A stretch of 64,000 bases of DNA from a virus: positions 1 to 64,000 of the IMG/VR virus record IMGVR_UViG_3300030328_002321; one strand, given 5' to 3'. Position 1 is the stretch's first letter. Every line of letters starts with the position of its first letter. Shown here one piece after another: positions 1 through 64,000 of the stretch. The notes under the pieces are model-generated. The model was not told the DNA's origin, ran no database searches, and saw nothing but the letters and a program-made list of their open reading frames with translations. The position numbers and the translations under genes are program-made.

Positions 1-67
1 GAAAGTTATTTATCTGACCAAGTCCGATAAAAGGTATTAATAATAATAGTAATAATAATTTTCTCAT
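1..67 (-). CDS. partial exported protein (N-terminus only)
   Basis: Only the first 22 codons are inside the window; the gene runs off the left edge. The visible peptide starts MRKLLLLLLIPFIGLGQ, which reads as a Sec signal peptide (Arg-Lys, then a Leu/Ile core, then a G-x-G-Q cleavage-like site). Its start lies 1 nt from the stop of the upstream 172-aa gene, so it belongs to the same minus-strand transcription unit. It is one of several signal-peptide genes at this end. Function cannot be inferred. Confidence 0.6.
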   Translation of the reverse strand, partial: MRKLLLLLLLIPFIGLGQINNF

Positions 68-68
68 T

Positions 69-587
69 TTATAATCTAATAAATTTTTTGTTTTTTCTGA
101 TATATATAGTATTGTTTTTTAAGTTAGTTATAACTTTACCATTAATATCATATATATTGTTGTCAGTAATTCTTAATGGAACTTCATTTACACTAAGAAC
201 ATTATTCCACTCTACCCATTCAATACCATTGTATACTATCCACTCACATACGTCACGACACTCGTATATTGTTTGCCAATTAGTATCTGTTACATAAGCA
301 CTGTAACATACTTTTACTGTGTCTGTAGTTTGTATTATTGGAAATGATGCCCATGCTCCATTACCAAGAAAGCAAAGTTGAAAATTACAAACTGCCCATG
401 CAACACTTACAGTGTCACAATAATTATCTAAAGAATCTGTTGTCTCAATCATTACACTGAAAACACCATTTGTATTTGGTAATACTGAGTATGATATTGA
501 ATCGCACCAATCAACTTGTGTATAACATTTCTTAGATGTTACACACATTATTAACCCAATTACTAGTATTAAAATAATCTTTTTCAT
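69..587 (-). CDS. secreted protein with a T9SS-like C-terminal tail
   Basis: 172 aa. An N-terminal signal peptide of about 24 residues (MKKIILILVIGLIMCVTS) is followed by a Cys-containing, Trp-rich domain with no family I recognise. The last 35 residues (NNIYDINGKVITNLK, then a short IYIRKNKKFIRL strand) resemble a shortened type IX secretion C-terminal sorting domain, which in Bacteroidota carries a YDxxGK/R motif and a terminal basic beta strand. Its start overlaps the stop of the 46-aa gene upstream (ATGA). If the tail works, the protein would be exported and surface-attached by host machinery. That is inference; no enzymatic motif is visible. Confidence 0.7.
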   Translation of the reverse strand: MKKIILILVIGLIMCVTSKKCYTQVDWCDSISYSVLPNTNGVFSVMIETTDSLDNYCDTVSVAWAVCNFQLCFLGNGAWASFPIIQTTDTVKVCYSAYVTDTNWQTIYECRDVCEWIVYNGIEWVEWNNVLSVNEVPLRITDNNIYDINGKVITNLKNNTIYIRKNKKFIRL

Positions 588-724
588 TTAATTCTAAATT
601 TATTATCTACCCAACATTTATAATAATATAAACCCATAAGTAGACTAACAGCTATTGCTCCGTCAATCCAATTAGCTATTTCTTTATATCCATGCTTTTG
701 CCATATATCTGCTAGTGCATCCAT
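584..724 (-). CDS. 46-aa single-membrane-span protein
   Basis: Short ORF beginning MDALADIWQKHGYKE with one hydrophobic segment (about residues 23-36, GAIAVSLLMGLYYY) and a short basic tail. Its ATG overlaps the stop of the thioredoxin-like gene (TAATG) and its TGA overlaps the start of the next gene (ATGA). This gapless coupling is the main evidence that it is real. Position next to a holin-like gene suggests a lysis accessory or small membrane effector, but no family is recognised. Confidence 0.65.
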   Translation of the reverse strand: MDALADIWQKHGYKEIANWIDGAIAVSLLMGLYYYKCWVDNKFRIK

Positions 725-1053
725 TAAAAATCTGACATTATTTGTTCATTAATGACATTTTGTAATTCCTTTCTAGTAGCAAGCATCTTAAAACTAAGAT
801 CTGCTTGAAACCGTTCAATTTCTTCTCCATCCTTAAAAATAATAATAGTAGGTACTATAACTATTTTATGCTTTTTCTGCAGTTCTAGCTCTTTTGTAAT
901 ATCAACTTTTGATATATCACAATCAGATAATTTTTCTAACCACTCAACTTTATTAGCATCATTCCATTCTGCATTAAATTCTGTTACTACTATTTGTGAT
1001 TTAACACTTAAGGAAATTAAAATAAATATTACTATAGAGATTAATTTTCTCAT
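724..1053 (-). CDS. exported thioredoxin-fold protein lacking CxxC
   Basis: 109 aa. A signal peptide (residues 1-19, ending SLSVKSQ) precedes a compact thioredoxin-like fold: beta strand IVVTEFNAEW, then helix, then VPTIIIFKDGEEIERF with the diagnostic cis-proline at about residue 68. The position that normally holds WCGPCK reads WNDANK (residues 30-35), so both redox cysteines are Asn. It should not be a dithiol oxidoreductase. A binding or chaperone role in the periplasm is more likely. It overlaps both neighbours by 1 nt (TAATG-type junctions). Confidence 0.75.
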   Translation of the reverse strand: MRKLISIVIFILISLSVKSQIVVTEFNAEWNDANKVEWLEKLSDCDISKVDITKELELQKKHKIVIVPTIIIFKDGEEIERFQADLSFKMLATRKELQNVINEQIMSDF

Positions 1054-1334
1054 TACCTGTTATAAAGCTTATCCTCTATTTTTTCAAGAGTACCTTTTAT
1101 TTCTTCTACATCCTTTTGTGTAGTTATAATAGTATTACGAATCATCTGATCTTTCATGTCAAACTCCATTCTTGTTACTTCAGGATCTGGTGGTGCTGGA
1201 AGTTCTTTTGCTTCGTCTATATCTGCTTGCAGTGTAAACCACATACCAACTAAGGTAGCTATCAAGAAGGCTACCCCTCCTAATGTTTTTAGGCTTAATT
1301 GTACTGCTGTATCTTCGCTTAGTTCTTTTGCCAT
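1053..1334 (-). CDS. holin-like membrane protein
   Basis: 93 aa with a short cytoplasmic N-terminus, one clear transmembrane segment (about residues 16-35, LGGVAFLIATLVGMWFTLQA) and a charged C-terminal region predicted as a coiled coil (TTQKDVEEIKGTLEKIEDKL). Single-span proteins with a charged coiled tail at this genome end are commonly holins or spanin-type lysis proteins. The family is not certain because holins share little sequence. It is joined by 1-nt overlaps to the thioredoxin-like gene and the 57-aa gene. Confidence 0.5.
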   Translation of the reverse strand: MAKELSEDTAVQLSLKTLGGVAFLIATLVGMWFTLQADIDEAKELPAPPDPEVTRMEFDMKDQMIRNTIITTQKDVEEIKGTLEKIEDKLYNR

Positions 1335-1507
1335 TATATTTCAAATCCTAAATTTAACACCATTAATCTAAATCTTTTTGCTGTACAATCATCATCACAA
1401 AATAAACAAGCTTTAAATTCTAAAACTGTAAATGTACCTAGTCTAAAATTAAACTCATATTTTTGCTTTTTATTTCCGGCAGCATAACCGTTTATCCAAT
1501 TTATCAT
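1334..1507 (-). CDS. 57-aa hypothetical protein
   Basis: I place the start at the ATG giving MINWINGYAAGNKKQ, because it follows the nuclease stop by one base (TAATATG). The longer 70-aa reading would overlap the nuclease gene by about 40 nt. The protein has a cysteine pair region (ACLFCDDDC) and an aromatic, beta-like central part. No family is recognised. Tight coupling with both neighbours supports expression. Confidence 0.5.
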   Translation of the reverse strand: MINWINGYAAGNKKQKYEFNFRLGTFTVLEFKACLFCDDDCTAKRFRLMVLNLGFEI

Positions 1508-1508
1508 A

Positions 1509-1853
1509 TTATTTATTTTTTTTACCACCCCAGTATTCAACGGCAAAGCCTTCTTCTACTAAAGTGTCGTTAATATTAACATCATCTACTAATAAAGTAC
1601 CAAGTACTCTACCATATTTACCTACCTCTTTACTTTCTAATACAAAGTCTCCATCTCCTAGTAATTCTACTAGTTTATCTTTTGAAGCTAAACCTCTAGC
1701 TTTTTCTTCTAAATCTCTAGTTCTAGATTCTGGTGTATCTATACCTGCAAGTCTTATTCTTTTGTGTATAGTAATATCAAATCCTAAATCTATATGAGCA
1801 TCAATTGTATCTCCATCTACTACTCTGTCTAATTTTGCTTTGTATGTATACAT
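1509..1853 (-). CDS. staphylococcal-nuclease-like (SNase) protein
   Basis: 114 aa, a minimal SNase/thermonuclease domain. Visible hallmarks: VVDGDTI (Ca-binding Asp at about 13 and 15), RIRLAGIDTPES carrying the equivalents of Arg35 and Glu43 (about R34 and E42), and KYGRVLG with the Arg87 equivalent (about R82). All three catalytic positions are kept, so it should be an active Ca-dependent DNA/RNA nuclease. No signal peptide is seen. Plausible roles are host DNA degradation or a late nuclease; the choice is inference. Its stop lies 1 nt from the next ATG. Confidence 0.88.
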   Translation of the reverse strand: MYTYKAKLDRVVDGDTIDAHIDLGFDITIHKRIRLAGIDTPESRTRDLEEKARGLASKDKLVELLGDGDFVLESKEVGKYGRVLGTLLVDDVNINDTLVEEGFAVEYWGGKKNK

Positions 1854-2911
1854 TAGAATATTATATAGTTTATACCAAATTTAAAATCATACCATTCTCT
1901 ATTCCAATACTTATTATATTTTCCTTCTATAAAAGTACCTAAACTTTTATTATACTTATATCCAAATATTAAACCACCGCTATAATCTAACCATTGACCA
2001 TCATTATATGCATGATAAGAAAACTCTCCTTTATCATCATAATGGTATGGCATTAGATTAGCCCATGTATGTGCCCAAAAATTCTTTTTATAATAATAGT
2101 AATCAAATCCTAATACTATAGAATGTTGTATAGTATTTTCTAACTGATTTCTTTTTCTTTCTGAATAGTCATATAATACTTGTGGTATTACTACAGCTTC
2201 CCAGACATCTTTACTTGTTGCAACAACATTACCAGCTGGATCTTTATATTCACTATTATATACATCAATAGTATATCCTTCTTGGATAGCTAAATACGTG
2301 TAATGTAAATTACCATTACTTAACATCCATTCTTCTAAAGGATCATATCCATAAGGTTCAGATAATCTTTGCACAAGTCCAGCATTAAAAGATAATTTAT
2401 TGTTTACTTTATATCTATATCTTTCCGATGTTTCAAAGTATTTAATATCTGCAAAACCATCTTCTAAATATTCACCTTTTAATATATACTTGTCATCAAC
2501 AAACCTTATAAAGTGATGCTGATCTAAATAATCTATACCTTGTTGTCTTTTATAATTAACTTCAAATAAAAATTCTAAACCACTTACTTTACCAATATTA
2601 GCTCCATCTGACCAACTTGTTTCTGTACCATCATAAAACGTATTTGCTCTATTTTCATATCCAAATCTTGCTATTTTTCTAACTCCTAAAGATAAATTAT
2701 AATCATAAGGAGTTTCTATAATATTTTGTTCTAATATTCCTGTATTAACAGAGAATACATCTTCATTTGATAAAGATGTACCTCCGTTTACAGATGCATA
2801 AAACGTAGAAAATTTAAACGTTTTTTTAAGATCTAATTGCCCGCAACACTTTTTAGGTGCAACACAAGAAGTTATTATAATAACTATTAATAATGTAAGT
2901 AATTTTTTCAA
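1853..2911 (-). CDS. predicted outer-membrane beta-barrel protein
   Basis: 352 aa. The N-terminal signal region MKKLLTLLIVIIITSCVAPKK contains a lipobox-like TSC and further cysteines. The rest alternates aromatic and polar residues in the way of transmembrane beta strands (DYNLSLGVRKIARFGYE, SIVLGFDYYYYKKNFW, GGLIFGYKYNKSLGTFIEGK). It ends in KFGINYIIF: a terminal Phe after an amphipathic strand is the classic outer-membrane barrel insertion signal. A phage-encoded surface barrel could block adsorption of competitors, but this is inference. It could instead be a virion tail-tip component, though the signal peptide argues against that. Confidence 0.65.
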   Translation of the reverse strand: MKKLLTLLIVIIITSCVAPKKCCGQLDLKKTFKFSTFYASVNGGTSLSNEDVFSVNTGILEQNIIETPYDYNLSLGVRKIARFGYENRANTFYDGTETSWSDGANIGKVSGLEFLFEVNYKRQQGIDYLDQHHFIRFVDDKYILKGEYLEDGFADIKYFETSERYRYKVNNKLSFNAGLVQRLSEPYGYDPLEEWMLSNGNLHYTYLAIQEGYTIDVYNSEYKDPAGNVVATSKDVWEAVVIPQVLYDYSERKRNQLENTIQHSIVLGFDYYYYKKNFWAHTWANLMPYHYDDKGEFSYHAYNDGQWLDYSGGLIFGYKYNKSLGTFIEGKYNKYWNREWYDFKFGINYIIF

Positions 2912-2912
2912 T

Positions 2913-3326
2913 TTATATATTAAGTATTGTTAATCCTATTATTTGTTTAGCATTAATAGTTTCAGGATACATATCTTCTGTTATTGGTTCTACTTCTAGT
3001 TCAATCTCTTCTGCTAATAACAAATTAACATTGTCGATTTGTTCTTGTCTACTAGTAATAACATCTTTGTATTCTTTTTCTAATTTTTTTAATGCTGCTA
3101 CAGATTTTTTATCTGTTTTGTTTTCGTATGCTTTTGCTTTTTCAGCTAACTCTCTAAACTCTGGAGTAGGCATTAATACGCCTTCTAAGTCAGCTAACTT
3201 TTCTCTAAGAATAGCTACATTTTTAGCTACTGCTATTGCAAAAGTTTTACTTGGTACTTCTGTTAAAGTTGGTAAATGATTTGATAAATTTACCCACTCT
3301 CCTTTTTTTGCTTTAATTTTTTTCAT
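2913..3326 (-). CDS. hypothetical coiled-coil protein
   Basis: 137 aa, Lys/Glu-rich. The middle (about residues 40-110: AILREKLADLEGVL, ELAEKAKAYENK, LKKLEKEYKDVI) is a predicted helical coiled coil, followed by an acidic tail. No catalytic motif or export signal. It sits between the fibre-like 481-aa gene and the barrel gene with a 1-nt gap, so it is a late protein, possibly a fibre chaperone or virion component. The family is unknown to me. Confidence 0.6.
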   Translation of the reverse strand: MKKIKAKKGEWVNLSNHLPTLTEVPSKTFAIAVAKNVAILREKLADLEGVLMPTPEFRELAEKAKAYENKTDKKSVAALKKLEKEYKDVITSRQEQIDNVNLLLAEEIELEVEPITEDMYPETINAKQIIGLTILNI

Positions 3327-3352
3327 CGTCTATTATGATTTTAGTTAATAAA

Positions 3353-4798
3353 TTAATTGATCACTAAAAAGTGAATTTTGCTGGCTGTTGTTGATGTTGA
3401 TCCAGTAGCCGCTGGATTGTGTAATGATATTATAAAACTACCGCTTGCTATTGTATGCGTAGCTGCCGTTAACTGTGCATTATCAGTTGTATTTTCATCT
3501 TGCACTGTTAATAGAATAATTGAATTAGCAGTTACTGTACTATTAGTTACGGTAAATTCTGCATTAGTTGCTGCTGCTAAAGCTACAGCTGCTAATGTTA
3601 TTCTACCAGAAGTTGCATTAATTGTAACTCCTGATGTATGATTTGTTCCTTGTGTAACTGTTCCTGTGCCTGTATGTACAAGACCTTTAGCTGCTTGAGT
3701 AATAACTAAATTACCTGTATCAACTGTTACGTTTTGTCCTTCTGATTGAACAGTTAATCCGGCAGTAGCTGTACTTCCTGTATAAGTTTTTAATTGTACT
3801 GTACCATCAGTACTTCCAGAAGTATCTCTACCTCCTGTAAGAACTACATTACCTCCTGCTCCGTTTCCTGATGCTGTACCTCCTGTTAAATTTAAATGTC
3901 CAGCAGCCGCTCCTGCACTGCCTCCTCCTTCGATAGTTACTGATTGTCCAGCTGTACTAGAAGTTGTAGCTGTTGGTTTTATTGTAGGAGCATCTGTATT
4001 TGTAAATCTAATTCCTCCTTTTATATTTAAACTATCAGCAAATGCTGCTGTAGGAGTAGATTGTCCTATAAATACTTTACCATCATTATCTACTGTTAAT
4101 CCTTCTGCTGTTCCGTCTCCAGATATAAATGCTGTTCCTCCAACTAAATCTACATTATAAGTAGCATTGTCAGCAGCATTACGCATATCTATATTAGATT
4201 CTGCATTAGATATTGAAGCTGCTAAAGTAATTGATCCTGCACCATTAGTAATTGTCATTCCTGCTCCTGCAGTAAGTGTAGCTACTGATGGGTATCCATT
4301 AGTTGCATTACCAATAAGTAATTGTCCGTTTGTAGACATTGCTGCAGTAGCTGCTATTGTATCAGTAGCACTTGCATAAAGCATTGCGCCTTTAGCAATT
4401 GTAGATAAACCAGTACCTCCATTTGTTACTCCACATTCTCCTGTTACTGTTCCTGTAAAATCTACAGATGTTAAAAATCCTGATGTTGCATTATTACATA
4501 AACTTAAATCTATTCCAGCTTCTAATACTGTTAAAACTAAGTTGCTTGAAGATGTTTCTACAGTTAATAAACCTGTATCACCACTTTTTATTCCTTTAAA
4601 GGCTATTTGATTTTTATTTGTAAGTGTTGCACTATTATATAGTGTTTCACTACTAGATCCCGCTGTAGAAACAGAAGGAAATAAACTTTCTAATGTTATT
4701 TTTTTTGACTGTCCTGAAGCACTATTTGAAACAAGTAAAAAATCTGTACTTGCTGCGCTAGTTTTAGCTAAAGTTGTTAAGTCTGTTACCTTTGCCAT
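3353..4798 (-). CDS. tail-fibre-like structural protein
   Basis: 481 aa, low complexity, rich in Ser, Thr, Gly and Ala, with no cysteine-rich or catalytic region. The N-terminus (MAKVTDLTTLAKTSAASTDFLL) matches the type that starts many phage fibre and baseplate-attached proteins. The middle has repeated Thr/Gly beta-helix-like stretches (VTIEGGGSAGAAAGHLNLTGG, GNGAGGNVVLTGG) typical of trimeric fibres. It is the last of the large structural genes of the left arm. Receptor binding is likely but not shown. Confidence 0.65.
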   Translation of the reverse strand: MAKVTDLTTLAKTSAASTDFLLVSNSASGQSKKITLESLFPSVSTAGSSSETLYNSATLTNKNQIAFKGIKSGDTGLLTVETSSSNLVLTVLEAGIDLSLCNNATSGFLTSVDFTGTVTGECGVTNGGTGLSTIAKGAMLYASATDTIAATAAMSTNGQLLIGNATNGYPSVATLTAGAGMTITNGAGSITLAASISNAESNIDMRNAADNATYNVDLVGGTAFISGDGTAEGLTVDNDGKVFIGQSTPTAAFADSLNIKGGIRFTNTDAPTIKPTATTSSTAGQSVTIEGGGSAGAAAGHLNLTGGTASGNGAGGNVVLTGGRDTSGSTDGTVQLKTYTGSTATAGLTVQSEGQNVTVDTGNLVITQAAKGLVHTGTGTVTQGTNHTSGVTINATSGRITLAAVALAAATNAEFTVTNSTVTANSIILLTVQDENTTDNAQLTAATHTIASGSFIISLHNPAATGSTSTTASKIHFLVIN

Positions 4799-4821
4799 AT
4801 TATATTTTTTTTTATTTTATT

Positions 4822-7800
4822 TTATATTTCTAGTCCGCTAATTCCGTCTATCTGTATTCCTCCTCTTCGAACGCTATTTTGATTTTGACTTCTCGGAGAT
4901 TGGATTACATTTTCATCTACAATATTACAATCTACACAAAACTTAGTTACAAATGTATTAAATTTATCTAAATAATTAATATTATTATTAAATGAAGTTA
5001 TTTGAGCTTGCGGCACACACTGCGCCCAATGTCCAGAATTTTGCCCTACAGATGTTTCTGGATTATAACATCCATTTGTACATGATACTCCAGATACAAC
5101 TTCATAAACTAAACCACTTGGCATTTTTATAACATCTCCTACATATAAAGTAGTTGCTTGTACAAAAAATAAAGTTGGGTTTGTTACTGTAGTTCCTTGT
5201 CCAGTTGTTATACTTGAACCTGCGTATGCAACATCATTAAGTCCTGTTGCAGGTCCTCCAGTTACCCATTTAGAACTACAACTAGTAAGTGAGCTTAATG
5301 ATGGTGATGCACTGTCTGCACAATTATAAATACAACTATTTCCTCTTTTACTTACAATATATTCTATTAATATTACTTTCCAAGCATTCATTACAGAACA
5401 ATCATCTGCTTGACCTGTAACTAATTTATTATAATATTGAAAACCATTTTTAGCTACACATGCTCTTAATAATTCTATTAAATCATTTGTATAAGCAGGA
5501 ATACAAGGATTTACTAATGGTGGGTATACACATGAACCATCATCTGTAGACGCATTAGGATTATAATTTGTAGCATTTGGATCTGTACATCCTGCATATA
5601 AACAAGATCCATCATCTGTTACTGCTGTAGGATCGTAGTTAGATGCATTAGGATCTGTACAACCACATTGTGCTACATTAGTTCCTATTGAAAAACTTAC
5701 TGTTTCTTCACATCCATAGTTATCTGTAATTGTAAAATAATAAACTCCAGCAGCAAATTGACTATATGTATATGTATTATAGTGACTTGGAGAAGTTGCA
5801 TTACTATGAACTGTTGGATCTGCATATACTAACACTCCTGCATTAGTATAATATGAAATAGTTTTACTTTGACCTGACATTACTCCTTGGTGGAAAAATG
5901 TTGTAACTGTTATACTTCCATCAGAATTTGATCCTCCACAGTTACCAGTAGCATCTGTAACAACAAAAGTACTTGGATTTCCTTGATTTTGTTGACTACA
6001 TGGATAAAAACAACATCCATCATCTACAGTTGCTATCACAGTTTGATTATTACAATTTTTATTAAAGTTATATGCAGATGTATCTGTACACCCTAAAACT
6101 CCATATAAACATGAACCATCATCAGTGTTAGCTGTAGGGTCATAATTTAAAGCTACTGGGTCTGTACATCCATATATAGGATAAATACATGGATAAGCTG
6201 AATTAGTACAAGTTGCGCTTGAATCATAATTAAGTGCAGTAGGATCCATACACCCGTATATACAATATGTACATGAGCCGTCATCACATGATGCGCCAGC
6301 ATAATAATTAGTTGCGGTTGGATCAGTACAACCATATATAGGACTTGTTATCGTAAATACACTACTAGTTTTTACACAATTTGATGCATTTGTATACGTA
6401 GATGTTAATGTTACTCTGTAATTTCCATCATAAAGAAAACTATTTGAATTAATAGTAGTTCCTTGATTATAAATATGAGTATGAGTAGTTGAGGTTGGTG
6501 TATGAGTATTTGTATTTATTACTGTCCAGACACCATTTTGATCTGCCCATTCTAAATCCCAACTTATACTACTAGGAACTGGATCACAATAAAAATCTGC
6601 TTGGATTTGATTAATAGTACATAATCCTGCATTTGGATTTGTTAATACAGGCACATTACAACAAAAATTGTTTATTACTTGACAAAGATTTGGATTTGAA
6701 TGCCATAATCTTGGATCATTAATAATTTGTGTTCCTGGAGGATTGCTTGTATTTGTAATTGCTGTAGCAAAAGCACCGCTTGGATCTTCACATACTTCAA
6801 TTGGTATTATAAAGTAAAATACTTGAAAACACTCTTCTATTTCTACTGCTGCATCTGGATCACTAACTGCTACCTGTAAAGCAAAATATCCATAATTTAT
6901 ATTTGCCCCTAAAGTAGTTGTATTATAAGTATACGCCCAACCCATATTACCATTATTATGAGCAGCAGCTTGAGCACTAAAGTTTGTTAAATCGTTAGGA
7001 GTTGAACTTGCTTGAGCATTATCCCAATCAACCATACTATTAGCTTTCCAAAGTCTTAATGTATAATCTACATTAATTACTCCCTGTGCATTAACAATAT
7101 TATTTATATAATTTTGAAAATTTGAAGTTGCAGTTAAATTTTGTATTAGTACAGAACCATCATTAGAATTTGTTCTTTGTGTAGGTGTTGCAATAAATGA
7201 ATTTGTTCCAGACTGTGCAATTTCTCCAGCTAAAGGAATAAGATTACCATTAGTATCTATTAATGTTCCATTAGAAGCATGACAATATTGACATGAACCA
7301 TTGTCTACTACTGCATTTGAATTATAATTTAAAGCTACACCAAAATTTGTACCTGCATTATTATCTGTACATCCTATAACTCCTACACCATCAGCAACAC
7401 AAACATCTATAGAGTCAAAACAAGGTGTTGTTGTACCTGATGCATTTACACTCGAATCATATACATAAATTCTATAACATCCTGCTATTAAACCTGTAGT
7501 AAATGTTCCATTATCAGTACTTGCTGGTACTAGATTATTTACATTACCACTAACTGTTACATTTAAAGCAGTACTACCAGCAAATGCTGAATTACCAGGA
7601 TTAAATACAGATACATCTTGAGCTAATTGAATTCCAAATCCATATGTAAAAGTACCACCATTACCCGGAACACCACCAACAGGGTGACCACTTGATCCTA
7701 CAACTACTGGGGTACTTACCGATCCTGTACCTAATCCTCCAATATTTTGCCCATTTAAGGCTTCCATAACATATGTGTAGTTTGCAGCCCCTGTAAGATT

Positions 7801-9405
7801 TCCATTACCGTCCATAACAGTAACCTGTATTGCTCCATCACTTCCTCCTTGTGTACTACAATCAGTGACAAAATCTAAACTTAATTGTAAATTGTTACAA
7901 TCTGTACAACATGGTCCAGGAATCCATTGTGCTAATTGGGGATTGCTAATATAATTAACTCCTCCTTGATTTGTTAAATCATTACTATCACAATCTACAG
8001 TTGTGTATCCATAATAATCAGAAGCATTTGGATCCATACAAGCTTCCCATGCTACAGGAGGTGGCGGTGCTGCAGTACAATTAGGAAGGTTATCTGCATA
8101 TATATGTACATTACTAAACCTAAATATTTGTCCTCCTCCTTGATAAGGATTAAGAGCTTGAATAGGGCTTATATATGGAAAAACTGATATATTGTTTGCT
8201 ACATAATCATAAGAATTTCCTTGTATATTTTTATTTAACCATGCTACTGGAGGATCGTTTCCAATTGTACTACCATTTTCAAAGTTTCCTATAATTCCTT
8301 TATAATATTGTTCTCCTGAATAATTATCTATAGGTTGTCCTGAATTTCCAAATAGAAAAGGTAAGTCATTTGTATCATAACTAAAATCGTAATATCTATT
8401 ATTATTCCATGTAGTATTATATACATAATCATTAGGTAAAGGCGATGATCCATTAGCAATTACTTCTTTAAAAAATCCTGTATAAGCATGCGTGTTATGA
8501 GAATTTCCATTATAGGTTACATAGTTTTCAGAAAGAGATGTAAATGGAGGAGAACTAGCTTGTACTCTATCTCCATGACAAGCATCTGCTCTAGTACCAA
8601 CAGGACTATAAGTGCTATGATTAGCATATCCCATTTCTAAATATGCAGCTCCTGGAAGTAATACCTCAAAAGTTTTATTATCACCACTTAACCATGTAAC
8701 TCTTATTTTACGATAAAATGCAAATTCTGGTAAAGCTCCTATATTATTTTCATACTCAATATAAAATTGAGCTGTATCAGGGTTAGTAGAAATTTTATTA
8801 ACAGTTCCAAAAGAAGGAGATAAAATTGCTACTTGAAAACCATCATCATAAATATTTCCTAGCGGTGCGTTAAAATAAGTTTGTTGACTAAAAGTAGTTC
8901 CTTGAGGATCTGTATAATAAGGAGCTCCTAATCCTGGTTCTGTAACATCTTCTAATGCTACTACTGCGTCGTAAGCATTATTTGCTATAAGTCCACCTGA
9001 ATTAAAATCTTCGTCAAGTACATATTTATTAACGTAAACTCGTATAAAAGCAGCATTTTGACTAACATTCATATGTGGGCCTGCCCATAAATGTATGTGT
9101 TTAGGTGAACCTAATGGTGGAGGACTTCCAAATGTTTGACTTTTCCTCCCCATAGTAGTTTGATTAGGGGGTCCTGAATAAGGTTTTACTCTTAAATATT
9201 TTCCTCCAGTTCCTTGTACTGCTTCAGGTTGTCTAGTATCTTGATAAGTAGGTTGTTGATTATCTGTTGTTCCACTACTACTGCTATCACCACCAACAGC
9301 TTGTCCTGTTTTAGTATCTGAAGATTCTTCTGCTGATTCTCCACCTTGTCCTCCTCCTTCTCCTTCAGGTTCAGCATAGTAAAATATTGGAAATTGTCTA
9401 AACAT
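4822..9405 (-). CDS. giant fibre/adhesin-like protein with DDGSC repeats
   Basis: 1,527 aa. The N-terminal 90 residues are Gly/Ser/Glu-rich and probably flexible. A large beta-rich region follows. About eight Cys-containing repeats of the form GCTDPxAxNYxPxAxxDDGSCxY are spread through the protein, five or six of them clustered in about residues 1020-1300. Repeats of this type are known from secreted flavobacterial adhesins and resemble Ca-binding motifs. The C-terminal 200 residues hold more cysteines and a probable attachment or chaperone region. No hydrolase motif is seen. It probably forms the distal tail fibre and contacts the host surface. The family is inferred from repeats and position. 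Confidence 0.7.
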   Translation of the reverse strand: MFRQFPIFYYAEPEGEGGGQGGESAEESSDTKTGQAVGGDSSSSGTTDNQQPTYQDTRQPEAVQGTGGKYLRVKPYSGPPNQTTMGRKSQTFGSPPPLGSPKHIHLWAGPHMNVSQNAAFIRVYVNKYVLDEDFNSGGLIANNAYDAVVALEDVTEPGLGAPYYTDPQGTTFSQQTYFNAPLGNIYDDGFQVAILSPSFGTVNKISTNPDTAQFYIEYENNIGALPEFAFYRKIRVTWLSGDNKTFEVLLPGAAYLEMGYANHSTYSPVGTRADACHGDRVQASSPPFTSLSENYVTYNGNSHNTHAYTGFFKEVIANGSSPLPNDYVYNTTWNNNRYYDFSYDTNDLPFLFGNSGQPIDNYSGEQYYKGIIGNFENGSTIGNDPPVAWLNKNIQGNSYDYVANNISVFPYISPIQALNPYQGGGQIFRFSNVHIYADNLPNCTAAPPPPVAWEACMDPNASDYYGYTTVDCDSNDLTNQGGVNYISNPQLAQWIPGPCCTDCNNLQLSLDFVTDCSTQGGSDGAIQVTVMDGNGNLTGAANYTYVMEALNGQNIGGLGTGSVSTPVVVGSSGHPVGGVPGNGGTFTYGFGIQLAQDVSVFNPGNSAFAGSTALNVTVSGNVNNLVPASTDNGTFTTGLIAGCYRIYVYDSSVNASGTTTPCFDSIDVCVADGVGVIGCTDNNAGTNFGVALNYNSNAVVDNGSCQYCHASNGTLIDTNGNLIPLAGEIAQSGTNSFIATPTQRTNSNDGSVLIQNLTATSNFQNYINNIVNAQGVINVDYTLRLWKANSMVDWDNAQASSTPNDLTNFSAQAAAHNNGNMGWAYTYNTTTLGANINYGYFALQVAVSDPDAAVEIEECFQVFYFIIPIEVCEDPSGAFATAITNTSNPPGTQIINDPRLWHSNPNLCQVINNFCCNVPVLTNPNAGLCTINQIQADFYCDPVPSSISWDLEWADQNGVWTVINTNTHTPTSTTHTHIYNQGTTINSNSFLYDGNYRVTLTSTYTNASNCVKTSSVFTITSPIYGCTDPTATNYYAGASCDDGSCTYCIYGCMDPTALNYDSSATCTNSAYPCIYPIYGCTDPVALNYDPTANTDDGSCLYGVLGCTDTSAYNFNKNCNNQTVIATVDDGCCFYPCSQQNQGNPSTFVVTDATGNCGGSNSDGSITVTTFFHQGVMSGQSKTISYYTNAGVLVYADPTVHSNATSPSHYNTYTYSQFAAGVYYFTITDNYGCEETVSFSIGTNVAQCGCTDPNASNYDPTAVTDDGSCLYAGCTDPNATNYNPNASTDDGSCVYPPLVNPCIPAYTNDLIELLRACVAKNGFQYYNKLVTGQADDCSVMNAWKVILIEYIVSKRGNSCIYNCADSASPSLSSLTSCSSKWVTGGPATGLNDVAYAGSSITTGQGTTVTNPTLFFVQATTLYVGDVIKMPSGLVYEVVSGVSCTNGCYNPETSVGQNSGHWAQCVPQAQITSFNNNINYLDKFNTFVTKFCVDCNIVDENVIQSPRSQNQNSVRRGGIQIDGISGLEI
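5526..6336 (-). repeat. cluster of GCTDPxAxNY...DDGSC protein repeats
   Basis: Within the giant fibre gene, successive blocks of roughly 70-80 nt encode GCTDPNATNYNPNAS-DDGSC, GCTDPNASNYDP, GCTDTSAYNF, GCTDPVALNYDP, GCMDPTALNYDS and GCTDPTATNYYAG units. Two degenerate units lie further up the gene near 7300 and 8010. The copies differ at the DNA level, so they are old or selected rather than a fresh tandem duplication. Confidence 0.8.
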
Positions 9406-9416
9406 AGTTTATGTAT

Positions 9417-9947
9417 TTAGCAATCACATCCGCAACTATTGTCACAGACTTCTCTTGCTTTAGTGTATTTATTATGTGCGTCTGTAATATAACCATTTGC
9501 TAAAGTTTGGTTATCTAGATTATTTGATTGGTTTACTGAATATTCTGCTGCTTTTAATAGCAACATAATTTTTTGAGCTTTTGCTAATGTTTTAGAACAT
9601 CTTGCGCAATCACAATGACAATCTATAAGTTCATTAGTTAATTTTGTAAGACAACAATCAATATCACAATTTAATATTACTGTCTGTCTGTCTTTTTCTG
9701 CTCCATTAATGTACGAAATTACAGTTATAACTCCTTTATCTTGTGTTAAACTAGATGTATACATAGGTATACTAAGAACACCACTAGTAGAAGTGATGTT
9801 AAAATTTGGTGATGTTATATTTAATATGTTAACTCCTTGTGCATTTATAACTCCAAATGTTAAAGTTGTAGAAGTACTCGCACTATAATAATCTGCAATT
9901 ATATTTATTTGATCGCATGAATTAGATGCGGATATTTGTAATCCCAT
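9417..9947 (-). CDS. hypothetical virion-associated protein with Cys-rich tail
   Basis: 176 aa. The N-terminal 95 residues look like a beta sandwich (alternating Thr/Ile/Ser, no signal peptide). The C-terminal half contains cysteine groups (CDIDCCLTK, DCHCDCARCSK, CDNSCGCDC) around a helical segment. Cys-rich ends are also present in the giant fibre gene just downstream, so the two may interact by disulfide or metal binding. No family recognised. A hairpin terminator-like element separates it from the preceding gene. Confidence 0.6.
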   Translation of the reverse strand: MGLQISASNSCDQINIIADYYSASTSTTLTFGVINAQGVNILNITSPNFNITSTSGVLSIPMYTSSLTQDKGVITVISYINGAEKDRQTVILNCDIDCCLTKLTNELIDCHCDCARCSKTLAKAQKIMLLLKAAEYSVNQSNNLDNQTLANGYITDAHNKYTKAREVCDNSCGCDC

Positions 9948-9968
9948 AATGTATTTTTTTTAAATGTG

Positions 9969-10002
9969 AAAAAAAAGACTAACAGGGGGACTATTGCCCC
10001 CT
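9969..10002 (-). terminator. G5/C5 hairpin terminator after the 124-aa gene
   Basis: On the minus strand a perfect 6-bp stem AGGGGG/CCCCCT with loop CAATAGT is followed about 8 nt later by a run of eight T. It lies just after the 124-aa gene. The offset of the T-run makes it a weak terminator or a transcript-end stabiliser. Similar G5/C5 hairpins lie after the capsid gene and at 46.8 kb. Confidence 0.6.
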
Positions 10003-10029
10003 ATCAATCTTTTAATAAGTTAGTATTTC

Positions 10030-10404
10030 TTAGCTTTCAATAGCTATGAAATATTTAACATAGAAATTAAGTACACCGGCAGTTAATGCTGCTGTAGCAA
10101 TTGTAAATGTTAAAGATCCTGATGAAGTTGTTTTGTCATTAATTTCAATTAAAGTAACATCCTCATCATCCCAATCAGCATGATCGAAAGCTTGTGCTGC
10201 ATGAACAGTTACACCTCCTATTGCTAAAGCAACAGTAGCTGAACCACCACTAGTCATAGCAGTACTTGTATGCATGTACACATCAGTGATAATTGCATTG
10301 TTTGGAATTGTAAAGTTACTAGCTGGAGTAATTGCTGAAACTGCTCCTCCATCAACTGAAAAGTCATATGTAGCTTTACCGATAAATTCTTGTATATGTG
10401 CCAT
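10030..10404 (-). CDS. small beta-rich structural protein
   Basis: 124 aa, no cysteines or charged clusters. It has alternating Ala/Thr/Val strands (YDFSVDGGAVSAITPASNF, GSATVALAIGGVTVHAAQAF, GSLTFTIATAALTAGVLNFYVKYF), as in capsid decoration or head-fibre proteins. It is followed by a terminator-like hairpin and lies among head and tail genes. Function is inferred from composition and position only. Confidence 0.6.
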   Translation of the reverse strand: MAHIQEFIGKATYDFSVDGGAVSAITPASNFTIPNNAIITDVYMHTSTAMTSGGSATVALAIGGVTVHAAQAFDHADWDDEDVTLIEINDKTTSSGSLTFTIATAALTAGVLNFYVKYFIAIES

Positions 10405-10431
10405 TTTATTTTATTTTTTAAAGATTAATAA

Positions 10432-11382
10432 TTAAAGTGTAACCGGAGCAAATCCAGCACTACCTAAATATGCATTCATTCTATTTTCAAAAGATAATGC
10501 ATTAGCACCTGAACCAGTAGTAATTGCAACACTAATATCTATAAGATTGTCTACACCATGAATTTGAGAATTAGAACTACCATCTTTAGTAGATACTATA
10601 TTCCAAACATCATAATTTGTTGTTACCACAGCATTAGTATTAGGAGCCTTTGGTAATTGAACTCTGTTGTAATAACCAGAATTAACTCCCATAAGAGCTT
10701 CTTCCATATCTTGAACATACTCTCCATCTCCATACCCAGGAGTACCATCTTGTACACCATTAGCTGCTGTATAAGTTTGAGTAGTAGTTGGGTTGTCAGA
10801 TACCATAACATCAAATATAGCTGGAGCATAGTTCCAAGTTTCTCCTGCACCTGCTGTTTGAGCTGCACCTTTTAAAGTACCTGTAAATGTTACTGTTGTA
10901 GTTCCTGCCGCTGTATCTAACCATGCTGGTACTTTATCTAATGCATTAAATGCAGTAACAATCGCTGCTCCTGCAGTTGCTGCATTTGAGCTAAGTGCAA
11001 TAGTTGCATTAAACTTAAAGAATTCTGGTTGAGTACCATCTTTTCTTACCAATTTAACTTCTATATCTTTAGCTGCTGCTGCAGATGTTCCTGATGGAGC
11101 TAATGTACTAGTGTGTGCAGTTTGTGCTGCGTAGCTTGCTCCACTCCAATTGATTACATCTCTACCGTAAAACCACGGTGAAACAATATTTTTACCTGAA
11201 CCTGAACTATCACCTTGTACAATTCTGATTCTATCAGCGTCTGCTATAGTGTCTCCCATTACTAGGGAAGTTGCACCACCGGTACCAGCCGCTTCTTTTT
11301 GAATGTCGATAGAGCCAAAGTCTAATACATTATTAGTGTACGAAACTGCGCTCTCATCTCCAATTAACAAATGTCTTGCCAT
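10432..11382 (-). CDS. structural protein, unknown fold
   Basis: 316 aa, Ala/Gly/Thr-rich, beginning MARHLLIGDESAVSYTNN. It resembles abundant virion proteins in codon use and composition: no cysteines, no catalytic motif, long beta-type stretches. It starts shortly after the 374-aa gene and is followed by the 124-aa gene, all in one direction. It may form part of the tail or decorate the head; I cannot distinguish these. Confidence 0.6.
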   Translation of the reverse strand: MARHLLIGDESAVSYTNNVLDFGSIDIQKEAAGTGGATSLVMGDTIADADRIRIVQGDSSGSGKNIVSPWFYGRDVINWSGASYAAQTAHTSTLAPSGTSAAAAKDIEVKLVRKDGTQPEFFKFNATIALSSNAATAGAAIVTAFNALDKVPAWLDTAAGTTTVTFTGTLKGAAQTAGAGETWNYAPAIFDVMVSDNPTTTQTYTAANGVQDGTPGYGDGEYVQDMEEALMGVNSGYYNRVQLPKAPNTNAVVTTNYDVWNIVSTKDGSSNSQIHGVDNLIDISVAITTGSGANALSFENRMNAYLGSAGFAPVTL

Positions 11383-11406
11383 TTTTTCTAATTTTTTTAA
11401 TTAATA

Positions 11407-12531
11407 TTATTCGTTCTTATTTACCTCTATTTGGTGAGTTTGATACCTTGGATCAGAAATCCCTTCAAGTATACTACTCACTGTCATGTCCACTATCTCT
11501 TGATGACAATGTTCGGGTAATTCACAACTAATCCCCAAAGATAATGAAATCTTTGCGGGTTTTCTTATATACGTTATTTTAACTGCGTCTATTATAAATA
11601 TATCATTCGTGTAAAAGTCCATTGCGTTTCCACGTATGGTATATAATGGGTCTGTGTATTTTGTTGTATTAAAAGGATCTGTTAACAGTGTAAATATATC
11701 ATCATGTTGTATAAATGTACTGCTTGATGAAACCTCTGTTGGATCGTCTAAAATTCTTTTAGCTCCAAGAAATGCTTGAGAGTATTGTAAACCTACAGTT
11801 TGTAATTGTGCTCCTAAAGAACTTACATGTACTAATGATGTTACTGTACCTACTGATAGATCCCAATTTATCCAAGTATGTACATCTGGATTTGGAACTA
11901 CAATAAAGTTTCCTGGATAATTTAAATCTCCGTACTGTTCCCAATAAACTTGAAAACCTATTCCTGAATTTTGTATAATATCTTCTCTAGCTGCATTTAT
12001 ATCTTGAGGATAAACATAATTATTATCATTTTGCCATAATACAGCTTGTCCTTTAGTTAAATCAGTAGCATCTTCATACATAATAAGATAATTTGCTATT
12101 GAACTATTATTATTTAATACTACTTGTGATAAGTTTAATATAAAAAATTGTATAGGTTCAGCTTCTTCTAAATTGTATGAAATAGGTGTACAATTATCAT
12201 TAATGTGTGTTCTTGATAATGTACTTACTAAATATAAATAATCATAAGGTAAAGTAAAAGTATCTATATCAAACTTGTTTCCTAATTGTTCTTTATAGTT
12301 TACTGGAGCTTCATACTCTCTAACTAAAGATCTTAAGTCATCAATTCTTTTTTGACTTTCTTCAAATCCTTTTCTATATTTATTGTTTTTACCGTATTTA
12401 GTATTTATAAATCTCATTTGAGACTTATTTAATTCTATATCTATTTCTTGAGATAAAAGCATATCAGCTTGGAGTGAATTTATTTTATCCACTCCTTGCT
12501 GTATTGCCAAATGCATTTCGTTTACATTCAT
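11407..12531 (-). CDS. probable head-tail or tail structural protein
   Basis: 374 aa. A helical N-terminus (about residues 1-80: MHLAIQQGVDKINSLQADML, then a charged coiled coil around KRIDDLRSLVREYE) is followed by a mixed alpha/beta region. In crAss-like phages this interval after the capsid gene codes for ring and tail-barrel proteins. That placement is inferred from order, not from a motif. It starts 1 nt after the stop of the 270-aa gene. Confidence 0.55.
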   Translation of the reverse strand: MNVNEMHLAIQQGVDKINSLQADMLLSQEIDIELNKSQMRFINTKYGKNNKYRKGFEESQKRIDDLRSLVREYEAPVNYKEQLGNKFDIDTFTLPYDYLYLVSTLSRTHINDNCTPISYNLEEAEPIQFFILNLSQVVLNNNSSIANYLIMYEDATDLTKGQAVLWQNDNNYVYPQDINAAREDIIQNSGIGFQVYWEQYGDLNYPGNFIVVPNPDVHTWINWDLSVGTVTSLVHVSSLGAQLQTVGLQYSQAFLGAKRILDDPTEVSSSSTFIQHDDIFTLLTDPFNTTKYTDPLYTIRGNAMDFYTNDIFIIDAVKITYIRKPAKISLSLGISCELPEHCHQEIVDMTVSSILEGISDPRYQTHQIEVNKNE

Positions 12532-12532
12532 A

Positions 12533-13345
12533 TTATACTAATGATAATTCTTTTAGTTTAGCTCTTAATAAAGTTAATTTACCAGAATTCTTTTTATCTT
12601 TTAGATGAACAACAGTATCATCTGTTGTATCTCCAAGTACTTCATCAATAAAAATTATCTGATTTCCTATTTTTCTTAGAACTCCTGCTGATACCATTTC
12701 TTCAATTTCAGCTTTTAGTTCTAAATTCTTATCTGTAGCAATTCTAAAGAATTTTTTTGGATTTGAATTTTTAATTTCATATAAAGAATTTTCTATTTGC
12801 TCTGCTGTCATTCTATCAGGATTAGTATTAGACATTAGTCTTAATACTCTCTTCATAGTTTTTTCATTAGAAGACATTTTAATAAATTCTTTATCTGCAT
12901 CTTTTTTAACTTGAATTTCATTATTCTTAACTTTATCAGCTCGTGTAAGATCTTGAATATAAAATCTTTTGCTAAAATCAGCATCCATCTCTCCTTTAGT
13001 CATAGCTACATGTGGATGTTTAATAGCAAATCTATATTTGATATAATCCATTATATTAATAGGATTATCATCATCATCCATACCTATTTCTAATTCTACC
13101 CCAGTAAAACCTACTGGTATTGTAAGTTCAGCCCAGAATTGTTTAGAATGTTTAGGCCAATCATTATGTCCTGGACTAACATCTAATATTCCATTCATAT
13201 ACTTTTTTTCTTCTTCAGGGGTAAATCCTTTTAAGGGTTGTCTATTTACATAAACGCTACTGAGTTTCATAACGGCCTCAGCTCTTACCGCTTTAGGCAA
13301 ATGGTTTAATAATTCCTTTTGTCTAATTGTTACTTTTTTACTCAT
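12533..13345 (-). CDS. conserved-type structural/assembly protein
   Basis: 270 aa, Lys/Glu/Asp-rich, predicted mainly helical, with no signal peptide. The middle (HPHVAMTKGEMDADFSKRFYIQD) and a C-terminal helix-strand unit (LKAEIEEMVSAGVLRKIGNQIIFIDE) look like a small winged-helix-type fold, but no DNA-binding claim is safe. It is the first gene after the major capsid gene and is separated from it by two hairpins, so its level may be set differently from capsid. Confidence 0.55.
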   Translation of the reverse strand: MSKKVTIRQKELLNHLPKAVRAEAVMKLSSVYVNRQPLKGFTPEEEKKYMNGILDVSPGHNDWPKHSKQFWAELTIPVGFTGVELEIGMDDDDNPINIMDYIKYRFAIKHPHVAMTKGEMDADFSKRFYIQDLTRADKVKNNEIQVKKDADKEFIKMSSNEKTMKRVLRLMSNTNPDRMTAEQIENSLYEIKNSNPKKFFRIATDKNLELKAEIEEMVSAGVLRKIGNQIIFIDEVLGDTTDDTVVHLKDKKNSGKLTLLRAKLKELSLV

Positions 13346-13392
13346 AATTTCAGTTCTTTTTTTAAGGGTTAAGTTTGTTAGGATATAAAGAA

Positions 13393-13448
13393 TAACTCTC
13401 CTAACGGAGTTAGATTAAAGATCAAAGCTATGGGGGATTGCTCCCCCA
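13393..13448 (-). terminator. paired hairpins downstream of the major capsid gene
   Basis: Two stems lie in the 150-nt gap after the capsid stop. The capsid-proximal one is TGGGGG/CCCCCA (6 bp, loop AGCAAT on the minus strand). The distal one is TAACTC/GAGTTA (6 bp), which can alternatively pair as CTCC/GGAG. No T-run follows. They may stabilise the 3' end of capsid mRNA or allow partial termination, which would make capsid more abundant than downstream proteins. Confidence 0.55.
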
Positions 13449-13495
13449 CAACCTTAATCAAAAACCAATATATAGACGCAAATTAATGCCTATAG

Positions 13496-14944
13496 TTATG
13501 ACGCTACACAAGTAATATCAAGCGAAGTATCAAATCTCTTAAGAGCAATACCAGCTGTCTTTAACATATGTACCGAAGCACCATCTACATCAGAAGCTCT
13601 AGATGAAGTTGAATCAAATCCTCTAGGGACTACAGATCCAGCTACACACCATCTTAATGCCTCACGACCTTTCTTAGAAATCATTTGAAGGTTATTTTGA
13701 CCATCATAATTTGATTGATCAACAAATACCATTCTGTAAGATTCTAAAGAATATCCTGTTGTAGGGTGTTTTGCACGAGCTTGCGCCACGGCACCATGAT
13801 CAAATAATGGTAATTTTACCACATTGATTGTGTGTCCATCTACATGCTCATAGGAAGTGAAGTATCCAGTTAATCCTAGGTTACGTCCTGAACCTGTGAT
13901 AAATCTGTTTTCTCCACCTACTTTCCAAGTATTACCTGAAAAGTGTGATTTTAAAGCCTCATCAAATTCTCTTGCTCCACCAGTACCTGTATATAAAGTT
14001 ACTTGCTTAACAGAAGCATCAGTCATTCCGTAGAATAAATCTCCGATGATGTTCTTTAATTTTGTTTCAGTCATAGTAGAGTAAGTGTCAGTATTAACAA
14101 TTTGCTCTAAAAGACCAGGACCAACGATTACAGGTTGTCCATTCTCATCTTTCATGTAAGTATGTCCGTTTGCATCGTAAGTTTTTTGACCATACCAGTA
14201 GTACATTTCACACTCTTCTTTAAAGTCAAGCATGTGTAAGTACTCTTCATAGTCCATCCAAAGTTTAGTAGTAGATCCTCCTTTAGTTGGTAAAGAAAAT
14301 TCTGCTACATAATCTTTAGCATTTCCAGACATATGGTAAGATTTTCTTACAGTTGTAAGTTTATTTCTTACTAATCCTGGAGATTCCCAGTTAGAAGCAT
14401 TACCTCTAGAGAAGTCTACTCCCACCGGTGCATACATTTGCGCCCAAAGCGCTCCTGCTACACAATCCGCTGCTGCAACTGTTGCTGTAGCTGCTGGGTT
14501 AACTAATTGTAATGTATATTTCCATGAAGTTCCTCCTGATACTTGCTCAGGCTCTTTCATAATACGTGCTTGAGTACCCGCTTGAGATACTAATACGTAT
14601 GGAAATACAAAATGTTTATCAGGAAATTCCAGCTCAAAAGCTGCTCCTCCTTGACCTATTGCTGATCCTGTTGGTCCTGCTACTGCTACTGGTCTCGTTC
14701 TCAATCTATGTGTTGCCACACGATATTCATACTCCAAGCGATCAATAGACTTTGTGTTACCAACACCTTCCGTTAAGAAAGATAAAGGGAATCTTTTGTC
14801 GTCTTTTCCTGCTAAATGAGTAATAATTGGAGACAGTTCAGTAGGTTTAGACAACAATGCATTTGAAAGACTGTTCATATCAGTCATTTGCGAATCATTG
14901 TAAAACGTTTTTTGAACGCTTATATTTGTTCCATTTACTGCCAT
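13496..14944 (-). CDS. major capsid protein
   Basis: 482 aa, close to the usual length of crAss-like capsid proteins. The N-terminal region (LSNALLSKPTELSPIITHLAGKD, then KRFPLSFLTEGV) and the following strand-rich part (SAIGQGGAAFELEFPDKHFVFPYVLVS, split here only for length) are of the type I associate with HK97-fold capsids of this group. It follows the scaffold-like gene and precedes head/tail genes, which fits. The protein has few cysteines and balanced charge. Codon use is more regulated-looking than neighbours, as expected for the most abundant protein. The match is from memory of the family and gene order. Confidence 0.8.
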   Translation of the reverse strand: MAVNGTNISVQKTFYNDSQMTDMNSLSNALLSKPTELSPIITHLAGKDDKRFPLSFLTEGVGNTKSIDRLEYEYRVATHRLRTRPVAVAGPTGSAIGQGGAAFELEFPDKHFVFPYVLVSQAGTQARIMKEPEQVSGGTSWKYTLQLVNPAATATVAAADCVAGALWAQMYAPVGVDFSRGNASNWESPGLVRNKLTTVRKSYHMSGNAKDYVAEFSLPTKGGSTTKLWMDYEEYLHMLDFKEECEMYYWYGQKTYDANGHTYMKDENGQPVIVGPGLLEQIVNTDTYSTMTETKLKNIIGDLFYGMTDASVKQVTLYTGTGGAREFDEALKSHFSGNTWKVGGENRFITGSGRNLGLTGYFTSYEHVDGHTINVVKLPLFDHGAVAQARAKHPTTGYSLESYRMVFVDQSNYDGQNNLQMISKKGREALRWCVAGSVVPRGFDSTSSRASDVDGASVHMLKTAGIALKRFDTSLDITCVAS

Positions 14945-14991
14945 TTTTATAAAATTTTATAGGGTACCTATTTCCCTGTTCAGGTATGTTT

Positions 14992-16077
14992 TTAAATATT
15001 AAGATCTAAACTATCTAAATCAAAACTTTTAGTTCTTCTTGTTTGTTTACGAGCACTTTTTACAGTCTCTTCGTTTTTAGATATTTTTTCTCTCAATGTC
15101 TTCGTAGCCGTTGTTTTAGCTTTTTTGTTAATTATTTCCTCTAGATTAAATCCTTTATACATTAAATAATCTATAGCTAATTTCTTTTCCATTTCAGCTT
15201 GCGAGTGATCTAAATCACGTTGCGTGTAACCTTCTTTAGTTACCGGCTTCGAGAGATAGTTAAAGAATTTTGTTTTTTCTCTTTCTGGAACTTGCAATCC
15301 TGCAAACTCTTTTGATTCTTTAATTGTCTCTTGAACTCCATTCCAGAACTTTACTTGTTCTTCTTGTTGCCTTTTTTGTTCTGTTTTTTGTTGTTCTACT
15401 AATTGCTCTTTTTCCTGTGCCTGTACTTTACCTAAAGCTTGTCTAGCTGCTTCTGCTTTATTATGTAATTTTCCAGAATCTTCATAGTCTTCAATCATTT
15501 CTTTAATAAAGTCTTGATCATGACCTTTTTGATTAAAATAATCAGCTAAAATTGCTTTTTGACTTCTTGAATCATCTTCTGCAATCTCCATACTATTATA
15601 ATCTAGACTAGGATCATAAGCTTTCATAAATTTTTGAGATTCTCCTCCAGCTAATACATAATCTAAATGTTTTTTAACTAAAGGAAATTTTTCAAGAACC
15701 TCATCAATTCTATCATCTGCCATTTGAGAAGCTACATCTTTAGTCATTTCTGTTAAACCTTCTGCGGTATCTTCATACTCACCTTCATATCCTAGGCTAC
15801 TTAGTATTTCTGATACAACTGTAGGTTCAGAAGTTTCTTCTTCTGTATCTTCTTTTTCTTCTACTTTTTCCTCTTTTACTTCTTCTTCAACTTCCTCTTC
15901 GTCATTATCTTCAATGTCTTCAAGTTCTGCTTCAGGTTTTTCTACTTCTTCTTTTACTTCTTCTTTTACTTCTTCAATAGGTTCTATTTCATCGATAGTA
16001 TCTACTGCAACTCCATCACCTGCAATGACTTCGTCAAAGGTAATATCGTCTAATTGTATTTTTTCATTTGGGTCCAT
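14992..16077 (-). CDS. scaffold-like protein
   Basis: 361 aa, very acidic and helical. Residues 25-90 are almost continuous Glu/Asp/Val (EEVKEEVKEEVEKPEAE), and residues 200-250 form a Gln/Glu/Lys coiled coil. The last 40 residues are basic (RKQTRRTKSFDLDSLDLNI). An acidic coiled body with a basic C-terminal capsid-binding tail directly upstream of the major capsid gene is the classic scaffold arrangement. No protease motif is present. Confidence 0.72.
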   Translation of the reverse strand: MDPNEKIQLDDITFDEVIAGDGVAVDTIDEIEPIEEVKEEVKEEVEKPEAELEDIEDNDEEEVEEEVKEEKVEEKEDTEEETSEPTVVSEILSSLGYEGEYEDTAEGLTEMTKDVASQMADDRIDEVLEKFPLVKKHLDYVLAGGESQKFMKAYDPSLDYNSMEIAEDDSRSQKAILADYFNQKGHDQDFIKEMIEDYEDSGKLHNKAEAARQALGKVQAQEKEQLVEQQKTEQKRQQEEQVKFWNGVQETIKESKEFAGLQVPEREKTKFFNYLSKPVTKEGYTQRDLDHSQAEMEKKLAIDYLMYKGFNLEEIINKKAKTTATKTLREKISKNEETVKSARKQTRRTKSFDLDSLDLNI

Positions 16078-16090
16078 ATATATATTGTTT

Positions 16091-16105
16091 TAATTTACAA
16101 ATTTA
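16091..16105 (-). promoter_or_regulatory. 15-nt box upstream of scaffold (shared with portal)
   Basis: The sequence TAATTTACAAATTTA (plus-strand reading) is identical at 21112-21126, upstream of the portal gene. On the minus strand it contains TAAATTTG, which fits the Bacteroidota -7 box TAnnTTTG. No convincing -33 TTG is present. It lies 14 nt before the scaffold start and could be a promoter element or an A/T-rich translation enhancer. Confidence 0.35.
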
Positions 16106-16167
16106 ACATTTAATTTAATTAGTTTTTAATTTTCTATAGTTTTACTTTTTCTTTTATTATATAACAC

Positions 16168-18849
16168 TTACCAGCATCCATACTTACATTTTTTCTTAAG
16201 TCCTCCTTTTTTAAACATGTTTTTAGTTCTTTTATTCCATTTTTTCCTTTCTACATTTATTTCTTTTTCAGTAAGATCTTGTATATTCTTACCATTAACT
16301 TTTCCTTTATGATTATTAAGCCAATATATAAAAACATTTTCTTGTGTAGGATTTTTAAGCACTTCATCAAAGTTATCTCTTCGTTCTACTCCTCCGTATA
16401 ACTTATCTCCTAAAAATAATGCATCTTGATCATCTCTACTAAGGTTAGAAAAATCTTGAGATGGACTAGCTATATATTTCTCATATATATTTGTAAAATC
16501 TTTTATAGTTTTAGTTGAACCAAAATATGTTTTATTTGCTGAAGAAGCTAAAAAATTAGCAGTTCTATTCATAGCTGTATTAGCTCCTTTTTTATCTCCT
16601 ATTTCAAATTGATATGCACCTCTACCAGGCCCATCATAAAAAGTTCCATCGTCGTTTTGTGAAACTTGAATTTTATCATCTACATTTCCAGATTCATGTT
16701 CAGCTATAGCATTCATAACAAGATTTACATTAGTTGTATCACTGCCTCTAAAATCCATATAACTCATCATATGATCTCTAAGACCACCATCTTCAAACTT
16801 CATATCAAATTTTTCACCTGTAATTTTATGTACTCCAGTATCAGGATCAATTAGAGTAGATCCAACACCAACTTCTAAAGGTGATAACATAAGTGCAGAT
16901 CTACCTAACAAACGCATTAAACTTCTATCTATTCTTGTATCTGGATTCTTTTTTCTATAATTTTCTATTTCTTTTCTTTTAAACTCATCACCCCTAATAT
17001 ATGCATCAAAGTACTGTTTAACATTCAAACCTTTAGTTTTTATATATTGTTTCATTCTTTCAAGGTCATTCATTGTCATCTGATCGTTTGTATAGCCATA
17101 AAGAAATGTTGGGGTACCTTTTTCTAAATCTTTTTTTACATTTAGATTTAAAACAGACATTATATTATCTTTTGAAAAAGCATCTTCTTTTAAAAACTTC
17201 CCTGTTTTACCAAATGTACTCCATCCTCCATCTTTAAAACTTACTGTTTCTTCCTTGTTTTCTGACGTTGCTGCTCCTGCACTTACAGCAACTGGAGCTA
17301 TAGCCCATGCTTTTCCTATAACGTTTTTCATTTGTTTTGGAGTAGCATCTGCATATCTAATAAGCATTTCTACATCATGAGGAACTTCTGATTTTGATAC
17401 AGCTTTAATAAGTGAACGTATCATATCATCTGTTAAATTTTCTGGCTTTCCATCCCACTTTACATTTTGTTTTAACCACTCTCCAGCTCTTACAAGTCTT
17501 GGTTGTTGTTCTGCAGGATCTTTCATATAATTTATTGCATTGGTTCCTACTTCTTTTTTTATTTTAAGAGTAGGATAGTTTTTATAAACTTCTGGTCCAA
17601 TAAATTCATCATACTGATTAGCTATTGGAGCATCTGGATTAGCAACTTTCATTTTTCCTGTAGGACTCCCAGCATGTCCAATCTCATGTTTTAATACATC
17701 CATTGTTTCGTCACTTAAATTTATTCCGTAACCTCTTTTTACATACATTCTTCCAACCTCTCCAGATGGGGCTCCATAGTATTGTCCCCAAGCGCCTTTC
17801 ATCCGCAGTTGTGATATTTGATCGTCAAAAAACTCCATATTTATAGGAGCTTCATTTACTTCTTTTACATAATCATCAACATGTGCTTTAACTACTTTCA
17901 AACTTTCTCCTGTATTAGCCATTCTTTTAGATGCATACTCATCACTTTGTAAATATTTTATATGGCTTAGTTTTGCTTTAAAAACTTTTTCTACATCAGC
18001 TTTACTTAATTTACCAGGATTTAAAGGCCCAGCTGCTAGTTCTTCTATAGGCGTATCATCTAGTAAAGACATATCGTCGTACTTAGGAACTCTTGCATTT
18101 GACATATCTGTAGAAAGTGGATTTTTTTTAAATAAATCTTTTGCTTTACCATATGCTTTTCCAATAGGTCCTAATATAACATCATCTATAAGTCCTGGTA
18201 TTTTTGCACCTGATGCTGATACTTTCATACTATTTAAGAAAGGAATAGGTGCAGCAAGTCCTATAAAAGTTTCACCATAATCTTGAGCCCTTTGTTTAAC
18301 GTCACCACTAGCATACATTTGATTAGATGATCCTGAGATCCACTGTTTATTAGGATTATTACCTATATATTTATTTCTAGTGTCGTAAACAACTCCTGTT
18401 ACACTCTCTCTAGTACCAGTATTTTTTTCAGTTATTAATCTTATCATTTTTTCTTGATCAGTCTCAGATTCTATTACTGTTGGGATATTTACAGGAGCAA
18501 CAGCTGTAGAAGAAGCTTCTGCTGTATGTAATCCTCCATGAGATTTTTTTACTCCTCCTGTTTTTAATAATTGAGGTTCTGGAGATCCTGTTGGTAAATC
18601 TTGTATTTGTAGAGATGTGTTACTAGAACTATCTACTAAAGAATTTGCAGTTGATGGAATAGAATCCATACTTACATTTTGTACTGGTGGGGGTGATGTA
18701 GGTGGAAGCTCTACAGGTTGAGGAGTAGAAATTTGTTGTTCTTCTTGTTGAGGTAAAATTGGTTGACCTTGAAGAGCTGCTATTATATCTCCAGATCCAG
18801 ATGTTTTTACCTGTTCTAGTATTGCTCTTCTATCTTGGTTTGTTAGCAT
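16168..18849 (-). CDS. virion protein with zincin-like and lysozyme-like domains
   Basis: 893 aa. Order of parts: a Pro/Gln/Ser-rich linker to about residue 110; a helical region; a metallopeptidase-like motif KHEIGHAGS at about residue 390; more linker; then a C-terminal domain from about residue 700 with EHESGNVDD and GRGAYQFEIGD, which matches the Glu and GAYQ motifs of lytic transglycosylase/lysozyme folds. The very end is CKYGCW. A short motif of the form [FL]K/E-x-GG-[VWL] recurs at about residues 98, 540, 686 and 881. It probably digests peptidoglycan during entry. It overlaps the portal gene by 20 nt. Confidence 0.65.
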   Translation of the reverse strand: MLTNQDRRAILEQVKTSGSGDIIAALQGQPILPQQEEQQISTPQPVELPPTSPPPVQNVSMDSIPSTANSLVDSSSNTSLQIQDLPTGSPEPQLLKTGGVKKSHGGLHTAEASSTAVAPVNIPTVIESETDQEKMIRLITEKNTGTRESVTGVVYDTRNKYIGNNPNKQWISGSSNQMYASGDVKQRAQDYGETFIGLAAPIPFLNSMKVSASGAKIPGLIDDVILGPIGKAYGKAKDLFKKNPLSTDMSNARVPKYDDMSLLDDTPIEELAAGPLNPGKLSKADVEKVFKAKLSHIKYLQSDEYASKRMANTGESLKVVKAHVDDYVKEVNEAPINMEFFDDQISQLRMKGAWGQYYGAPSGEVGRMYVKRGYGINLSDETMDVLKHEIGHAGSPTGKMKVANPDAPIANQYDEFIGPEVYKNYPTLKIKKEVGTNAINYMKDPAEQQPRLVRAGEWLKQNVKWDGKPENLTDDMIRSLIKAVSKSEVPHDVEMLIRYADATPKQMKNVIGKAWAIAPVAVSAGAATSENKEETVSFKDGGWSTFGKTGKFLKEDAFSKDNIMSVLNLNVKKDLEKGTPTFLYGYTNDQMTMNDLERMKQYIKTKGLNVKQYFDAYIRGDEFKRKEIENYRKKNPDTRIDRSLMRLLGRSALMLSPLEVGVGSTLIDPDTGVHKITGEKFDMKFEDGGLRDHMMSYMDFRGSDTTNVNLVMNAIAEHESGNVDDKIQVSQNDDGTFYDGPGRGAYQFEIGDKKGANTAMNRTANFLASSANKTYFGSTKTIKDFTNIYEKYIASPSQDFSNLSRDDQDALFLGDKLYGGVERRDNFDEVLKNPTQENVFIYWLNNHKGKVNGKNIQDLTEKEINVERKKWNKRTKNMFKKGGLKKKCKYGCW

Positions 18850-21112
18850 TCTGTTTTGCTATTTCTTTTTTACTCTGTATATCTTCTCTTTTAACAGCAG
18901 CAGCTTCTGAATTTCCTTGCATTTTTAATTCTAACTCTTGCTCTTTTAATTCTAATTCTCGTTTTTTAAGTTCAAAATCTTGAATCATTTTTTCTAGATT
19001 AAGAGAATTAGCATCTGTTTGATCTTTAGACTCTGCAGCTATTAAAGCAATTTCAATATCTTTTTGTCTATCTTTTTCTCTTTCAACCATCTCAGCTTCA
19101 AGTTGCATTTGTTGTGCTTCTAACTCTTGTTGTTGCATTTCTTGCTGAGCTTGTTGTTGAGCTTGTTCTAATTCTTGATTAGCTTTATCTGCAAGTTTAA
19201 GATTCTTTTTAATTTCAGTGAAACTGTCTGAGTCTAACATTTCAGCTATATCTCCTGGCTTAGCGCCATTTTGCATCATAGCTTGTGTTAATCCTTTGAT
19301 GTTTTGTAGTTTTTCTTGATCTTTACCTGCATCAGAAACAAATATACCATAATTAGTTTCCATATGTTCCATACTATTTACATCTAAATAATCTGTAGTA
19401 CCATCAGGCATTACAAACATTCCTTTTTTACCTGTTAACCATGCTTCTTTAGAATAGTCTAATAATGCTTGGAAATCTCTTTGTTCCATTCTTTCAAACT
19501 TTCTAAATAAATCTTCTGTAATATGTGATGATTGTAATATAGCTTGTTGTGAAGATGCTTTACCTTCATATGCTCCAATTTCACCTTGTCTTTGTCTACT
19601 TACACCAGAAATCTTTTCCCATTCCACTAATATAGAATCTAATAATGTAATATACTGACTTATAGTTTTTATAGACATATCCATAACAGATTGATGCTGT
19701 GGATTTAATTGTATTCCTTCTTTATTATAATCTACCCAAGCAATACCTGTACCTTCTACATAGTACATAAATTTATCCATATCCCATTTTTTAGGGATCA
19801 TATTAATATCAAATTGTGCAATTATATCTTTACTTCTTGCAATAGCAAGCTCTAATCTATATTTATAAATATTATAATTTAATTGATAAGGTATACCAAG
19901 TTTAACTAAAGATATATTTTTAGAATTTGTATCTGAATATCTTCTACCATTAATAGGTAATTTACATTTAGAAGGATTGTCTATAGATAATCTTTGGTTA
20001 AGAATAGGATTAACATTTACATATATTCTACCATCTATTCTTGTACCTTCCCATACTTCATTTACCCATTTCCATTCTAATTGTGCTCCTTGTTCTTTTA
20101 ATTCTGCAGGCATTCTAAATCCATCTTCAACTTCCATTTCTTCTAAAGCTCCTGTGTCTGGATCCATATAAGTTAAAAATCCTATTCTCTTTCTAGATTT
20201 CCAATATACATTTACAACTTCAATTAATCTATTTCTAAAAGCATTAGTATCTTTATTTGCAGAATTAGCATATAAAAAAGAAATATCACCTTCAGAATGT
20301 TTTGGTTCTTCAAGTTCTAGTATTTGTTGTTCTGATAAACTATCATAATATGCATCAATAACTGTAGATGCATGTACATACTTTCTAACTAATGCCCAAT
20401 CACCGTCTTCTACAAATTCTAAATCTGGATCAAGGTCATAGTCTACATCTAAAGGATTTAATATAGAATAATATGGTTCTCCATCTCTTACTCCTCTTTG
20501 TGTGTATGCTTCACCAGTTACTAAATAATGAAACCAAGCTTTTTGAATTTTATCATAAACTTCTTGTTCTTGCATTACATAGTTTAAAGTTTTTTGTCCT
20601 AATATAGCTCTATTGTCTACATAAGAACTTTCAAACATGTCTGCAATATGTTTAGGAGTTGGTATTTCTTCCATATTAGCACCTATATCTACTCCTTGTG
20701 CTTGTACTTCTTGTAAAAATCTTTGTCTTAAATTTTGTGCTATTGCTTCAGACTTTTCCATTTCTTTTAAAGTAAGGGCATCTGAGTTTTGTACTGTAAC
20801 AGTATAATTGAGAGGTCGTTTTGATTTTTCCCCTAGAAGAAGGTCAATTATGGGTTTAATGATGGGGTAGTTACGCATTTCAGAAGGGAAATTCTTACGG
20901 GCTTTGCCATAAGGTTTTAATACGTAATTATAATCTGCCTCATCAATTACACCGTTATAGTAATCATATAATATCTTAAGGTCATTCTTTTGTTTAGAAT
21001 GTGTTTGACCAGAATTAGAAAGATCTATAAATGCCTCCACACATTGTTCTCCCCATTTCTTATTCTTCTTATTAATCGAGAGCTTTTGCCTCGGTATTTT
21101 ATCGTATCCCAT
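18830..21112 (-). CDS. portal protein
   Basis: 760 aa, a typical length for crAss-like portals. The central region has the features of the portal stem and clip (RIDGRIYVNVNPILN, then SLVKLGIPYQLNYNIYKYR and repeated amphipathic helices). The C-terminal 120 residues are Gln/Glu-rich coiled coil (EQAQQQAQQEMQQQELEAQQ), as in portal crowns. Its place between the terminase and scaffold genes agrees. The first residues (MGYDKIPRQKLSINKK) follow an AT-rich leader without Shine-Dalgarno sequence. Confidence 0.82.
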   Translation of the reverse strand: MGYDKIPRQKLSINKKNKKWGEQCVEAFIDLSNSGQTHSKQKNDLKILYDYYNGVIDEADYNYVLKPYGKARKNFPSEMRNYPIIKPIIDLLLGEKSKRPLNYTVTVQNSDALTLKEMEKSEAIAQNLRQRFLQEVQAQGVDIGANMEEIPTPKHIADMFESSYVDNRAILGQKTLNYVMQEQEVYDKIQKAWFHYLVTGEAYTQRGVRDGEPYYSILNPLDVDYDLDPDLEFVEDGDWALVRKYVHASTVIDAYYDSLSEQQILELEEPKHSEGDISFLYANSANKDTNAFRNRLIEVVNVYWKSRKRIGFLTYMDPDTGALEEMEVEDGFRMPAELKEQGAQLEWKWVNEVWEGTRIDGRIYVNVNPILNQRLSIDNPSKCKLPINGRRYSDTNSKNISLVKLGIPYQLNYNIYKYRLELAIARSKDIIAQFDINMIPKKWDMDKFMYYVEGTGIAWVDYNKEGIQLNPQHQSVMDMSIKTISQYITLLDSILVEWEKISGVSRQRQGEIGAYEGKASSQQAILQSSHITEDLFRKFERMEQRDFQALLDYSKEAWLTGKKGMFVMPDGTTDYLDVNSMEHMETNYGIFVSDAGKDQEKLQNIKGLTQAMMQNGAKPGDIAEMLDSDSFTEIKKNLKLADKANQELEQAQQQAQQEMQQQELEAQQMQLEAEMVEREKDRQKDIEIALIAAESKDQTDANSLNLEKMIQDFELKKRELELKEQELELKMQGNSEAAAVKREDIQSKKEIAKQNANKPR

Positions 21113-21126
21113 AATTTACAAATTTA
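21112..21126 (-). promoter_or_regulatory. 15-nt box at the portal start (shared with scaffold)
   Basis: This copy is identical to the one at 16091-16105. Here the embedded TAAATTTG ends only 6 nt before the ATG, too close for a normal promoter with a 5' leader. A role in translation, or chance in AT-rich DNA, is as likely as transcription initiation. Confidence 0.3.
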
Positions 21127-21189
21127 CCTATTTTTTTGTTTGATTTTAACCTTAATACTAATTACTATTATAATATTATAGATATACCA

Positions 21190-21525
21190 CTATAAGTAAT
21201 TGCATATATCATATAAACTATATTTTAAAGTTAATTCTTCTCCTGCTTCTATTTTACGTAATGTTTTTATTACTTTATAATGATAATCATCATCTTTATC
21301 TAGTAATTCACAATTAGGATTATCATTATGATTAATAAATCCTCCTAATGGAGTTCTAATATAATCATGTTGAAAATTTGGATCATAAATGTGAGTAATA
21401 CCTATAACTACCTCTCCCGGAATATCTTCTTTTGCTAGGATCCCCGCTCCGTGAATATCTGATGGTCCAATCGCCAAGTATTCTGGTAGAGGGTTATAAG
21501 GTTTATTGTCTTTTTCTTTATTCAT
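21190..21525 (-). CDS. small SET-domain protein
   Basis: 111 aa, nearly the minimum for a SET lysine methyltransferase fold. It has HGAGILAKEDIPGEVV (the SET N-terminal G-x-G strand-turn), FINHNDNPNCELL at about residues 63-75 (the NHSxxPN motif that binds S-adenosylmethionine) and GEELTLKYSLYD at about residues 95-106 (the ELTxxY motif with the catalytic Tyr). No post-SET cysteines are present. It starts 1 nt after the terminase stop and precedes the portal gene. The substrate could be a virion protein or a host protein such as a ribosomal or nucleoid protein; the sequence does not say. Confidence 0.85.
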   Translation of the reverse strand: MNKEKDNKPYNPLPEYLAIGPSDIHGAGILAKEDIPGEVVIGITHIYDPNFQHDYIRTPLGGFINHNDNPNCELLDKDDDYHYKVIKTLRKIEAGEELTLKYSLYDICNYL

Positions 21526-21526
21526 A

Positions 21527-23491
21527 TTAATAATAGTTTTGTTCGAACCACTTATCTGTAGCTCTATCTTCTAATATATCTTTAACTTCCGCATTATAAA
21601 GTTCTCGTGTATGATACATTCCAATCATTAGTGACATTACACGGTCAAAGTTACCCTTGTGATTAAATTTAATTAATTCTGTTAATAAAGCAGGGTCATA
21701 TATTTTATGTAAATTTAGTAATTTTTTTCCTGACTCCTCTGTACTTCTAACAGTGTTTAGCCAGTCTCTTATATATATCTCACCTTGACGCTTCCTTGCT
21801 TCGGTCATATGCATACCATATTGACGTTTTACGTTCTTACTTCTTAACTCTTTTTTGTCTAACATCTCAAATTCTTCTTGCAACTTATGCATTTTTCTAA
21901 ATCTTTTTGCATAAGCTATTACCTCACCTCTATCATTCTCAAATCCTATTTTACACCCATAATAATCTGCTAACATAAACAAATTTCTGTTATAATCATC
22001 TTGTGTATGTGGTCTTCCTACATATGATGCTACAATTATATCATCTGGTTGTGATAAATTGTTAGGTCTTTTTAATACATATGCTGATCCTAAAGATGTG
22101 CTATCTGCAGATTGATTTTGACCATAAGGGTCATGGCATATTACATATAAATTTACTGGAACTTGTTGTTGTTCATTTCTATAAGGTGATTCATATATTA
22201 CAACTGCCCCTGTTTTATCATCATCTTTTCTGTGTGGAAATTTAGTAATAGGTTTTAAATCACCATCTATTTTAAACTTAACTTCTCCTTTTTCGTTATG
22301 ATATAATTTACCTGCAGTACCTATTGCTTGTAAATTTCTAGCTTTTACATTATTATATTGTTCTTGTAATGATGCAATATCAAATAGGTTAGCTGTTATT
22401 TGTAATGTAGCTTCTTGGGGAGAAAAGGGGTGCTCAGCTATATATTGGTCTAAAGATTTTGCATCTGCAGCCCCTTTTTTCTTTTCCCTCATTGTTTCTT
22501 CATATTCTATAGCTTCTTGTTGCTTAGAATTACCGTCATCATCTATAAATCCATCTAAATTCTTTTGTATTGGAATAAAGTATCCACATCTTGTACCTAG
22601 TGCTCCTTCATCCCATATATTTTCATAATCCATACAATCATATGCTGCTGGATTATAAAATATTTCTTCCATAGCTTCAAAATCAGATCCTTCTGTACCA
22701 CCTGTACCAAAAGCTACCATCATTCCTAAAGTTTTAGCACCTTGTCTCATTGTTGGCATTGTTACCTCCCATGCTTTTAATAATCCTGGAAATGATCCTG
22801 CTTCTTCAAAGAAAACTAATTCACCTGCCTTACCCCTTACTTTATCTGGATTATCTTTTAAAGATACCCCCATAATTTGAGACTTCATCCCCATTTCTAT
22901 CTCCATTCCATTTATCTTTTTCTTATATCCAGACATTTTATGCATTTCTCTATCTCTTAACCGAGGTTGAGCCCAAGCAGTATGATCATCTATAAAAGAT
23001 AAAAACTCCCAAGCTTTTGAGAGTAATCCATCACCAATTAAAAATTCTTTAGAGGATGCAAATACAAAGTTTTTACTATTCCTAACAAAAAAGTAATTTC
23101 TAGCAAGCATAGATCCGGCTTTATAGGAATATCCCTTACGCCTTGCTTTTAAAACTATCATATGCTTATTTTCTGCTCTAGCTTTATCTATTTCATGAAA
23201 ATATTCATAATCTCCATCATAAAATCTTGGGAATGTACGTTCACGTTTTGCTTGTATTGATCCATCAGGTAATACTTCATCTACAGCTCTATCGATAGGA
23301 CAATAGTTTAAATAAAAGTAATGAAAACCTGTGATATGTAATTCATCTATAGTATACCCATACATACATCTATTTTGTTCTTCATCCCAGAACTCATAGT
23401 ATTCTCTAGTTCCTGGAAGTGCAGATGTATAGTGTCCGTATTTTATAAAGTTAACGGCGGCAGGTCTGACTCTGTCTGTTTCTTTGAGCAT
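21527..23491 (-). CDS. terminase large subunit
   Basis: 654 aa DNA-packaging motor. The ATPase part has a Walker A variant in ARRKGYSYKAGS at about residue 120 and Walker B with catalytic acid in ELVFFEEAGSFPG at about residue 225. The C-terminal RNase-H-type nuclease has VICHDPYGQNQSADSTS at about residue 450 and later acidic residues (FENDRGEVIAYAKRF). The start overlaps the 99-aa gene by 49 nt; a later start would remove an N-terminal segment but no motif. The gene order terminase, SET protein, portal is unusual only for the inserted SET gene. Confidence 0.92.
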   Translation of the reverse strand: MLKETDRVRPAAVNFIKYGHYTSALPGTREYYEFWDEEQNRCMYGYTIDELHITGFHYFYLNYCPIDRAVDEVLPDGSIQAKRERTFPRFYDGDYEYFHEIDKARAENKHMIVLKARRKGYSYKAGSMLARNYFFVRNSKNFVFASSKEFLIGDGLLSKAWEFLSFIDDHTAWAQPRLRDREMHKMSGYKKKINGMEIEMGMKSQIMGVSLKDNPDKVRGKAGELVFFEEAGSFPGLLKAWEVTMPTMRQGAKTLGMMVAFGTGGTEGSDFEAMEEIFYNPAAYDCMDYENIWDEGALGTRCGYFIPIQKNLDGFIDDDGNSKQQEAIEYEETMREKKKGAADAKSLDQYIAEHPFSPQEATLQITANLFDIASLQEQYNNVKARNLQAIGTAGKLYHNEKGEVKFKIDGDLKPITKFPHRKDDDKTGAVVIYESPYRNEQQQVPVNLYVICHDPYGQNQSADSTSLGSAYVLKRPNNLSQPDDIIVASYVGRPHTQDDYNRNLFMLADYYGCKIGFENDRGEVIAYAKRFRKMHKLQEEFEMLDKKELRSKNVKRQYGMHMTEARKRQGEIYIRDWLNTVRSTEESGKKLLNLHKIYDPALLTELIKFNHKGNFDRVMSLMIGMYHTRELYNAEVKDILEDRATDKWFEQNYY

Positions 23492-23742
23492 TTATCTTTT
23501 ATTTTAACTAATTCTGAACATTTTTCATATTCTTCTGTACTTGTAAAATATTCTATTACAATATCTATTATATCTGGAGTTCTACCATCATCTATGATTG
23601 GATCAAAGGGTAAAGGAAAGCGATCTATGCTATCATTCTCTAAATCATAATAAATATCGTCAATAGTCTTTTTTTTAGTTATTATCATGTAAGCATTTTG
23701 CATTGCCTCATTATAAAGCTCTATATCTTCTAAATAATCCAT
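23443..23742 (-). CDS. hypothetical acidic protein
   Basis: 99 aa, acidic, helical N-terminus (MDYLEDIELYNEAMQNAYMI) and no motif I recognise. The stop lies inside the terminase gene (49-nt overlap), and the start abuts the stop of the 173-aa gene (TAATG). The position immediately before terminase might fit a small terminase subunit, but the length and lack of a helix-turn-helix signature leave that open. Confidence 0.55.
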   Translation of the reverse strand: MDYLEDIELYNEAMQNAYMIITKKKTIDDIYYDLENDSIDRFPLPFDPIIDDGRTPDIIDIVIEYFTSTEEYEKCSELVKIKDKCSKKQTESDLPPLTL

Positions 23743-24263
23743 TACATACTATATTTATTCACTTCTATTCCACCTCTATTTGTATTAGCGGCTTGTTCTT
23801 CTTTTTTAACTATTTCTTCTAAATTTCTAAGACCATCTACTACCTTACCCATTTTTTCTAAGTTATTAATTAGGTCTTTAGCATGAAAAATTGGTCGACC
23901 ATTATCATCTATTAAAGTTAAATCTATATCTCTAAAATATTTTTCTAATTTTATTACAGATTCTCTTGCAGCTCTTAATAATCTAACTGCAGATGTTTCT
24001 ATTAATTTATCATACTTTTTACACGCTGCTAATATTTTAGGGGTAGGTGTAAACTTACTTTCTGCTCCAAATATACTATTTTTTACTTCAACTATACGCT
24101 GTTCCCATTCATAAACAGAAAAAGGTGATTTATGATCTGTTGTAAAGTATACAAAAGCAAGTTCTTTTGGTTTTAATTCTTTGAATTCTAATATAGTTAA
24201 AGCATATCCACTAAGAACAGCTTTATTATCTACTATGTGTATTAAATCATCTCTCAGACTCAT
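23742..24263 (-). CDS. hypothetical helical protein
   Basis: 173 aa, mostly helical, with a Lys-rich middle and a C-terminal coiled segment (LINNLEKMGKVVDGLRNLEEIV). No cysteine or export signal. It overlaps the genes on both sides by a few bases and sits two genes before terminase, so a small-terminase-like or packaging role is possible but unproven. Confidence 0.55.
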   Translation of the reverse strand: MSLRDDLIHIVDNKAVLSGYALTILEFKELKPKELAFVYFTTDHKSPFSVYEWEQRIVEVKNSIFGAESKFTPTPKILAACKKYDKLIETSAVRLLRAARESVIKLEKYFRDIDLTLIDDNGRPIFHAKDLINNLEKMGKVVDGLRNLEEIVKKEEQAANTNRGGIEVNKYSM

Positions 24264-24513
24264 TTTCTTTTTTTAAATTTTCTAAAGCTTGTAATATTGT
24301 AGGAAATTGCATACAATAATCATATAATATCTTTTCATCTTCTGTATGCTTTTTCTTATTGTTATGTATTAAAACATATTTAAATAAAGCTTCTATATTA
24401 TTTTGTAACTGTTTTTCTTGATTACGTATTAGCATATATGCATCATAATCAATTTTCTTAGGTGCTCCATTAAGGAAAATTTTTTTCTTAGTTTTCTTTT
24501 GACTCTTTATCAT
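24247..24513 (-). CDS. hypothetical basic protein
   Basis: 88 aa, basic N-terminus (MIKSQKKTKKKIFLNG) followed by amphipathic helices. No family recognised. It overlaps the 173-aa gene by 17 nt and the HU-like gene by 26 nt, so translation is probably coupled. Confidence 0.55.
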   Translation of the reverse strand: MIKSQKKTKKKIFLNGAPKKIDYDAYMLIRNQEKQLQNNIEALFKYVLIHNNKKKHTEDEKILYDYCMQFPTILQALENLKKENESER

Positions 24514-24730
24514 TATTTTTTTTATTTTTTAAAGCAGTTAAATATTTAACTCTATTTGGATTCACAGAAAACTTACCAAAATAAGGAAGTCTTACCATTT
24601 CAAATTTTCCCTTTTTCATAACTTTCTCTACAAATTTAAACTGATGATTTACTATTTGTTCTATTTTTTGTAGAGGCAACTTATATTTAGTTGCTAGTAG
24701 CTGTATTATCGCCTTTTTGTCTTTGGCCAT
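24488..24730 (-). CDS. HU/IHF-like DNA-binding protein
   Basis: 80 aa. The helical N-terminus with KLPLQKIEQIVNHQFKFVE and the strand VRLPYFGKFSVNPNRVKY match the HU/IHF fold, where the first helices dimerise and the GKF..R..R strand precedes the DNA-binding arms. The arms are short here. IHF-like genes near the packaging cluster are a known feature of crAss-like phages. It may bend DNA for packaging, replication or transcription. Confidence 0.8.
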   Translation of the reverse strand: MAKDKKAIIQLLATKYKLPLQKIEQIVNHQFKFVEKVMKKGKFEMVRLPYFGKFSVNPNRVKYLTALKNKKNNDKESKEN

Positions 24731-25004
24731 CTAATATTTGTTTTTTCCATCTTTGTGGTTTATCTGGACATGTAGTTGTTTTCCACTTTGCTTTATGTTC
24801 TAATAAACATCCACATAATCCGCATCTCATCTGAGGCTTTAAAACATGTTCACAATTATTACACGCTTCTAATCTTTGTACATAATCTTCTGTTGTTACA
24901 TTTGGTGCTCCTTGTTTTACATATTCTTTTAGATCTCTTGCAAAAGAACTAATCATATTAAATAATGAAGGCGGTTGTATCTTAGGATCTTCTGGATTAT
25001 TCAT
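24687..25004 (-). CDS. zinc-ribbon protein
   Basis: 105 aa. A helical N-terminus is followed by a four- to six-Cys metal-binding region: CNNCEHVLKPQMRCGLCGC, then a lone Cys in TTCPDKPQRW. This spacing (CxxC...CxxCxC) is that of small phage zinc-ribbon proteins whose role is unknown. It overlaps the HU-like gene by 44 nt and is itself overlapped by a 38-aa upstream ORF, a compact DNA-binding-type block. Confidence 0.75.
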   Translation of the reverse strand: MNNPEDPKIQPPSLFNMISSFARDLKEYVKQGAPNVTTEDYVQRLEACNNCEHVLKPQMRCGLCGCLLEHKAKWKTTTCPDKPQRWKKQILDGQRQKGDNTATSN

Positions 25005-25113
25005 AATAATTTATTTTAATCGTTAATAATTCTCCATTTCTATCTTGTAGTATTATTATTTCCATATCTCCTATTTCAAAATAGGATGGAACTATTTCTT
25101 CGAATATTCTCAT
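24997..25113 (-). CDS. 38-aa small protein
   Basis: Short ORF starting MRIFEEIVPSYFEIGDMEII and ending in KINYYE. It begins in the stop of the winged-helix gene (TAATG) and ends 8 nt inside the next gene. That perfect packing fills what would otherwise be a 108-nt gap, which is why I call it. It is predicted as a small beta meander. No function can be assigned. Confidence 0.55.
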   Translation of the reverse strand: MRIFEEIVPSYFEIGDMEIIILQDRNGELLTIKINYYE

Positions 25114-25460
25114 TAGTCTTTCTTTATTATTACTTCTACAAAAGAAGTATCTGGATTTAAAAAAGGATTTAACGAATATATATTATTATTTTTATTCAAA
25201 ACTCCTTTATCCTTAAATCTTTTTACATAATTATTTAAAGTATTATAATCTTTTATTCCTACTATCCTTGCAACCTCTCTTTTATTTTTTACACTGCATA
25301 TATTTTCTTCACTAGTAATATTCTGTACATCTATAAATGCAGATAGTATTTGCATACCTTTTTCCGTTAAATTAAAAATACCATTCCATAATTGTACGTA
25401 TTTATACGTAGTATCTATATTAACAGTAATTTTTTTCCTATTTTCTTTTTTCTTTGTCAT
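25113..25460 (-). CDS. winged-helix DNA-binding protein
   Basis: 115 aa. A basic N-terminus (MTKKKENRKKITVN) precedes a winged-helix-like unit: FNLTEKGMQILSAFID, then a recognition-type helix NKREVARIVGIKDYNTLNNYVKRFKDKGVL, given here in outline only, then a wing strand NNNIYSLNPFL. Such domains occur in phage regulators and replication-initiator proteins. As an early gene of the left-arm unit it may be a transcription regulator; its target is unknown. Confidence 0.6.
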   Translation of the reverse strand: MTKKKENRKKITVNIDTTYKYVQLWNGIFNLTEKGMQILSAFIDVQNITSEENICSVKNKREVARIVGIKDYNTLNNYVKRFKDKGVLNKNNNIYSLNPFLNPDTSFVEVIIKKD

Positions 25461-25641
25461 TTTCTAGTATTTTAATAAGACCATTTTGTGTGTTTAACGG
25501 TCTTGAGTTTTTAAATGTACGGTATTCTTCAGGATTAAATATAAGTTTAACTTCTCTTACTAATTTATTATCATCATATTTTACAATCCATCTATTTTTA
25601 TAGTGCATTTTCTTTCTTTTCAACTGTGCTAAATAACTCAT
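25438..25641 (-). CDS. hypothetical basic protein
   Basis: 67 aa, Lys/Arg-rich with an Asn-containing middle (NRWIVKYDDNKLVREVKLIF). No motif recognised. It overlaps the winged-helix gene by 23 nt and the 79-aa gene by 4 nt (ATGA), which supports expression as part of the same mRNA. Confidence 0.5.
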   Translation of the reverse strand: MSYLAQLKRKKMHYKNRWIVKYDDNKLVREVKLIFNPEEYRTFKNSRPLNTQNGLIKILENDKEKRK

Positions 25642-25877
25642 TTCTTTTGCATTTTAACTGTTCCGTTTGTATCTATTTCAATAATAGAAGATTTAGATTG
25701 TTTATTAAACTCTGTAACATATGGGGCTATATCCGTACGAGTTACTAAAAATGATAAGAATACTTGTAATTCTTTTAATAATCTATCACTTTTTTCTTGT
25801 AACTCAATAGTTTTTATCTTAGCATCTAATAATGCATGATAATCTTCAAGTTTTAGAGTAACTTGGCCTTTTACCAC
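25638..25877 (-). CDS. hypothetical coiled-coil protein
   Basis: 79 aa, with a predicted coiled coil in residues 8-45 (LEDYHALLDAKIKTIELQEK and onward) and a short beta-type C-terminus. No family recognised. It starts 7 nt inside the cochaperonin gene. Confidence 0.5.
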   Translation of the reverse strand: MVKGQVTLKLEDYHALLDAKIKTIELQEKSDRLLKELQVFLSFLVTRTDIAPYVTEFNKQSKSSIIEIDTNGTVKMQKK

Positions 25878-26140
25878 TTTCCTAATATTTGATGTTCTGA
25901 TATAATTAAATATAACTGACCATCAATCTCTGTTCTTGCAGCTTCTGATCTAGGATCTACCATAACAGTATCCCCTTTTTCTACAAAATGACAATTAGGT
26001 CCAACAGCTAGCGCCTCCAAAACGTTTGATCGCTTTGCATTTTCCTTAGCTGTAGCCTCATCTAAGATTATTCCTGATTCTGTTTCTGTAATTACTGGGT
26101 CTGGAAGGACAACCCACGATCCACTTGGTTTAAAATTCAT
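25871..26140 (-). CDS. GroES-like cochaperonin
   Basis: 89 aa. The N-terminal GSWVVLPDPVITETESGIIL matches the Cpn10 start (R-V-L-x-P-x plus a mobile loop ending in Gly-Ile-Ile/Leu). The body has VLEALAVGP and KGDTVMVDP, and the end has the LYLIISEHQILGKW strand. This is the length and strand order of GroES. Like T4 gp31 it probably works with host GroEL to fold abundant capsid proteins. It is the first protein gene of the left-arm mRNA, just after the structured leader. Confidence 0.87.
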   Translation of the reverse strand: MNFKPSGSWVVLPDPVITETESGIILDEATAKENAKRSNVLEALAVGPNCHFVEKGDTVMVDPRSEAARTEIDGQLYLIISEHQILGKW

Positions 26141-26467
26141 ATCTATATATTTTTATGCAAATATATAAACAAATTTTTTATAGTTCCAAATATTTTAAAG
26201 AAAAGTTTTAATACGAGAGAATTAGATATAACTCTCCCCCTTGAGGATTCTATTTCAAGTTGTGATTTCACTCTAGCAGTGCTCCGTTTTACGGGACCCA
26301 AGGATACTAAAACTGGTGTTAATTCACCGCACTTACCTGTGTGCATTGTATCCTAACTAGAGCTTATACGTTAACTCTTTTGCAACTACCGGAGAAAACT
26401 CTATCTCTATTTGAGACTACAATCCGATGTCTAATCCCTTTTTTGTTTACCGGGGGATGATAATGTT
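26141..26467 (-). ncRNA. structured 5' leader of the left-arm transcript
   Basis: This stretch, between the promoter and the GroES-like start, can fold into a nested domain on the minus strand. Plus-strand coordinates of the pairings: CTCTAG/CTAGAG (26271-76/26357-62) enclosing AGGATAC/GTATCCT (26301-07/26348-54), which encloses GCAC/GTGC (26329-32/26341-44) and GGTG/CACC (26315-18/26325-28). Flanking hairpins: CCGT/ACGG (26284-94), CTTGA/TCAAG (26240-59), an 8-bp stem at 26217-36, and CGGA/TCCG with an inner TCTC/GAGA (26390-426). An antitermination, regulatory or stability role is inference. A 67-aa ORF across part of it is probably spurious. Confidence 0.5.
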
Positions 26468-26473
26468 GCAGTG

Positions 26474-26503
26474 CAAAATTAATAAAAATATATTACAATG
26501 CAA
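26474..26503 (-). promoter_or_regulatory. candidate Bacteroidota-type promoter of the left arm
   Basis: Read on the minus strand: TTG at 26503-26501, a 19-nt spacer, then TAATTTTG at 26481-26474, matching the flavobacterial TTG-N(17-23)-TAnnTTTG pattern. Start would be near 26467, giving a roughly 326-nt leader before the GroES-like gene. AT-richness makes chance matches possible. Confidence 0.45.
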
Positions 26504-26745
26504 ATAAAAACACACAAATCATTAATAAAATATATATGACAGGAGAAATATCAAATTTTTTCATACTACAAATATACCTACCCTGATCTCTAGGGATGTT
26601 AAGGAAATGTTAAATTTTAAAATAAAAAAAATTTTTTTTGATGGGTTTGTGAACGTGTGAACCAACACAATCAAAGACCCCCGCTATGCTACGCACTTAA
26701 AACACCCCGCATTGGGATTGTTAGTGTTAATACATAATTTGCCTT
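26504..26745. other. divergent control region, AT-rich with GC-rich patch
   Basis: No convincing gene. It holds an A/T tract (26612-26640, runs of A8 then T8) that could be a melting site; a short hairpin CCCT/AGGG (26581-84/26592-95); a minus-strand -7-like box at 26570-77 without a -33; and a GC-rich patch (26676-26715) framed by AACACAATC (from about 26663) and GATTGTTAGTGTT (from about 26716), which can pair with a bulge. A box ATAATTTG ends 4 nt before the 84-aa gene, too close for a usual promoter. Origin or enhancer functions are possible but nothing proves them. Confidence 0.5.
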
Positions 26746-27000
26746 ATGGATAATCCAATTTTAGCGACGTATATACGTCCAACTCAATCACTCAACCACG
26801 TAATGGTTGCGTATCAACCTAATATATTCTCTACTAATAAGATTATTGCTTATGTAAAGAATAGTGACTTTTTTAAATCCTTTGTTAAAGGACAAGAGTT
26901 TAAATTACCAGCTAATCCTCGTCCTGAATTTCGTTTCACCGAAGATGGAGAGAGATATGAGTATTCTGATGGTACACCGCAAGTGTATTTAGAGTGGTAA
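26746..27000 (+). CDS. hypothetical early protein
   Basis: 84 aa, first gene of the plus-strand arm and the only one with its own clear terminator. The middle is amphipathic (NKIIAYVKNSDFFKSFVKG); the end is EFRFTEDGERYEYSDG. No motif or export signal. Its isolation near the divergent region fits an immediate-early host-takeover role, by position only. Confidence 0.65.
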   Translation: MDNPILATYIRPTQSLNHVMVAYQPNIFSTNKIIAYVKNSDFFKSFVKGQEFKLPANPRPEFRFTEDGERYEYSDGTPQVYLEW

Positions 27001-27003
27001 GAT

Positions 27004-27024
27004 AAGGGACTTTGTCCCTTTTTT
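27004..27024 (+). terminator. Rho-independent terminator after first early gene
   Basis: Perfect 7-bp stem AAGGGAC/GTCCCTT with a 3-nt TTT loop, followed directly by TTTT. It starts 4 nt after the stop codon. This is the clearest intrinsic terminator in the arm. Confidence 0.85.
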
Positions 27025-27026
27025 CT

Positions 27027-27132
27027 ACCACAATCAAAACAATTACGCACACACGGTCAACAGACCTTTGCTAAACTTCGCAAGTTTGTAAGTGTGCAAG
27101 TCAGGTCGTATTCACCACTTTTTACCACAATC
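27027..27132 (+). ncRNA. candidate three-way-junction RNA between two direct repeats
   Basis: The direct repeat ACCACAATC occurs at 27027-27035 and 27124-27132. Between them an outer stem GCACAC/GTGTGC (27047-52/27092-97) encloses hairpins GGTC-AACA-GACC (27055-66) and AAACTT-CGC-AAGTTT (27073-87). GTCAG/CTGAC pairing near 27101 and 27131 could add a fourth helix. It lies between the terminator and the 118-aa gene, so it is either a separate small RNA or the leader of that gene. Confidence 0.45.
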
Positions 27133-27179
27133 TGACACTCAATCAATTTAATCACATAACATAATATAACATTAGTAAT

Positions 27180-27536
27180 ATGAAATACGTTAGAACACAA
27201 CTAAAAGATGCTCACACTACAAGAGATGGTGTAGTATCTAAAATAGCTGACCTTACAACTAGTCATTTAAATAACATTATAAAGTTTTGGACAATAAGAG
27301 CATATCATGGAGTATCAGTATCATATCCACCAATGGATGATGGTAAAGGAAATGTATGTGAAGATGGTGGCAAGCTTTATTATGACGGAGTAGCTATATT
27401 AAGAGAAATAAGTTTATTATCATACATTATAGAATACAATAAAAGAGATAATTGCTTTGCTGATTACAATGCAATATGTAAAGAAGTTGGCGGTAATGGT
27501 AGTATTCGTGATGAATATCCTTATGACTGGGATTAA
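27180..27536 (+). CDS. hypothetical protein
   Basis: 118 aa, mixed alpha/beta, with a Trp/Tyr-rich centre (NIIKFWTIRAYHGVSVSYPPM) and a Gly/Asp-rich tail. No family recognised. The start follows an AT-rich stretch with AACATAATATAACATT. It is presumably an early protein. Confidence 0.6.
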   Translation: MKYVRTQLKDAHTTRDGVVSKIADLTTSHLNNIIKFWTIRAYHGVSVSYPPMDDGKGNVCEDGGKLYYDGVAILREISLLSYIIEYNKRDNCFADYNAICKEVGGNGSIRDEYPYDWD

Positions 27537-27562
27537 ATTATTAACTAAACATAAATAAAGAA

Positions 27563-27838
27563 ATGGAAACAATAGTATTTTTATTAGGCATTCTATCTGC
27601 CTACGCATTTGGCTTTATGTCAGGCATATTATTTGATAGATATAAATATAATAAATTAATAGAAAAAGATATAAAACTGCAACAAGCAGAAGAATTATCT
27701 AAAACTAGAAAGAATAAAACTCCAAGACCTATTAGTAAAAAGATAGTCTATGATTTAAATGATGATAGATTACCAACAGGTTTTGGCACATTTGGAACAG
27801 GGAACAGTAATGGTCCATCTAAAGAAGCAACAATATAA
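27563..27838 (+). CDS. hypothetical membrane-anchored protein
   Basis: 91 aa. An N-terminal membrane segment (METIVFLLGILSAYAFGFMS) is followed by a basic cytoplasmic-type tail and a low-complexity Gly/Pro end. No lipobox. Its stop lies just before the first of the long-stem intergenic elements. Function unknown. Confidence 0.65.
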   Translation: METIVFLLGILSAYAFGFMSGILFDRYKYNKLIEKDIKLQQAEELSKTRKNKTPRPISKKIVYDLNDDRLPTGFGTFGTGNSNGPSKEATI

Positions 27839-27935
27839 TAACTATGAGTAGGGTTTTTGTTAATGTCAATCTTATTTAGTCGTAAACTTAGACATTATTT
27901 TTTGTTTTCATAATACTTGTTCCTACTCATAGTTA
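27839..27935 (+). ncRNA. long-stem intergenic RNA element, copy 1
   Basis: A perfect 14-bp helix TAACTATGAGTAGG/CCTACTCATAGTTA (27839-52/27922-35) begins immediately after the stop codon. The 69-nt loop contains TAATGTC/GACATTA (7 bp, 27861-67/27891-97) and then TTTA-GTCG-TAAA. There is no T-run, so it is not a simple terminator. The ATGAG-type 5' arm recurs at 28.8, 31.4 and 44.7 kb. Confidence 0.55.
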
Positions 27936-27941
27936 CCTTTA

Positions 27942-28038
27942 AAAAGACTCACAAACTCTACTTATCATCACTACTTTGATAGATGATGGGAGTATGATAA
28001 GAGTCTTTTATCCTTTAACAAGGTTTGTGATATACCTT
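27942..28038 (+). ncRNA. candidate pseudoknotted leader of the 221-aa gene
   Basis: Stem 1 is AAAAGACTC/GAGTCTTTT (27942-50/28001-09, 9 bp). Inside it, TTATCAT pairs with ATGATAA (27962-68/27994-28000). The bulged ACAAAC (27951-56) can pair with GTTTGT downstream (28023-28), which makes a pseudoknot. AAGGT/ACCTT (28020-24/28034-38) is a competing hairpin. The element ends about 40 nt before the next start codon. Confidence 0.45.
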
Positions 28039-28065
28039 TTTAAAATCACTAATTAATCCATTTAA

Positions 28066-28077
28066 AACCAATTAAAC
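28066..28077 (+). promoter_or_regulatory. AACCAATTAAAC start-proximal box, copy 1
   Basis: Twelve-base box ending 2 nt before the ATG of the 221-aa gene. Five further near-identical copies precede other plus-strand genes, 0-11 nt from their starts. The closeness to the ATG favours a translation role over a promoter. Confidence 0.5.
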
Positions 28078-28079
28078 AA

Positions 28080-28745
28080 ATGGCAAATCAATTAAACAGT
28101 GGTAGTCTTAACACTTTAAAATTAGACGAAACTTTACTATCTCATGTACAAAAAGCAGCTAATGATTCATATCAAGCTTGTTTTGTCGAGAGAATTGACC
28201 GTAATGGTACACCACCAACAGATTCAGATAATGATGAAATAGATGCATTATCTACTCTAAACTATGGTGATTCAAGATTTCAAAGAGGCAGTTTAACTTA
28301 TGTGTATACAAGAATTACACCAGAGAGTATTGCTTTAATGAATATCAAGAATGCTGACGGTTCAAACTTTGACCTTGATGCAGCTGAATTTTCAGCTAAA
28401 ACTACAAAAGCAGGTAAAGTTGTACAAGCGTGTGATTTAAATATCTTAAATCCTACAATTCAAGAATCTACTCATCCAGCAATGGGAATGAGATACAGAG
28501 TTAAGCTTGTAGAAACTCATGAGCCAACACAATGGCAGTTAGACAACAGTGCACATAAAATTAATCCTTCAACTAAAGAAGAATTAACTGTAACTGACCC
28601 AGCAACTGGTGAAGTTAAGAGAATTTATAGTGGACATAAAATGGTATTTGCTACAGCTAACCCTAAACATATGCTTATTGCACATGATAGAGTAGCAGTA
28701 ACTAGTGAATCTAATGTTGTTCAAGAAGAAATGAGTATGATATAA
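28080..28745 (+). CDS. unknown early protein, probably abundant
   Basis: 221 aa, soluble-looking, mixed alpha/beta, few cysteines. Features include an N-terminal Asn/Ser/Leu-rich segment, a central strand region (RGSLTYVYTRITPESIALMN) and KVVQACDLNILNPTIQE. No family that I recognise. It is preceded by two structured RNA elements and an AACCAATTAAAC box and followed by a third element, unlike its neighbours, so it looks tightly regulated and highly expressed. A nucleic-acid-binding or host-takeover protein is possible. Confidence 0.65.
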   Translation: MANQLNSGSLNTLKLDETLLSHVQKAANDSYQACFVERIDRNGTPPTDSDNDEIDALSTLNYGDSRFQRGSLTYVYTRITPESIALMNIKNADGSNFDLDAAEFSAKTTKAGKVVQACDLNILNPTIQESTHPAMGMRYRVKLVETHEPTQWQLDNSAHKINPSTKEELTVTDPATGEVKRIYSGHKMVFATANPKHMLIAHDRVAVTSESNVVQEEMSMI

Positions 28746-28767
28746 CAGATAAGGCAATCTGTGTATT

Positions 28768-28846
28768 GATATAAAATGAGGGAGGAAAATCTGGTTTGTA
28801 CCTATAGGTGCTGTAATCTCAACCCAGTGCTCCCTTGTTTTGTATT
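28768..28846 (+). ncRNA. long-stem intergenic RNA element, copy 2
   Basis: A helix of about 17 bp with four G-U pairs joins the AAAATGAGGGAG arm (28768-84) to CTCCCTTGTTTT and beyond (28830-46). The 45-nt loop contains CTGG/CCAG extended past one mismatch and an inner ACC-TATA-GGT hairpin. It fills most of the gap between the 221-aa and 82-aa genes. Confidence 0.55.
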
Positions 28847-28863
28847 TAATTTAAAATAAGTTT

Positions 28864-29112
28864 ATGGCAAAAAGATATGATATAGAGATACCATCAGTTG
28901 TGGAAAGGACTGTGGTACACGAAGAAATTATTTTTAAAGGAAAGAAAATAATTAGAGAAAGAATTGTAAAGAAAATAAAACTACCTAAAATAATCACGAA
29001 TGATTATAGTTATGAAATGTTAATGGGATTTAAGCCTGGTCTCCCAAGATATGGGAATAAAACTACAGGAATAGAATCAGTTAGTGTCAACATAAATAAT
29101 CATTCGATTTAA
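28864..29112 (+). CDS. hypothetical basic protein
   Basis: 82 aa, rich in Lys/Ile/Val with alternating hydrophobic residues (EIIFKGKKIIRERIVKKIKL), so largely beta-stranded and basic. No family recognised. Starts MAKRYDIEIPSVVERT after the copy 2 element. Confidence 0.6.
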   Translation: MAKRYDIEIPSVVERTVVHEEIIFKGKKIIRERIVKKIKLPKIITNDYSYEMLMGFKPGLPRYGNKTTGIESVSVNINNHSI

Positions 29113-29134
29113 TTTAGGATTTAAAAATTTAAAC

Positions 29135-29251
29135 ATGGAATTAGATACTACAAGAGAAATAGTTATTAATGTAGCAGAGGTAAAATTATTATGGTTATGC
29201 TTAGGTATAATGTTAGGATATGTGCTCTGCGAAATAAAAAATAGACAATAA
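29135..29251 (+). CDS. 38-aa single-span membrane protein
   Basis: Small ORF MELDTTREIVINVAEVKLLW with a hydrophobic segment LLWLCLGIMLGYVLCEI and a basic end. The stop overlaps the next start (TAATG). Coupling and a clean membrane segment support it. No function assigned. Confidence 0.55.
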   Translation: MELDTTREIVINVAEVKLLWLCLGIMLGYVLCEIKNRQ

Positions 29252-29508
29252 TGGGACAAATGAAATGGATAGTTAGTCTTGCAGAAGATGGGAGACTAGA
29301 AGAATACATGAAAGTGTATTATGAAAATTTAGCTAATAACTGTGCTGGCTTTACATATGATGGAAAGTTTTTAAGTATGATGAGAGCTACAGCGGTATTA
29401 AAGTTATTAAAAGAAGCTAGTTCAAAATATAATTCGTATCTTGAAGAGCGAGCTGAACAAGAGCAAGCACAACGAATATATAATAACGAAATAGACGCAA
29501 GAAAATGA
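29251..29508 (+). CDS. hypothetical helical protein
   Basis: 85 aa, helical, Glu/Lys-rich, with MGQMKWIVSLAEDGRLEEYMK at the start (split reading, no motif) and a Gln/Glu tail. It overlaps the polymerase start by 4 nt (ATGA), so it is co-translated with the DNA polymerase. Function unknown. Confidence 0.6.
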   Translation: MGQMKWIVSLAEDGRLEEYMKVYYENLANNCAGFTYDGKFLSMMRATAVLKLLKEASSKYNSYLEERAEQEQAQRIYNNEIDARK

Positions 29509-31403
29509 TTTATTTAGTAGATGGGTCAGTAGAAACGATACCTTCTCCACATTATCAGTTGGCAACGATTGATGATGTGGTTAAGTATTGTGAGAACAAA
29601 GAAATACTTGGTGTAGACACGGAGACTGAAGGTTTTGACTTTACTTGTAAAAAGATGATTATGTTTCAAATTGGTGACAATGAAAAACAATTTGTAATTG
29701 ATACTCGTATTATAGGTATTGAACCTTTACGCCAAATACTAGAAAATAAAACAATCACTAAAATATTTCATAACGCAAAGTTTGACTACAAATTTATTAA
29801 ACGATGGTCTAATATAGATTGTGAAGGTATTTATGACACCTTTTTAACTGAGCGTGTTCTTAATTGTGGTAAAGATAAGTATGGATATGGATTGAAAGAT
29901 GTATGCAAAAGATATTTGAATGTAGATTTAAATAAAGATGTGCGTAATCAGTTTATAGGACTTACAGGTCAACCATTTAAAGATGATCAAATTGTGTACG
30001 GTGCAAAAGATGTAGAATATCTTATTAAAATACGTACGCATCAACTACCTCTTATAGATAAGTATAAACTACATAATGTAGTTGAACTTGAAAATAAAGT
30101 AGTATCCTCATTTGCAGATATAGAATACAATGGTTTAGAACTAGATGTAGAACAATGGTCAAAGTTAGAAGCTCTTAACACTGACAATGCTAATAAATTA
30201 GAACAAGATCTAGATACCATGATTAGAAATGATTACAGAGTTAAACACTTTGTATCTAAATATGTGCAAACAGATATGTTTACTCCAATTGAAGAAATTA
30301 GAGATATAGATATAAAATGGACATCACCTAAACAAGTGTTAGAAGTTTTTAAATGTCTTATTCCTAATCTTGACAATGTTAATGGTAAACAAATGTATAA
30401 ATATAGATTTAAGTTTCCTCTTATTGATAAATATGTAAAATATAAGGAAGCTATGAAATTATGTACATCTTATGGTGATGCATTCTTTAAAAATCTAGCA
30501 AGTGATAACAAAATACATACAAACTTTCATCAGATACTAGATACTGGTCGTGTAAGTAGTAGTAAGCCTAACATGCAACAGATACCTGCAGATAATATGT
30601 ATAGAAATTGTTTTACAGCTCCAGATGATTGGAGTTTTGTAAGTTCTGACTACAGTTCACAAGAATTGAATGTAATTGCATTTGGCTCTAAAGATCCTGT
30701 ATGGCTAAAAGCTTTAGAACAAGAACAAGATCTACACTCAACATGTGCAGAGCTAGTTTATGGGGAAGAATGGATTAATGCAGCTGAAGACAATTGCCTT
30801 TATATGAGTAAAAAACAAAAGTGTAATTGTCCTTCACATAAAAAATTAAGAACAAATGTCAAAACTATTAATTTCGGGCTTGCTTATGGGATGGGCCCTA
30901 ATAAGCTTTCTGATACTCTTAACATCAGTTTGGATGCAGCTAAAGAGCTCATCGAAAAGTATTTCCAAGCGTTCCCAGCAATCAAAGGGTTCCTAGATAA
31001 GCTAGGTAACTTTGGTAAGAAATTTGGATATATTAAAACATTTCCTCCATATAATAGGAAAAGATGGTTTAGTAATTGGTATCCAAAGATTTGGAACAAT
31101 AAATCATCTATGATGGAGCTTGGTAGCATCGAGCGTGCTAGTAAGAATACACCTATACAAGGTGCATCTGCAGATATGACTAAACTTGCACTTATACTAA
31201 TGCGAGATTATATAAAAATAACTGATTGTCCTGTAAAACTAGTAATGACAGTGCACGATCAGATAGATACTATATGTAAAAATGATTATATAGATACGTG
31301 GACAGTTAAAATGCAAGAATTGATGGAACTAGCTGCAAATCAAATAGTAACAAACAATTTATTAAAAGCAGAAGTAACAGTTAGTAATTGTTGGGAAAAA
31401 TAA
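29505..31403 (+). CDS. family A DNA polymerase with 3'-5' exonuclease
   Basis: 632 aa replicative polymerase. The proofreading exonuclease is complete: Exo I in VDTETEGFDF (about D38, E40), Exo II in FHNAKFDYKF (about residue 90), Exo III in YGAKDVEYL (about residue 168). Polymerase motifs: A in SSDYSSQELN (about D381), B in KTINFGLAYG (about residues 452-461), C in VHDQID (about residue 583). The position equal to E. coli Phe762 is Phe. A small Cys/His insertion (CLYMSKKQKCNCPSHKK) before motif B could bind zinc. No 5'-nuclease domain; the separate exonuclease at 44.8 kb may supply it. Confidence 0.95.
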   Translation: MIYLVDGSVETIPSPHYQLATIDDVVKYCENKEILGVDTETEGFDFTCKKMIMFQIGDNEKQFVIDTRIIGIEPLRQILENKTITKIFHNAKFDYKFIKRWSNIDCEGIYDTFLTERVLNCGKDKYGYGLKDVCKRYLNVDLNKDVRNQFIGLTGQPFKDDQIVYGAKDVEYLIKIRTHQLPLIDKYKLHNVVELENKVVSSFADIEYNGLELDVEQWSKLEALNTDNANKLEQDLDTMIRNDYRVKHFVSKYVQTDMFTPIEEIRDIDIKWTSPKQVLEVFKCLIPNLDNVNGKQMYKYRFKFPLIDKYVKYKEAMKLCTSYGDAFFKNLASDNKIHTNFHQILDTGRVSSSKPNMQQIPADNMYRNCFTAPDDWSFVSSDYSSQELNVIAFGSKDPVWLKALEQEQDLHSTCAELVYGEEWINAAEDNCLYMSKKQKCNCPSHKKLRTNVKTINFGLAYGMGPNKLSDTLNISLDAAKELIEKYFQAFPAIKGFLDKLGNFGKKFGYIKTFPPYNRKRWFSNWYPKIWNNKSSMMELGSIERASKNTPIQGASADMTKLALILMRDYIKITDCPVKLVMTVHDQIDTICKNDYIDTWTVKMQELMELAANQIVTNNLLKAEVTVSNCWEK

Positions 31404-31477
31404 GTATGAGTGAGGTCTAATTAATCGGGTGTTTAAGAGACATCCTTAATATTAAATGTTTGCCTCACTCATATTTA
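31401..31477 (+). ncRNA. long-stem intergenic RNA element, copy 3
   Basis: The helix TAAGTATGAGTGAGG/CCTCACTCATATTTA (31401-15/31463-77) is 15 bp with one G-U pair and includes the polymerase stop codon. The 47-nt loop holds GGGTGT/ACATCC with ATTAA/TTAAT outside it, a nested three-helix layout as in copies 1 and 4. No T-run. Confidence 0.58.
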
Positions 31478-31490
31478 ACAATACAAGTAA

Positions 31491-31579
31491 TTACGGCGGG
31501 ACGGGCATAAAGAAAATAGAGCTGCACGAAGTGGTAACTAATTCATAACCCGTTAATACTATTGTCCGTCCCGTGGTAA
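31491..31579 (+). ncRNA. GC-rich long-stem intergenic RNA element
   Basis: A 17-position helix (31491-507/31563-79) pairs TTACGGCGGGACGGGCA with TGTCCGTCCCGTGGTAA, with one mismatch and two G-U pairs. It is far more GC-rich than surrounding DNA. The 55-nt loop has a small CAC-GAA-GTG hairpin. Sequence is unlike the ATGAG-type copies but the layout is the same. It ends 15 nt before the next ATG. Confidence 0.55.
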
Positions 31580-31594
31580 ATTAAATTTAAAATT

Positions 31595-31867
31595 ATGAAA
31601 GAAGAAACTAAATATTTTATAGAAGAACTAGAGCGTAGACAGCATCTAGAAGAATTATATAATCAAACTTATATTGAGTTTGATACTTATTTTAAAGATA
31701 GTGGTAAAATAGAAGTAAAAGCTAGAAATTATAGCTACGATGATACAAATTATAGTAAAATTGTTAAAGCTCCTGAAGAATATGTAGAGCCTCCAACACT
31801 TTTAACTATTAAAGAGGAGAATGATATGACTAAATATAAACTTAAAAAAGATAGAGTGGTATGGTAA
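31595..31867 (+). CDS. hypothetical protein
   Basis: 90 aa, charged and Tyr-rich (ELERRQHLEELYNQTYIEFD), helical start then beta-type end. No family recognised. Its end overlaps the winged-helix gene by 7 nt. Confidence 0.6.
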   Translation: MKEETKYFIEELERRQHLEELYNQTYIEFDTYFKDSGKIEVKARNYSYDDTNYSKIVKAPEEYVEPPTLLTIKEENDMTKYKLKKDRVVW

Positions 31868-32124
31868 AGAAAATTAGACAGACTCAAGTAGAGTCTTTAA
31901 AAAAGACACAAAAAAATATAGGAGAAAAACAACAAACTGTTTACTCCGTAATAAAATCTAAAGGTGGGGCTACTAATAGAATGATTGCCAAGCATTTAGG
32001 ATGGGACATTAATAGAGTCACAGGTAGAGTAACAGAACTTGTAAATATGGGAATGGTTACAACTACAGGAACATTTAAAGATAAAGAAACTAATAGAACA
32101 GTTACATTATGGCAAGTGTTATGA
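31861..32124 (+). CDS. winged-helix protein
   Basis: 87 aa. A basic helical N-terminus is followed by a compact winged helix: QTVYSVIKSKGGATNRMIAK, then a recognition-type helix INRVTGRVTELVNMGMV and a wing TGTFKDKETNRTVTLWQ. This resembles MarR-type or phage-helicase-loader wHTH domains. It directly precedes the SF2 helicase (TGA overlaps the ATG), so it may assist that enzyme or regulate this unit. Confidence 0.72.
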   Translation: MVKKIRQTQVESLKKTQKNIGEKQQTVYSVIKSKGGATNRMIAKHLGWDINRVTGRVTELVNMGMVTTTGTFKDKETNRTVTLWQVL

Positions 32125-33269
32125 GTAAAATAAATGCAATAAGAGATAAAGAACAAAAAGCTGCCTTAAATGCATGGGCTAAACAAAACTTTATTGGTTC
32201 TATAATTGCAGGTACAGGTTTTGGTAAGTCTAGATGTGGTGTATTAGCAGTAGAATATGCACTTAAAGATGGAGGAAATGCTTTGATACTTGTCCCTACT
32301 GTACAATTGCAAGAACAATTTGTAGAAGAATTTGAGAAATGGGGTGTATCTACAGATAATGTAGAAATACTTTGTTATCAAAGTGCATATAAATTAAAGC
32401 GTAAAAGTTACACTATAGTTGTATGTGATGAGATCCATTTAGGTTTATCTCCAGAATATCGTAAATTCTTTGAAAATAATGCTTCTAAAATGCTATTGTG
32501 TATGACTGCAACTCTTCCAGAAGAGCAAGAATACAAAGATATACTTTCTAAAATGGCACCAACAGCTTATAAAATTACATTAGATAGATGTGTAAAATTA
32601 GGATTTGTAAGTCCTTATAAGATTACTTGTATACCGGTTAAATTAACTAGCGAAGAAAAAGAAAATTATAAAAAAGTAAATAATTCTTTTGTTTATAATA
32701 AATATCAGCTGGGACAATTTGACGCTTTTAATGAGGCAAGTAGAATATTAAAAAGTAAAACTGCAACTGGTCCTCAAAAAAGAGCTGCAGTATTATTTTG
32801 GAAAGCTATTAGAGATCGTAAAGCTATTGTAGATTATGCAACAAATAAAATAAAAAAATTTAAGAGCATTTATTATAAAAATACAGATAAGAAAATACTT
32901 GTATTTGGAGGTGCTAATGATTTTACAGATCAATTGTGTGATTCTATAGCTCCTTATGCAATGGCCTATCATTCTAAAAAGACTAAAAAACAAAGAGATG
33001 TGGCCCTTGAATTATTTAAAACAGGAGATATAAATGTACTTTGTTCAACAAAAGCTCTTAATCAAGGTTTTGATGTTCCTAATGCAAATATGGGTATAAT
33101 TTGTGGTATTACAAGCAAAGCTTTATCTATGATACAGCGTGTTGGACGCCTTGTTAGATTTCAGGAAGGCAAAATAGGGGAAATCATAATATTGTATGTT
33201 GCTGATTCTCAGGAAGAAAAGTGGTTAAAGAACGCTACAAAAACATTAAAGAATGTTGTGTGGAAATAA
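32121..33269 (+). CDS. SF2 (DExH) helicase
   Basis: 382 aa from the ATG that overlaps the upstream stop (ATGA); an ATG 12 nt earlier is an alternative. RecA-like domain 1 has GTGFGKSRC (motif I, about residue 31), the VVCDEIHLG DExH box (about residue 103) and CMTATLP (motif III). Domain 2 has CSTKALNQGFDVP (motif V) and IQRVGRLVRFQEG (motif VI). It is a single-chain ATP-dependent translocase or helicase of the UvsW/T5 D10 size class, for fork remodelling, recombination or origin melting. Confidence 0.92.
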   Translation: MSKINAIRDKEQKAALNAWAKQNFIGSIIAGTGFGKSRCGVLAVEYALKDGGNALILVPTVQLQEQFVEEFEKWGVSTDNVEILCYQSAYKLKRKSYTIVVCDEIHLGLSPEYRKFFENNASKMLLCMTATLPEEQEYKDILSKMAPTAYKITLDRCVKLGFVSPYKITCIPVKLTSEEKENYKKVNNSFVYNKYQLGQFDAFNEASRILKSKTATGPQKRAAVLFWKAIRDRKAIVDYATNKIKKFKSIYYKNTDKKILVFGGANDFTDQLCDSIAPYAMAYHSKKTKKQRDVALELFKTGDINVLCSTKALNQGFDVPNANMGIICGITSKALSMIQRVGRLVRFQEGKIGEIIILYVADSQEEKWLKNATKTLKNVVWK

Positions 33270-33282
33270 TTATTTAAAATAT

Positions 33283-33313
33283 TTGTATATAATAACAGAA
33301 TTTATTATATTTG
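33283..33313 (+). promoter_or_regulatory. host-type promoter upstream of 183-aa/DnaB-like unit
   Basis: TTG at 33283-85, a 20-nt spacer, then TATATTTG at 33306-13, an exact fit to the Bacteroidota TTG-N-TAnnTTTG pattern. It lies in the 96-nt gap after the SF2 helicase stop and about 50 nt before the next ATG. Confidence 0.7.
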
Positions 33314-33365
33314 CTTTAGATTTTGAAAATAGTATAATAGAACTTTTTATAACCTTTACTGCCAT

Positions 33366-33917
33366 ATGAATGTTGATATAGATTTTGAAGTGTTAGAGCA
33401 GACAGGAATGTCTGCAGACGATTTTCTATATCTTTATATAATACATAAGGAAAGTTATACTAAATTAATCAATCTTAATCTTAAACCAAATTTAGAGAAG
33501 TTACAAGAAGAAGGATATATTAAGCTAGGCGAAGCACCTGATCAACATTTTATTAGACAAGAGTTTATAGATCTCTTTTCTTCTAATTTTGATCAGATGT
33601 TTGCTGAGCTTATAGGTACATATCCTATGAAAGTAATGACTACTGATAGAGGTATTAGAGTGTTACATGCTAAGGATCCAGATGCTAAGGCCAATGCTAA
33701 ATGTAAAGCAAAGTACAAAAAGATTGTAGGAGAAAAAGTATATAAACATAGACATATAATGAAATGTTTAGATACACAACTTACATTAGAAAAACATAAT
33801 CTTGCATACATGCAAAACTTAGAAACATGGATTAATAACCATACTTGGGAAAAGTATGAAAACTTAGACGAAAATGACACAAAACAAGAAACTAACAGAA
33901 TCACAAGATCCCTTTAA
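33366..33917 (+). CDS. hypothetical protein, possible helicase partner
   Basis: 183 aa, mostly helical, with a repeated Lys/Ala region (KDPDAKANAKCKAKYKKIVG) and no motif I recognise. It ends 44 nt inside the DnaB-like helicase gene and has its own promoter, which suggests co-expression with the helicase. A loader or priming role is inference from placement. Confidence 0.6.
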   Translation: MNVDIDFEVLEQTGMSADDFLYLYIIHKESYTKLINLNLKPNLEKLQEEGYIKLGEAPDQHFIRQEFIDLFSSNFDQMFAELIGTYPMKVMTTDRGIRVLHAKDPDAKANAKCKAKYKKIVGEKVYKHRHIMKCLDTQLTLEKHNLAYMQNLETWINNHTWEKYENLDENDTKQETNRITRSL

Positions 33918-34818
33918 GAACAAAGGGTTTAAAAGCATAAGAAAAGCAATTAGCGCATCGCTACATCAAGTAGCAGATGGAATGAATGGTAAACGTCAAG
34001 TTTATCCTACTAAATGGACAAGACTAAATAAAAATTTATTAGGTGGTTTGCAGCCAGGTAAAATGTATGTAATAGCTGGTCGTCCAGGTGTAGGTAAATC
34101 AGCGTTTAGTAATCAATTAATTTTTGACTTATTAGATAAAAATATAGGTAAAAACCTATTAGTATTATATTGGTCTTTTGAGATGCCGGGTTATCAGCAG
34201 ATACTACGTGCAGGTTCAAAAGGTATAAATAAACAAGTAGGAGAATTATTATCTGTAGGTAAAAAATTAGAAAACGAAGCATACCAAAGATTTAAAGAAG
34301 AAGTTATGAAATATGGGAACTATCCTGTTTATTTTAACAATGTTCCAAGAGATATAGAATTTATTAAAGAAGCTAATGTAGATATAGCTAACAGACGTCC
34401 AGACTCAGTTGTAGTTAATGTGTTTGACCACTCTCGATTAATTTTAAGTAATAGAGATATGGAATTACAAAAACTAAATGATGTGAGTAAAGGGTGTATG
34501 TGGATGCAAGCAAATTTAGGTTGTATTAATATATTATTATCTCAGCTTAATCGTAATATAGAATCTGAACATAGAGCTAAAGCACAATATCAGCCTTTGT
34601 TAACAGATTTATTTGGTGGAGATAGTATTGGTCAAGATGCACATGTAGTAATGATGCTTCAACGGCCTAATGATTTGTATGGTATTACAGATAAATACTG
34701 TAATGAAGATCCAATAGGATTATTAGCTGTACATATAGAGAAGAATCGTGATGGTTTATTAGGTATGATACCTTATCAAGCAGAAATGTCAACATTTACA
34801 ATAAAAGAAAGATTATGA
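33874..34818 (+). CDS. DnaB-like replicative helicase
   Basis: 314 aa, RecA-type core without the usual long N-terminal domain. AGRPGVGKSAFSNQ at about residues 67-80 is Walker A. The DnaB-type H1a segment LVLYWSFEMP follows, then VVVNVFDHSR (Walker B region) and INILLSQLNRNIE with the Gln of motif H3. GGDSIGQDAHVVMMLQRP is the H4-type region. It unwinds DNA at the fork. Length fits a minimal helicase that needs a separate primase, which is present at 37 kb. Confidence 0.93.
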   Translation: MTQNKKLTESQDPFKNKGFKSIRKAISASLHQVADGMNGKRQVYPTKWTRLNKNLLGGLQPGKMYVIAGRPGVGKSAFSNQLIFDLLDKNIGKNLLVLYWSFEMPGYQQILRAGSKGINKQVGELLSVGKKLENEAYQRFKEEVMKYGNYPVYFNNVPRDIEFIKEANVDIANRRPDSVVVNVFDHSRLILSNRDMELQKLNDVSKGCMWMQANLGCINILLSQLNRNIESEHRAKAQYQPLLTDLFGGDSIGQDAHVVMMLQRPNDLYGITDKYCNEDPIGLLAVHIEKNRDGLLGMIPYQAEMSTFTIKERL

Positions 34819-34979
34819 TGTGGAGTAAATACTTATATGAACTATTTGTAAGAGAAAATACAGATGAAAAATTATTAAAAAATATAGAAAAATATGAGCA
34901 AAAGAAACGGGAGGAACAAGATAAAATTAGGAGTCTTAAACGAAATAAATCAGATAGACAAAAGAATGAAACGCTTTAA
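34815..34979 (+). CDS. 54-aa hypothetical helical protein
   Basis: ORF starting MMWSKYLYELFVRENTDEKL, overlapping the helicase stop by 4 nt (ATGA). It is helical and highly charged (YEQKKREEQDKIRSLKRNK). The overlapping start supports it. It shares 86 nt with the next small ORF in another frame. Confidence 0.55.
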   Translation: MMWSKYLYELFVRENTDEKLLKNIEKYEQKKREEQDKIRSLKRNKSDRQKNETL

Positions 34980-35055
34980 AAACGATGAAGATAAAGTTTC
35001 ACAATTATTGTCTAGAAGAAATACTTTAAGATCTAAATTAAAAACTAAAAAATAA
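34894..35055 (+). CDS. 53-aa basic coiled-coil protein, overlapping frame
   Basis: ORF starting MSKRNGRNKIKLGVLNEINQ with a basic coiled coil to the end (DKVSQLLSRRNTLRSK). It overlaps the 54-aa ORF by 86 nt and fills the gap up to the Sak4-like gene (7 nt away). Both frames keep plausible helical proteins, which is unusual; one may be the real gene and the other a by-product of Lys/Glu-rich codons. Confidence 0.45.
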   Translation: MSKRNGRNKIKLGVLNEINQIDKRMKRFKNDEDKVSQLLSRRNTLRSKLKTKK

Positions 35056-35062
35056 TATATAG

Positions 35063-35770
35063 ATGGAAATTATGGAATTACCAAAAGCAAAGGTTAAGGC
35101 GAGCCGTAAATCGCCTAAAAATATGATAATATATGGAGCACCTAAAATAGGTAAAACTACTGTATTGTCAAAATTAGATAATTGTTTAATTATTGATTTG
35201 GAAGACGGATCAGACATGGTTGATGCTTTAAAAGTTAAAGCTCATAGTTTGAAAGACTTACAAGCTATTGGTTCAGCAATTATAAAAGAAGGACGACCAT
35301 ATAAATATATAGCTATTGACACTATTAGTAAATTAGAAGAATGGTGTGAAGGGCATGCTAAACAAATTTATATGAAAACTCCTATGGGTAAAAACTTTGA
35401 TAAAAATAATCCTGGAGCATCAGTTCTATCATTGCCAAATGGCGCAGGCTACTTATACTTAAGATTAGCATATAAAGAATGGATAGACAAACTGAATAAA
35501 CTTGCGGATCACGTAATCTTAGTTGGACATCTAAAAGATAAAATGCTTGAAAAGAAAGGTAAAGAGGTTGCTGTTAAGGATCTTGATTTAACTGGAAAAA
35601 TTAAGCAAATTACTTGCACTAATTCAGATGCTATTGGTTATATTTACAGGGAAGGAACAGATACTATGATTTCTTTCGATTCCCTAGATGATATAGCTGC
35701 TGGTACTAGATGTGCACACTTAAAAGGTAAGGCCATGCCTTTAAAATGGTCAGAAATTTTTATAGACTAA
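35063..35770 (+). CDS. Sak4-like RecA-fold recombination ATPase
   Basis: 235 aa, single P-loop domain. Walker A in IYGAPKIGKTTVLS at about residue 25; Walker B-like IAIDTISKLEEW at about residue 80; and a C-terminal beta core with HVILVGHLKDK. This matches phage nucleotide-binding proteins of the Sak4/RecA-like type that mediate single-strand annealing or strand exchange with SSB. SSB is two genes downstream, which fits. Confidence 0.85.
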   Translation: MEIMELPKAKVKASRKSPKNMIIYGAPKIGKTTVLSKLDNCLIIDLEDGSDMVDALKVKAHSLKDLQAIGSAIIKEGRPYKYIAIDTISKLEEWCEGHAKQIYMKTPMGKNFDKNNPGASVLSLPNGAGYLYLRLAYKEWIDKLNKLADHVILVGHLKDKMLEKKGKEVAVKDLDLTGKIKQITCTNSDAIGYIYREGTDTMISFDSLDDIAAGTRCAHLKGKAMPLKWSEIFID

Positions 35771-35781
35771 TTATTAATTAA

Positions 35782-35793
35782 AACCAATTTAAC
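35782..35793 (+). promoter_or_regulatory. AACCAATTTAAC start-proximal box, copy 2
   Basis: Differs from copy 1 by one base (T for A at position 9). It ends directly at the ATG of the 122-aa gene, which rules out a promoter for that start with any leader. Confidence 0.45.
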
Positions 35794-36162
35794 ATGATTG
35801 AAGCAAATGAACCAACTAATGGCACAGTTGTAAAACAAGCAACGCCACCAAAGATTACCACTACACAGATTATAGAAGATCTAGAAAATGGAATAAATAG
35901 AGATGGAATCAAAGAAAAGTATAGTTTAGAAACTTGGATGGTTACACAAATGTTTCAGCATCCTACATTAAAAGGTAGAAAAGCTAAGAAAGTTAGAACA
36001 TTACCTTTTGAGTTTGTAGATGATACTGAAAACACTATAGAGACTAGAATGAAGGAAACTGGTACAATTATAGATAGTAATCAAACTAGTATTCCTGTAG
36101 AAACAGTAGAAACAGTAGAAACTATAGAAGATACTACAAATACACAATTTACACAATTTTAA
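35794..36162 (+). CDS. hypothetical protein with Thr/Val/Glu repeat tail
   Basis: 122 aa. A small basic domain (about residues 20-75, including KEKYSLETWMVTQMFQHPTL) precedes a low-complexity acidic tail with repeated VETVETVETIEDTT. A disordered acidic tail next to SSB is common in replication accessory proteins. No family recognised. Confidence 0.6.
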   Translation: MIEANEPTNGTVVKQATPPKITTTQIIEDLENGINRDGIKEKYSLETWMVTQMFQHPTLKGRKAKKVRTLPFEFVDDTENTIETRMKETGTIIDSNQTSIPVETVETVETIEDTTNTQFTQF

Positions 36163-36163
36163 T

Positions 36164-36174
36164 AACCAATAAAT
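36164..36174 (+). promoter_or_regulatory. AACCAATAAAT start-proximal box, copy 3
   Basis: A shorter variant of the box, 8 nt before the ATG of the SSB-like gene. It starts 1 nt after the upstream stop codon. Confidence 0.4.
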
Positions 36175-36182
36175 AAATAATT

Positions 36183-36956
36183 ATGGCAATACAAAGTAAT
36201 GCAAGTACCGAAGAGGTATCAGGAGGAGGAAGAGAATTCTACTCTGGTTTAACAAATATGAATGTTGTAGCGGTTAATCCTACAATGGCAGAATTACATG
36301 CACTAGATGTGAATGTAAAACAAGAACCTGCATATTCAGGAACTAGTAACGATCAAGCTTGGAATAAAGTAACATTTTGGCTAGCAAATGAAGATGGTAA
36401 ATTTAAATTAGATTTGTTTTTAAAGAATAATCACAAAGAATCTCAAACTGGAAAGTTTTTATGGCTAAATAATGTAGGTCAATCTACATGGTCAACTGAT
36501 GCACCAACTTATGACTGGTGGAAATCAGAAGGTCAAAGAAAAGCTTATGATGGTGAAAGAGAATTAATTGAATTTACTAAAGCTTGGGCTAATGTTGCTG
36601 CTGGCGGATCTGTATTTTATGATACAATGGCAGATATTGTAAATGGTAATGTAACAGAGATTAAAACTCTTGCTGCAGCGCTTAAAAGCAATCAACTTCG
36701 AGTATTAGTGGGTGTTAAAGATGATAAATATCAAGGTATTTATACTGGATATTTTGGCAGAGTTAAACCTCAAAGAGATGATTTATTTATTAAAGCGCTT
36801 AATGATGAGTATACTCAGTTCAAGAATCATGATTTTAATGCAGACCTTAAATGGGGTAAGCATGTATCAACAGCTAGTCTAGTTACACCGGACACTATTG
36901 ATGAAAATGAAGATTGGACAGTTCCTGCAGATCCTCAAGAAGACGCTCCCTTCTAA
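36183..36956 (+). CDS. single-strand DNA-binding protein
   Basis: 257 aa. Beta-rich OB-type body with exposed aromatics (WNKVTFWLANEDGKFKLDLFL, NVGQSTWSTDAPTYDWW) and an acidic C-terminal tail ending EDWTVPADPQEDAPF. An acidic tail with a final Pro-Phe is the protein-interaction tip of SSBs. Its stop overlaps the primase start (TAATG). It protects single strands and recruits the helicase, primase and Sak4-like partner. Confidence 0.8.
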   Translation: MAIQSNASTEEVSGGGREFYSGLTNMNVVAVNPTMAELHALDVNVKQEPAYSGTSNDQAWNKVTFWLANEDGKFKLDLFLKNNHKESQTGKFLWLNNVGQSTWSTDAPTYDWWKSEGQRKAYDGERELIEFTKAWANVAAGGSVFYDTMADIVNGNVTEIKTLAAALKSNQLRVLVGVKDDKYQGIYTGYFGRVKPQRDDLFIKALNDEYTQFKNHDFNADLKWGKHVSTASLVTPDTIDENEDWTVPADPQEDAPF

Positions 36957-37957
36957 TGGCTATTGATCGTAGAGATAGTAACGATCACCTACATACCGAT
37001 GTCATACTTAGTAAAATTACTGAGTATGACATTTTTAGGTATTATTGTCCCAGTTTTAAAATACTTGGTAAGAAATTTAAAAGTGATCTTAGAGAAGATA
37101 AATCACCTACGGTTTCTATAATACCTTACAATGGCAAATTATTGTATAAAGATTTTGGTTCTTCTGATCATACTTTTGATTGTTTTAACTATGTAAAATT
37201 TAAATACAATTGTGATTTCTACTCTGCGCTAAACATTATTGACAATGATTTTAATCTTAACCTCAGTTCTAAAAAAGCTGGTATAAAATTTACTATGGGT
37301 CTTATGGCTTATAGACAAAATAAAGTACCATCTTATACTAAGTCTGAGGTTATTATTAAAAAGAAACGTCGACAATGGACTAGAGATGATGCAAAGTTTT
37401 GGGTTCAATATTTGGTTAGTAAGAAAATATTAACTATGTTTGGAGTCGAACCTATAAGTCATTTCTGGGTAAACAGTACTAGATTTACTTGTAAATCAAT
37501 TACTTACGCTTTTAGATTCAAAAATCGATATAAAATTTATTCTCCTTATGAAGAAACAAATAAGTGGTTAAGCAATACAAAAAAGACAGATGTTCAAGGC
37601 TATGACCAACTCCCGTATAAAGGTGAGAGACTTATCATTACTTCATCTCTTAAAGATGTTATGTGTTTGTATGCAGCAGGCTATAATGCTATTGCGCTAC
37701 AAAGTGAGATGCAAATACCTTCAGAAAAATTAGTAAAAGATTTAAAAGATAGATTTACTATAATAGATATTTTATACGACAATGATTTCGACAAAGTAAC
37801 AAATCCAGGCCAGACAATGGCTAAAAAGATTTGTGACTTATATGGTTTTAATAATATCTGCATACCTGATTATTATCAGTCTAAAGATCCATCAGACTTA
37901 ATTAAACAGATGTGTAGTTTTAATGAACTTAAAAACATATTAAATGAATCGAGATGA
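36956..37957 (+). CDS. DnaG-type primase
   Basis: 333 aa from the ATG that overlaps the SSB stop (TAATG); a longer reading begins 42 nt earlier but is less likely. The N-terminal part (YYCPSFKILGKKFKSDLRED, then LLYKDFGSSDHTFDCFNYV) keeps the shape of a primase zinc-binding domain with few of the cysteines. A TOPRIM-like domain follows: LIITSSLKDVMCLYAAGYNA and DILYDNDFDKVTNPGQ. The usual TOPRIM Glu seems replaced (TSSLKD), while the DND motif is kept. It synthesises RNA primers for the DnaB-like helicase and DNA polymerase. Confidence 0.8.
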   Translation: MAIDRRDSNDHLHTDVILSKITEYDIFRYYCPSFKILGKKFKSDLREDKSPTVSIIPYNGKLLYKDFGSSDHTFDCFNYVKFKYNCDFYSALNIIDNDFNLNLSSKKAGIKFTMGLMAYRQNKVPSYTKSEVIIKKKRRQWTRDDAKFWVQYLVSKKILTMFGVEPISHFWVNSTRFTCKSITYAFRFKNRYKIYSPYEETNKWLSNTKKTDVQGYDQLPYKGERLIITSSLKDVMCLYAAGYNAIALQSEMQIPSEKLVKDLKDRFTIIDILYDNDFDKVTNPGQTMAKKICDLYGFNNICIPDYYQSKDPSDLIKQMCSFNELKNILNESR

Positions 37958-39113
37958 AATTATTGAAAAATTTAGAAAACAAAAAGGGTGGTTAAAAAAA
38001 GGAGCGCAATGGTTAGCTGATAAATGGGAAGTAGATATTGCTATTATTAAAGATTGTAAAAAAATTGTATCTTCTGAAGAATGGGTACAAGAACGCATGA
38101 ATAATGATAATGGTCATGAGCTTAGTCAAAGTCAAGCTTTTTCAAAACATTTACTAGATAATGGTTTAACAATGGCAGATGTAAAGTCTGTTAAGTTTTG
38201 GCAAAATTTTAACGGGGAACAACGTTACAGTATAGTAACACACAATCAGTGGCATGAACAGCCCCAAGTTAAAGAAGAATTGCTAAACTATATTAAATCT
38301 ATATCACATAAAGTACCTAAATATAAATGGAAAAAAGCTAAAGATCCTATATGCTATGAAATATCTTTACCAGATATACATTATGGTAAAATTACAGATG
38401 AATCACCTGATGCATTAGAAAAACATTATATGCAAGCTATTGTAGATCTACATAGAAAAGCAGATGGTCTTGATATAGAAAGATTTTTATTGCCAATAGG
38501 TAATGATGGTCTAAATTCAGAAGGTTATTCACGAGCTACAACTAAAGGCACACCTCAACAAGATAGTATGCTATGGCGTCAGTCTTTTAGAGGTTATTGG
38601 CATTTAGTTACCAAAGCTATTGATTATTTAACACAATTTGCCCCGGTAGACGTTGTTGTAGTACAAGGTAATCATGACTTTGAACGTATGTTTTATGCTG
38701 GAGAAGTTTTAGCTGCAGTATATAACAATAATAAAAACGTTACTGTAGATAATGGTTTAGATGCACGTAAATACTACGAGTATGGAACAAATATGATAAT
38801 GTTTACACATGGGGACAAAGAAAAAGCGCAAGAGTTACCACTTTTGATTGCTACAGAACAACCTGAAATGTGGAGTAGATGTAAAATTAGAGAAGTACAC
38901 TGTGGACATAAGCATAAAGAAATGCTTAATGAGTACATGGGTACTAAAGTTAGATTTATACCATCTATTTGTGCTAACGACGCTTGGCATAAAACAAAAG
39001 GTTATGTAGGGACACTTAGATGCGGACAAGCATTTATTTGGAATAAGAATAGAGGTCTGGAAGGGTACCTACAAACAAATATTATGAGCTATGGCTTGGA
39101 AGAGACGAAGTAA
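37944..39113 (+). CDS. calcineurin-like metallophosphoesterase
   Basis: 389 aa. Metal-binding motifs in order: SLPDIHYGK (D-x-H, about residue 143), LPIGNDGLNS (G-N-D in place of GDxxD), VVVQGNHDFERM (GNHD, about residue 242), MFTHGDKEK, and VHCGHKHKEM (GHxH, about residue 318). The N-terminal 130 residues include a helix-turn-helix-like KKGAQWLADKWEVDIAIIKD. It may be an SbcD/Mre11-type DNA nuclease acting in recombination or a phosphodiesterase. It overlaps both neighbours, so it belongs to the replication unit. Confidence 0.87.
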   Translation: MNRDEIIEKFRKQKGWLKKGAQWLADKWEVDIAIIKDCKKIVSSEEWVQERMNNDNGHELSQSQAFSKHLLDNGLTMADVKSVKFWQNFNGEQRYSIVTHNQWHEQPQVKEELLNYIKSISHKVPKYKWKKAKDPICYEISLPDIHYGKITDESPDALEKHYMQAIVDLHRKADGLDIERFLLPIGNDGLNSEGYSRATTKGTPQQDSMLWRQSFRGYWHLVTKAIDYLTQFAPVDVVVVQGNHDFERMFYAGEVLAAVYNNNKNVTVDNGLDARKYYEYGTNMIMFTHGDKEKAQELPLLIATEQPEMWSRCKIREVHCGHKHKEMLNEYMGTKVRFIPSICANDAWHKTKGYVGTLRCGQAFIWNKNRGLEGYLQTNIMSYGLEETK

Positions 39114-39531
39114 ATCTAAAACTAAAGTTAAAAATGCTAAAAAGTCTACATATAAAGGTTTAGATTTTAAATCTAACTTAGAATTACACTGTTATAAGAA
39201 ATTAGAAACAGCTAAAATTGAAGTTAAATATGAAGAAGAAACCTTTACAATTTTTCCAGCAACAATTTACCCACAAGCATGCTATGAAGGTACCTCTAAA
39301 AAGCTTTACAATAAAGGTAGTAAGATTAGACCAATTACTTACACACCGGATTTTGTAGATCCAAAAGGTAAATTTATTATAGAAACAAAAGGCTATGCCA
39401 ATGAGTCTTTTCCTTTAAGATGGAAGTTATTTAAAAAACATCTTAAAGATAATAATCATCACTATGTGCTTTTTATGCCAAGAAACAAAAAGCAAGTAGA
39501 TGAGGTTGTAGAATTAATAAAACAGTTATAG
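39091..39531 (+). CDS. PD-(D/E)XK-type endonuclease
   Basis: 146 aa. A basic N-terminus (MAWKRRSKSKTKVKNAKKST) is followed by KSNLELHCYKKLE (catalytic Glu of the first helix, about residue 30), TYTPDFVD (about residue 86) and FIIETKGY (about residue 98). This E...PDF...ExKG order is that of T7-endonuclease-I-like and VSR-like phage nucleases. It could resolve branched DNA. It overlaps the phosphoesterase gene by 23 nt. Confidence 0.83.
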   Translation: MAWKRRSKSKTKVKNAKKSTYKGLDFKSNLELHCYKKLETAKIEVKYEEETFTIFPATIYPQACYEGTSKKLYNKGSKIRPITYTPDFVDPKGKFIIETKGYANESFPLRWKLFKKHLKDNNHHYVLFMPRNKKQVDEVVELIKQL

Positions 39532-39630
39532 AGTAAACCTAGGTGGTTACCCCTAGACGGGCATTATAGCGAATGATTGACAAAACAACGAGTTATATTC
39601 CGGTTATATGTAAGTCCGCGTTTATTCTAT
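39528..39630 (+). ncRNA. long-stem intergenic RNA element before the Zn protein
   Basis: An 11-bp helix with one G-U pair joins ATAGAGTAAAC (39528-38) to GTTTATTCTAT (39620-30); it overlaps the upstream TAG stop codon. The 81-nt loop begins with CTAGG/CCTAG (39539-43/39552-56). It lacks the ATGAG arm but has the same span and stop-codon-overlapping position as copies 1 and 3. Confidence 0.48.
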
Positions 39631-39635
39631 TTATT

Positions 39636-39647
39636 AACCAATTAAAC
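39636..39647 (+). promoter_or_regulatory. AACCAATTAAAC start-proximal box, copy 4
   Basis: Identical to copy 1. It lies 10 nt upstream of the 66-aa zinc protein start and follows the long-stem element. Confidence 0.5.
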
Positions 39648-39657
39648 ACTTTAAATT

Positions 39658-39858
39658 ATGGCTGAAACCGTTAGCCCTTGCTGTGGCTATGAATACAGCG
39701 AAGTAACATTTCCATGTGGATGCGAAATGTACCAATGTAACAATCCCAAATGTAACGATCATTTTGATGAGCCTATAGATGACTATGAATATAGACAACA
39801 AAGGCTTGATGAAATTGCAGAAGCACGTGCAGATGAAGCTCGTGATATGGGATACTAA
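39658..39858 (+). CDS. small zinc-finger-like protein
   Basis: 66 aa. A compact metal-binding region holds CCGYEY, CGCEMYQCNN and KCNDHF (about residues 8-36), followed by a charged helix (EYRQQRLDEIAEARADE). It looks like a small zinc finger regulator. Its own box upstream and RNA element suggest strong expression. Function unknown. Confidence 0.75.
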   Translation: MAETVSPCCGYEYSEVTFPCGCEMYQCNNPKCNDHFDEPIDDYEYRQQRLDEIAEARADEARDMGY

Positions 39859-39862
39859 TATA

Positions 39863-39874
39863 AACCAATTAAAC
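39863..39874 (+). promoter_or_regulatory. AACCAATTAAAC start-proximal box, copy 5
   Basis: Identical to copy 1; 9 nt before the rIIA-like start, just after the zinc protein stop. Confidence 0.5.
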
Positions 39875-39883
39875 ACAAATTTT

Positions 39884-42628
39884 ATGAGTATTAAAACTAT
39901 TGATAAGCCTATGCAAGGTAGCGCCGGCATAGCAAAGAAAATTAACAAAGGCGCTGAGAAGATGGTATTTGACATTCTTCAATCTACACAATATTCTATG
40001 CCAATTCAGTCTACTATTAGAGAACTTGTTACCAATGCATGTGACTCTCAGCGAGAAAAAGAAGTAGCAATAGAAATATTGACAGGTAAAAAGAAAGTTG
40101 AAGACTATTACATAGAACGCCATGGTGCGCAGTATGAAGATAGTAATTTTAATAAAAATTATTATAATCTAGCACATTTACAACATGATAAAAATCATAT
40201 TGATTTATTATATACACAAAATGAAGGTGTTGGATATTGTGATATATTTTCAGTTACTGATTATGGTGTAGGTATTGGATCAAGACGTTTAGAAGGTATA
40301 TTGGAACTGGGTTATTCTACGAAAAGAAATACCAGTGAAAATTTTGGTGCCTTTGGTCTTGGAGCAAAAGCTGCATTATCAACCGGTGTAGATTTCTATA
40401 CTATAGAAACTATATACAATGGTATGAGATTTAAATGCAACTGTTATAATTACAAAACTGATTTTATTATACCAGCTTTTAATATAAAAACAGGAATGCA
40501 GAATAAATTTATAACTTTTAGTGACGGTAGTAAAGTATATTATGAGCATTCTAATGAAGTAAATCAAACTACTATATCATTTGGTGTAAAACGTCACAAT
40601 CGTAATAAGTTTGAAGAAGCTATTGAAGAACAATTAATGTATTTTGACAACGTTAATTTTAATATTAAGTATGAGGGTGGTGAGTCTAGAGAAATGCATT
40701 TTAAAACTGAAGTACTTTACAACTCTAAAAACATAATAATTGGTGACAGTTACTATTTTAGTAAACCACATATTGTTCTTGTTAAAGATACAGATGCTTC
40801 TACAGGTATTAACTATGGTTTTATTGATTTTAAAGAACTAGAAATGCAACAAATGTATGGTTGTGTTGCTTTCAAATGTCCTGCTAGACAAGTGGTCACT
40901 AATGAAGACGGTACAGAAACTGTATTACAAGAAGGTGTAGATGTTACTCCATCTCGTGAGAAAGTTATATGGAACGAAGCTACTAAAAAATACATTAAAA
41001 GTGTAATTGAGTCAGCTGCTCAAGAAGCTAGTGATATGGTGGAAGAGCAATTGGAAGAAACTGATTTCTTGAAATGGATTGATAAATGTAGATCTATTAT
41101 ATCTGGGGACTCTGGTGAAAATAAAATCTTAAGTAAGATTGCGCGGATTATTGATAAAGACTTAATTAAACCTAAGTTTGGTCCTGATCCTAGAATTAAA
41201 TATAGTTCTATAACTAAATTATTTGATGGTCTAAAACTTATGAGACCAGTTTTAATAAATAGTACTATGGAACGAGAACCAGTAAAAGATTGGGGTGGAT
41301 TTGATGCTAAACATTTTTATGAAAGAAGAGAACAGTTTAGTAAATATAAAGATTCTTATTTACAACAATTAGATATAGAAGATTCTTATCTATCTAATAA
41401 AGTTTGTACTTACACTTTAGAGGATTTAAACTCTAGATTTAGTGAGTCTATACTTAAAGCTACAGGTGATGCACAAGTTAAACTTTTGAATGAAAAAGCT
41501 AGAGTAACAGCTAAAAGAACAGCAGTTCTTAAGTTTATTGAAGCTTCTGAATGGTATAAAAACTATGATGAAGTAGAAGTACCTGAAGAGTTTATTACAA
41601 AATGTAAAGATATAGAAGAAGAGCAATTAGAAAAAGCTAAATATAATAATTTAACAGCTGCAGAGCGCCGTGAGATAGAAAAGCGGATGGTAGCATATAC
41701 TGTTAGATGGGATGATCGTAAAGATGATAGGCTTACATTAGAAAAAATTGAGCCTAAAGCTAAAGATCTTATGGGTAGCTCTAATAGCATTTATTATTGT
41801 ACTAAAGAAGATGAAGATAAAATGAAAGCTGCTGCTTTATTACTTAAAGAAGTTGTTCCACATTTTAAAGAAGTTTATCCAAATGCTAGTTGGCATGATA
41901 ATGGTAATCAAAGAGAGTCTTCAAGTTATCCTATTTATTGGTATGAACATCCGCCAGTTAGATTTTTACAGTGGCAGCACAAAGGTGAGTATTATGAATG
42001 GGCTAATCCTAAACAAGGATGGGATACACCACAATTAATACGTGTTAGTCAAAATAAGGTTAAGTTTATTACACAAAACCCTAATGTTAAACACATTGAC
42101 GAACTATTTTTACAATTAACAGATAATAACGGATATACTATGGACAATTCACTTATTAAATATTACACAGCACATAAATTAGAGAAAATAAATAAATTTA
42201 GATTTATGCAAGGTTTAAAATGTATACACCCTGAATTACAAGAAGATTATTGTGAACTCATGGATTTGAGGAATAATAATTATTCAGAATGGGAATACAG
42301 AGAGGTACGCAAAATGGCTCCCTCTATAATTAAGCATATGGATAAATTATATGAATTTCAAAAGTTTATAACAGACTGTGATGATTCAGATTTAATAGAA
42401 GAAAAGTCTAAAGAACTGTTTGTTTTGTCAGATATTAGTGAGGCTAAAGCTGCTGATTTGAATATATTAGCTAAGTATGATAATATAGTAGAATTTGCAG
42501 AAGAAGTTAAACCGCTATTAGATGAATTATCGTGTCTTGAGAGTAGAGAATGTGATATGTCTCCTGAACTTGAGAAAGAGGTTAGAGTTTATTTAAGAGC
42601 TAAATCTAGAGAAGTATGGGAAGATTAA
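39884..42628 (+). CDS. rIIA-like: rIIA-like GHKL ATPase
   Basis: 914 aa, starting MSIKTIDKPMQGSAGIAKKI. A longer reading from 39779 would overlap the zinc gene in another frame and skip the start box, so I reject it. GHKL motifs: IRELVTNACDSQRE (N box, about residues 45-58), VTDYGVGIG (G1, about residue 125), FGAFGLGAKAAL (G2, about residue 156). The rest is helical and charged. This is the layout of T4 rIIA, a membrane-associated ATPase that counters prophage exclusion. It is far longer than a bare ATPase domain. The rIIB-like partner lies after the radical-SAM gene. Confidence 0.8.
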   Translation: MSIKTIDKPMQGSAGIAKKINKGAEKMVFDILQSTQYSMPIQSTIRELVTNACDSQREKEVAIEILTGKKKVEDYYIERHGAQYEDSNFNKNYYNLAHLQHDKNHIDLLYTQNEGVGYCDIFSVTDYGVGIGSRRLEGILELGYSTKRNTSENFGAFGLGAKAALSTGVDFYTIETIYNGMRFKCNCYNYKTDFIIPAFNIKTGMQNKFITFSDGSKVYYEHSNEVNQTTISFGVKRHNRNKFEEAIEEQLMYFDNVNFNIKYEGGESREMHFKTEVLYNSKNIIIGDSYYFSKPHIVLVKDTDASTGINYGFIDFKELEMQQMYGCVAFKCPARQVVTNEDGTETVLQEGVDVTPSREKVIWNEATKKYIKSVIESAAQEASDMVEEQLEETDFLKWIDKCRSIISGDSGENKILSKIARIIDKDLIKPKFGPDPRIKYSSITKLFDGLKLMRPVLINSTMEREPVKDWGGFDAKHFYERREQFSKYKDSYLQQLDIEDSYLSNKVCTYTLEDLNSRFSESILKATGDAQVKLLNEKARVTAKRTAVLKFIEASEWYKNYDEVEVPEEFITKCKDIEEEQLEKAKYNNLTAAERREIEKRMVAYTVRWDDRKDDRLTLEKIEPKAKDLMGSSNSIYYCTKEDEDKMKAAALLLKEVVPHFKEVYPNASWHDNGNQRESSSYPIYWYEHPPVRFLQWQHKGEYYEWANPKQGWDTPQLIRVSQNKVKFITQNPNVKHIDELFLQLTDNNGYTMDNSLIKYYTAHKLEKINKFRFMQGLKCIHPELQEDYCELMDLRNNNYSEWEYREVRKMAPSIIKHMDKLYEFQKFITDCDDSDLIEEKSKELFVLSDISEAKAADLNILAKYDNIVEFAEEVKPLLDELSCLESRECDMSPELEKEVRVYLRAKSREVWED

Positions 42629-43479
42629 TAACTAAAGATATAAGAAAAACATTTAAGATTCGTGCTTCTGGACGATCTACAGATTTTATATCTCCTAGTT
42701 TTGGACATGGCTGTTTATATAATTGTTCTTATTGTTATATGAAACGTCATAAAGATAAAGGTTTGTCTATTGCTGTAAATACCGGTGATATATTAACAGC
42801 GATTAATAATCATGTATATTTTACAACAGTAGATAAACCTAATCAAACTCATGCAGAATACACCACTTATGATATTAGCTGTAACGAAGATTTTGCGTTG
42901 CATGCTAAATATCATGATTGGAAAAGAATATTTGAATTCTTTAGAGATCATCCTATAGCTATGGGCAGTTTTGCAACAAAATTTGTAAATCCTGACTTAA
43001 TTAACTTTGATCCTCAAGGTAAAATACGTATTAGATTTAGTTTAATGCCTCAGCATAAAGCAGATCTACACGAACGAGGTACTAGTAAAATAATAGATAG
43101 AATAAAAGCTATTGATGCATTTATTGATGCTGGATACGATGTACATGTTAATTATAGCCCTATTATAGTATATGATGGATGGCTAAAAGATTACAAATAT
43201 GTATTTGATATGATGAACGATTATGTTACATATAAAGATCAAGTTTTAGCAGAATGTATATTTTTAACTCACAATTTTAAGAAGCATGTTATAAATTTAG
43301 GTAGACACCCAGATACAGAAGTAGATTTATGGGTTCTAGACAAACAAGAAATAAAGCGCTCTCAATATGGAGGAGAAAATATTAGATATAAACTAGGAAT
43401 GAAATCTGAATATATAAAACAATTTACAAAATTACATGAAGCAACAATACCGTGGAATACAATACGGTATATTTTTTAA
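42616..43479 (+). CDS. radical SAM enzyme, spore-photoproduct-lyase-like
   Basis: 287 aa. The motif SFGHGCLYNCSYCYMKRH at about residues 29-45 gives the CxxxCxxC iron-sulfur site. Later parts (FAMGS-like GSFATKFVNPDLI, LMPQHKADLHERGTSKIIDR, HVNYSPIIVYDGWLKDYK) match the spore photoproduct lyase/SplB-type barrel. It may repair UV thymine lesions or modify another substrate. It overlaps the rIIA-like gene by 13 nt and precedes the rIIB-like gene by 17 nt, a position not typical for SPL. Confidence 0.82.
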   Translation: MGRLITKDIRKTFKIRASGRSTDFISPSFGHGCLYNCSYCYMKRHKDKGLSIAVNTGDILTAINNHVYFTTVDKPNQTHAEYTTYDISCNEDFALHAKYHDWKRIFEFFRDHPIAMGSFATKFVNPDLINFDPQGKIRIRFSLMPQHKADLHERGTSKIIDRIKAIDAFIDAGYDVHVNYSPIIVYDGWLKDYKYVFDMMNDYVTYKDQVLAECIFLTHNFKKHVINLGRHPDTEVDLWVLDKQEIKRSQYGGENIRYKLGMKSEYIKQFTKLHEATIPWNTIRYIF

Positions 43480-43489
43480 CCAATTAAAT
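43478..43489 (+). promoter_or_regulatory. AACCAATTAAAT start-proximal box, copy 6
   Basis: Differs from copy 1 in the last base. It overlaps the radical-SAM stop codon and lies 7 nt before the rIIB-like start. Confidence 0.47.
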
Positions 43490-43496
43490 TTAAATT

Positions 43497-44663
43497 ATGA
43501 TTACAATTAATGTTATTGAAAACAAAATCTGTGGAAGTTATGGTGATACGCCATTCACAGTTGATTACAGTAAAGAACTGTATGATAGTATGAATGCCCT
43601 AGCAGTAGCTAGTGCTACAGTAGATACAATAGAAGAATACAATGAAATATTGGCTGCATTTGCGCCTTTATGCGTTGTAGATTATACTAAAACTATTGAA
43701 ACACAATGTGAATATATTCACGTTAATAAGGTTACAGGAGAATTCTTTCTTAAGCATAATGGAGTGGTATCAACGATACCTATGCCACAAGCGTTAGTAG
43801 ATAGAATATTTGATTCCTTAGATAAAGATCTAGACTTTATGCCTTTAATTAAAATGTGGACTAGATGGTTGCGTAACCCAATCTTGTGGAGAAAAATGAA
43901 GCAAGGTCATGGGAACGATTTCTGTGAGAGGTTCTTTAATTTTGTAAATATGCAATATGTGCATCCAAAATATAAAGATGAGCTTATAGAACAAGGTCTT
44001 ACTGATGAAGCAGCTTCTAAACGAGCAACAATGTACCAGATGAAAATCACCCATGAGGGATTACTAAATGGTTATAAAGTCTCAAGAGAAGTGCTTCATA
44101 AGTATGACGCAGAAACCGGTGAACAAATTGATCGTTACAAAAGAACGTTTAATGTTGATACTGGTGAAATAGAAGGCAATGGATTACCAGAGCACGTAGA
44201 AGATAGATTGTTTGAACCAGCTGTTATGGGTAACGGTGGTGATGCATTTTTCTGTGAAGGTGCAAACGGTTACGCAAATCCAGGGCATTTTATTAAAGTA
44301 GGTTGTACCCATAGACTTGCAGATTGGAGTCAAGTTAACGTTAATGATACAGTATCTTGCGTTAAAGGTCTTCATATCGGTGGGTTAAAATATATTGCTT
44401 GGTATAGTGGAGAAATTCACAATATCTTTGTAGATCCTATGCATATCGGGGCAGTGCCTTGTGATGAAGACGGAGCTATTAGATGTAAGCAATATTTTGT
44501 TCATTCTTCCCTAGTGGGTGTGAATGGATCTATTTACCACAGCTCTAGCTATGCAGCTATGACAGACGCTGAATGGGATGACATGCGCGCAAAAGCAGTG
44601 CAAGAAAGGTCTGAACGTAAAGCTCAAAGTGACAGGGAAGTTGCAGAGATCAATGCTCTGTAG
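43497..44663 (+). CDS. rIIB-like: rIIB-like protein
   Basis: 388 aa. The N-terminus is a small beta domain (ITINVIENKICGSYGDTPF). The C-terminal half has the conserved blocks I associate with rIIB: DFCERFFNFVNMQYVHPKYK, FFCEGANGYANPGHFIKVGC and VKGLHIGGLKYIAWYSG. T4 rIIB works with rIIA; here both are present in one unit, separated by the radical-SAM gene. It ends with TAG and is followed by a long-stem RNA element. Confidence 0.78.
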   Translation: MITINVIENKICGSYGDTPFTVDYSKELYDSMNALAVASATVDTIEEYNEILAAFAPLCVVDYTKTIETQCEYIHVNKVTGEFFLKHNGVVSTIPMPQALVDRIFDSLDKDLDFMPLIKMWTRWLRNPILWRKMKQGHGNDFCERFFNFVNMQYVHPKYKDELIEQGLTDEAASKRATMYQMKITHEGLLNGYKVSREVLHKYDAETGEQIDRYKRTFNVDTGEIEGNGLPEHVEDRLFEPAVMGNGGDAFFCEGANGYANPGHFIKVGCTHRLADWSQVNVNDTVSCVKGLHIGGLKYIAWYSGEIHNIFVDPMHIGAVPCDEDGAIRCKQYFVHSSLVGVNGSIYHSSSYAAMTDAEWDDMRAKAVQERSERKAQSDREVAEINAL

Positions 44664-44676
44664 CTAGTGTTTAATT

Positions 44677-44770
44677 GGTAAGATATGAGGGGAGGTTAGT
44701 AATTTAATTAATAACTTTCAGCGGTTATACTTTGTGATAATTACAATTCCTCCCCTTTATATCGTTTACC
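44677..44770 (+). ncRNA. long-stem intergenic RNA element, copy 4
   Basis: Core helix GATATGAGGGGAGG/CCTCCCCTTTATATC (44682-95/44749-63) with one bulged T and one G-U pair. It extends outward through GGTAA/TTTACC with small bulges. The 53-nt loop holds GTAATT/AATTAC and inside that ATAAC/GTTAT, a three-level nest. The GGGGAGG and CCTCCCC arms resemble Shine-Dalgarno and anti-Shine-Dalgarno sequences. It ends 16 nt before the exonuclease start. Confidence 0.57.
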
Positions 44771-44786
44771 TTAAAATTTAAAAAAA

Positions 44787-45539
44787 ATGACTAGAGATGA
44801 AAAAACGGCTTTAATTGATGGAGATAGTCTTATATATTATGAGATGAATAAATCAACATTAGAAGAGGCTATAGATGGTATAGATATGAGAATTATTCAA
44901 ATGCTTAATATAACTGGATGTACACACTACGCAGGTTTTCTAACCCAAGGTAAATGCTTTAGATACAACATAGCAACTACAAGACCATATAAATATAATA
45001 GAAAACGTGGTGATAAACCAATTATATTTCCAGCACTTAAAGAATATTTAAAACAAAAATGGAAGTTTACATATATTCCTGAACTAGAAGCGGATGATTT
45101 AGTATCAGTATATCATGATCCTTTAAAGACTGTGATATGCAGTCCAGATAAAGATGTGTTATATCAAAATAAAGTACATAATTATAATTATGGTAAAGCA
45201 GAATTTGCAACTATAGATGAGAATGAATCTTTAAGTTTTTTATGGAAACAAGTACTAATGGGAGACTCGACAGATGGAATAACCGGTATACCTAAAGTAG
45301 GTACGAAAACTGCAGAAGCATGGTTAGAAAATTTACTACCTGTAGAAATGCCTACATTTGTATTAAATAAATATATAGAAAAATTTGGATATTCTGAAGG
45401 AATTCATAGATTTACAGAAACATTTAAACTTATTTATATACTAAAAACTAAACAAGATGTATTAAGAGAGACCGGTATAGAATTACCAGAGCTTGAAATA
45501 CATAAAGTTGAACTTACAAATCAAGAAGAATTATGGTAA
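44787..45539 (+). CDS. 5'-3' exonuclease (FEN/T5-exonuclease-like)
   Basis: 250 aa. Acidic metal-binding sites in order: LIDGDSLIYYEMNK (about residue 11), ELEADDLVSVYHD (about residue 102), ICSPDKDVLYQ (about residue 121), GDSTDGITGIPKVGTKTA (about residues 160-177, with the helix-hairpin-helix that grips DNA). This is a complete PIN-like flap nuclease. It would remove primers and flaps and complements the polymerase, which lacks a 5' nuclease. It overlaps the 257-aa gene by 7 nt. Confidence 0.93.
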   Translation: MTRDEKTALIDGDSLIYYEMNKSTLEEAIDGIDMRIIQMLNITGCTHYAGFLTQGKCFRYNIATTRPYKYNRKRGDKPIIFPALKEYLKQKWKFTYIPELEADDLVSVYHDPLKTVICSPDKDVLYQNKVHNYNYGKAEFATIDENESLSFLWKQVLMGDSTDGITGIPKVGTKTAEAWLENLLPVEMPTFVLNKYIEKFGYSEGIHRFTETFKLIYILKTKQDVLRETGIELPELEIHKVELTNQEELW

Positions 45540-46306
45540 TACAATGTGATGAACTAATATATACGCCTGTAAATGCTTTAACATTTAAAATTACAGGAAA
45601 CACTGTATGTTTAAAGCCTGTATACAAAAATAAAAAAATAGTTGCATTACAAGGGCCTGATAATATACTCCTTGATTTAGGTATAACTGTACTAGTTAAA
45701 AAATTAAAATACAAAGTTAATATTATAGAGAGAATTCCTAATGAGGTTCTCTCTATAACTAACAAAGTAGAATATCATATATCGATGGCTAAAAGAACTA
45801 AAGCTTCTACATTTCTTATGCCTATGCTGCCAGGAAGTAAAAAACTTTATTTTTGGAATAAATTATTTATGAATTGCTTTATAGCAACAGATGAAGATCA
45901 CGATTGTATTGCTTTACTTTTTAGATGGTCTTCAGATTTAAGATTTATTAAATTTGAAAAATTACTTTCAACATTTAAAATGTTTAGACGTAGATATGAT
46001 CCAAGCCCAAATCTTGTAATGTTTATTTTTGATATACCAAAAGGTTATAGAAGAGATTATAGAGCATTTAGATTAGGTAAATATTCTAAATTGTCACGAG
46101 AATATAAAATAGATATTTTAGATTTTCATGACGCTGATATACAAGACGAAGTAGGACAAATATTGTTTAAAAGCGCTAAACGTAGAGAATTACTCGAAGC
46201 AAAATTAGATGCAGAGCTTCCAGAAGACTCGGAACTATTGAGTATTTTAGACGTTAAAACAGAAACATATGATCCTAAAGTTTATAAATTAAAAAAATTA
46301 TTATGA
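45533..46306 (+). CDS. hypothetical protein
   Basis: 257 aa. A beta-rich N-terminus is followed by a mixed alpha/beta region with MFIFDIPKGYRRDYRAFRLGK and ILDFHDADIQDEVG, and an acidic C-terminal helix. I recall similar phage proteins without known function. It overlaps both the exonuclease gene and the next gene (ATGA), so it is part of the replication unit. It could be an accessory nucleotide or DNA-handling factor. Confidence 0.6.
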   Translation: MVIQCDELIYTPVNALTFKITGNTVCLKPVYKNKKIVALQGPDNILLDLGITVLVKKLKYKVNIIERIPNEVLSITNKVEYHISMAKRTKASTFLMPMLPGSKKLYFWNKLFMNCFIATDEDHDCIALLFRWSSDLRFIKFEKLLSTFKMFRRRYDPSPNLVMFIFDIPKGYRRDYRAFRLGKYSKLSREYKIDILDFHDADIQDEVGQILFKSAKRRELLEAKLDAELPEDSELLSILDVKTETYDPKVYKLKKLL

Positions 46307-46782
46307 AAATAGATGAAATAGTAAAATTAATAAGACATTCAAATTCTAGTACTAGAGGTGTTATAGGAAATAGATATAAAATAGTAGAACTTAAAAAAAC
46401 AGAAGTTAAACTTTGTAGTGAAGAGACTGATGATCACTGTTTTTATACTCATCCTGATAATGTAGAGCCTTTAGTACAATGTACCATTCCAGATTGGGTA
46501 GAAACACGTACGAGTACTTTACTAGAAGGCTCTTTTGAGGATAAATTAGATGAGGCCTCTAGTAATATTATAGAATTATTGAAAAGTAAAAACAAAGCTT
46601 ATGGTAACACTGCATTAAATCCTGTTAAAATATTTAGTAGGCTTGATGCTACAGAAGCTTTATGTGCACGTATCGACGATAAAATTATGCGTATAAAAAA
46701 TAAAGGTATTAATGATCAAACTGAAGATACAGTTGATGATCTTATAGGTTATTTACTTTTATTAAAAATGAGTATGCAATAA
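46303..46782 (+). CDS. nucleotide-modification-associated (DUF1599/Nmad1-type) protein
   Basis: 159 aa. The N-terminal 65 residues hold a small strand-rich domain. The C-terminal part has KNKAYGNTALNPVKIFSRLD, ALCARIDDKIMRIKNKG and DTVDDLIGYLLLLKM. This helical pattern with paired acidic residues is that of Nmad1/DUF1599 proteins, found with modified-nucleotide pathways and related to MazG-like folds. No other base-modification enzyme is visible in this window. It is the last gene before the convergent terminator. Confidence 0.75.
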   Translation: MKIDEIVKLIRHSNSSTRGVIGNRYKIVELKKTEVKLCSEETDDHCFYTHPDNVEPLVQCTIPDWVETRTSTLLEGSFEDKLDEASSNIIELLKSKNKAYGNTALNPVKIFSRLDATEALCARIDDKIMRIKNKGINDQTEDTVDDLIGYLLLLKMSMQ

Positions 46783-46811
46783 TGGGTATTGTTATATGGC
46801 CATCATAAATT

Positions 46812-46838
46812 AAAAGAGGGGGCAATTCCCCCTTTTTT
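46812..46838. terminator. bidirectional terminator between convergent arms
   Basis: AGGGGG-CAATT-CCCCCT with flanking A and T runs can form a 10-bp or longer stem in either direction. On the plus strand it ends in TTTTTT; on the minus strand in TCTTTT. It lies between the plus-strand 159-aa gene and the minus-strand lipoprotein gene, as expected for a shared terminator. Confidence 0.85.
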
Positions 46839-46849
46839 ACAGCCCCCTT

Positions 46850-47413
46850 TTACTCTTTTATTTTTATTTCTATATCATGTGGAGCATATTCATTCCCCCC
46901 AAAATATGGATATAAATAGTACCGCCTTATTAAACCCCAATAACCTTCTGGTCTTCTTCTAACCATTGTAGTATCACCATCTATAATTATAACATAGTAA
47001 AATGTTGTTATATCTATTACCGCATTATAAATTACATTTGGTTCTATAGTTCTTATTGTGGCAGAACTGTGTCTACCTTCTTCGTGCCTCAACCAACAAA
47101 GCTCTAATTCATTATTTAAATACCTCCAACCAAGACGTATAGAATAGTTTTGATGTCTTACACCAAAATCACTCATGCCGTATATTTTATTTACATCGTG
47201 TTGGTTTTCTGGGATCTCTGAAGTATAGATTGCAGATTCAGTTAATATAAAATCAAATTTTATTTTTGAATTAGTAGGATGACCAATAAAAGAACCAGAA
47301 CTATGCTTGCCTTGCGGTATAGTATAAGTTCTAAACCCTAAATCATCTACCTCTTTTTTACACGATGTAAAAGTTAAAATGAATACTAACGCTAATCTAA
47401 CGTAGTAAACCAT
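46850..47413 (-). CDS. predicted lipoprotein
   Basis: 187 aa. The N-terminus MVYYVRLALVFILTFTSCKKEVDD is a lipoprotein signal with the lipobox FTSC (Cys about 18). The mature part is beta-rich (FDFILTESAIYTSEI, SIRLGWRYLNNELELCW, YYVIIIDGDTTMVRRR), a jelly-roll-like look with no catalytic motif. It should be attached to the host envelope. It is the last gene of the giant-cargo unit and overlaps the 1,473-aa gene by 22 nt. Superinfection exclusion or an entry role is inference. Confidence 0.72.
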   Translation of the reverse strand: MVYYVRLALVFILTFTSCKKEVDDLGFRTYTIPQGKHSSGSFIGHPTNSKIKFDFILTESAIYTSEIPENQHDVNKIYGMSDFGVRHQNYSIRLGWRYLNNELELCWLRHEEGRHSSATIRTIEPNVIYNAVIDITTFYYVIIIDGDTTMVRRRPEGYWGLIRRYYLYPYFGGNEYAPHDIEIKIKE

Positions 47414-50400
47414 TTATATGCTTCTTGTGGTGTTTGTGATTTAGTTAGTCCCCTAAATATAGGTAATAAGTCTTCAAAATCTTTTCTTATCTTACGATCT
47501 CCTTTTTCGTATCTACCTGTCTTTCTTTGATAAAAAATTTCTTTTTGGTCCCCTAGCCCTATTGCATATGCTCCTTCACTTAATAGTTGTGATAATAATT
47601 CTCCACCTTTTAGGATTGGTCTAGCTGTTGCTGTAGGAGACTGTAGTATTCTAAATGCTTCTTTTGTACCTACCAGCGGTGTCCATTGCATAATTTCTGT
47701 TTCATATCTTTTAGCTTGGTATAGTGCAAAATTAGATAGCCATGTTTCATCTTCATCGTCGAGATCTGCTAAGAATCCTACTAACACCATAGCTCCTAAT
47801 AAAGATGATAGTTCTACTGCAGTTCTTTTAACGTTTTGCTGTTCCATTTCAGTCATTCTGTTATAAGCAAAAGACTTATCTTCTATACTTTCTTGTATAA
47901 GATTCCAAAAAGATACATACATACCTTGTGTAACTGCTCCAAGTTCTTCGTCTATATGTATAGTAGAACCTCCTAGGCCCCCATGTCCGTATCTTCTTCT
48001 AAATCCAGGTACCATCCAGTTACGGAATAACATAAACAATTTACCCCACCATCTTCTTTGTAGCATGTTAGTATGCATTTTACTCTTTATCTGGTTAGTT
48101 CTTCTACTTAATCCTTGCAGTTTCATTATAAAATCTAATCTACTAAAGTTAGCTACTCTAGGATCTACAGACATTTTACCTGTCTTTTCATCTATTATAA
48201 GTAAATCATATAAATTAGCCGGTTTACCATTTTCATTCATAATAACATTTCCGTCACTGTCTTCTAATTTACCTTCTAAATTTTTCATTAATGCTAGCAT
48301 TCTTGTAGCAGATAATTCATGTTCAGCAGCTTGTTGTAAAAATAATAGATTACCACTACTTGCAAGTTTTCTAGTTTTACCACCAACAATTTGATTGCCT
48401 TCAGTGTCTGTAAATTCTGTCAATGCATCAAAAAATTCTACTGCTTTTCCTATTTTACTTTTTGGATCAAATCTACCTATATCTGTAACAGCCATCCCTG
48501 AACTCCAATATTCTCCTTTAGCCCATGCAAGATCTCCTTTTGACATAAATTGTCCCGCAACACTTTCTTGCATCATCATCATATTATCTAATATAGACTG
48601 GTTAGCACCTTGTAATAAGTTAAAAGATAAAGTACTTATTGCAGTAAAAGCATTTAACGTTCCTACTGCTTCATTAGCAGAAAATGTTTTACCAAATACT
48701 GTAAAGTCTTTTTGTAGATTAGTTTGTCCAAACATTACAGAATCAAGCCATTCTTGTACATGTTTAAAATTATAACTTTCTCCTTCTTTTAATTTAGCCA
48801 GAGGTATACCCATCTGCTTTGCGGCTTTTTGTAGTATTTGTATTCCTGCAGAGTTAGTTTCTAAAGTTTTTCTATTTTTTAAAATATCTTGGAAAAGCAT
48901 AACCTGTCCAACAATTTCACTTTTAGCTTTAAAATTGTGTGCCATATGTCTAAATCTATACAAACTACTAGCAACATCTTTAGAAACTTCCGAAGCTGGT
49001 ACTCTATTAACTGCATAAATTGGGACCCTTTTTTCTACATCTCTATTATTTTCATTATAAGTATAATAATCATGATTAGTGTCCTGTATAGTAAATCCAT
49101 CCTTTAGTTTATCATCTATTGTATTCCAAATACCTTTTTCTTTTAATCTATCAACATCTTCTTTTCTATACGTTGGCATTAAATACGAGTATTTGTCCCA
49201 CCCATTTTTATCCATTTGCTTAAGGCCAATCATTCTTTGCGCTGTTTGAAACTCTTGTATTATAAAGTCATAGTATTCTTTTAGTCTAGGATCATTTTGG
49301 ATAGCTGTATATCTTTCGTTTGTATATTTAGAAACTTTAGGTCTAATCCAATCCCCAGCTGGTTTCTCATTTATAAGATTTTTATTTAAAATTCCTTCTA
49401 ATGTATTTTTACGAGTACGCGCATTTGCTAAAGCTTCTGATGTAAGATCTTTTTTAGCTTTTAATTCTGAAATAATGCTAGCTTGTATTTTAATTTCTTT
49501 TTTTATTTGATCACGCTCTTTTTGCCATCCCGGAATAGGTTCTGTATTTTCTTGGTTCCATTCAGATAATTTTTGGTAATATCTACCTCCTTTAGACTCA
49601 TTATTTCCCCAACTGTTTAAATCTTTCTTAAAAGATGCATAATTAACTTCTCCTTTATCATTAGTATAATCTTCTTTTCTAGGAATACCATATTGTTCTC
49701 CTAATCTAATTTTTTCTTCTTCTAAATCTTTATAATATCTTTCACTGTCAATTGGATTAACTAGTGCTAATCTTTTCATACCATTTACTTCTACAACTTC
49801 TAAAACTGGATCATTTAACTCTTCTACATTTGACTCATTTTGACCGGCTGCAAATCTTTCATATATAGGTGCTAACTTAGATTTTAAATCTAATGTCATA
49901 TCGTTTGATTCTAAATTAGCTTGCTGTACTGCTTTAACTAATAACTGTATTCCTCGATCACTAGAGTATACAATTGGATCAAAATAATAAGAAGCGGCAC
50001 TTTTATCTTTATGCGCAGCTCTTAGTTCAACAACAAGATCTTTATAGTTTTTAAGGTCTTTTTGTTTTAATTGTTCAATATATAATTTTGATTTCTTAAG
50101 TTTAAATTCTTCTTTTGTAAATTCTCCCTTTCTATATCTATCTTGAAGTTCTATATACTTTAAATCCGTTGGATCAATTCCTTTAGATCTAGTAAATTCT
50201 CTTGCATTATCTATCTTTTTTTGTATATCTGCTGATAAATCTTTATGTGTAAATCCAATTAAACTTTGCGCTAACATAGGAAGAACGTTATCACTAAATT
50301 CAAGATCTAGTGATTTTGCTTCGTCTAAAATTGCATTTACTCTTTCTTCTAAAGTATTAAACTTTTCTATAGAACGTATCTCATCTGCAGATTTTTTTGC

Positions 50401-51813
50401 TTTTCTTCTTTTAGTAATTAATAAATCTTTTATACTTTGAAACATTTCTAAACTATCTAATTGTTTCTTAAGCTCCCACATTTTTTGTAGATTTTGTGTA
50501 GTACCTCTTTCATCTTCAGGTATTGACATAATCTCTTCATACTTACGTTCTGTTCTATTGAAAGCATCTCCCATAGCATTTACAAGATCTAATAAATCTT
50601 CTACTTGTGAAACTCTTGTTAAACTATTTTCTAGTCTTCGTAATGTTGTTAATTGATCTTCATCAATTTGATCTTCAGGTAATTTTTGTAATTCAAATAA
50701 CTCTTGTTTTATTCTAACACGAGCATTGTCAACTAATTCTTGTAGCTTGATTTCTTCTTTACTAGCTTGAACATACGGACTTAAAGGATTTATCATACCT
50801 TCAGCTCTTAATTTTCCTGCAAACATTTCTTCTGCAAGTATTGCAGCTGTATTAGGACTAACTCCAAATAATTTACCTATAGCTCTAAATAATTTATTAA
50901 GTAATCTTTGTAGCTTGTTAGGATTTTTTCTAACAATTTTAGCTCCTTCTAGTCCAATTGCAGTAGCTAATACTTCTTTATCTAACATTTCTCCTTGTAA
51001 TTCAGGATACCTTTGCTCTACTTGTTTATATAAATCTGTATCTCTTAGTTCTAGTATAGCTTGCGCAACAACAGGATCACTTACACCTAATAAATCTATG
51101 TATATATGTCCAAACTCATGATATGTTGTATCTTTTTTAACTTTTTCTGGATTAATTCTTATTGTAGGATTTTGGCCTTCTACATAAGCATCAACTTGTC
51201 CAATATTCTCTATACTAGTATCAAATTCTACTTCAACTGTAATTCCTGCTTTAGCAAATGATTCTTGTAATTCTCCCGCTACTCTATATGCATTTTTAAG
51301 TTCTTCCTCTTCTAAGTTAGAAAATTTACTATTACTAGTATTTTCTCTTCTTGCTAATTCATCTAAAAATGCATCATCACGTTCTGCTCCTGGGACTTGT
51401 TCTGGAGCTACAAACCTTAAGTACTGATCTATTTCTGTTTGATTATCACTAGTAATATCTGCATTATTTGGACCTTCAGCAGGTATCTCTTTTAAAAGCG
51501 CTTCATTTATAGTTAATACATGTAACTCTGCCGCTGGAGAATAAATTGTTTGAGGAGTCATTTTTACATACTCTGTAGAAATTAATCCTGGATACTTATT
51601 ATTTATTCTTTTAATATCTCTAAGCGCAGATCTAAAATTACTTTGTTGTACATAAATTGTACCTTTATGTTTTTTAGTAGCTATATTATGGTCTCTTAAT
51701 ATTCTATGTAGATTGTTTACAGTTTTCTTTTCTGGCGCAGTAGTATCCATATACCCAAATAAATCTGTGTATAATTTACTTTCAACTCCGTTTAAATAAT
51801 ATTTACATGCCAT
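47392..51813 (-). CDS. giant virion-cargo protein with zincin motif
   Basis: 1,473 aa. Residues 215-245 carry TYHEFGHIYIDLLG, the HExxH zinc-binding helix of metallopeptidases. It is followed by long helical coiled regions (about residues 350-900) and a Gln/Lys-rich C-terminus with possible amphipathic or membrane-active segments near residues 1100-1350. In crAss-like phages, giant proteins next to the virion RNA polymerase are packaged and ejected. The protease domain may mature cargo proteins or act in the host envelope. Starts 3 nt from the RNA polymerase stop. Confidence 0.78.
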   Translation of the reverse strand: MACKYYLNGVESKLYTDLFGYMDTTAPEKKTVNNLHRILRDHNIATKKHKGTIYVQQSNFRSALRDIKRINNKYPGLISTEYVKMTPQTIYSPAAELHVLTINEALLKEIPAEGPNNADITSDNQTEIDQYLRFVAPEQVPGAERDDAFLDELARRENTSNSKFSNLEEEELKNAYRVAGELQESFAKAGITVEVEFDTSIENIGQVDAYVEGQNPTIRINPEKVKKDTTYHEFGHIYIDLLGVSDPVVAQAILELRDTDLYKQVEQRYPELQGEMLDKEVLATAIGLEGAKIVRKNPNKLQRLLNKLFRAIGKLFGVSPNTAAILAEEMFAGKLRAEGMINPLSPYVQASKEEIKLQELVDNARVRIKQELFELQKLPEDQIDEDQLTTLRRLENSLTRVSQVEDLLDLVNAMGDAFNRTERKYEEIMSIPEDERGTTQNLQKMWELKKQLDSLEMFQSIKDLLITKRRKAKKSADEIRSIEKFNTLEERVNAILDEAKSLDLEFSDNVLPMLAQSLIGFTHKDLSADIQKKIDNAREFTRSKGIDPTDLKYIELQDRYRKGEFTKEEFKLKKSKLYIEQLKQKDLKNYKDLVVELRAAHKDKSAASYYFDPIVYSSDRGIQLLVKAVQQANLESNDMTLDLKSKLAPIYERFAAGQNESNVEELNDPVLEVVEVNGMKRLALVNPIDSERYYKDLEEEKIRLGEQYGIPRKEDYTNDKGEVNYASFKKDLNSWGNNESKGGRYYQKLSEWNQENTEPIPGWQKERDQIKKEIKIQASIISELKAKKDLTSEALANARTRKNTLEGILNKNLINEKPAGDWIRPKVSKYTNERYTAIQNDPRLKEYYDFIIQEFQTAQRMIGLKQMDKNGWDKYSYLMPTYRKEDVDRLKEKGIWNTIDDKLKDGFTIQDTNHDYYTYNENNRDVEKRVPIYAVNRVPASEVSKDVASSLYRFRHMAHNFKAKSEIVGQVMLFQDILKNRKTLETNSAGIQILQKAAKQMGIPLAKLKEGESYNFKHVQEWLDSVMFGQTNLQKDFTVFGKTFSANEAVGTLNAFTAISTLSFNLLQGANQSILDNMMMMQESVAGQFMSKGDLAWAKGEYWSSGMAVTDIGRFDPKSKIGKAVEFFDALTEFTDTEGNQIVGGKTRKLASSGNLLFLQQAAEHELSATRMLALMKNLEGKLEDSDGNVIMNENGKPANLYDLLIIDEKTGKMSVDPRVANFSRLDFIMKLQGLSRRTNQIKSKMHTNMLQRRWWGKLFMLFRNWMVPGFRRRYGHGGLGGSTIHIDEELGAVTQGMYVSFWNLIQESIEDKSFAYNRMTEMEQQNVKRTAVELSSLLGAMVLVGFLADLDDEDETWLSNFALYQAKRYETEIMQWTPLVGTKEAFRILQSPTATARPILKGGELLSQLLSEGAYAIGLGDQKEIFYQRKTGRYEKGDRKIRKDFEDLLPIFRGLTKSQTPQEAYKWFTTLD

Positions 51814-51816
51814 ATA

Positions 51817-54800
51817 TTAACACTTTTTAATTATTGTATCTCCTTCTTCTACTTTTTGATCTTCTGTTTGCTGTTCAAAGAAAAAAGTATTTGGTAATCT
51901 TTCTGTGTTGGTAGCACTTAGATTAAAATCAAAGACACTTTTATTTTCTATTTTTGTTGTTCCTACTTCTAAAAGTTTATTAGGAACTCCTAAAGGTGAT
52001 AATTGTTGATAGGTAGAATCTCCTATATATACATACAATAAATCAGTTCCTTTTGCATTAAAATATTGTAAATATCTTCCACCTGTAAATACTTTAGGAT
52101 CTTCTGGGCTAAACTGTACCTTTCCTTCTGCTACATCTCTTGCCTTTATTTTTACTGCAGGTACAATAGGTTTTCCACCAATTAGTCTAGTACCATAGTT
52201 TCTTACAAACTCGTGTGTAAAGTTACTAAAACCTGAGTAATTAGGATCAACTAATTGCTGAATTTCTTGTTCAAAAAATTCTACAGGTGAGCCTTGGCCC
52301 GGATTTAATATATCTGTTGTAAATACTTCTGATGGTATTAAGTCTATATAACTACCATATGTAGGAGAAAATCCATTTGTTAAAAATTGGTTTGCTACTA
52401 AAAGTTTTCCAAAACTACTTATTTTAGGTATTGGACTATTTATCATCATAAGTAATCCATTACTAAGTTCATTTTTATCAGCTGTAGATAAATCTGTACC
52501 AGTATCTAATATTATACGTGCTATTTTTGTTTCTGGATTAGTAGAATCTTCTCTTAATAATCTATAAAATGGATTATTATTTAGTTCTGGATATTGTAAT
52601 CCTAAAGATCTCATTAATAGTACTATGTTGTTTGGATTACTAGGAGTATATAAATTTGATATAACTCCTCTAGAAAGTAAACCTACTTTTTCTCCTCGTT
52701 CTATCATTAAAGGACTGTGCGGTTGAGTCATAATAGATAAGTTTAATGCTCTATCTATAAATTTATGTTGAGCTGCAGTAAGAATATCTATGTGTAGTGC
52801 TTCTCTAATTTTGTCTTTAGCTTCTTTAAAAGAATTGCTATTTTGTATAAAACCTAAAGTACTCATATTGTCTAGTACAATATCAAGAATTCCTCTGTAT
52901 GCAACTCCTGTGTGATTTTGTGGTTCTGAAGTTCCTTGTTGATGTAATATATAGTCTTTTGCTCCTCGTACAAGACTTTCTCTCCCTAAATAAAAAGATT
53001 CTGTGTCTAAATGATTATTAATAGAAGAGATTTCATTAAGATTATCTAGATTTCCAGGTGTAATTATTTTATTTACCTTTTGTAAATGTTTACCTGCCAT
53101 ATAAAATTTTGCAAAATTTATTAAAAGTCTATTATCAGGAATACTGTTTGATGTTAAAGAATCAAAAGTCATATTAGTTACTACTTCATCTTTCATATCT
53201 ATAGAGTCTAATAATTTATTTTCCGAAGTATCTTGTCTAAAACCATCTCTAACTAATTTTACAATTGCTGGCTGAGTTAAAAACTCTACTACTGTTGGAA
53301 TTGGTACACCAACCATTAGCATTAATCCTGCAACAGGTATTGTATATTTATTATCATTTATATCTAATTGTATAGGAGATTTTGAAGCGTCTACAGCGGC
53401 AGATAAATACTCAGAAATATTTGCATCAGTATATTTACCTTCTAAATCTTTTGTTACAATTTCAGACATTGTTACCCCATCAATAATAGGAGAAAACGTT
53501 CCTTCTATTCCTAAGACTCCTAATACTTCTGCTACATTTCTACCTGCAAGCATGTTTGACCACAGACCTCTACCTGCAATACCTACTTTGTTTCTAGTTT
53601 CCATTCGTAGTTCTGATAAAGGATCGTTATAGTCTACAGCTTTACTAGATGTAGCTAATCTATCTAGTGTAGTATTTGACACAGGAGTCATAACTTCTTC
53701 TAAATGCTTTTTATCTAAAAGTATAGTCTTAAATACATTATATATAATGTTATTTCTTTCTTGTCTTTCACTAAGTTTACCTGTTTCTTTAAATATAAGA
53801 TGTAATTTATCTATATCAAAATCACTACCTTGTTGTATAGTTAAGGCCCCAGGAACCATAATAGCTTTTTCATACTCTTGTGGTAAAAAGTCTACAACTC
53901 TAAATACCATTGCAGAGCTCTTACCTTGTTGTGGTATACGATACCCTATAAACTCTAATCTAGGATCTCCTTCAAAGTCTGCAGGTGTTGCCTCTCTAGG
54001 GTTGCCTTCTTCATCTTTAAAACTTTCTAGTTCTTTTTTTGTAAATCCAAGAGTGCTAGCTTTTATTCTTACTTCTGCTCCTCCATTACTACCATTATAC
54101 ATTTGTAGTTCTCCACTACTAGCAAATCCTCCTAGTTCTGCTACTTGTACTGCTTCTACGCCTTTTAAATTTTGATTATAAATTTCTTTACGGAATATTC
54201 CTGCAACCATTGTTTCAAACTTAGATGTAAAGTTTGGAAAACTTAGTGGTATTCTAAATTTGTAATCAAATGGACCATTAGGCACTATATCTAACCCATC
54301 TAAATAGTTTTGAGGCAGGTCTTTATCTTTAATTTCTTGTTCTATCCTACTTCTAAGTTTCTGTAAATGTTCTAACTTAGCTTCTTTATGTTCTATACTT
54401 TCTTTATTTTGTATATTTAGTACTTTAGTTATCCCTAATTCTCTTTTTACTCTTTGTGTATCTTGCTTTATGTTTTCTGCTATAGCTTCCCCAAACAGTT
54501 CTTGTAGCATAGCCCCCGATATATTCTTTCCTTCATAAGAATACATTTCATTCTGAAACACGTTAGTAATAATATTTTTTCTTATTTGTCTATTAAATAC
54601 AACCTCATTCTTTTTTTCTGTAGGTATCATTTGTGGAAACCTAAGCTTAGTAGAATCCATAACCATTGGATTAGAAGTATCTAATATTTTAGAATTTTGA
54701 AAGTCTTGTATATTAATTCTTGCTCCTTTTGTAGCAGTTTCTGTATGTACTACATGTATATTATCTTTTGATTTAAATGCTTTAAGAATTTCAGATAAAT

Positions 54801-57800
54801 ATATATCGTTTTTTGCAAGTTGTGGAGTTACTACCATATATGAATTTTTATCCATATGCATAGTACTAAGATTATCTTTTACATTTGCTTGCTCATGATA
54901 TGGCTTTAAAGGTATAACTGGTCTATTAAAATCACCACCTTCTTGGTATATTTTATATGCAGCTTCATCTAAATTCATGTCCCATTTACCCATACCCATC
55001 ATAATCCCGCGGTACATTTCTACACTAATAAAAGATTGAGCATCTGATTTAACTGTATTTGCATATAACTCAGCTAGTTCTCTTTGTAGTCCATTATTAA
55101 TTAAAGTTTGTACAAAAGCATCTGATTGTTCTCTGTCTGTATAGTTAAAATCTCTTATTACTAATGCATTATATTGTGGCATCATACCATACTGCGTATT
55201 GTTTTGATCAAAACCTTGTATAGCTAGTTTGTTTCCAGGTGTATTTACAAGCCCCATACGCTTATAAAAATCTGCATCGTTTTTTGCAAATGAATATCCA
55301 CCTCTTATAAATTTAGTTATTTCTATTCTACTTACAAAGTCTTGAAAAACAAATTCTTTTATAAACTCACGTTGAGTATTGTTACTATTTAGATCATTAC
55401 TAACATCTTGTTGTAAATTAATATTATATTCTTTTATAGCTTCCTCTAGTTGAGTTTCATACTCTTTTAGTTTGCCTTTAACATATTGAACCTGTTCTGC
55501 TAATAATTTATTAAATGCTCTTAAATCTGTTTTATTTGTATCTACGTTTGGATCATTCTTACTTAAAAAATTCTCTAGTAAACTAGACATTCTATCACCA
55601 TTTACTTCTATATCTTGTAGTCCATATATTTGTGTCATAGTAAAAGCAGAACCATCTGCAGCATAAGGAGAACTTCCTTTTTTATAATGATAACCTTCTA
55701 TTAACTTTGAAAAATTATCTTCTTTTCTAGCTTGTTGTATTTGTTTATGTGCTTGGTCTATTCTAGCAAGATCTTGTATTATAAGTGCTTCTATTATTTC
55801 ATCATTTTTTAAAGTAATTCCAAATTGTTTTAGTTTATTTATTTTAGCTATTTGTGTAAAACTTAAATTTGGACGATCCGCTTGTATGTGTAAAGCAGAT
55901 AAAGAAAAATTACTACCTTTATTTAAAAATCCTATAAGTCTTCCTACTAAAGAATCTCTAGAATTTTGATCTTCATAGTCTTTGGCTTTAAATGTGTTTG
56001 ATTTATATGAGTCTAATATGTAATTTACAAAATTTTCTTTAGCATTTCCTTTAGACGTTAGTAAAGTTTGAAGTAATAAAGATCTATATTTATTGTTTTC
56101 AGGTCTATTATCAGGTACAAATAAAGGGTCTTTTTGTAAATTGTTTAAATAGCTATTTAATTCTTCTCTTTGTTGAGGATCATTAATTAATTCGACAAGT
56201 TCATCTAAAGAAGTTGGTGTGTTAATAGGATAGTAAGCTTTGTTTGTACCGCTAATAAAAGTTCCAAAAGGTTTACTGTCAAATAGTATAGACAATTCAG
56301 CAAGTTTTTTAATTATAGTAGTTTCTTCTATATGAAAGTTTTCATTAGGTGCATTTTCTAAATATAATAAGAGTTTACCTAAATTTTGATTAGGGCTAAA
56401 CACAAGCTCAGAAAAAAGATCTCTTCCAGTAAGTCCTACTTCATTACCATTTTCATAATATAGTTTTAAATTTTCTCTTGTAGAGTCTAGAGTAGGTCCA
56501 TAGTTTATTCCTAATTCCCATAAATATGTTCCTAAAGCATCTATTTGTGCATCGCTCCATTCAGATAAACTACCTTGCGCTTGTTTTACAACATTCCAAG
56601 CATTTTTAATACGGTCTAGTTTTTCAGGTTTAACTGTAAGCACTCCATTAATTTCTTTATATGGAGCTCTTTGGTTTTCTGTTATATATTCTACAGAATT
56701 ATTTCTAAAATCTTTTTGAGATCTTTTTGTAACACTACTTTGATTAGAATTAATAATTAAGTTTTTAAAAGAACCGTCTTCTTGTTTTACTTTTTTAAAC
56801 ATTACAAATGTTTTATAAGTATTTTTAAAAGCTGTAAATATAGCAGCCTTTTGTCCTGAATTTAATCCTACTAGTCTTTCTGTAATTGCTTTTACTTCAG
56901 GTTTGTATACTGAATAATAATCTAGCTTAGATACCATAGCTTCAAAATTTGGTTGGCCAACCGCTGCTTCTGAGATAATAGCTACTACTCTAGATAAAGG
57001 AAGAGTTTCAGGGTATCCTAAAATGTTAGTTCCTACTTTAATATTTGTTAAAATGCTTTTAGCTCTAGAAGATAGTTTCTTTTTAGGATCTTCTTGTACT
57101 TTAGATATATTATAGACTCTTATAAACTCTTCGTCTATTTCTTCTATAAGAGAACTTTCATCTCTTATTTTTAAATTTTGTGAAGATAAACTGTCTTTTA
57201 AAAGGTCCTGTACTCCTACTGTTTGTATATTTCCTAATGCATCATATTTAGTGTCCCATTGATCGTATGCACTTACAAAAACATCCCAACTTTGCCCTAA
57301 TTCTATATTTTCATCTTCTATCTTTTTTATAAATTTATCATAGCCGTTTTCTCCTGATGTTAGAGTGTCATACAATTCTTTTGCTTTTTCTATAGTAATA
57401 CTATTATTAAATGCTGCTAGCAAAGTTTTGTTTTTTATAGCAGTAATTAAATTACCACCCATTTTATATCCTACTTTTGTCTGTATACTATTTGCAAATC
57501 CCACTAAAGTATTTAGCAGTGCAGATTGTATCTCCATATTTTCTTTTTCAGATCTATTTAAATCAAGAATTTTATTTTTTTGTTTATTTGCTAAAGCTAC
57601 ATAAAATGATTTTTGCTCAATATTTATAAACTCGTATGTACCTATACCCTGAAATAATTTAGGCTCATTATTTTCATCTAAGTTATTAGAAAATTGTTCT
57701 ATTTGAGTTATACCTTCTTTTTCAAAGTCAAATTTATAAAACTTTTTAAACTCTTCTCCATATATACTTTCATACACAGCTTCTGCTTGTGCATTAGATC

Positions 57801-57885
57801 CTAAAGCATCTCTTAAATCTTTTAAAAGTTTTGAATCTTTACCATTAGGTAATATGGCTCTACCGTTTTCTATTCTACAACTCAT
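51817..57885 (-). CDS. virion-packaged DNA-dependent RNA polymerase
   Basis: 2,022 aa. The key part is TIQQGSDFDIDKLHLIF at about residues 1350-1366: DFDID is the Mg-binding active-site loop of the two-barrel (double-psi beta-barrel) RNA polymerases, as in the crAss-like phi14:2 gp66. The preceding YRIPQQGKSSAMVFRVVDFL and KAIMVPGALTI blocks fit the second barrel. It is a single chain, unlike host beta and beta'. By analogy it enters with the DNA and transcribes early genes. It overlaps the 1,373-aa gene by 1 nt (TAATG-type). Confidence 0.9.
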   Translation of the reverse strand: MSCRIENGRAILPNGKDSKLLKDLRDALGSNAQAEAVYESIYGEEFKKFYKFDFEKEGITQIEQFSNNLDENNEPKLFQGIGTYEFINIEQKSFYVALANKQKNKILDLNRSEKENMEIQSALLNTLVGFANSIQTKVGYKMGGNLITAIKNKTLLAAFNNSITIEKAKELYDTLTSGENGYDKFIKKIEDENIELGQSWDVFVSAYDQWDTKYDALGNIQTVGVQDLLKDSLSSQNLKIRDESSLIEEIDEEFIRVYNISKVQEDPKKKLSSRAKSILTNIKVGTNILGYPETLPLSRVVAIISEAAVGQPNFEAMVSKLDYYSVYKPEVKAITERLVGLNSGQKAAIFTAFKNTYKTFVMFKKVKQEDGSFKNLIINSNQSSVTKRSQKDFRNNSVEYITENQRAPYKEINGVLTVKPEKLDRIKNAWNVVKQAQGSLSEWSDAQIDALGTYLWELGINYGPTLDSTRENLKLYYENGNEVGLTGRDLFSELVFSPNQNLGKLLLYLENAPNENFHIEETTIIKKLAELSILFDSKPFGTFISGTNKAYYPINTPTSLDELVELINDPQQREELNSYLNNLQKDPLFVPDNRPENNKYRSLLLQTLLTSKGNAKENFVNYILDSYKSNTFKAKDYEDQNSRDSLVGRLIGFLNKGSNFSLSALHIQADRPNLSFTQIAKINKLKQFGITLKNDEIIEALIIQDLARIDQAHKQIQQARKEDNFSKLIEGYHYKKGSSPYAADGSAFTMTQIYGLQDIEVNGDRMSSLLENFLSKNDPNVDTNKTDLRAFNKLLAEQVQYVKGKLKEYETQLEEAIKEYNINLQQDVSNDLNSNNTQREFIKEFVFQDFVSRIEITKFIRGGYSFAKNDADFYKRMGLVNTPGNKLAIQGFDQNNTQYGMMPQYNALVIRDFNYTDREQSDAFVQTLINNGLQRELAELYANTVKSDAQSFISVEMYRGIMMGMGKWDMNLDEAAYKIYQEGGDFNRPVIPLKPYHEQANVKDNLSTMHMDKNSYMVVTPQLAKNDIYLSEILKAFKSKDNIHVVHTETATKGARINIQDFQNSKILDTSNPMVMDSTKLRFPQMIPTEKKNEVVFNRQIRKNIITNVFQNEMYSYEGKNISGAMLQELFGEAIAENIKQDTQRVKRELGITKVLNIQNKESIEHKEAKLEHLQKLRSRIEQEIKDKDLPQNYLDGLDIVPNGPFDYKFRIPLSFPNFTSKFETMVAGIFRKEIYNQNLKGVEAVQVAELGGFASSGELQMYNGSNGGAEVRIKASTLGFTKKELESFKDEEGNPREATPADFEGDPRLEFIGYRIPQQGKSSAMVFRVVDFLPQEYEKAIMVPGALTIQQGSDFDIDKLHLIFKETGKLSERQERNNIIYNVFKTILLDKKHLEEVMTPVSNTTLDRLATSSKAVDYNDPLSELRMETRNKVGIAGRGLWSNMLAGRNVAEVLGVLGIEGTFSPIIDGVTMSEIVTKDLEGKYTDANISEYLSAAVDASKSPIQLDINDNKYTIPVAGLMLMVGVPIPTVVEFLTQPAIVKLVRDGFRQDTSENKLLDSIDMKDEVVTNMTFDSLTSNSIPDNRLLINFAKFYMAGKHLQKVNKIITPGNLDNLNEISSINNHLDTESFYLGRESLVRGAKDYILHQQGTSEPQNHTGVAYRGILDIVLDNMSTLGFIQNSNSFKEAKDKIREALHIDILTAAQHKFIDRALNLSIMTQPHSPLMIERGEKVGLLSRGVISNLYTPSNPNNIVLLMRSLGLQYPELNNNPFYRLLREDSTNPETKIARIILDTGTDLSTADKNELSNGLLMMINSPIPKISSFGKLLVANQFLTNGFSPTYGSYIDLIPSEVFTTDILNPGQGSPVEFFEQEIQQLVDPNYSGFSNFTHEFVRNYGTRLIGGKPIVPAVKIKARDVAEGKVQFSPEDPKVFTGGRYLQYFNAKGTDLLYVYIGDSTYQQLSPLGVPNKLLEVGTTKIENKSVFDFNLSATNTERLPNTFFFEQQTEDQKVEEGDTIIKKC

Positions 57886-60800
57886 TATTTACAATTCTTT
57901 TTATTAAATTTATCTTTAAAATTTTGTGGAGCAATCTCTTTTGGATCTTTAGCTGCTGGACCTTCTGTAGATGTTTCTAGTTTAGACTCTTCAATAACCT
58001 CTTGTGCAGTTTTACCCATTATATTTCCTTTTTCAAAAACAACTTTAGGATTATTAAATAGACTTTCATTTATACTTACAGTATCTACACTTAATATAGA
58101 ATAATGCCCTTCTCCTTGTACTCTATCTCCAACTTCGCTAGGAGCAAATAAATAGTCTTGGTATGTAGGAAATCTTGCTCCTGTAACAGGACTAATATAT
58201 TCCTCTGTAGTATTAGCTAATCCTCTATCTACGTGATACTTTTTATTATCTAAAAAAGCACTAAAATCTTCTTTAAGATTAAATTTTGAAGCTTCTGTAT
58301 CTCTTTTTCCTTTAGATGTAAAACCATCTTCAGATGGTTCAACAATGCTGTACACAGCTTTTTGATCATTTAAAGCTTTAATCATTTCACTTTCTGTAAC
58401 CCTTATTGTCTTTTCTAAATTTGGACTGTAATATACTAAATATTTTTCTCCACCTTTAAAGGAATCAAAAAATAAAAAGCTTGGATTTTTATCTGCATTT
58501 TGGGTTTGAGTGCTTACTGCTACTATTTTTGCAGCTTCATCATAGTTTTTATTCTTTATTAACTCTTCAACTTTTTTCTTAGCTTTTTCAGATAAATTTG
58601 CTGTACTAGTTAGTATGATTCTAGGCTTACCTCCAGGCACATTTTCAGGCCTTGCAATTACTGCTATTTGATCAATTCTACCTTCAGTTTGTTCTGTCTG
58701 TACAGCTGTTTTTATTTTAGGTAAATCTTTTTGGTTTTTATCAGGACTTACTTCACTTACTTGCCACTGTATTATATCTGTCTCTCCAGGTACTCCTGCA
58801 GTAAATGCTAATAATATATTGTTTGTACTACCACCTCCAACTTCTTCTTGTATATTATAAAAATAACTTGTGTTTGTTGCATCTGACAATACAGCATTAT
58901 TATAATTATTAGCAATTACTTCAGATATTTTTGTAGTTACTTTTTCACCAGCTTTTAGTTTTTCTAATATTGCTGCTCTTTCTGCACTAGGGCCTGCTGG
59001 GAGTTTTCCTATAAGTTCGCCTTCTAATCTTATATATATAGGAGTTTGACTATTTTCAGTAGATTTACCTTTATGCTCTTTTACAAAGAAATCATTTTCT
59101 ATAATTTCAAAAGTTACTTCTTTTCCTACAACGTCCCCAAGTAATACACTTTGATTAATAACAATAGGTTTTCCATCAAGTGTGTCTTCTTCTTGTAAGT
59201 TAGGAACTCCGTTTCCATCTACTCCTACTTTCTTTTTATTAGTTACCCATAGAGTAGGATTTTCTTTTAAACCAATACTTAACACTGGAGTTTCTTCTTG
59301 ATCTTCCATTGGTAATACGTCCTCAAGACTTAATTGTGCAGGGTCTGAGTCTGGTTTTACTTTAATTTCTCTTTTTGGAGGAGCGTCTTCTATTTCTACA
59401 TTTTTTAAATCTTGTACTGGTTCTTCATCTTCTTTAGTTTTTTCTTTTGCAATCTCTTCTGGATTTTTTTCTTCATACTCTAATTCTTCAATTGCTTTAG
59501 TTAAACCTGCAAGCTCAGTTTCTGAAAGGTCTGCATGATCAATACTTTTAAGATTTGTAAGACGCACATCTAGAGGAAGATCTTCATTTAATTTTAAGTA
59601 TCTATTTTTAGCTTCATCTTCTTTTTCTTTAAGCTCTTTTTTCTTTATTTCTGCATCAACTTTTGTTTCTCCTTCAGCATCTTTTGCATTATTTTTAATG
59701 TCTTCTTCTGTTTTTGCATCTCTAACTGCTTGTTTATCTTTAAGATCTTTTGCTGCTTTAGCAGCTGCTGCTTCTCTTTCTTTCCTTCTTTTTTGATATT
59801 GCTGTTGGAAGTATTCGTCTGAGCTAAGTTTTTTGTAAGCTTCTACAGCTACATTATTATTTGATAGTAATTGTATATAATCATTTGCCATATTTGCAAA
59901 TTCTTTAACTTTAATAGGATCTGCATTTCTTTTTATTAAAGTACTTAATATTTCTTGAAGCTTACCTTTAACTTTATCTACTTCTTCTTTAGCATTATAT
60001 TTTGCAGGATCACCTTCAATTTCAGGCATATTGTATAAACTAAGAACTCCGTCTCTCATAGGAACCCCATTTACAAGATCAACCATTTCTGACATAAGAT
60101 CATTCATGTTATCCTCTATTGATTTCATTCTACGATTACGATCTTTAATACCAAATAAACCTAAAGTAAGATCTGTTCTAAGCGCGTATTGTTCACCAAG
60201 CATTTCTTGCTCTGCTTTTACTTCTTCTTCAGACATTCTAGTTTTACTAAGCCCTTGTTTTGCTGGTATAGGAGGAAAAGCGTCATTTATATCTTGATAA
60301 GTTTTTTTAAAAGTTTTCATCTTGTCTTTATGCTTATCAATTATTTCTTGTTTAGTCAGTCCTGTTTGTTCTTTTATACTTTGCTCAGGATTATACCCAA
60401 ACTGTTTAGCAAATTCAGCGTCTTCCATTTGTGCTGCATCGTCTAGTTTTTGTAGATATACATCATAGCCTCCATTTTCTAATACATCAAAAGCACCAAT
60501 TGCTATTAAATCATTCTGTGCGTCTTTGTATGCTTTGTGATTACCTTCGAGTTTAGCTTTTTGCATTCTTGCTAAAGCATATATTTGGGCATTATAAGAA
60601 GCTCCTCTTCTTTGAGCATTTTGCATAAAACCTCCATTAAGTAAATCTGCTAAGTATTGAGCATTCTTTTTTCTTTGTGCATAAGGTTTACTTAATATAC
60701 TTCCTCCGCCTCCCATTCCTGTCCCTACAATAGCTCCTACAAGCATAGACTCTAGTCCTTCTTGTGTTCCAAACGTTTGTGAAAGGCCTTTATACAGAGA

Positions 60801-62006
60801 GGAAAGCATATCTTCAGATCCTCCATCAAAATATTTATTTGTGTGATAATCTGTTGTTCCTATTTTAGCGGCAAATTGCATTCCTTCTTGAAATGCTTCT
60901 GTAAGAGAGCTTTTGCCAGCAGGTGTTAATCTTGATAGCCCATTTCTAAACATTCCTCTTGCTCCTAATTGGCTTATTGCTTTACCAGCTGCGTCTAAAA
61001 CTACATCCTCATTTTGTTTTAATGCTGCTCTATATCCAGAAACTCTTTTTCCAAACATAAGTAAATTTGTAGGAGCTAATACAGCTATATTCGCTAGAAA
61101 GTCTGCGTTACCTGCATCATAAGATGCTTCTCTAATATCAGCTAGTATTTTTTCTCCTAATTGATATTCACTTTGTAAACCTCTTTCTTCTAACTCTTTA
61201 GCAACTAAAGAATCGTATGCATTTCTTTGTGTTTCTCTTGCCTCTACAGAAGATTCTGCTAAAGACATATATATTCCCACTTCTGCTGTATTTAACGCAT
61301 TAAGTAATCTTTTACCTTTACTTGCTTTAAAAGCTTTATCTGCTAATTGTGTACCAGTTGTCATAGCTTTTGATAAATCATACATTTTTTTCATCTTAGA
61401 AGCTTTTCCTACTAAACTAACTCCTTTCGCCATCATCCCTACTCCTCCGGTTAAATAAACTGTAGCTAAAGAACCTATACTATATCCAAATCCATTAGCT
61501 ACAGTATCTGCCCAAAAATTAGCTGTTCCAAGTTTTTGACCAATATGCATGTCATTTTCTGCTTGAGTTCTATAATTAGGCATAACCTCACGCATCCATT
61601 CATTTCCTTTATCTATACTTTTACCAACAAAATTATCATAGTATGCTCCTCCTGTAGCTAGCTCTCCTAGTCCAGCAATAACTCCTACTGTATTTTCTAC
61701 CAAAGCTCCTACAGTTGTAACTAATGCTTTACTTATACCATTACGCCATTTTTCTCCCGTACTTTGAAGCCTTGCTCTTTGCTCATCCCAATTAAAATGT
61801 CTAGTAGTAGGAACATTGTACTTTTTATATTTACTTAAATCATCTGTATAAATATTTGTAAAATTTATAGAGTCATAAGGATCTATATTTCGCTTAATTA
61901 TTGGAAGTCCTTCTATGTCTTCTGTTCTAATTTGAAAGCCTTTTTGCTTAGGTAGATTAGTTTTACTATCTAAATCTACATCGTTAGTCTGTAGTTGTAT
62001 AGCCAT
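57885..62006 (-). CDS. giant virion-cargo protein with hydrophobic N-terminal region
   Basis: 1,373 aa. Residues 75-215 have several hydrophobic, Gly-rich stretches (VTTVGALVENTVGVIAGLGE, GYSIGSLATVYLTGGVGMM) that could cross a membrane. A long charged coiled region follows (about residues 560-900, for example KAAKDLKDKQAVRDAKTEED). The C-terminal third is beta-rich. Such designs suit ejected proteins that form a channel or carry partners into the cell. No enzymatic motif. It lies between the RNA polymerase gene and the partial cargo gene with 1- and 3-nt spacing. Confidence 0.72.
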   Translation of the reverse strand: MAIQLQTNDVDLDSKTNLPKQKGFQIRTEDIEGLPIIKRNIDPYDSINFTNIYTDDLSKYKKYNVPTTRHFNWDEQRARLQSTGEKWRNGISKALVTTVGALVENTVGVIAGLGELATGGAYYDNFVGKSIDKGNEWMREVMPNYRTQAENDMHIGQKLGTANFWADTVANGFGYSIGSLATVYLTGGVGMMAKGVSLVGKASKMKKMYDLSKAMTTGTQLADKAFKASKGKRLLNALNTAEVGIYMSLAESSVEARETQRNAYDSLVAKELEERGLQSEYQLGEKILADIREASYDAGNADFLANIAVLAPTNLLMFGKRVSGYRAALKQNEDVVLDAAGKAISQLGARGMFRNGLSRLTPAGKSSLTEAFQEGMQFAAKIGTTDYHTNKYFDGGSEDMLSSLYKGLSQTFGTQEGLESMLVGAIVGTGMGGGGSILSKPYAQRKKNAQYLADLLNGGFMQNAQRRGASYNAQIYALARMQKAKLEGNHKAYKDAQNDLIAIGAFDVLENGGYDVYLQKLDDAAQMEDAEFAKQFGYNPEQSIKEQTGLTKQEIIDKHKDKMKTFKKTYQDINDAFPPIPAKQGLSKTRMSEEEVKAEQEMLGEQYALRTDLTLGLFGIKDRNRRMKSIEDNMNDLMSEMVDLVNGVPMRDGVLSLYNMPEIEGDPAKYNAKEEVDKVKGKLQEILSTLIKRNADPIKVKEFANMANDYIQLLSNNNVAVEAYKKLSSDEYFQQQYQKRRKEREAAAAKAAKDLKDKQAVRDAKTEEDIKNNAKDAEGETKVDAEIKKKELKEKEDEAKNRYLKLNEDLPLDVRLTNLKSIDHADLSETELAGLTKAIEELEYEEKNPEEIAKEKTKEDEEPVQDLKNVEIEDAPPKREIKVKPDSDPAQLSLEDVLPMEDQEETPVLSIGLKENPTLWVTNKKKVGVDGNGVPNLQEEDTLDGKPIVINQSVLLGDVVGKEVTFEIIENDFFVKEHKGKSTENSQTPIYIRLEGELIGKLPAGPSAERAAILEKLKAGEKVTTKISEVIANNYNNAVLSDATNTSYFYNIQEEVGGGSTNNILLAFTAGVPGETDIIQWQVSEVSPDKNQKDLPKIKTAVQTEQTEGRIDQIAVIARPENVPGGKPRIILTSTANLSEKAKKKVEELIKNKNYDEAAKIVAVSTQTQNADKNPSFLFFDSFKGGEKYLVYYSPNLEKTIRVTESEMIKALNDQKAVYSIVEPSEDGFTSKGKRDTEASKFNLKEDFSAFLDNKKYHVDRGLANTTEEYISPVTGARFPTYQDYLFAPSEVGDRVQGEGHYSILSVDTVSINESLFNNPKVVFEKGNIMGKTAQEVIEESKLETSTEGPAAKDPKEIAPQNFKDKFNKKNCK

Positions 62007-62009
62007 AAA

Positions 62010-64000
62010 TTAATATAAATATTTTGCGTAGGTATCTCCTTCATTATTAATTGGTTGGTCTAGTAGCCCTTCAAGAATTTTTAAACCTTCTGCTTTCGCG
62101 TGTGCCGTAGTAGTTATAACGCCCTCACTATTCATACTAGTAATTATAATAGGTTTAGAATTTTCTGAACCATTATCATTTTGATATTTAAATTCAACTT
62201 TACTACTTTCTTCTCCTTTAGGTCCTACTGTAAATATTTCTGGAGACCAGCTAGTTACATTATGCGCTAAGCCTTCTGCATATAATCTATTTACTTTAAA
62301 TCCTGTACTATTTACGTGGTTATCTATTGTAGAGTCTCCGTCAGTATAAGCATTTATTTCTGATGCTGGTATAAATATATATTCAGTATCTCCTATATCT
62401 TTATCGTTTTTCTTTACTTTACTCTTTATAGAAACTGCAATCATAGGAACACCGCTTGGATTAGCTACATTTACAAGACCTGTTTGAGCTACATTTATTT
62501 CTACAACATCTCCTTCTCCATATGTTTCTCTTATATATTGCTTATACCCTATTTTCTCTTCACCTGCCATAGTAATAACAGCTATGTTATCATTAAGGCC
62601 TTCTTTAATTGCATTGTTTATAGCTGTTTTTGTTTCGTCTGTTGTATCTCCATAACTAGTATCTACAAGACCATCAAACTTAATAGTATCATTTTTTAAA
62701 GTAGTTTCTATTATGTCTCTATCTGACTGCATTGTTCGTCTAAACTCTTGTACAACATTACCTAAAAATTTATTTCTTGCTTTTAATATATTTGGATCAA
62801 CTTCTCCTTCGTCTCCATATAATGCATTTACAAACTCTCCATACCCTCGTCTTTTTATTGTAGTTCCAGTACCCCCAGTAGGAGCGTAACTAACAGCTAC
62901 ATCACTTTCTCCTGTAAATGCTTCTTGACCTTCAAGGTAAGCTAAAGCATCATATAGTGTTGCACCTTCTTCAAGTGCCCCTGCTTTAATCAACCCTGCT
63001 AATATATCTTCACGCGATAAGTACTGATTCTGTTCTTTATACGGGAGAGTTGTTCCAGGTAATCTTTCAGGTTCTACAAGATCTTTAGATTTACGTTCTT
63101 TATAAGCTTGCTCAGTTTCACCATCTTTATATACTGAATTTTTTGCTTCGTTTAATCTAATATTTGCAAGAGTTTGTTTGTCTCTTGCTCTTCTAAGATT
63201 TTTAATATCTCCAATTAAAGTTTCTTTACCAACTTTGTTATCTTCAGGCATTAAAGCTAAAATTTCTTCTATTTCTGCATCTGTATCTGCATTGTATAAT
63301 AGCTCAGCTGAAACATTTCTATCTGCATATTCTGTTGTAGTTTTATCTATGATTGAAACTTGTTCAGCTAAATGCTTTTGTATTTGTGGTGTAGTAGTAC
63401 CACCAATAACTACAGAAGTCATAGCACCGCTAACGCCTGTATTAAAAAATACTTGTGGTTTATCTTTATTGCTACCACCTGATCCTACACCATCTTCATC
63501 TAATACACTTGGAGTTTCTGAATAAGCTTCGTTTCTATAAACATATTTATTTTGTGCATCTTTTAAATATTCTTTCTTTAAGTCATCATGAGTTACACCA
63601 ACTAAAGTATTTCTAGCTCCGTTTGTTTCAACATTTTTTAGAATTCTTTCTTTATAGTCTTCATAGTATTGTACTGTTTCTGCTCTTTTCTCATCTGATA
63701 GATCTTTATCAGCAATTGTTTCATCTATTTTAGAATCTATACTAGCTAAAGAATTATTTATTTTTTCTTGTGCTTCTTCATCAGTAAGCATATAAGTACT
63801 AAGATCTGCTTCTTGTCTAAGATATGCGTGTACATCATCTCTTTTTAATACTGCATTAGTTACGTTTGCAACTAAGTTTGAATCTACTTCTCCTAGTATT
63901 TTTTTTCCTTTTTTAACTAGCCATACAGGATTTCCTGCTTTACTTTTTTCTACACCATCTAAAGGGTATCTATCTAAAACTATTTCAAAGTCACCATCAC
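62010..64000 (-). CDS. large virion-cargo protein, truncated by window end
   Basis: At least 662 aa. The frame stays open to the last base, so the ATG at 63791 is probably internal. Upstream residues read DGDFEIVLDRYPLDG, then KAGNPVWLVKKGKK. The visible protein has a charged helical middle (ADKDLSDEKRAETVQYYEDY) and a beta-rich C-terminal third (IAVITMAGEEKIGYKQYI, YIFIPASEINAY). No catalytic motif. It is the first visible gene of the giant-protein unit and probably another ejected or internal virion protein. Confidence 0.7.
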   Translation of the reverse strand, partial: DGDFEIVLDRYPLDGVEKSKAGNPVWLVKKGKKILGEVDSNLVANVTNAVLKRDDVHAYLRQEADLSTYMLTDEEAQEKINNSLASIDSKIDETIADKDLSDEKRAETVQYYEDYKERILKNVETNGARNTLVGVTHDDLKKEYLKDAQNKYVYRNEAYSETPSVLDEDGVGSGGSNKDKPQVFFNTGVSGAMTSVVIGGTTTPQIQKHLAEQVSIIDKTTTEYADRNVSAELLYNADTDAEIEEILALMPEDNKVGKETLIGDIKNLRRARDKQTLANIRLNEAKNSVYKDGETEQAYKERKSKDLVEPERLPGTTLPYKEQNQYLSREDILAGLIKAGALEEGATLYDALAYLEGQEAFTGESDVAVSYAPTGGTGTTIKRRGYGEFVNALYGDEGEVDPNILKARNKFLGNVVQEFRRTMQSDRDIIETTLKNDTIKFDGLVDTSYGDTTDETKTAINNAIKEGLNDNIAVITMAGEEKIGYKQYIRETYGEGDVVEINVAQTGLVNVANPSGVPMIAVSIKSKVKKNDKDIGDTEYIFIPASEINAYTDGDSTIDNHVNSTGFKVNRLYAEGLAHNVTSWSPEIFTVGPKGEESSKVEFKYQNDNGSENSKPIIITSMNSEGVITTTAHAKAEGLKILEGLLDQPINNEGDTYAKYLY

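What the first reader, a model, noticed from the sequence alone, without database searches (positions are those of the whole stretch)
27839..44770. Family of long-stem intergenic RNA elements in the early/replication arm
Four intergenic gaps (27839-27935, 28768-28846, 31401-31477, 44677-44770) each hold an RNA closed by an 11-17 bp helix around a 45-69 nt loop with one or two nested inner helices. The outer 5' arms share ATGAGTAGG, ATGAGGGAGG, ATGAGTGAGG and ATGAGGGGAGG while the rest differs, and G-U pairs keep the helices (compensatory-looking). None has a terminal T-run. They begin at or just after stop codons and end before the next start. This fits conserved RNA processing sites, small RNAs or regulatory leaders that separate expression units. 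I know of no described family with this form in crAss-like phages.
Basis: partly seen in the sequence, partly recalled or inferred. Interest (0 to 1): 0.78.

Follow-up and report, generated by a model that had tools for sequence, protein, structure and literature searches.

The report
Swappable structured RNAs between phage genes
Marine relatives of the gut virus crAssphage carry, in the short gaps between their early genes, several different folded RNAs that each sit on a long variable stem and are swapped for one another between related phages; the folds are real and absent from the RNA-family catalogue, but what they do is not yet known.

Summary
The four long-stem elements are real (z -4.3 to -6.4). 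A fifth was missed (31491-31579), and a weaker sixth lies at 27941-28010. They are not one family: 27839 (H), 28768 (I), 31401 (A), 31491 (C) and 44677 (B) have different cores on a similar long closing helix, P1. IMG/VR relatives give about 30 unique copies each of A and B and about 50 of C. P1 is rewritten almost freely with compensatory changes (B: 93 both-side-changed cells against 29 in shuffles; C: 67 against 14; 0 of 500 shuffles each), while core bases stay nearly invariant. G-U outnumbers A-C 72 to 5 in P1, so the sense RNA is what is kept. B and C occur about once per genome, never inside genes, beside 12-13 upstream and 15-24 downstream gene families. Related phages swap cores at one junction: the window has B where L094/L104 have an A-like core, with identical stop codon and P1 base. 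Elsewhere such a slot holds a plain terminator hairpin, and 18 of 28 B copies end in a T-run. Nothing matched Rfam 15, isolate phages or GTDB genomes where tested. Most likely they are transcript-boundary structures carrying distinct RNA domains; the activity is unknown.

The parts
27839..27935 (+). Element H: P1 27839-27853/27921-27935, inner hairpin, 3' motif UCAUAAUACUUGUU. Several distinct P1/core versions among fetched loci
27941..28010 (+). Element K: AAAAGACTC/GAGTCTTTT stem with inner helices, next to H; kept in several relatives
   Evidence: (cluster of 6)
28768..28846 (+). Element I: P1 28768-28784/28830-28846 round the core AAAAUCUGGUU..CUGUAAUCUCAACCCAG. Relatives hold other cores (L095, L003, L018/L032/L086) or plain terminator hairpins in this slot
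31401..31477 (+). Element A: P1 31401-31416/31462-31477 (starts in the DNA polymerase stop codon); core hairpin GGGUGUUUAAGAGACAUCC then UUAAUAUUAAAUGUUU
31491..31579 (+).
   Evidence: (55 bits, E 4.8e-14, model without window sequence)
44677..44770 (+). Element B: P1 44677-44695/44749-44770; inner helix GUAAUU/AAUUAC; hairpin AUAACUUUCAGCGGUUAU; ACUUUGUG
29505..31403 (+). DNA polymerase A-family gene upstream of A and C; its downstream junction is the best sampled slot
28080..28745 (+). Upstream neighbour of I, downstream neighbour of H and K (221 aa, no family match)
43497..44663 (+). Upstream neighbour of B (weak RIIB-like match)
44787..45539 (+). Downstream neighbour of B (exonuclease, phrog_107)

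Best explanation
Shown: these are structured RNAs under selection in the sense strand, of at least five different families, each a near-invariant core on a long P1 helix whose sequence is free as long as it pairs, and they are exchanged as cassettes at gene junctions. Inferred: they are transcribed with the early/replication operon, and P1 is the common working part that marks a transcript boundary. Where a T-run follows, it acts as an intrinsic-terminator-like 3' end; where none follows, as in the window, it is a cleavage or exonuclease-stop point that gives the upstream mRNA a protected 3' end and leaves the next gene a short, unstructured, AU-rich leader (commonly 16-25 nt). The core is a distinct RNA domain riding on P1, most likely bound by a protein or active in trans, one function per family, which is why a genome usually keeps one copy of each.
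For: Covariation with slide and shuffle controls: B 15 pairs changed on both sides, 91.9% of cells paired (45-63% when slid); C 95.2% paired (34-55% when slid). G-U 72 against A-C 5 in outer helices. Of 112 A/B/C copies 94 have both neighbours in the same direction, and none lies inside a gene; median 3 nt from stop codon to P1, median 22 nt and mode 16-17 nt from P1 to the next start. Core swap inside retained flanks: window B against L094/L104 A-like core. At the 28746 junction relatives carry other long-stem cores or plain terminator hairpins. T5 or longer directly after P1 in 18 of 28 B copies against 4.8% of background windows. B and C are each found once in every one of 12 records with a strong hit. 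No promoter-like site was seen beside the elements, fitting an operon transcribed through; the virion polymerase of crAss-like phages is reported to transcribe early and replication genes (PMC10136315).
Against: No transcript data. Window elements and most C copies have no T-run, and a 45-69 nt branched loop is unusual for a terminator. At the DNA polymerase junction many relatives have no element at all, so a boundary is not required there. Near-invariant unpaired core bases are more than a terminator or processing stem needs.
Confidence: 0.42

Rival explanations
1. Small-RNA gene cassettes: each element is excised from the operon transcript as an 80-110 nt P1-closed RNA that acts in trans on host or phage targets; position is incidental.
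For: Usually one copy of B and of C per genome; many different neighbours; near-invariant cores; the L092 A copy sits at a convergent junction with no downstream gene; T-run after most B copies.
Against: No RNA observed; the tight fit between stop and start codons also fits a cis role; the slot is shared with plain terminator hairpins.
Confidence: 0.28
2. Dedicated endonuclease processing sites of the polycistronic early mRNA, like the RNase III sites of T7 early RNA.
For: Intergenic, sense, long helix free in sequence; early/replication arm; analogous intergenic stem-loops direct operon processing in Ruminiclostridium (PMC10311766).
Against: Several different conserved cores, each usually single copy, are not needed for a double-strand nuclease; no RNase III domain in the phage (the host would have to supply it).
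Confidence: 0.15
3. New self-cleaving ribozymes or ligand-binding (riboswitch-like) domains.
For: Conserved unpaired bases in junction-like cores with a free outer stem.
Against: No Rfam match at E up to 1 in six loci holding examples of B to G and none at gathering score in the window with A, B, C, H and I; no association with one kind of gene.
Confidence: 0.08
4. Selfish mobile hairpin elements.
For: Same family at many junctions, cores exchanged inside P1.
Against: Usually single copy per genome, sense and intergenic, strong selection on core and pairing; target duplications were not looked for systematically.
Confidence: 0.04
5. DNA-level structures (cruciform, origin, hairpin promoter of the virion polymerase).
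For: Inverted repeats in the arm that the virion polymerase is thought to transcribe.
Against: G-U 72 against A-C 5 in P1 favours RNA of one strand; stem and loop are much larger than an N4-type promoter hairpin (general knowledge).
Confidence: 0.03

Closest known systems
RNase III processing sites of T7 early mRNA, and intergenic processing stem-loops such as those of the cip-cel operon (PMC10311766)
   Same: Intergenic long helices in a polycistronic transcript, sequence of the helix variable
   Different: Here the helix carries several different, strongly conserved cores and each family usually occurs once per genome; cleavage not shown
Intrinsic (Rho-independent) terminators
   Same: Stem right after the stop codon; 18 of 28 B copies followed by T5 or longer; plain terminators occupy the same slot in relatives
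   Different: 45-69 nt branched conserved loop; no T-run in the window copies or most C copies
Ro60/TROVE-bound Y RNAs
   Same: RNA of about 80-110 nt with paired ends closing a branched core
   Different: No TROVE domain in the window phage or 30 related records; no Rfam match
GOLLD RNA (RF02032)
   Same: Phage noncoding RNA, found in one of these phages (L044)
   Different: About 400 nt ornate RNA, unrelated sequence and size
manA/wcaG motifs of marine cyanophages (PMC2864571)
   Same: Structured RNAs of marine phages
   Different: Linked to particular metabolic genes; the present RNAs show no gene preference and no match

Membership tests
Any Rfam 15 family | Covariance-model match | tested here: not met
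   Window (A, B, C, H, I) at gathering score: 0. Six loci with examples of B, C, D, E, F, G at E up to 1: only GOLLD in L044, outside the elements
Intrinsic terminator | Stem followed by a T-run | tested here: inconclusive
   Absent in the window copies; 18/28 B, 4/36 C, background 4.8%
Intrinsic terminator | Short hairpin loop | tested here: not met
   45-69 nt branched loops
RNase III processing site | Long helix in an intergenic region of a polycistronic mRNA | tested here: met
   (co-transcription itself is inferred from gene spacing)
RNase III processing site | Cleavage by RNase III | not testable with these tools
   No RNase III domain in the phage record; host unknown
Riboswitch | Leader of genes of one pathway | tested here: not met
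   A 9 upstream/11 downstream, B 13/15, C 12/24 gene families
Y RNA | TROVE/Ro60 partner protein in the same genome | tested here: not met
   PF05731 absent from G000 and 30 related records, many of them partial; a host Ro60 cannot be excluded
Self-cleaving ribozyme | Site-specific self-cleavage | not testable with these tools
   Only absence of known classes in Rfam
N4-type hairpin promoter | Short DNA hairpin with a small loop | tested here: not met
   11-17 bp stems, 45-69 nt loops; G-U/A-C asymmetry

The most novel reading that the evidence does not exclude
Marine crAss-like phages carry a modular repertoire of single-copy noncoding RNAs: a common, sequence-free P1 adaptor fits any of many cores into gene junctions, and cores are exchanged by recombination in P1 as a diversifying kit, for example of host-takeover or counter-defence RNAs released from the early operon.
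Probability: 0.25. Interest if true: 0.85.

Novelty: new variant of a known kind. Interest (0 to 1): 0.7.

Why it matters
crAss-like phages are among the most abundant viruses known, and I found no description of such noncoding RNAs in them. At least three solid new RNA families (A, B, C) and several sparser ones come with covariation, so their structures can be tested at once. The core swap inside a retained stem is a form of RNA modularity that I do not know from other phages, and it gives natural experiments: closely related phages that differ in the core at one junction.

Tried and rejected
Y RNA/Ro60 link suggested by a TROVE gene in crAss001: no TROVE in these phages. RNase III encoded by the phage: none. 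Elements in isolate phages: none for A, B, C by blastn. Elements in cellular genomes: B pattern 0; A pattern 24 matches, all without P1 and taken as chance; C not scanned. A promoter-like 'ATAATATAG' before some B copies: its TAG is often the upstream stop codon, so not pursued. H pattern in IMG/VR (118 stretches): nearly all chance, eight kept by P1 including the window, one of these (L257) probably chance. Type D: three contigs only. I: two real relatives besides the window. Counting stems on the reverse strand as an orientation control is uninformative, since stems are symmetric; G-U/A-C counts were used instead. Host-type promoters beside the elements: none; one at 33282.

Full report
What was checked. 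The window lies in an IMG/VR virus record of 85,958 bases. Its large terminase is about 42% identical to gut crAss-like phages, and portal, major head protein and terminase match phage families, so 'crAss-like' holds. The rightward arm 26.7-46.8 kb carries DNA polymerase, helicases, a Sak4-like protein and exonucleases. A fifth lies at 31491-31579, directly after the third, and a weaker sixth at 27941-28010.

Relatives. A protein search brought 80 IMG/VR contigs with DNA polymerase 69-95% identical. Reading the junction after the polymerase in each showed that the same slot holds different things: A, B, C, A+C, B+C, D, D+C, E+C, F, G or only a short spacer. Pattern scans with core sequences, not with the outer stem, then gave 37 stretches for A, 51 for C and 33 for B; some stretches come from the same contig, so unique copies are fewer (about 30, 50 and 32).

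Structure. In B (28 sequences) the outer helix shows changes on both sides at 10 of 12 pairs, 91.9% of all cells pair, and sliding the partner by one to three columns drops this to 45-63%. In C (36 sequences) 95.2% pair, against 34-55% when slid. No shuffle reaches either covariation score. The scans fixed only the core, so P1 was free to vary; P1 alignment follows from the core anchors. For A the anchored P1 is likewise compensated. H shows P1 versions from UAACUAUGAGUAGG to UUGCCAGAGGUG with a kept 3' motif; I has few relatives. In A, B and C outer helices G-U or U-G occurs 72 times and A-C or C-A 5 times, which is expected if the sense RNA is selected and not the DNA or the antisense RNA. 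Inside the cores long stretches are unchanged, e.g. around CAGC-GUUAUA-UUUG in B and UUAAUAC in C. Part of this comes from the scan patterns, which required those letters, so core invariance is overstated by the sampling; B copies outside the pattern (L061, L079, found by profile search) still keep most of the core.

Context. Of 112 unique A/B/C copies 94 lie between two genes of the same direction and none inside a gene; most exceptions have doubtful small ORFs or contig ends. P1 begins a median 3 nt after the stop codon and ends most often 16-17 nt before the next start. Families do not follow one gene: 9-13 upstream and 11-24 downstream protein clusters per family. In L092 an A copy lies at the end of an operon facing a convergent gene, with no sense gene after it. 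Across 30 related records B and C each occur once where they occur with strong scores; C occurs in all three terminase score groups seen among them.

Core swap. At 44664-44786 the window and L171 carry B; L094 and L104 carry an A-like core. The upstream coding end, stop codon, spacer and the base of P1 (GGTAAGATATGAGGGG ... CCCCTTTATATC) are shared between window and L094, while the core between is different. At 28746-28863 window, L085 and L114 carry I, L018/L032/L086 another core, L003 a further element plus that core, and more distant relatives plain hairpins with T-runs (L043, L052, L060, L061) or long AT-rich hairpins.

Reading. The constant is a long helix at a gene junction; the variable is the core. 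Exchange with plain terminators at one junction and the T-run after 18 of 28 B copies (4.8% background) point to transcript-end formation. The usual single copy and the conserved cores point to a second, core-specific role. I cannot separate boundary element from small-RNA cassette without transcripts, hence the moderate confidence. The families are absent from Rfam where tested, from 50,697 phage records by blastn and, for A and B patterns, from GTDB genomes. I found no paper describing them in the library; most subscription papers and preprints are not held.

Noticed in passing
L044:675-1060: A GOLLD RNA (Rfam RF02032, 219 bits) lies in a marine crAss-like phage contig, upstream of its B and C elements.
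   Followed up: no
window 33282-33313: Host-type Bacteroidota promoter pattern TTTG-N-TATATTTG in a 96-nt gap that is 85-94% identical in several relatives.
   Followed up: partly
window 28018-28079: Stretch before gene 28080 conserved at 83-89% in many relatives, perhaps a phage promoter.
   Followed up: no
window 27003-27024 and 46812-46838: Plain terminator-like hairpins (AAGGGACTTTGTCCCTTTTTT; AAAAGAGGGGGCAATTCCCCCTTTTTT), the second between the convergent arms.
   Followed up: no
records of L164, L182, L019, L155 (G020, G024, G001, G018): Terminase matches read through 1-3 in-frame TAG/TAA codons, which may mean stop-codon reassignment or interrupted genes in these relatives.
   Followed up: no
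window 15248-15335: A 22-bp inverted repeat inside the leftward gene 14992-16077, the strongest helix in coding sequence on the + strand.
   Followed up: no
cores of families A, C, H and B: Similar 3' motifs: UUAAAUGUUUUG (A), UUAAUACUCUUG (C), CAUAAUACUUG (H), each next to P1, and GGUUAUACUUUG (B, within the core). Could hint at a shared partner.
   Followed up: no
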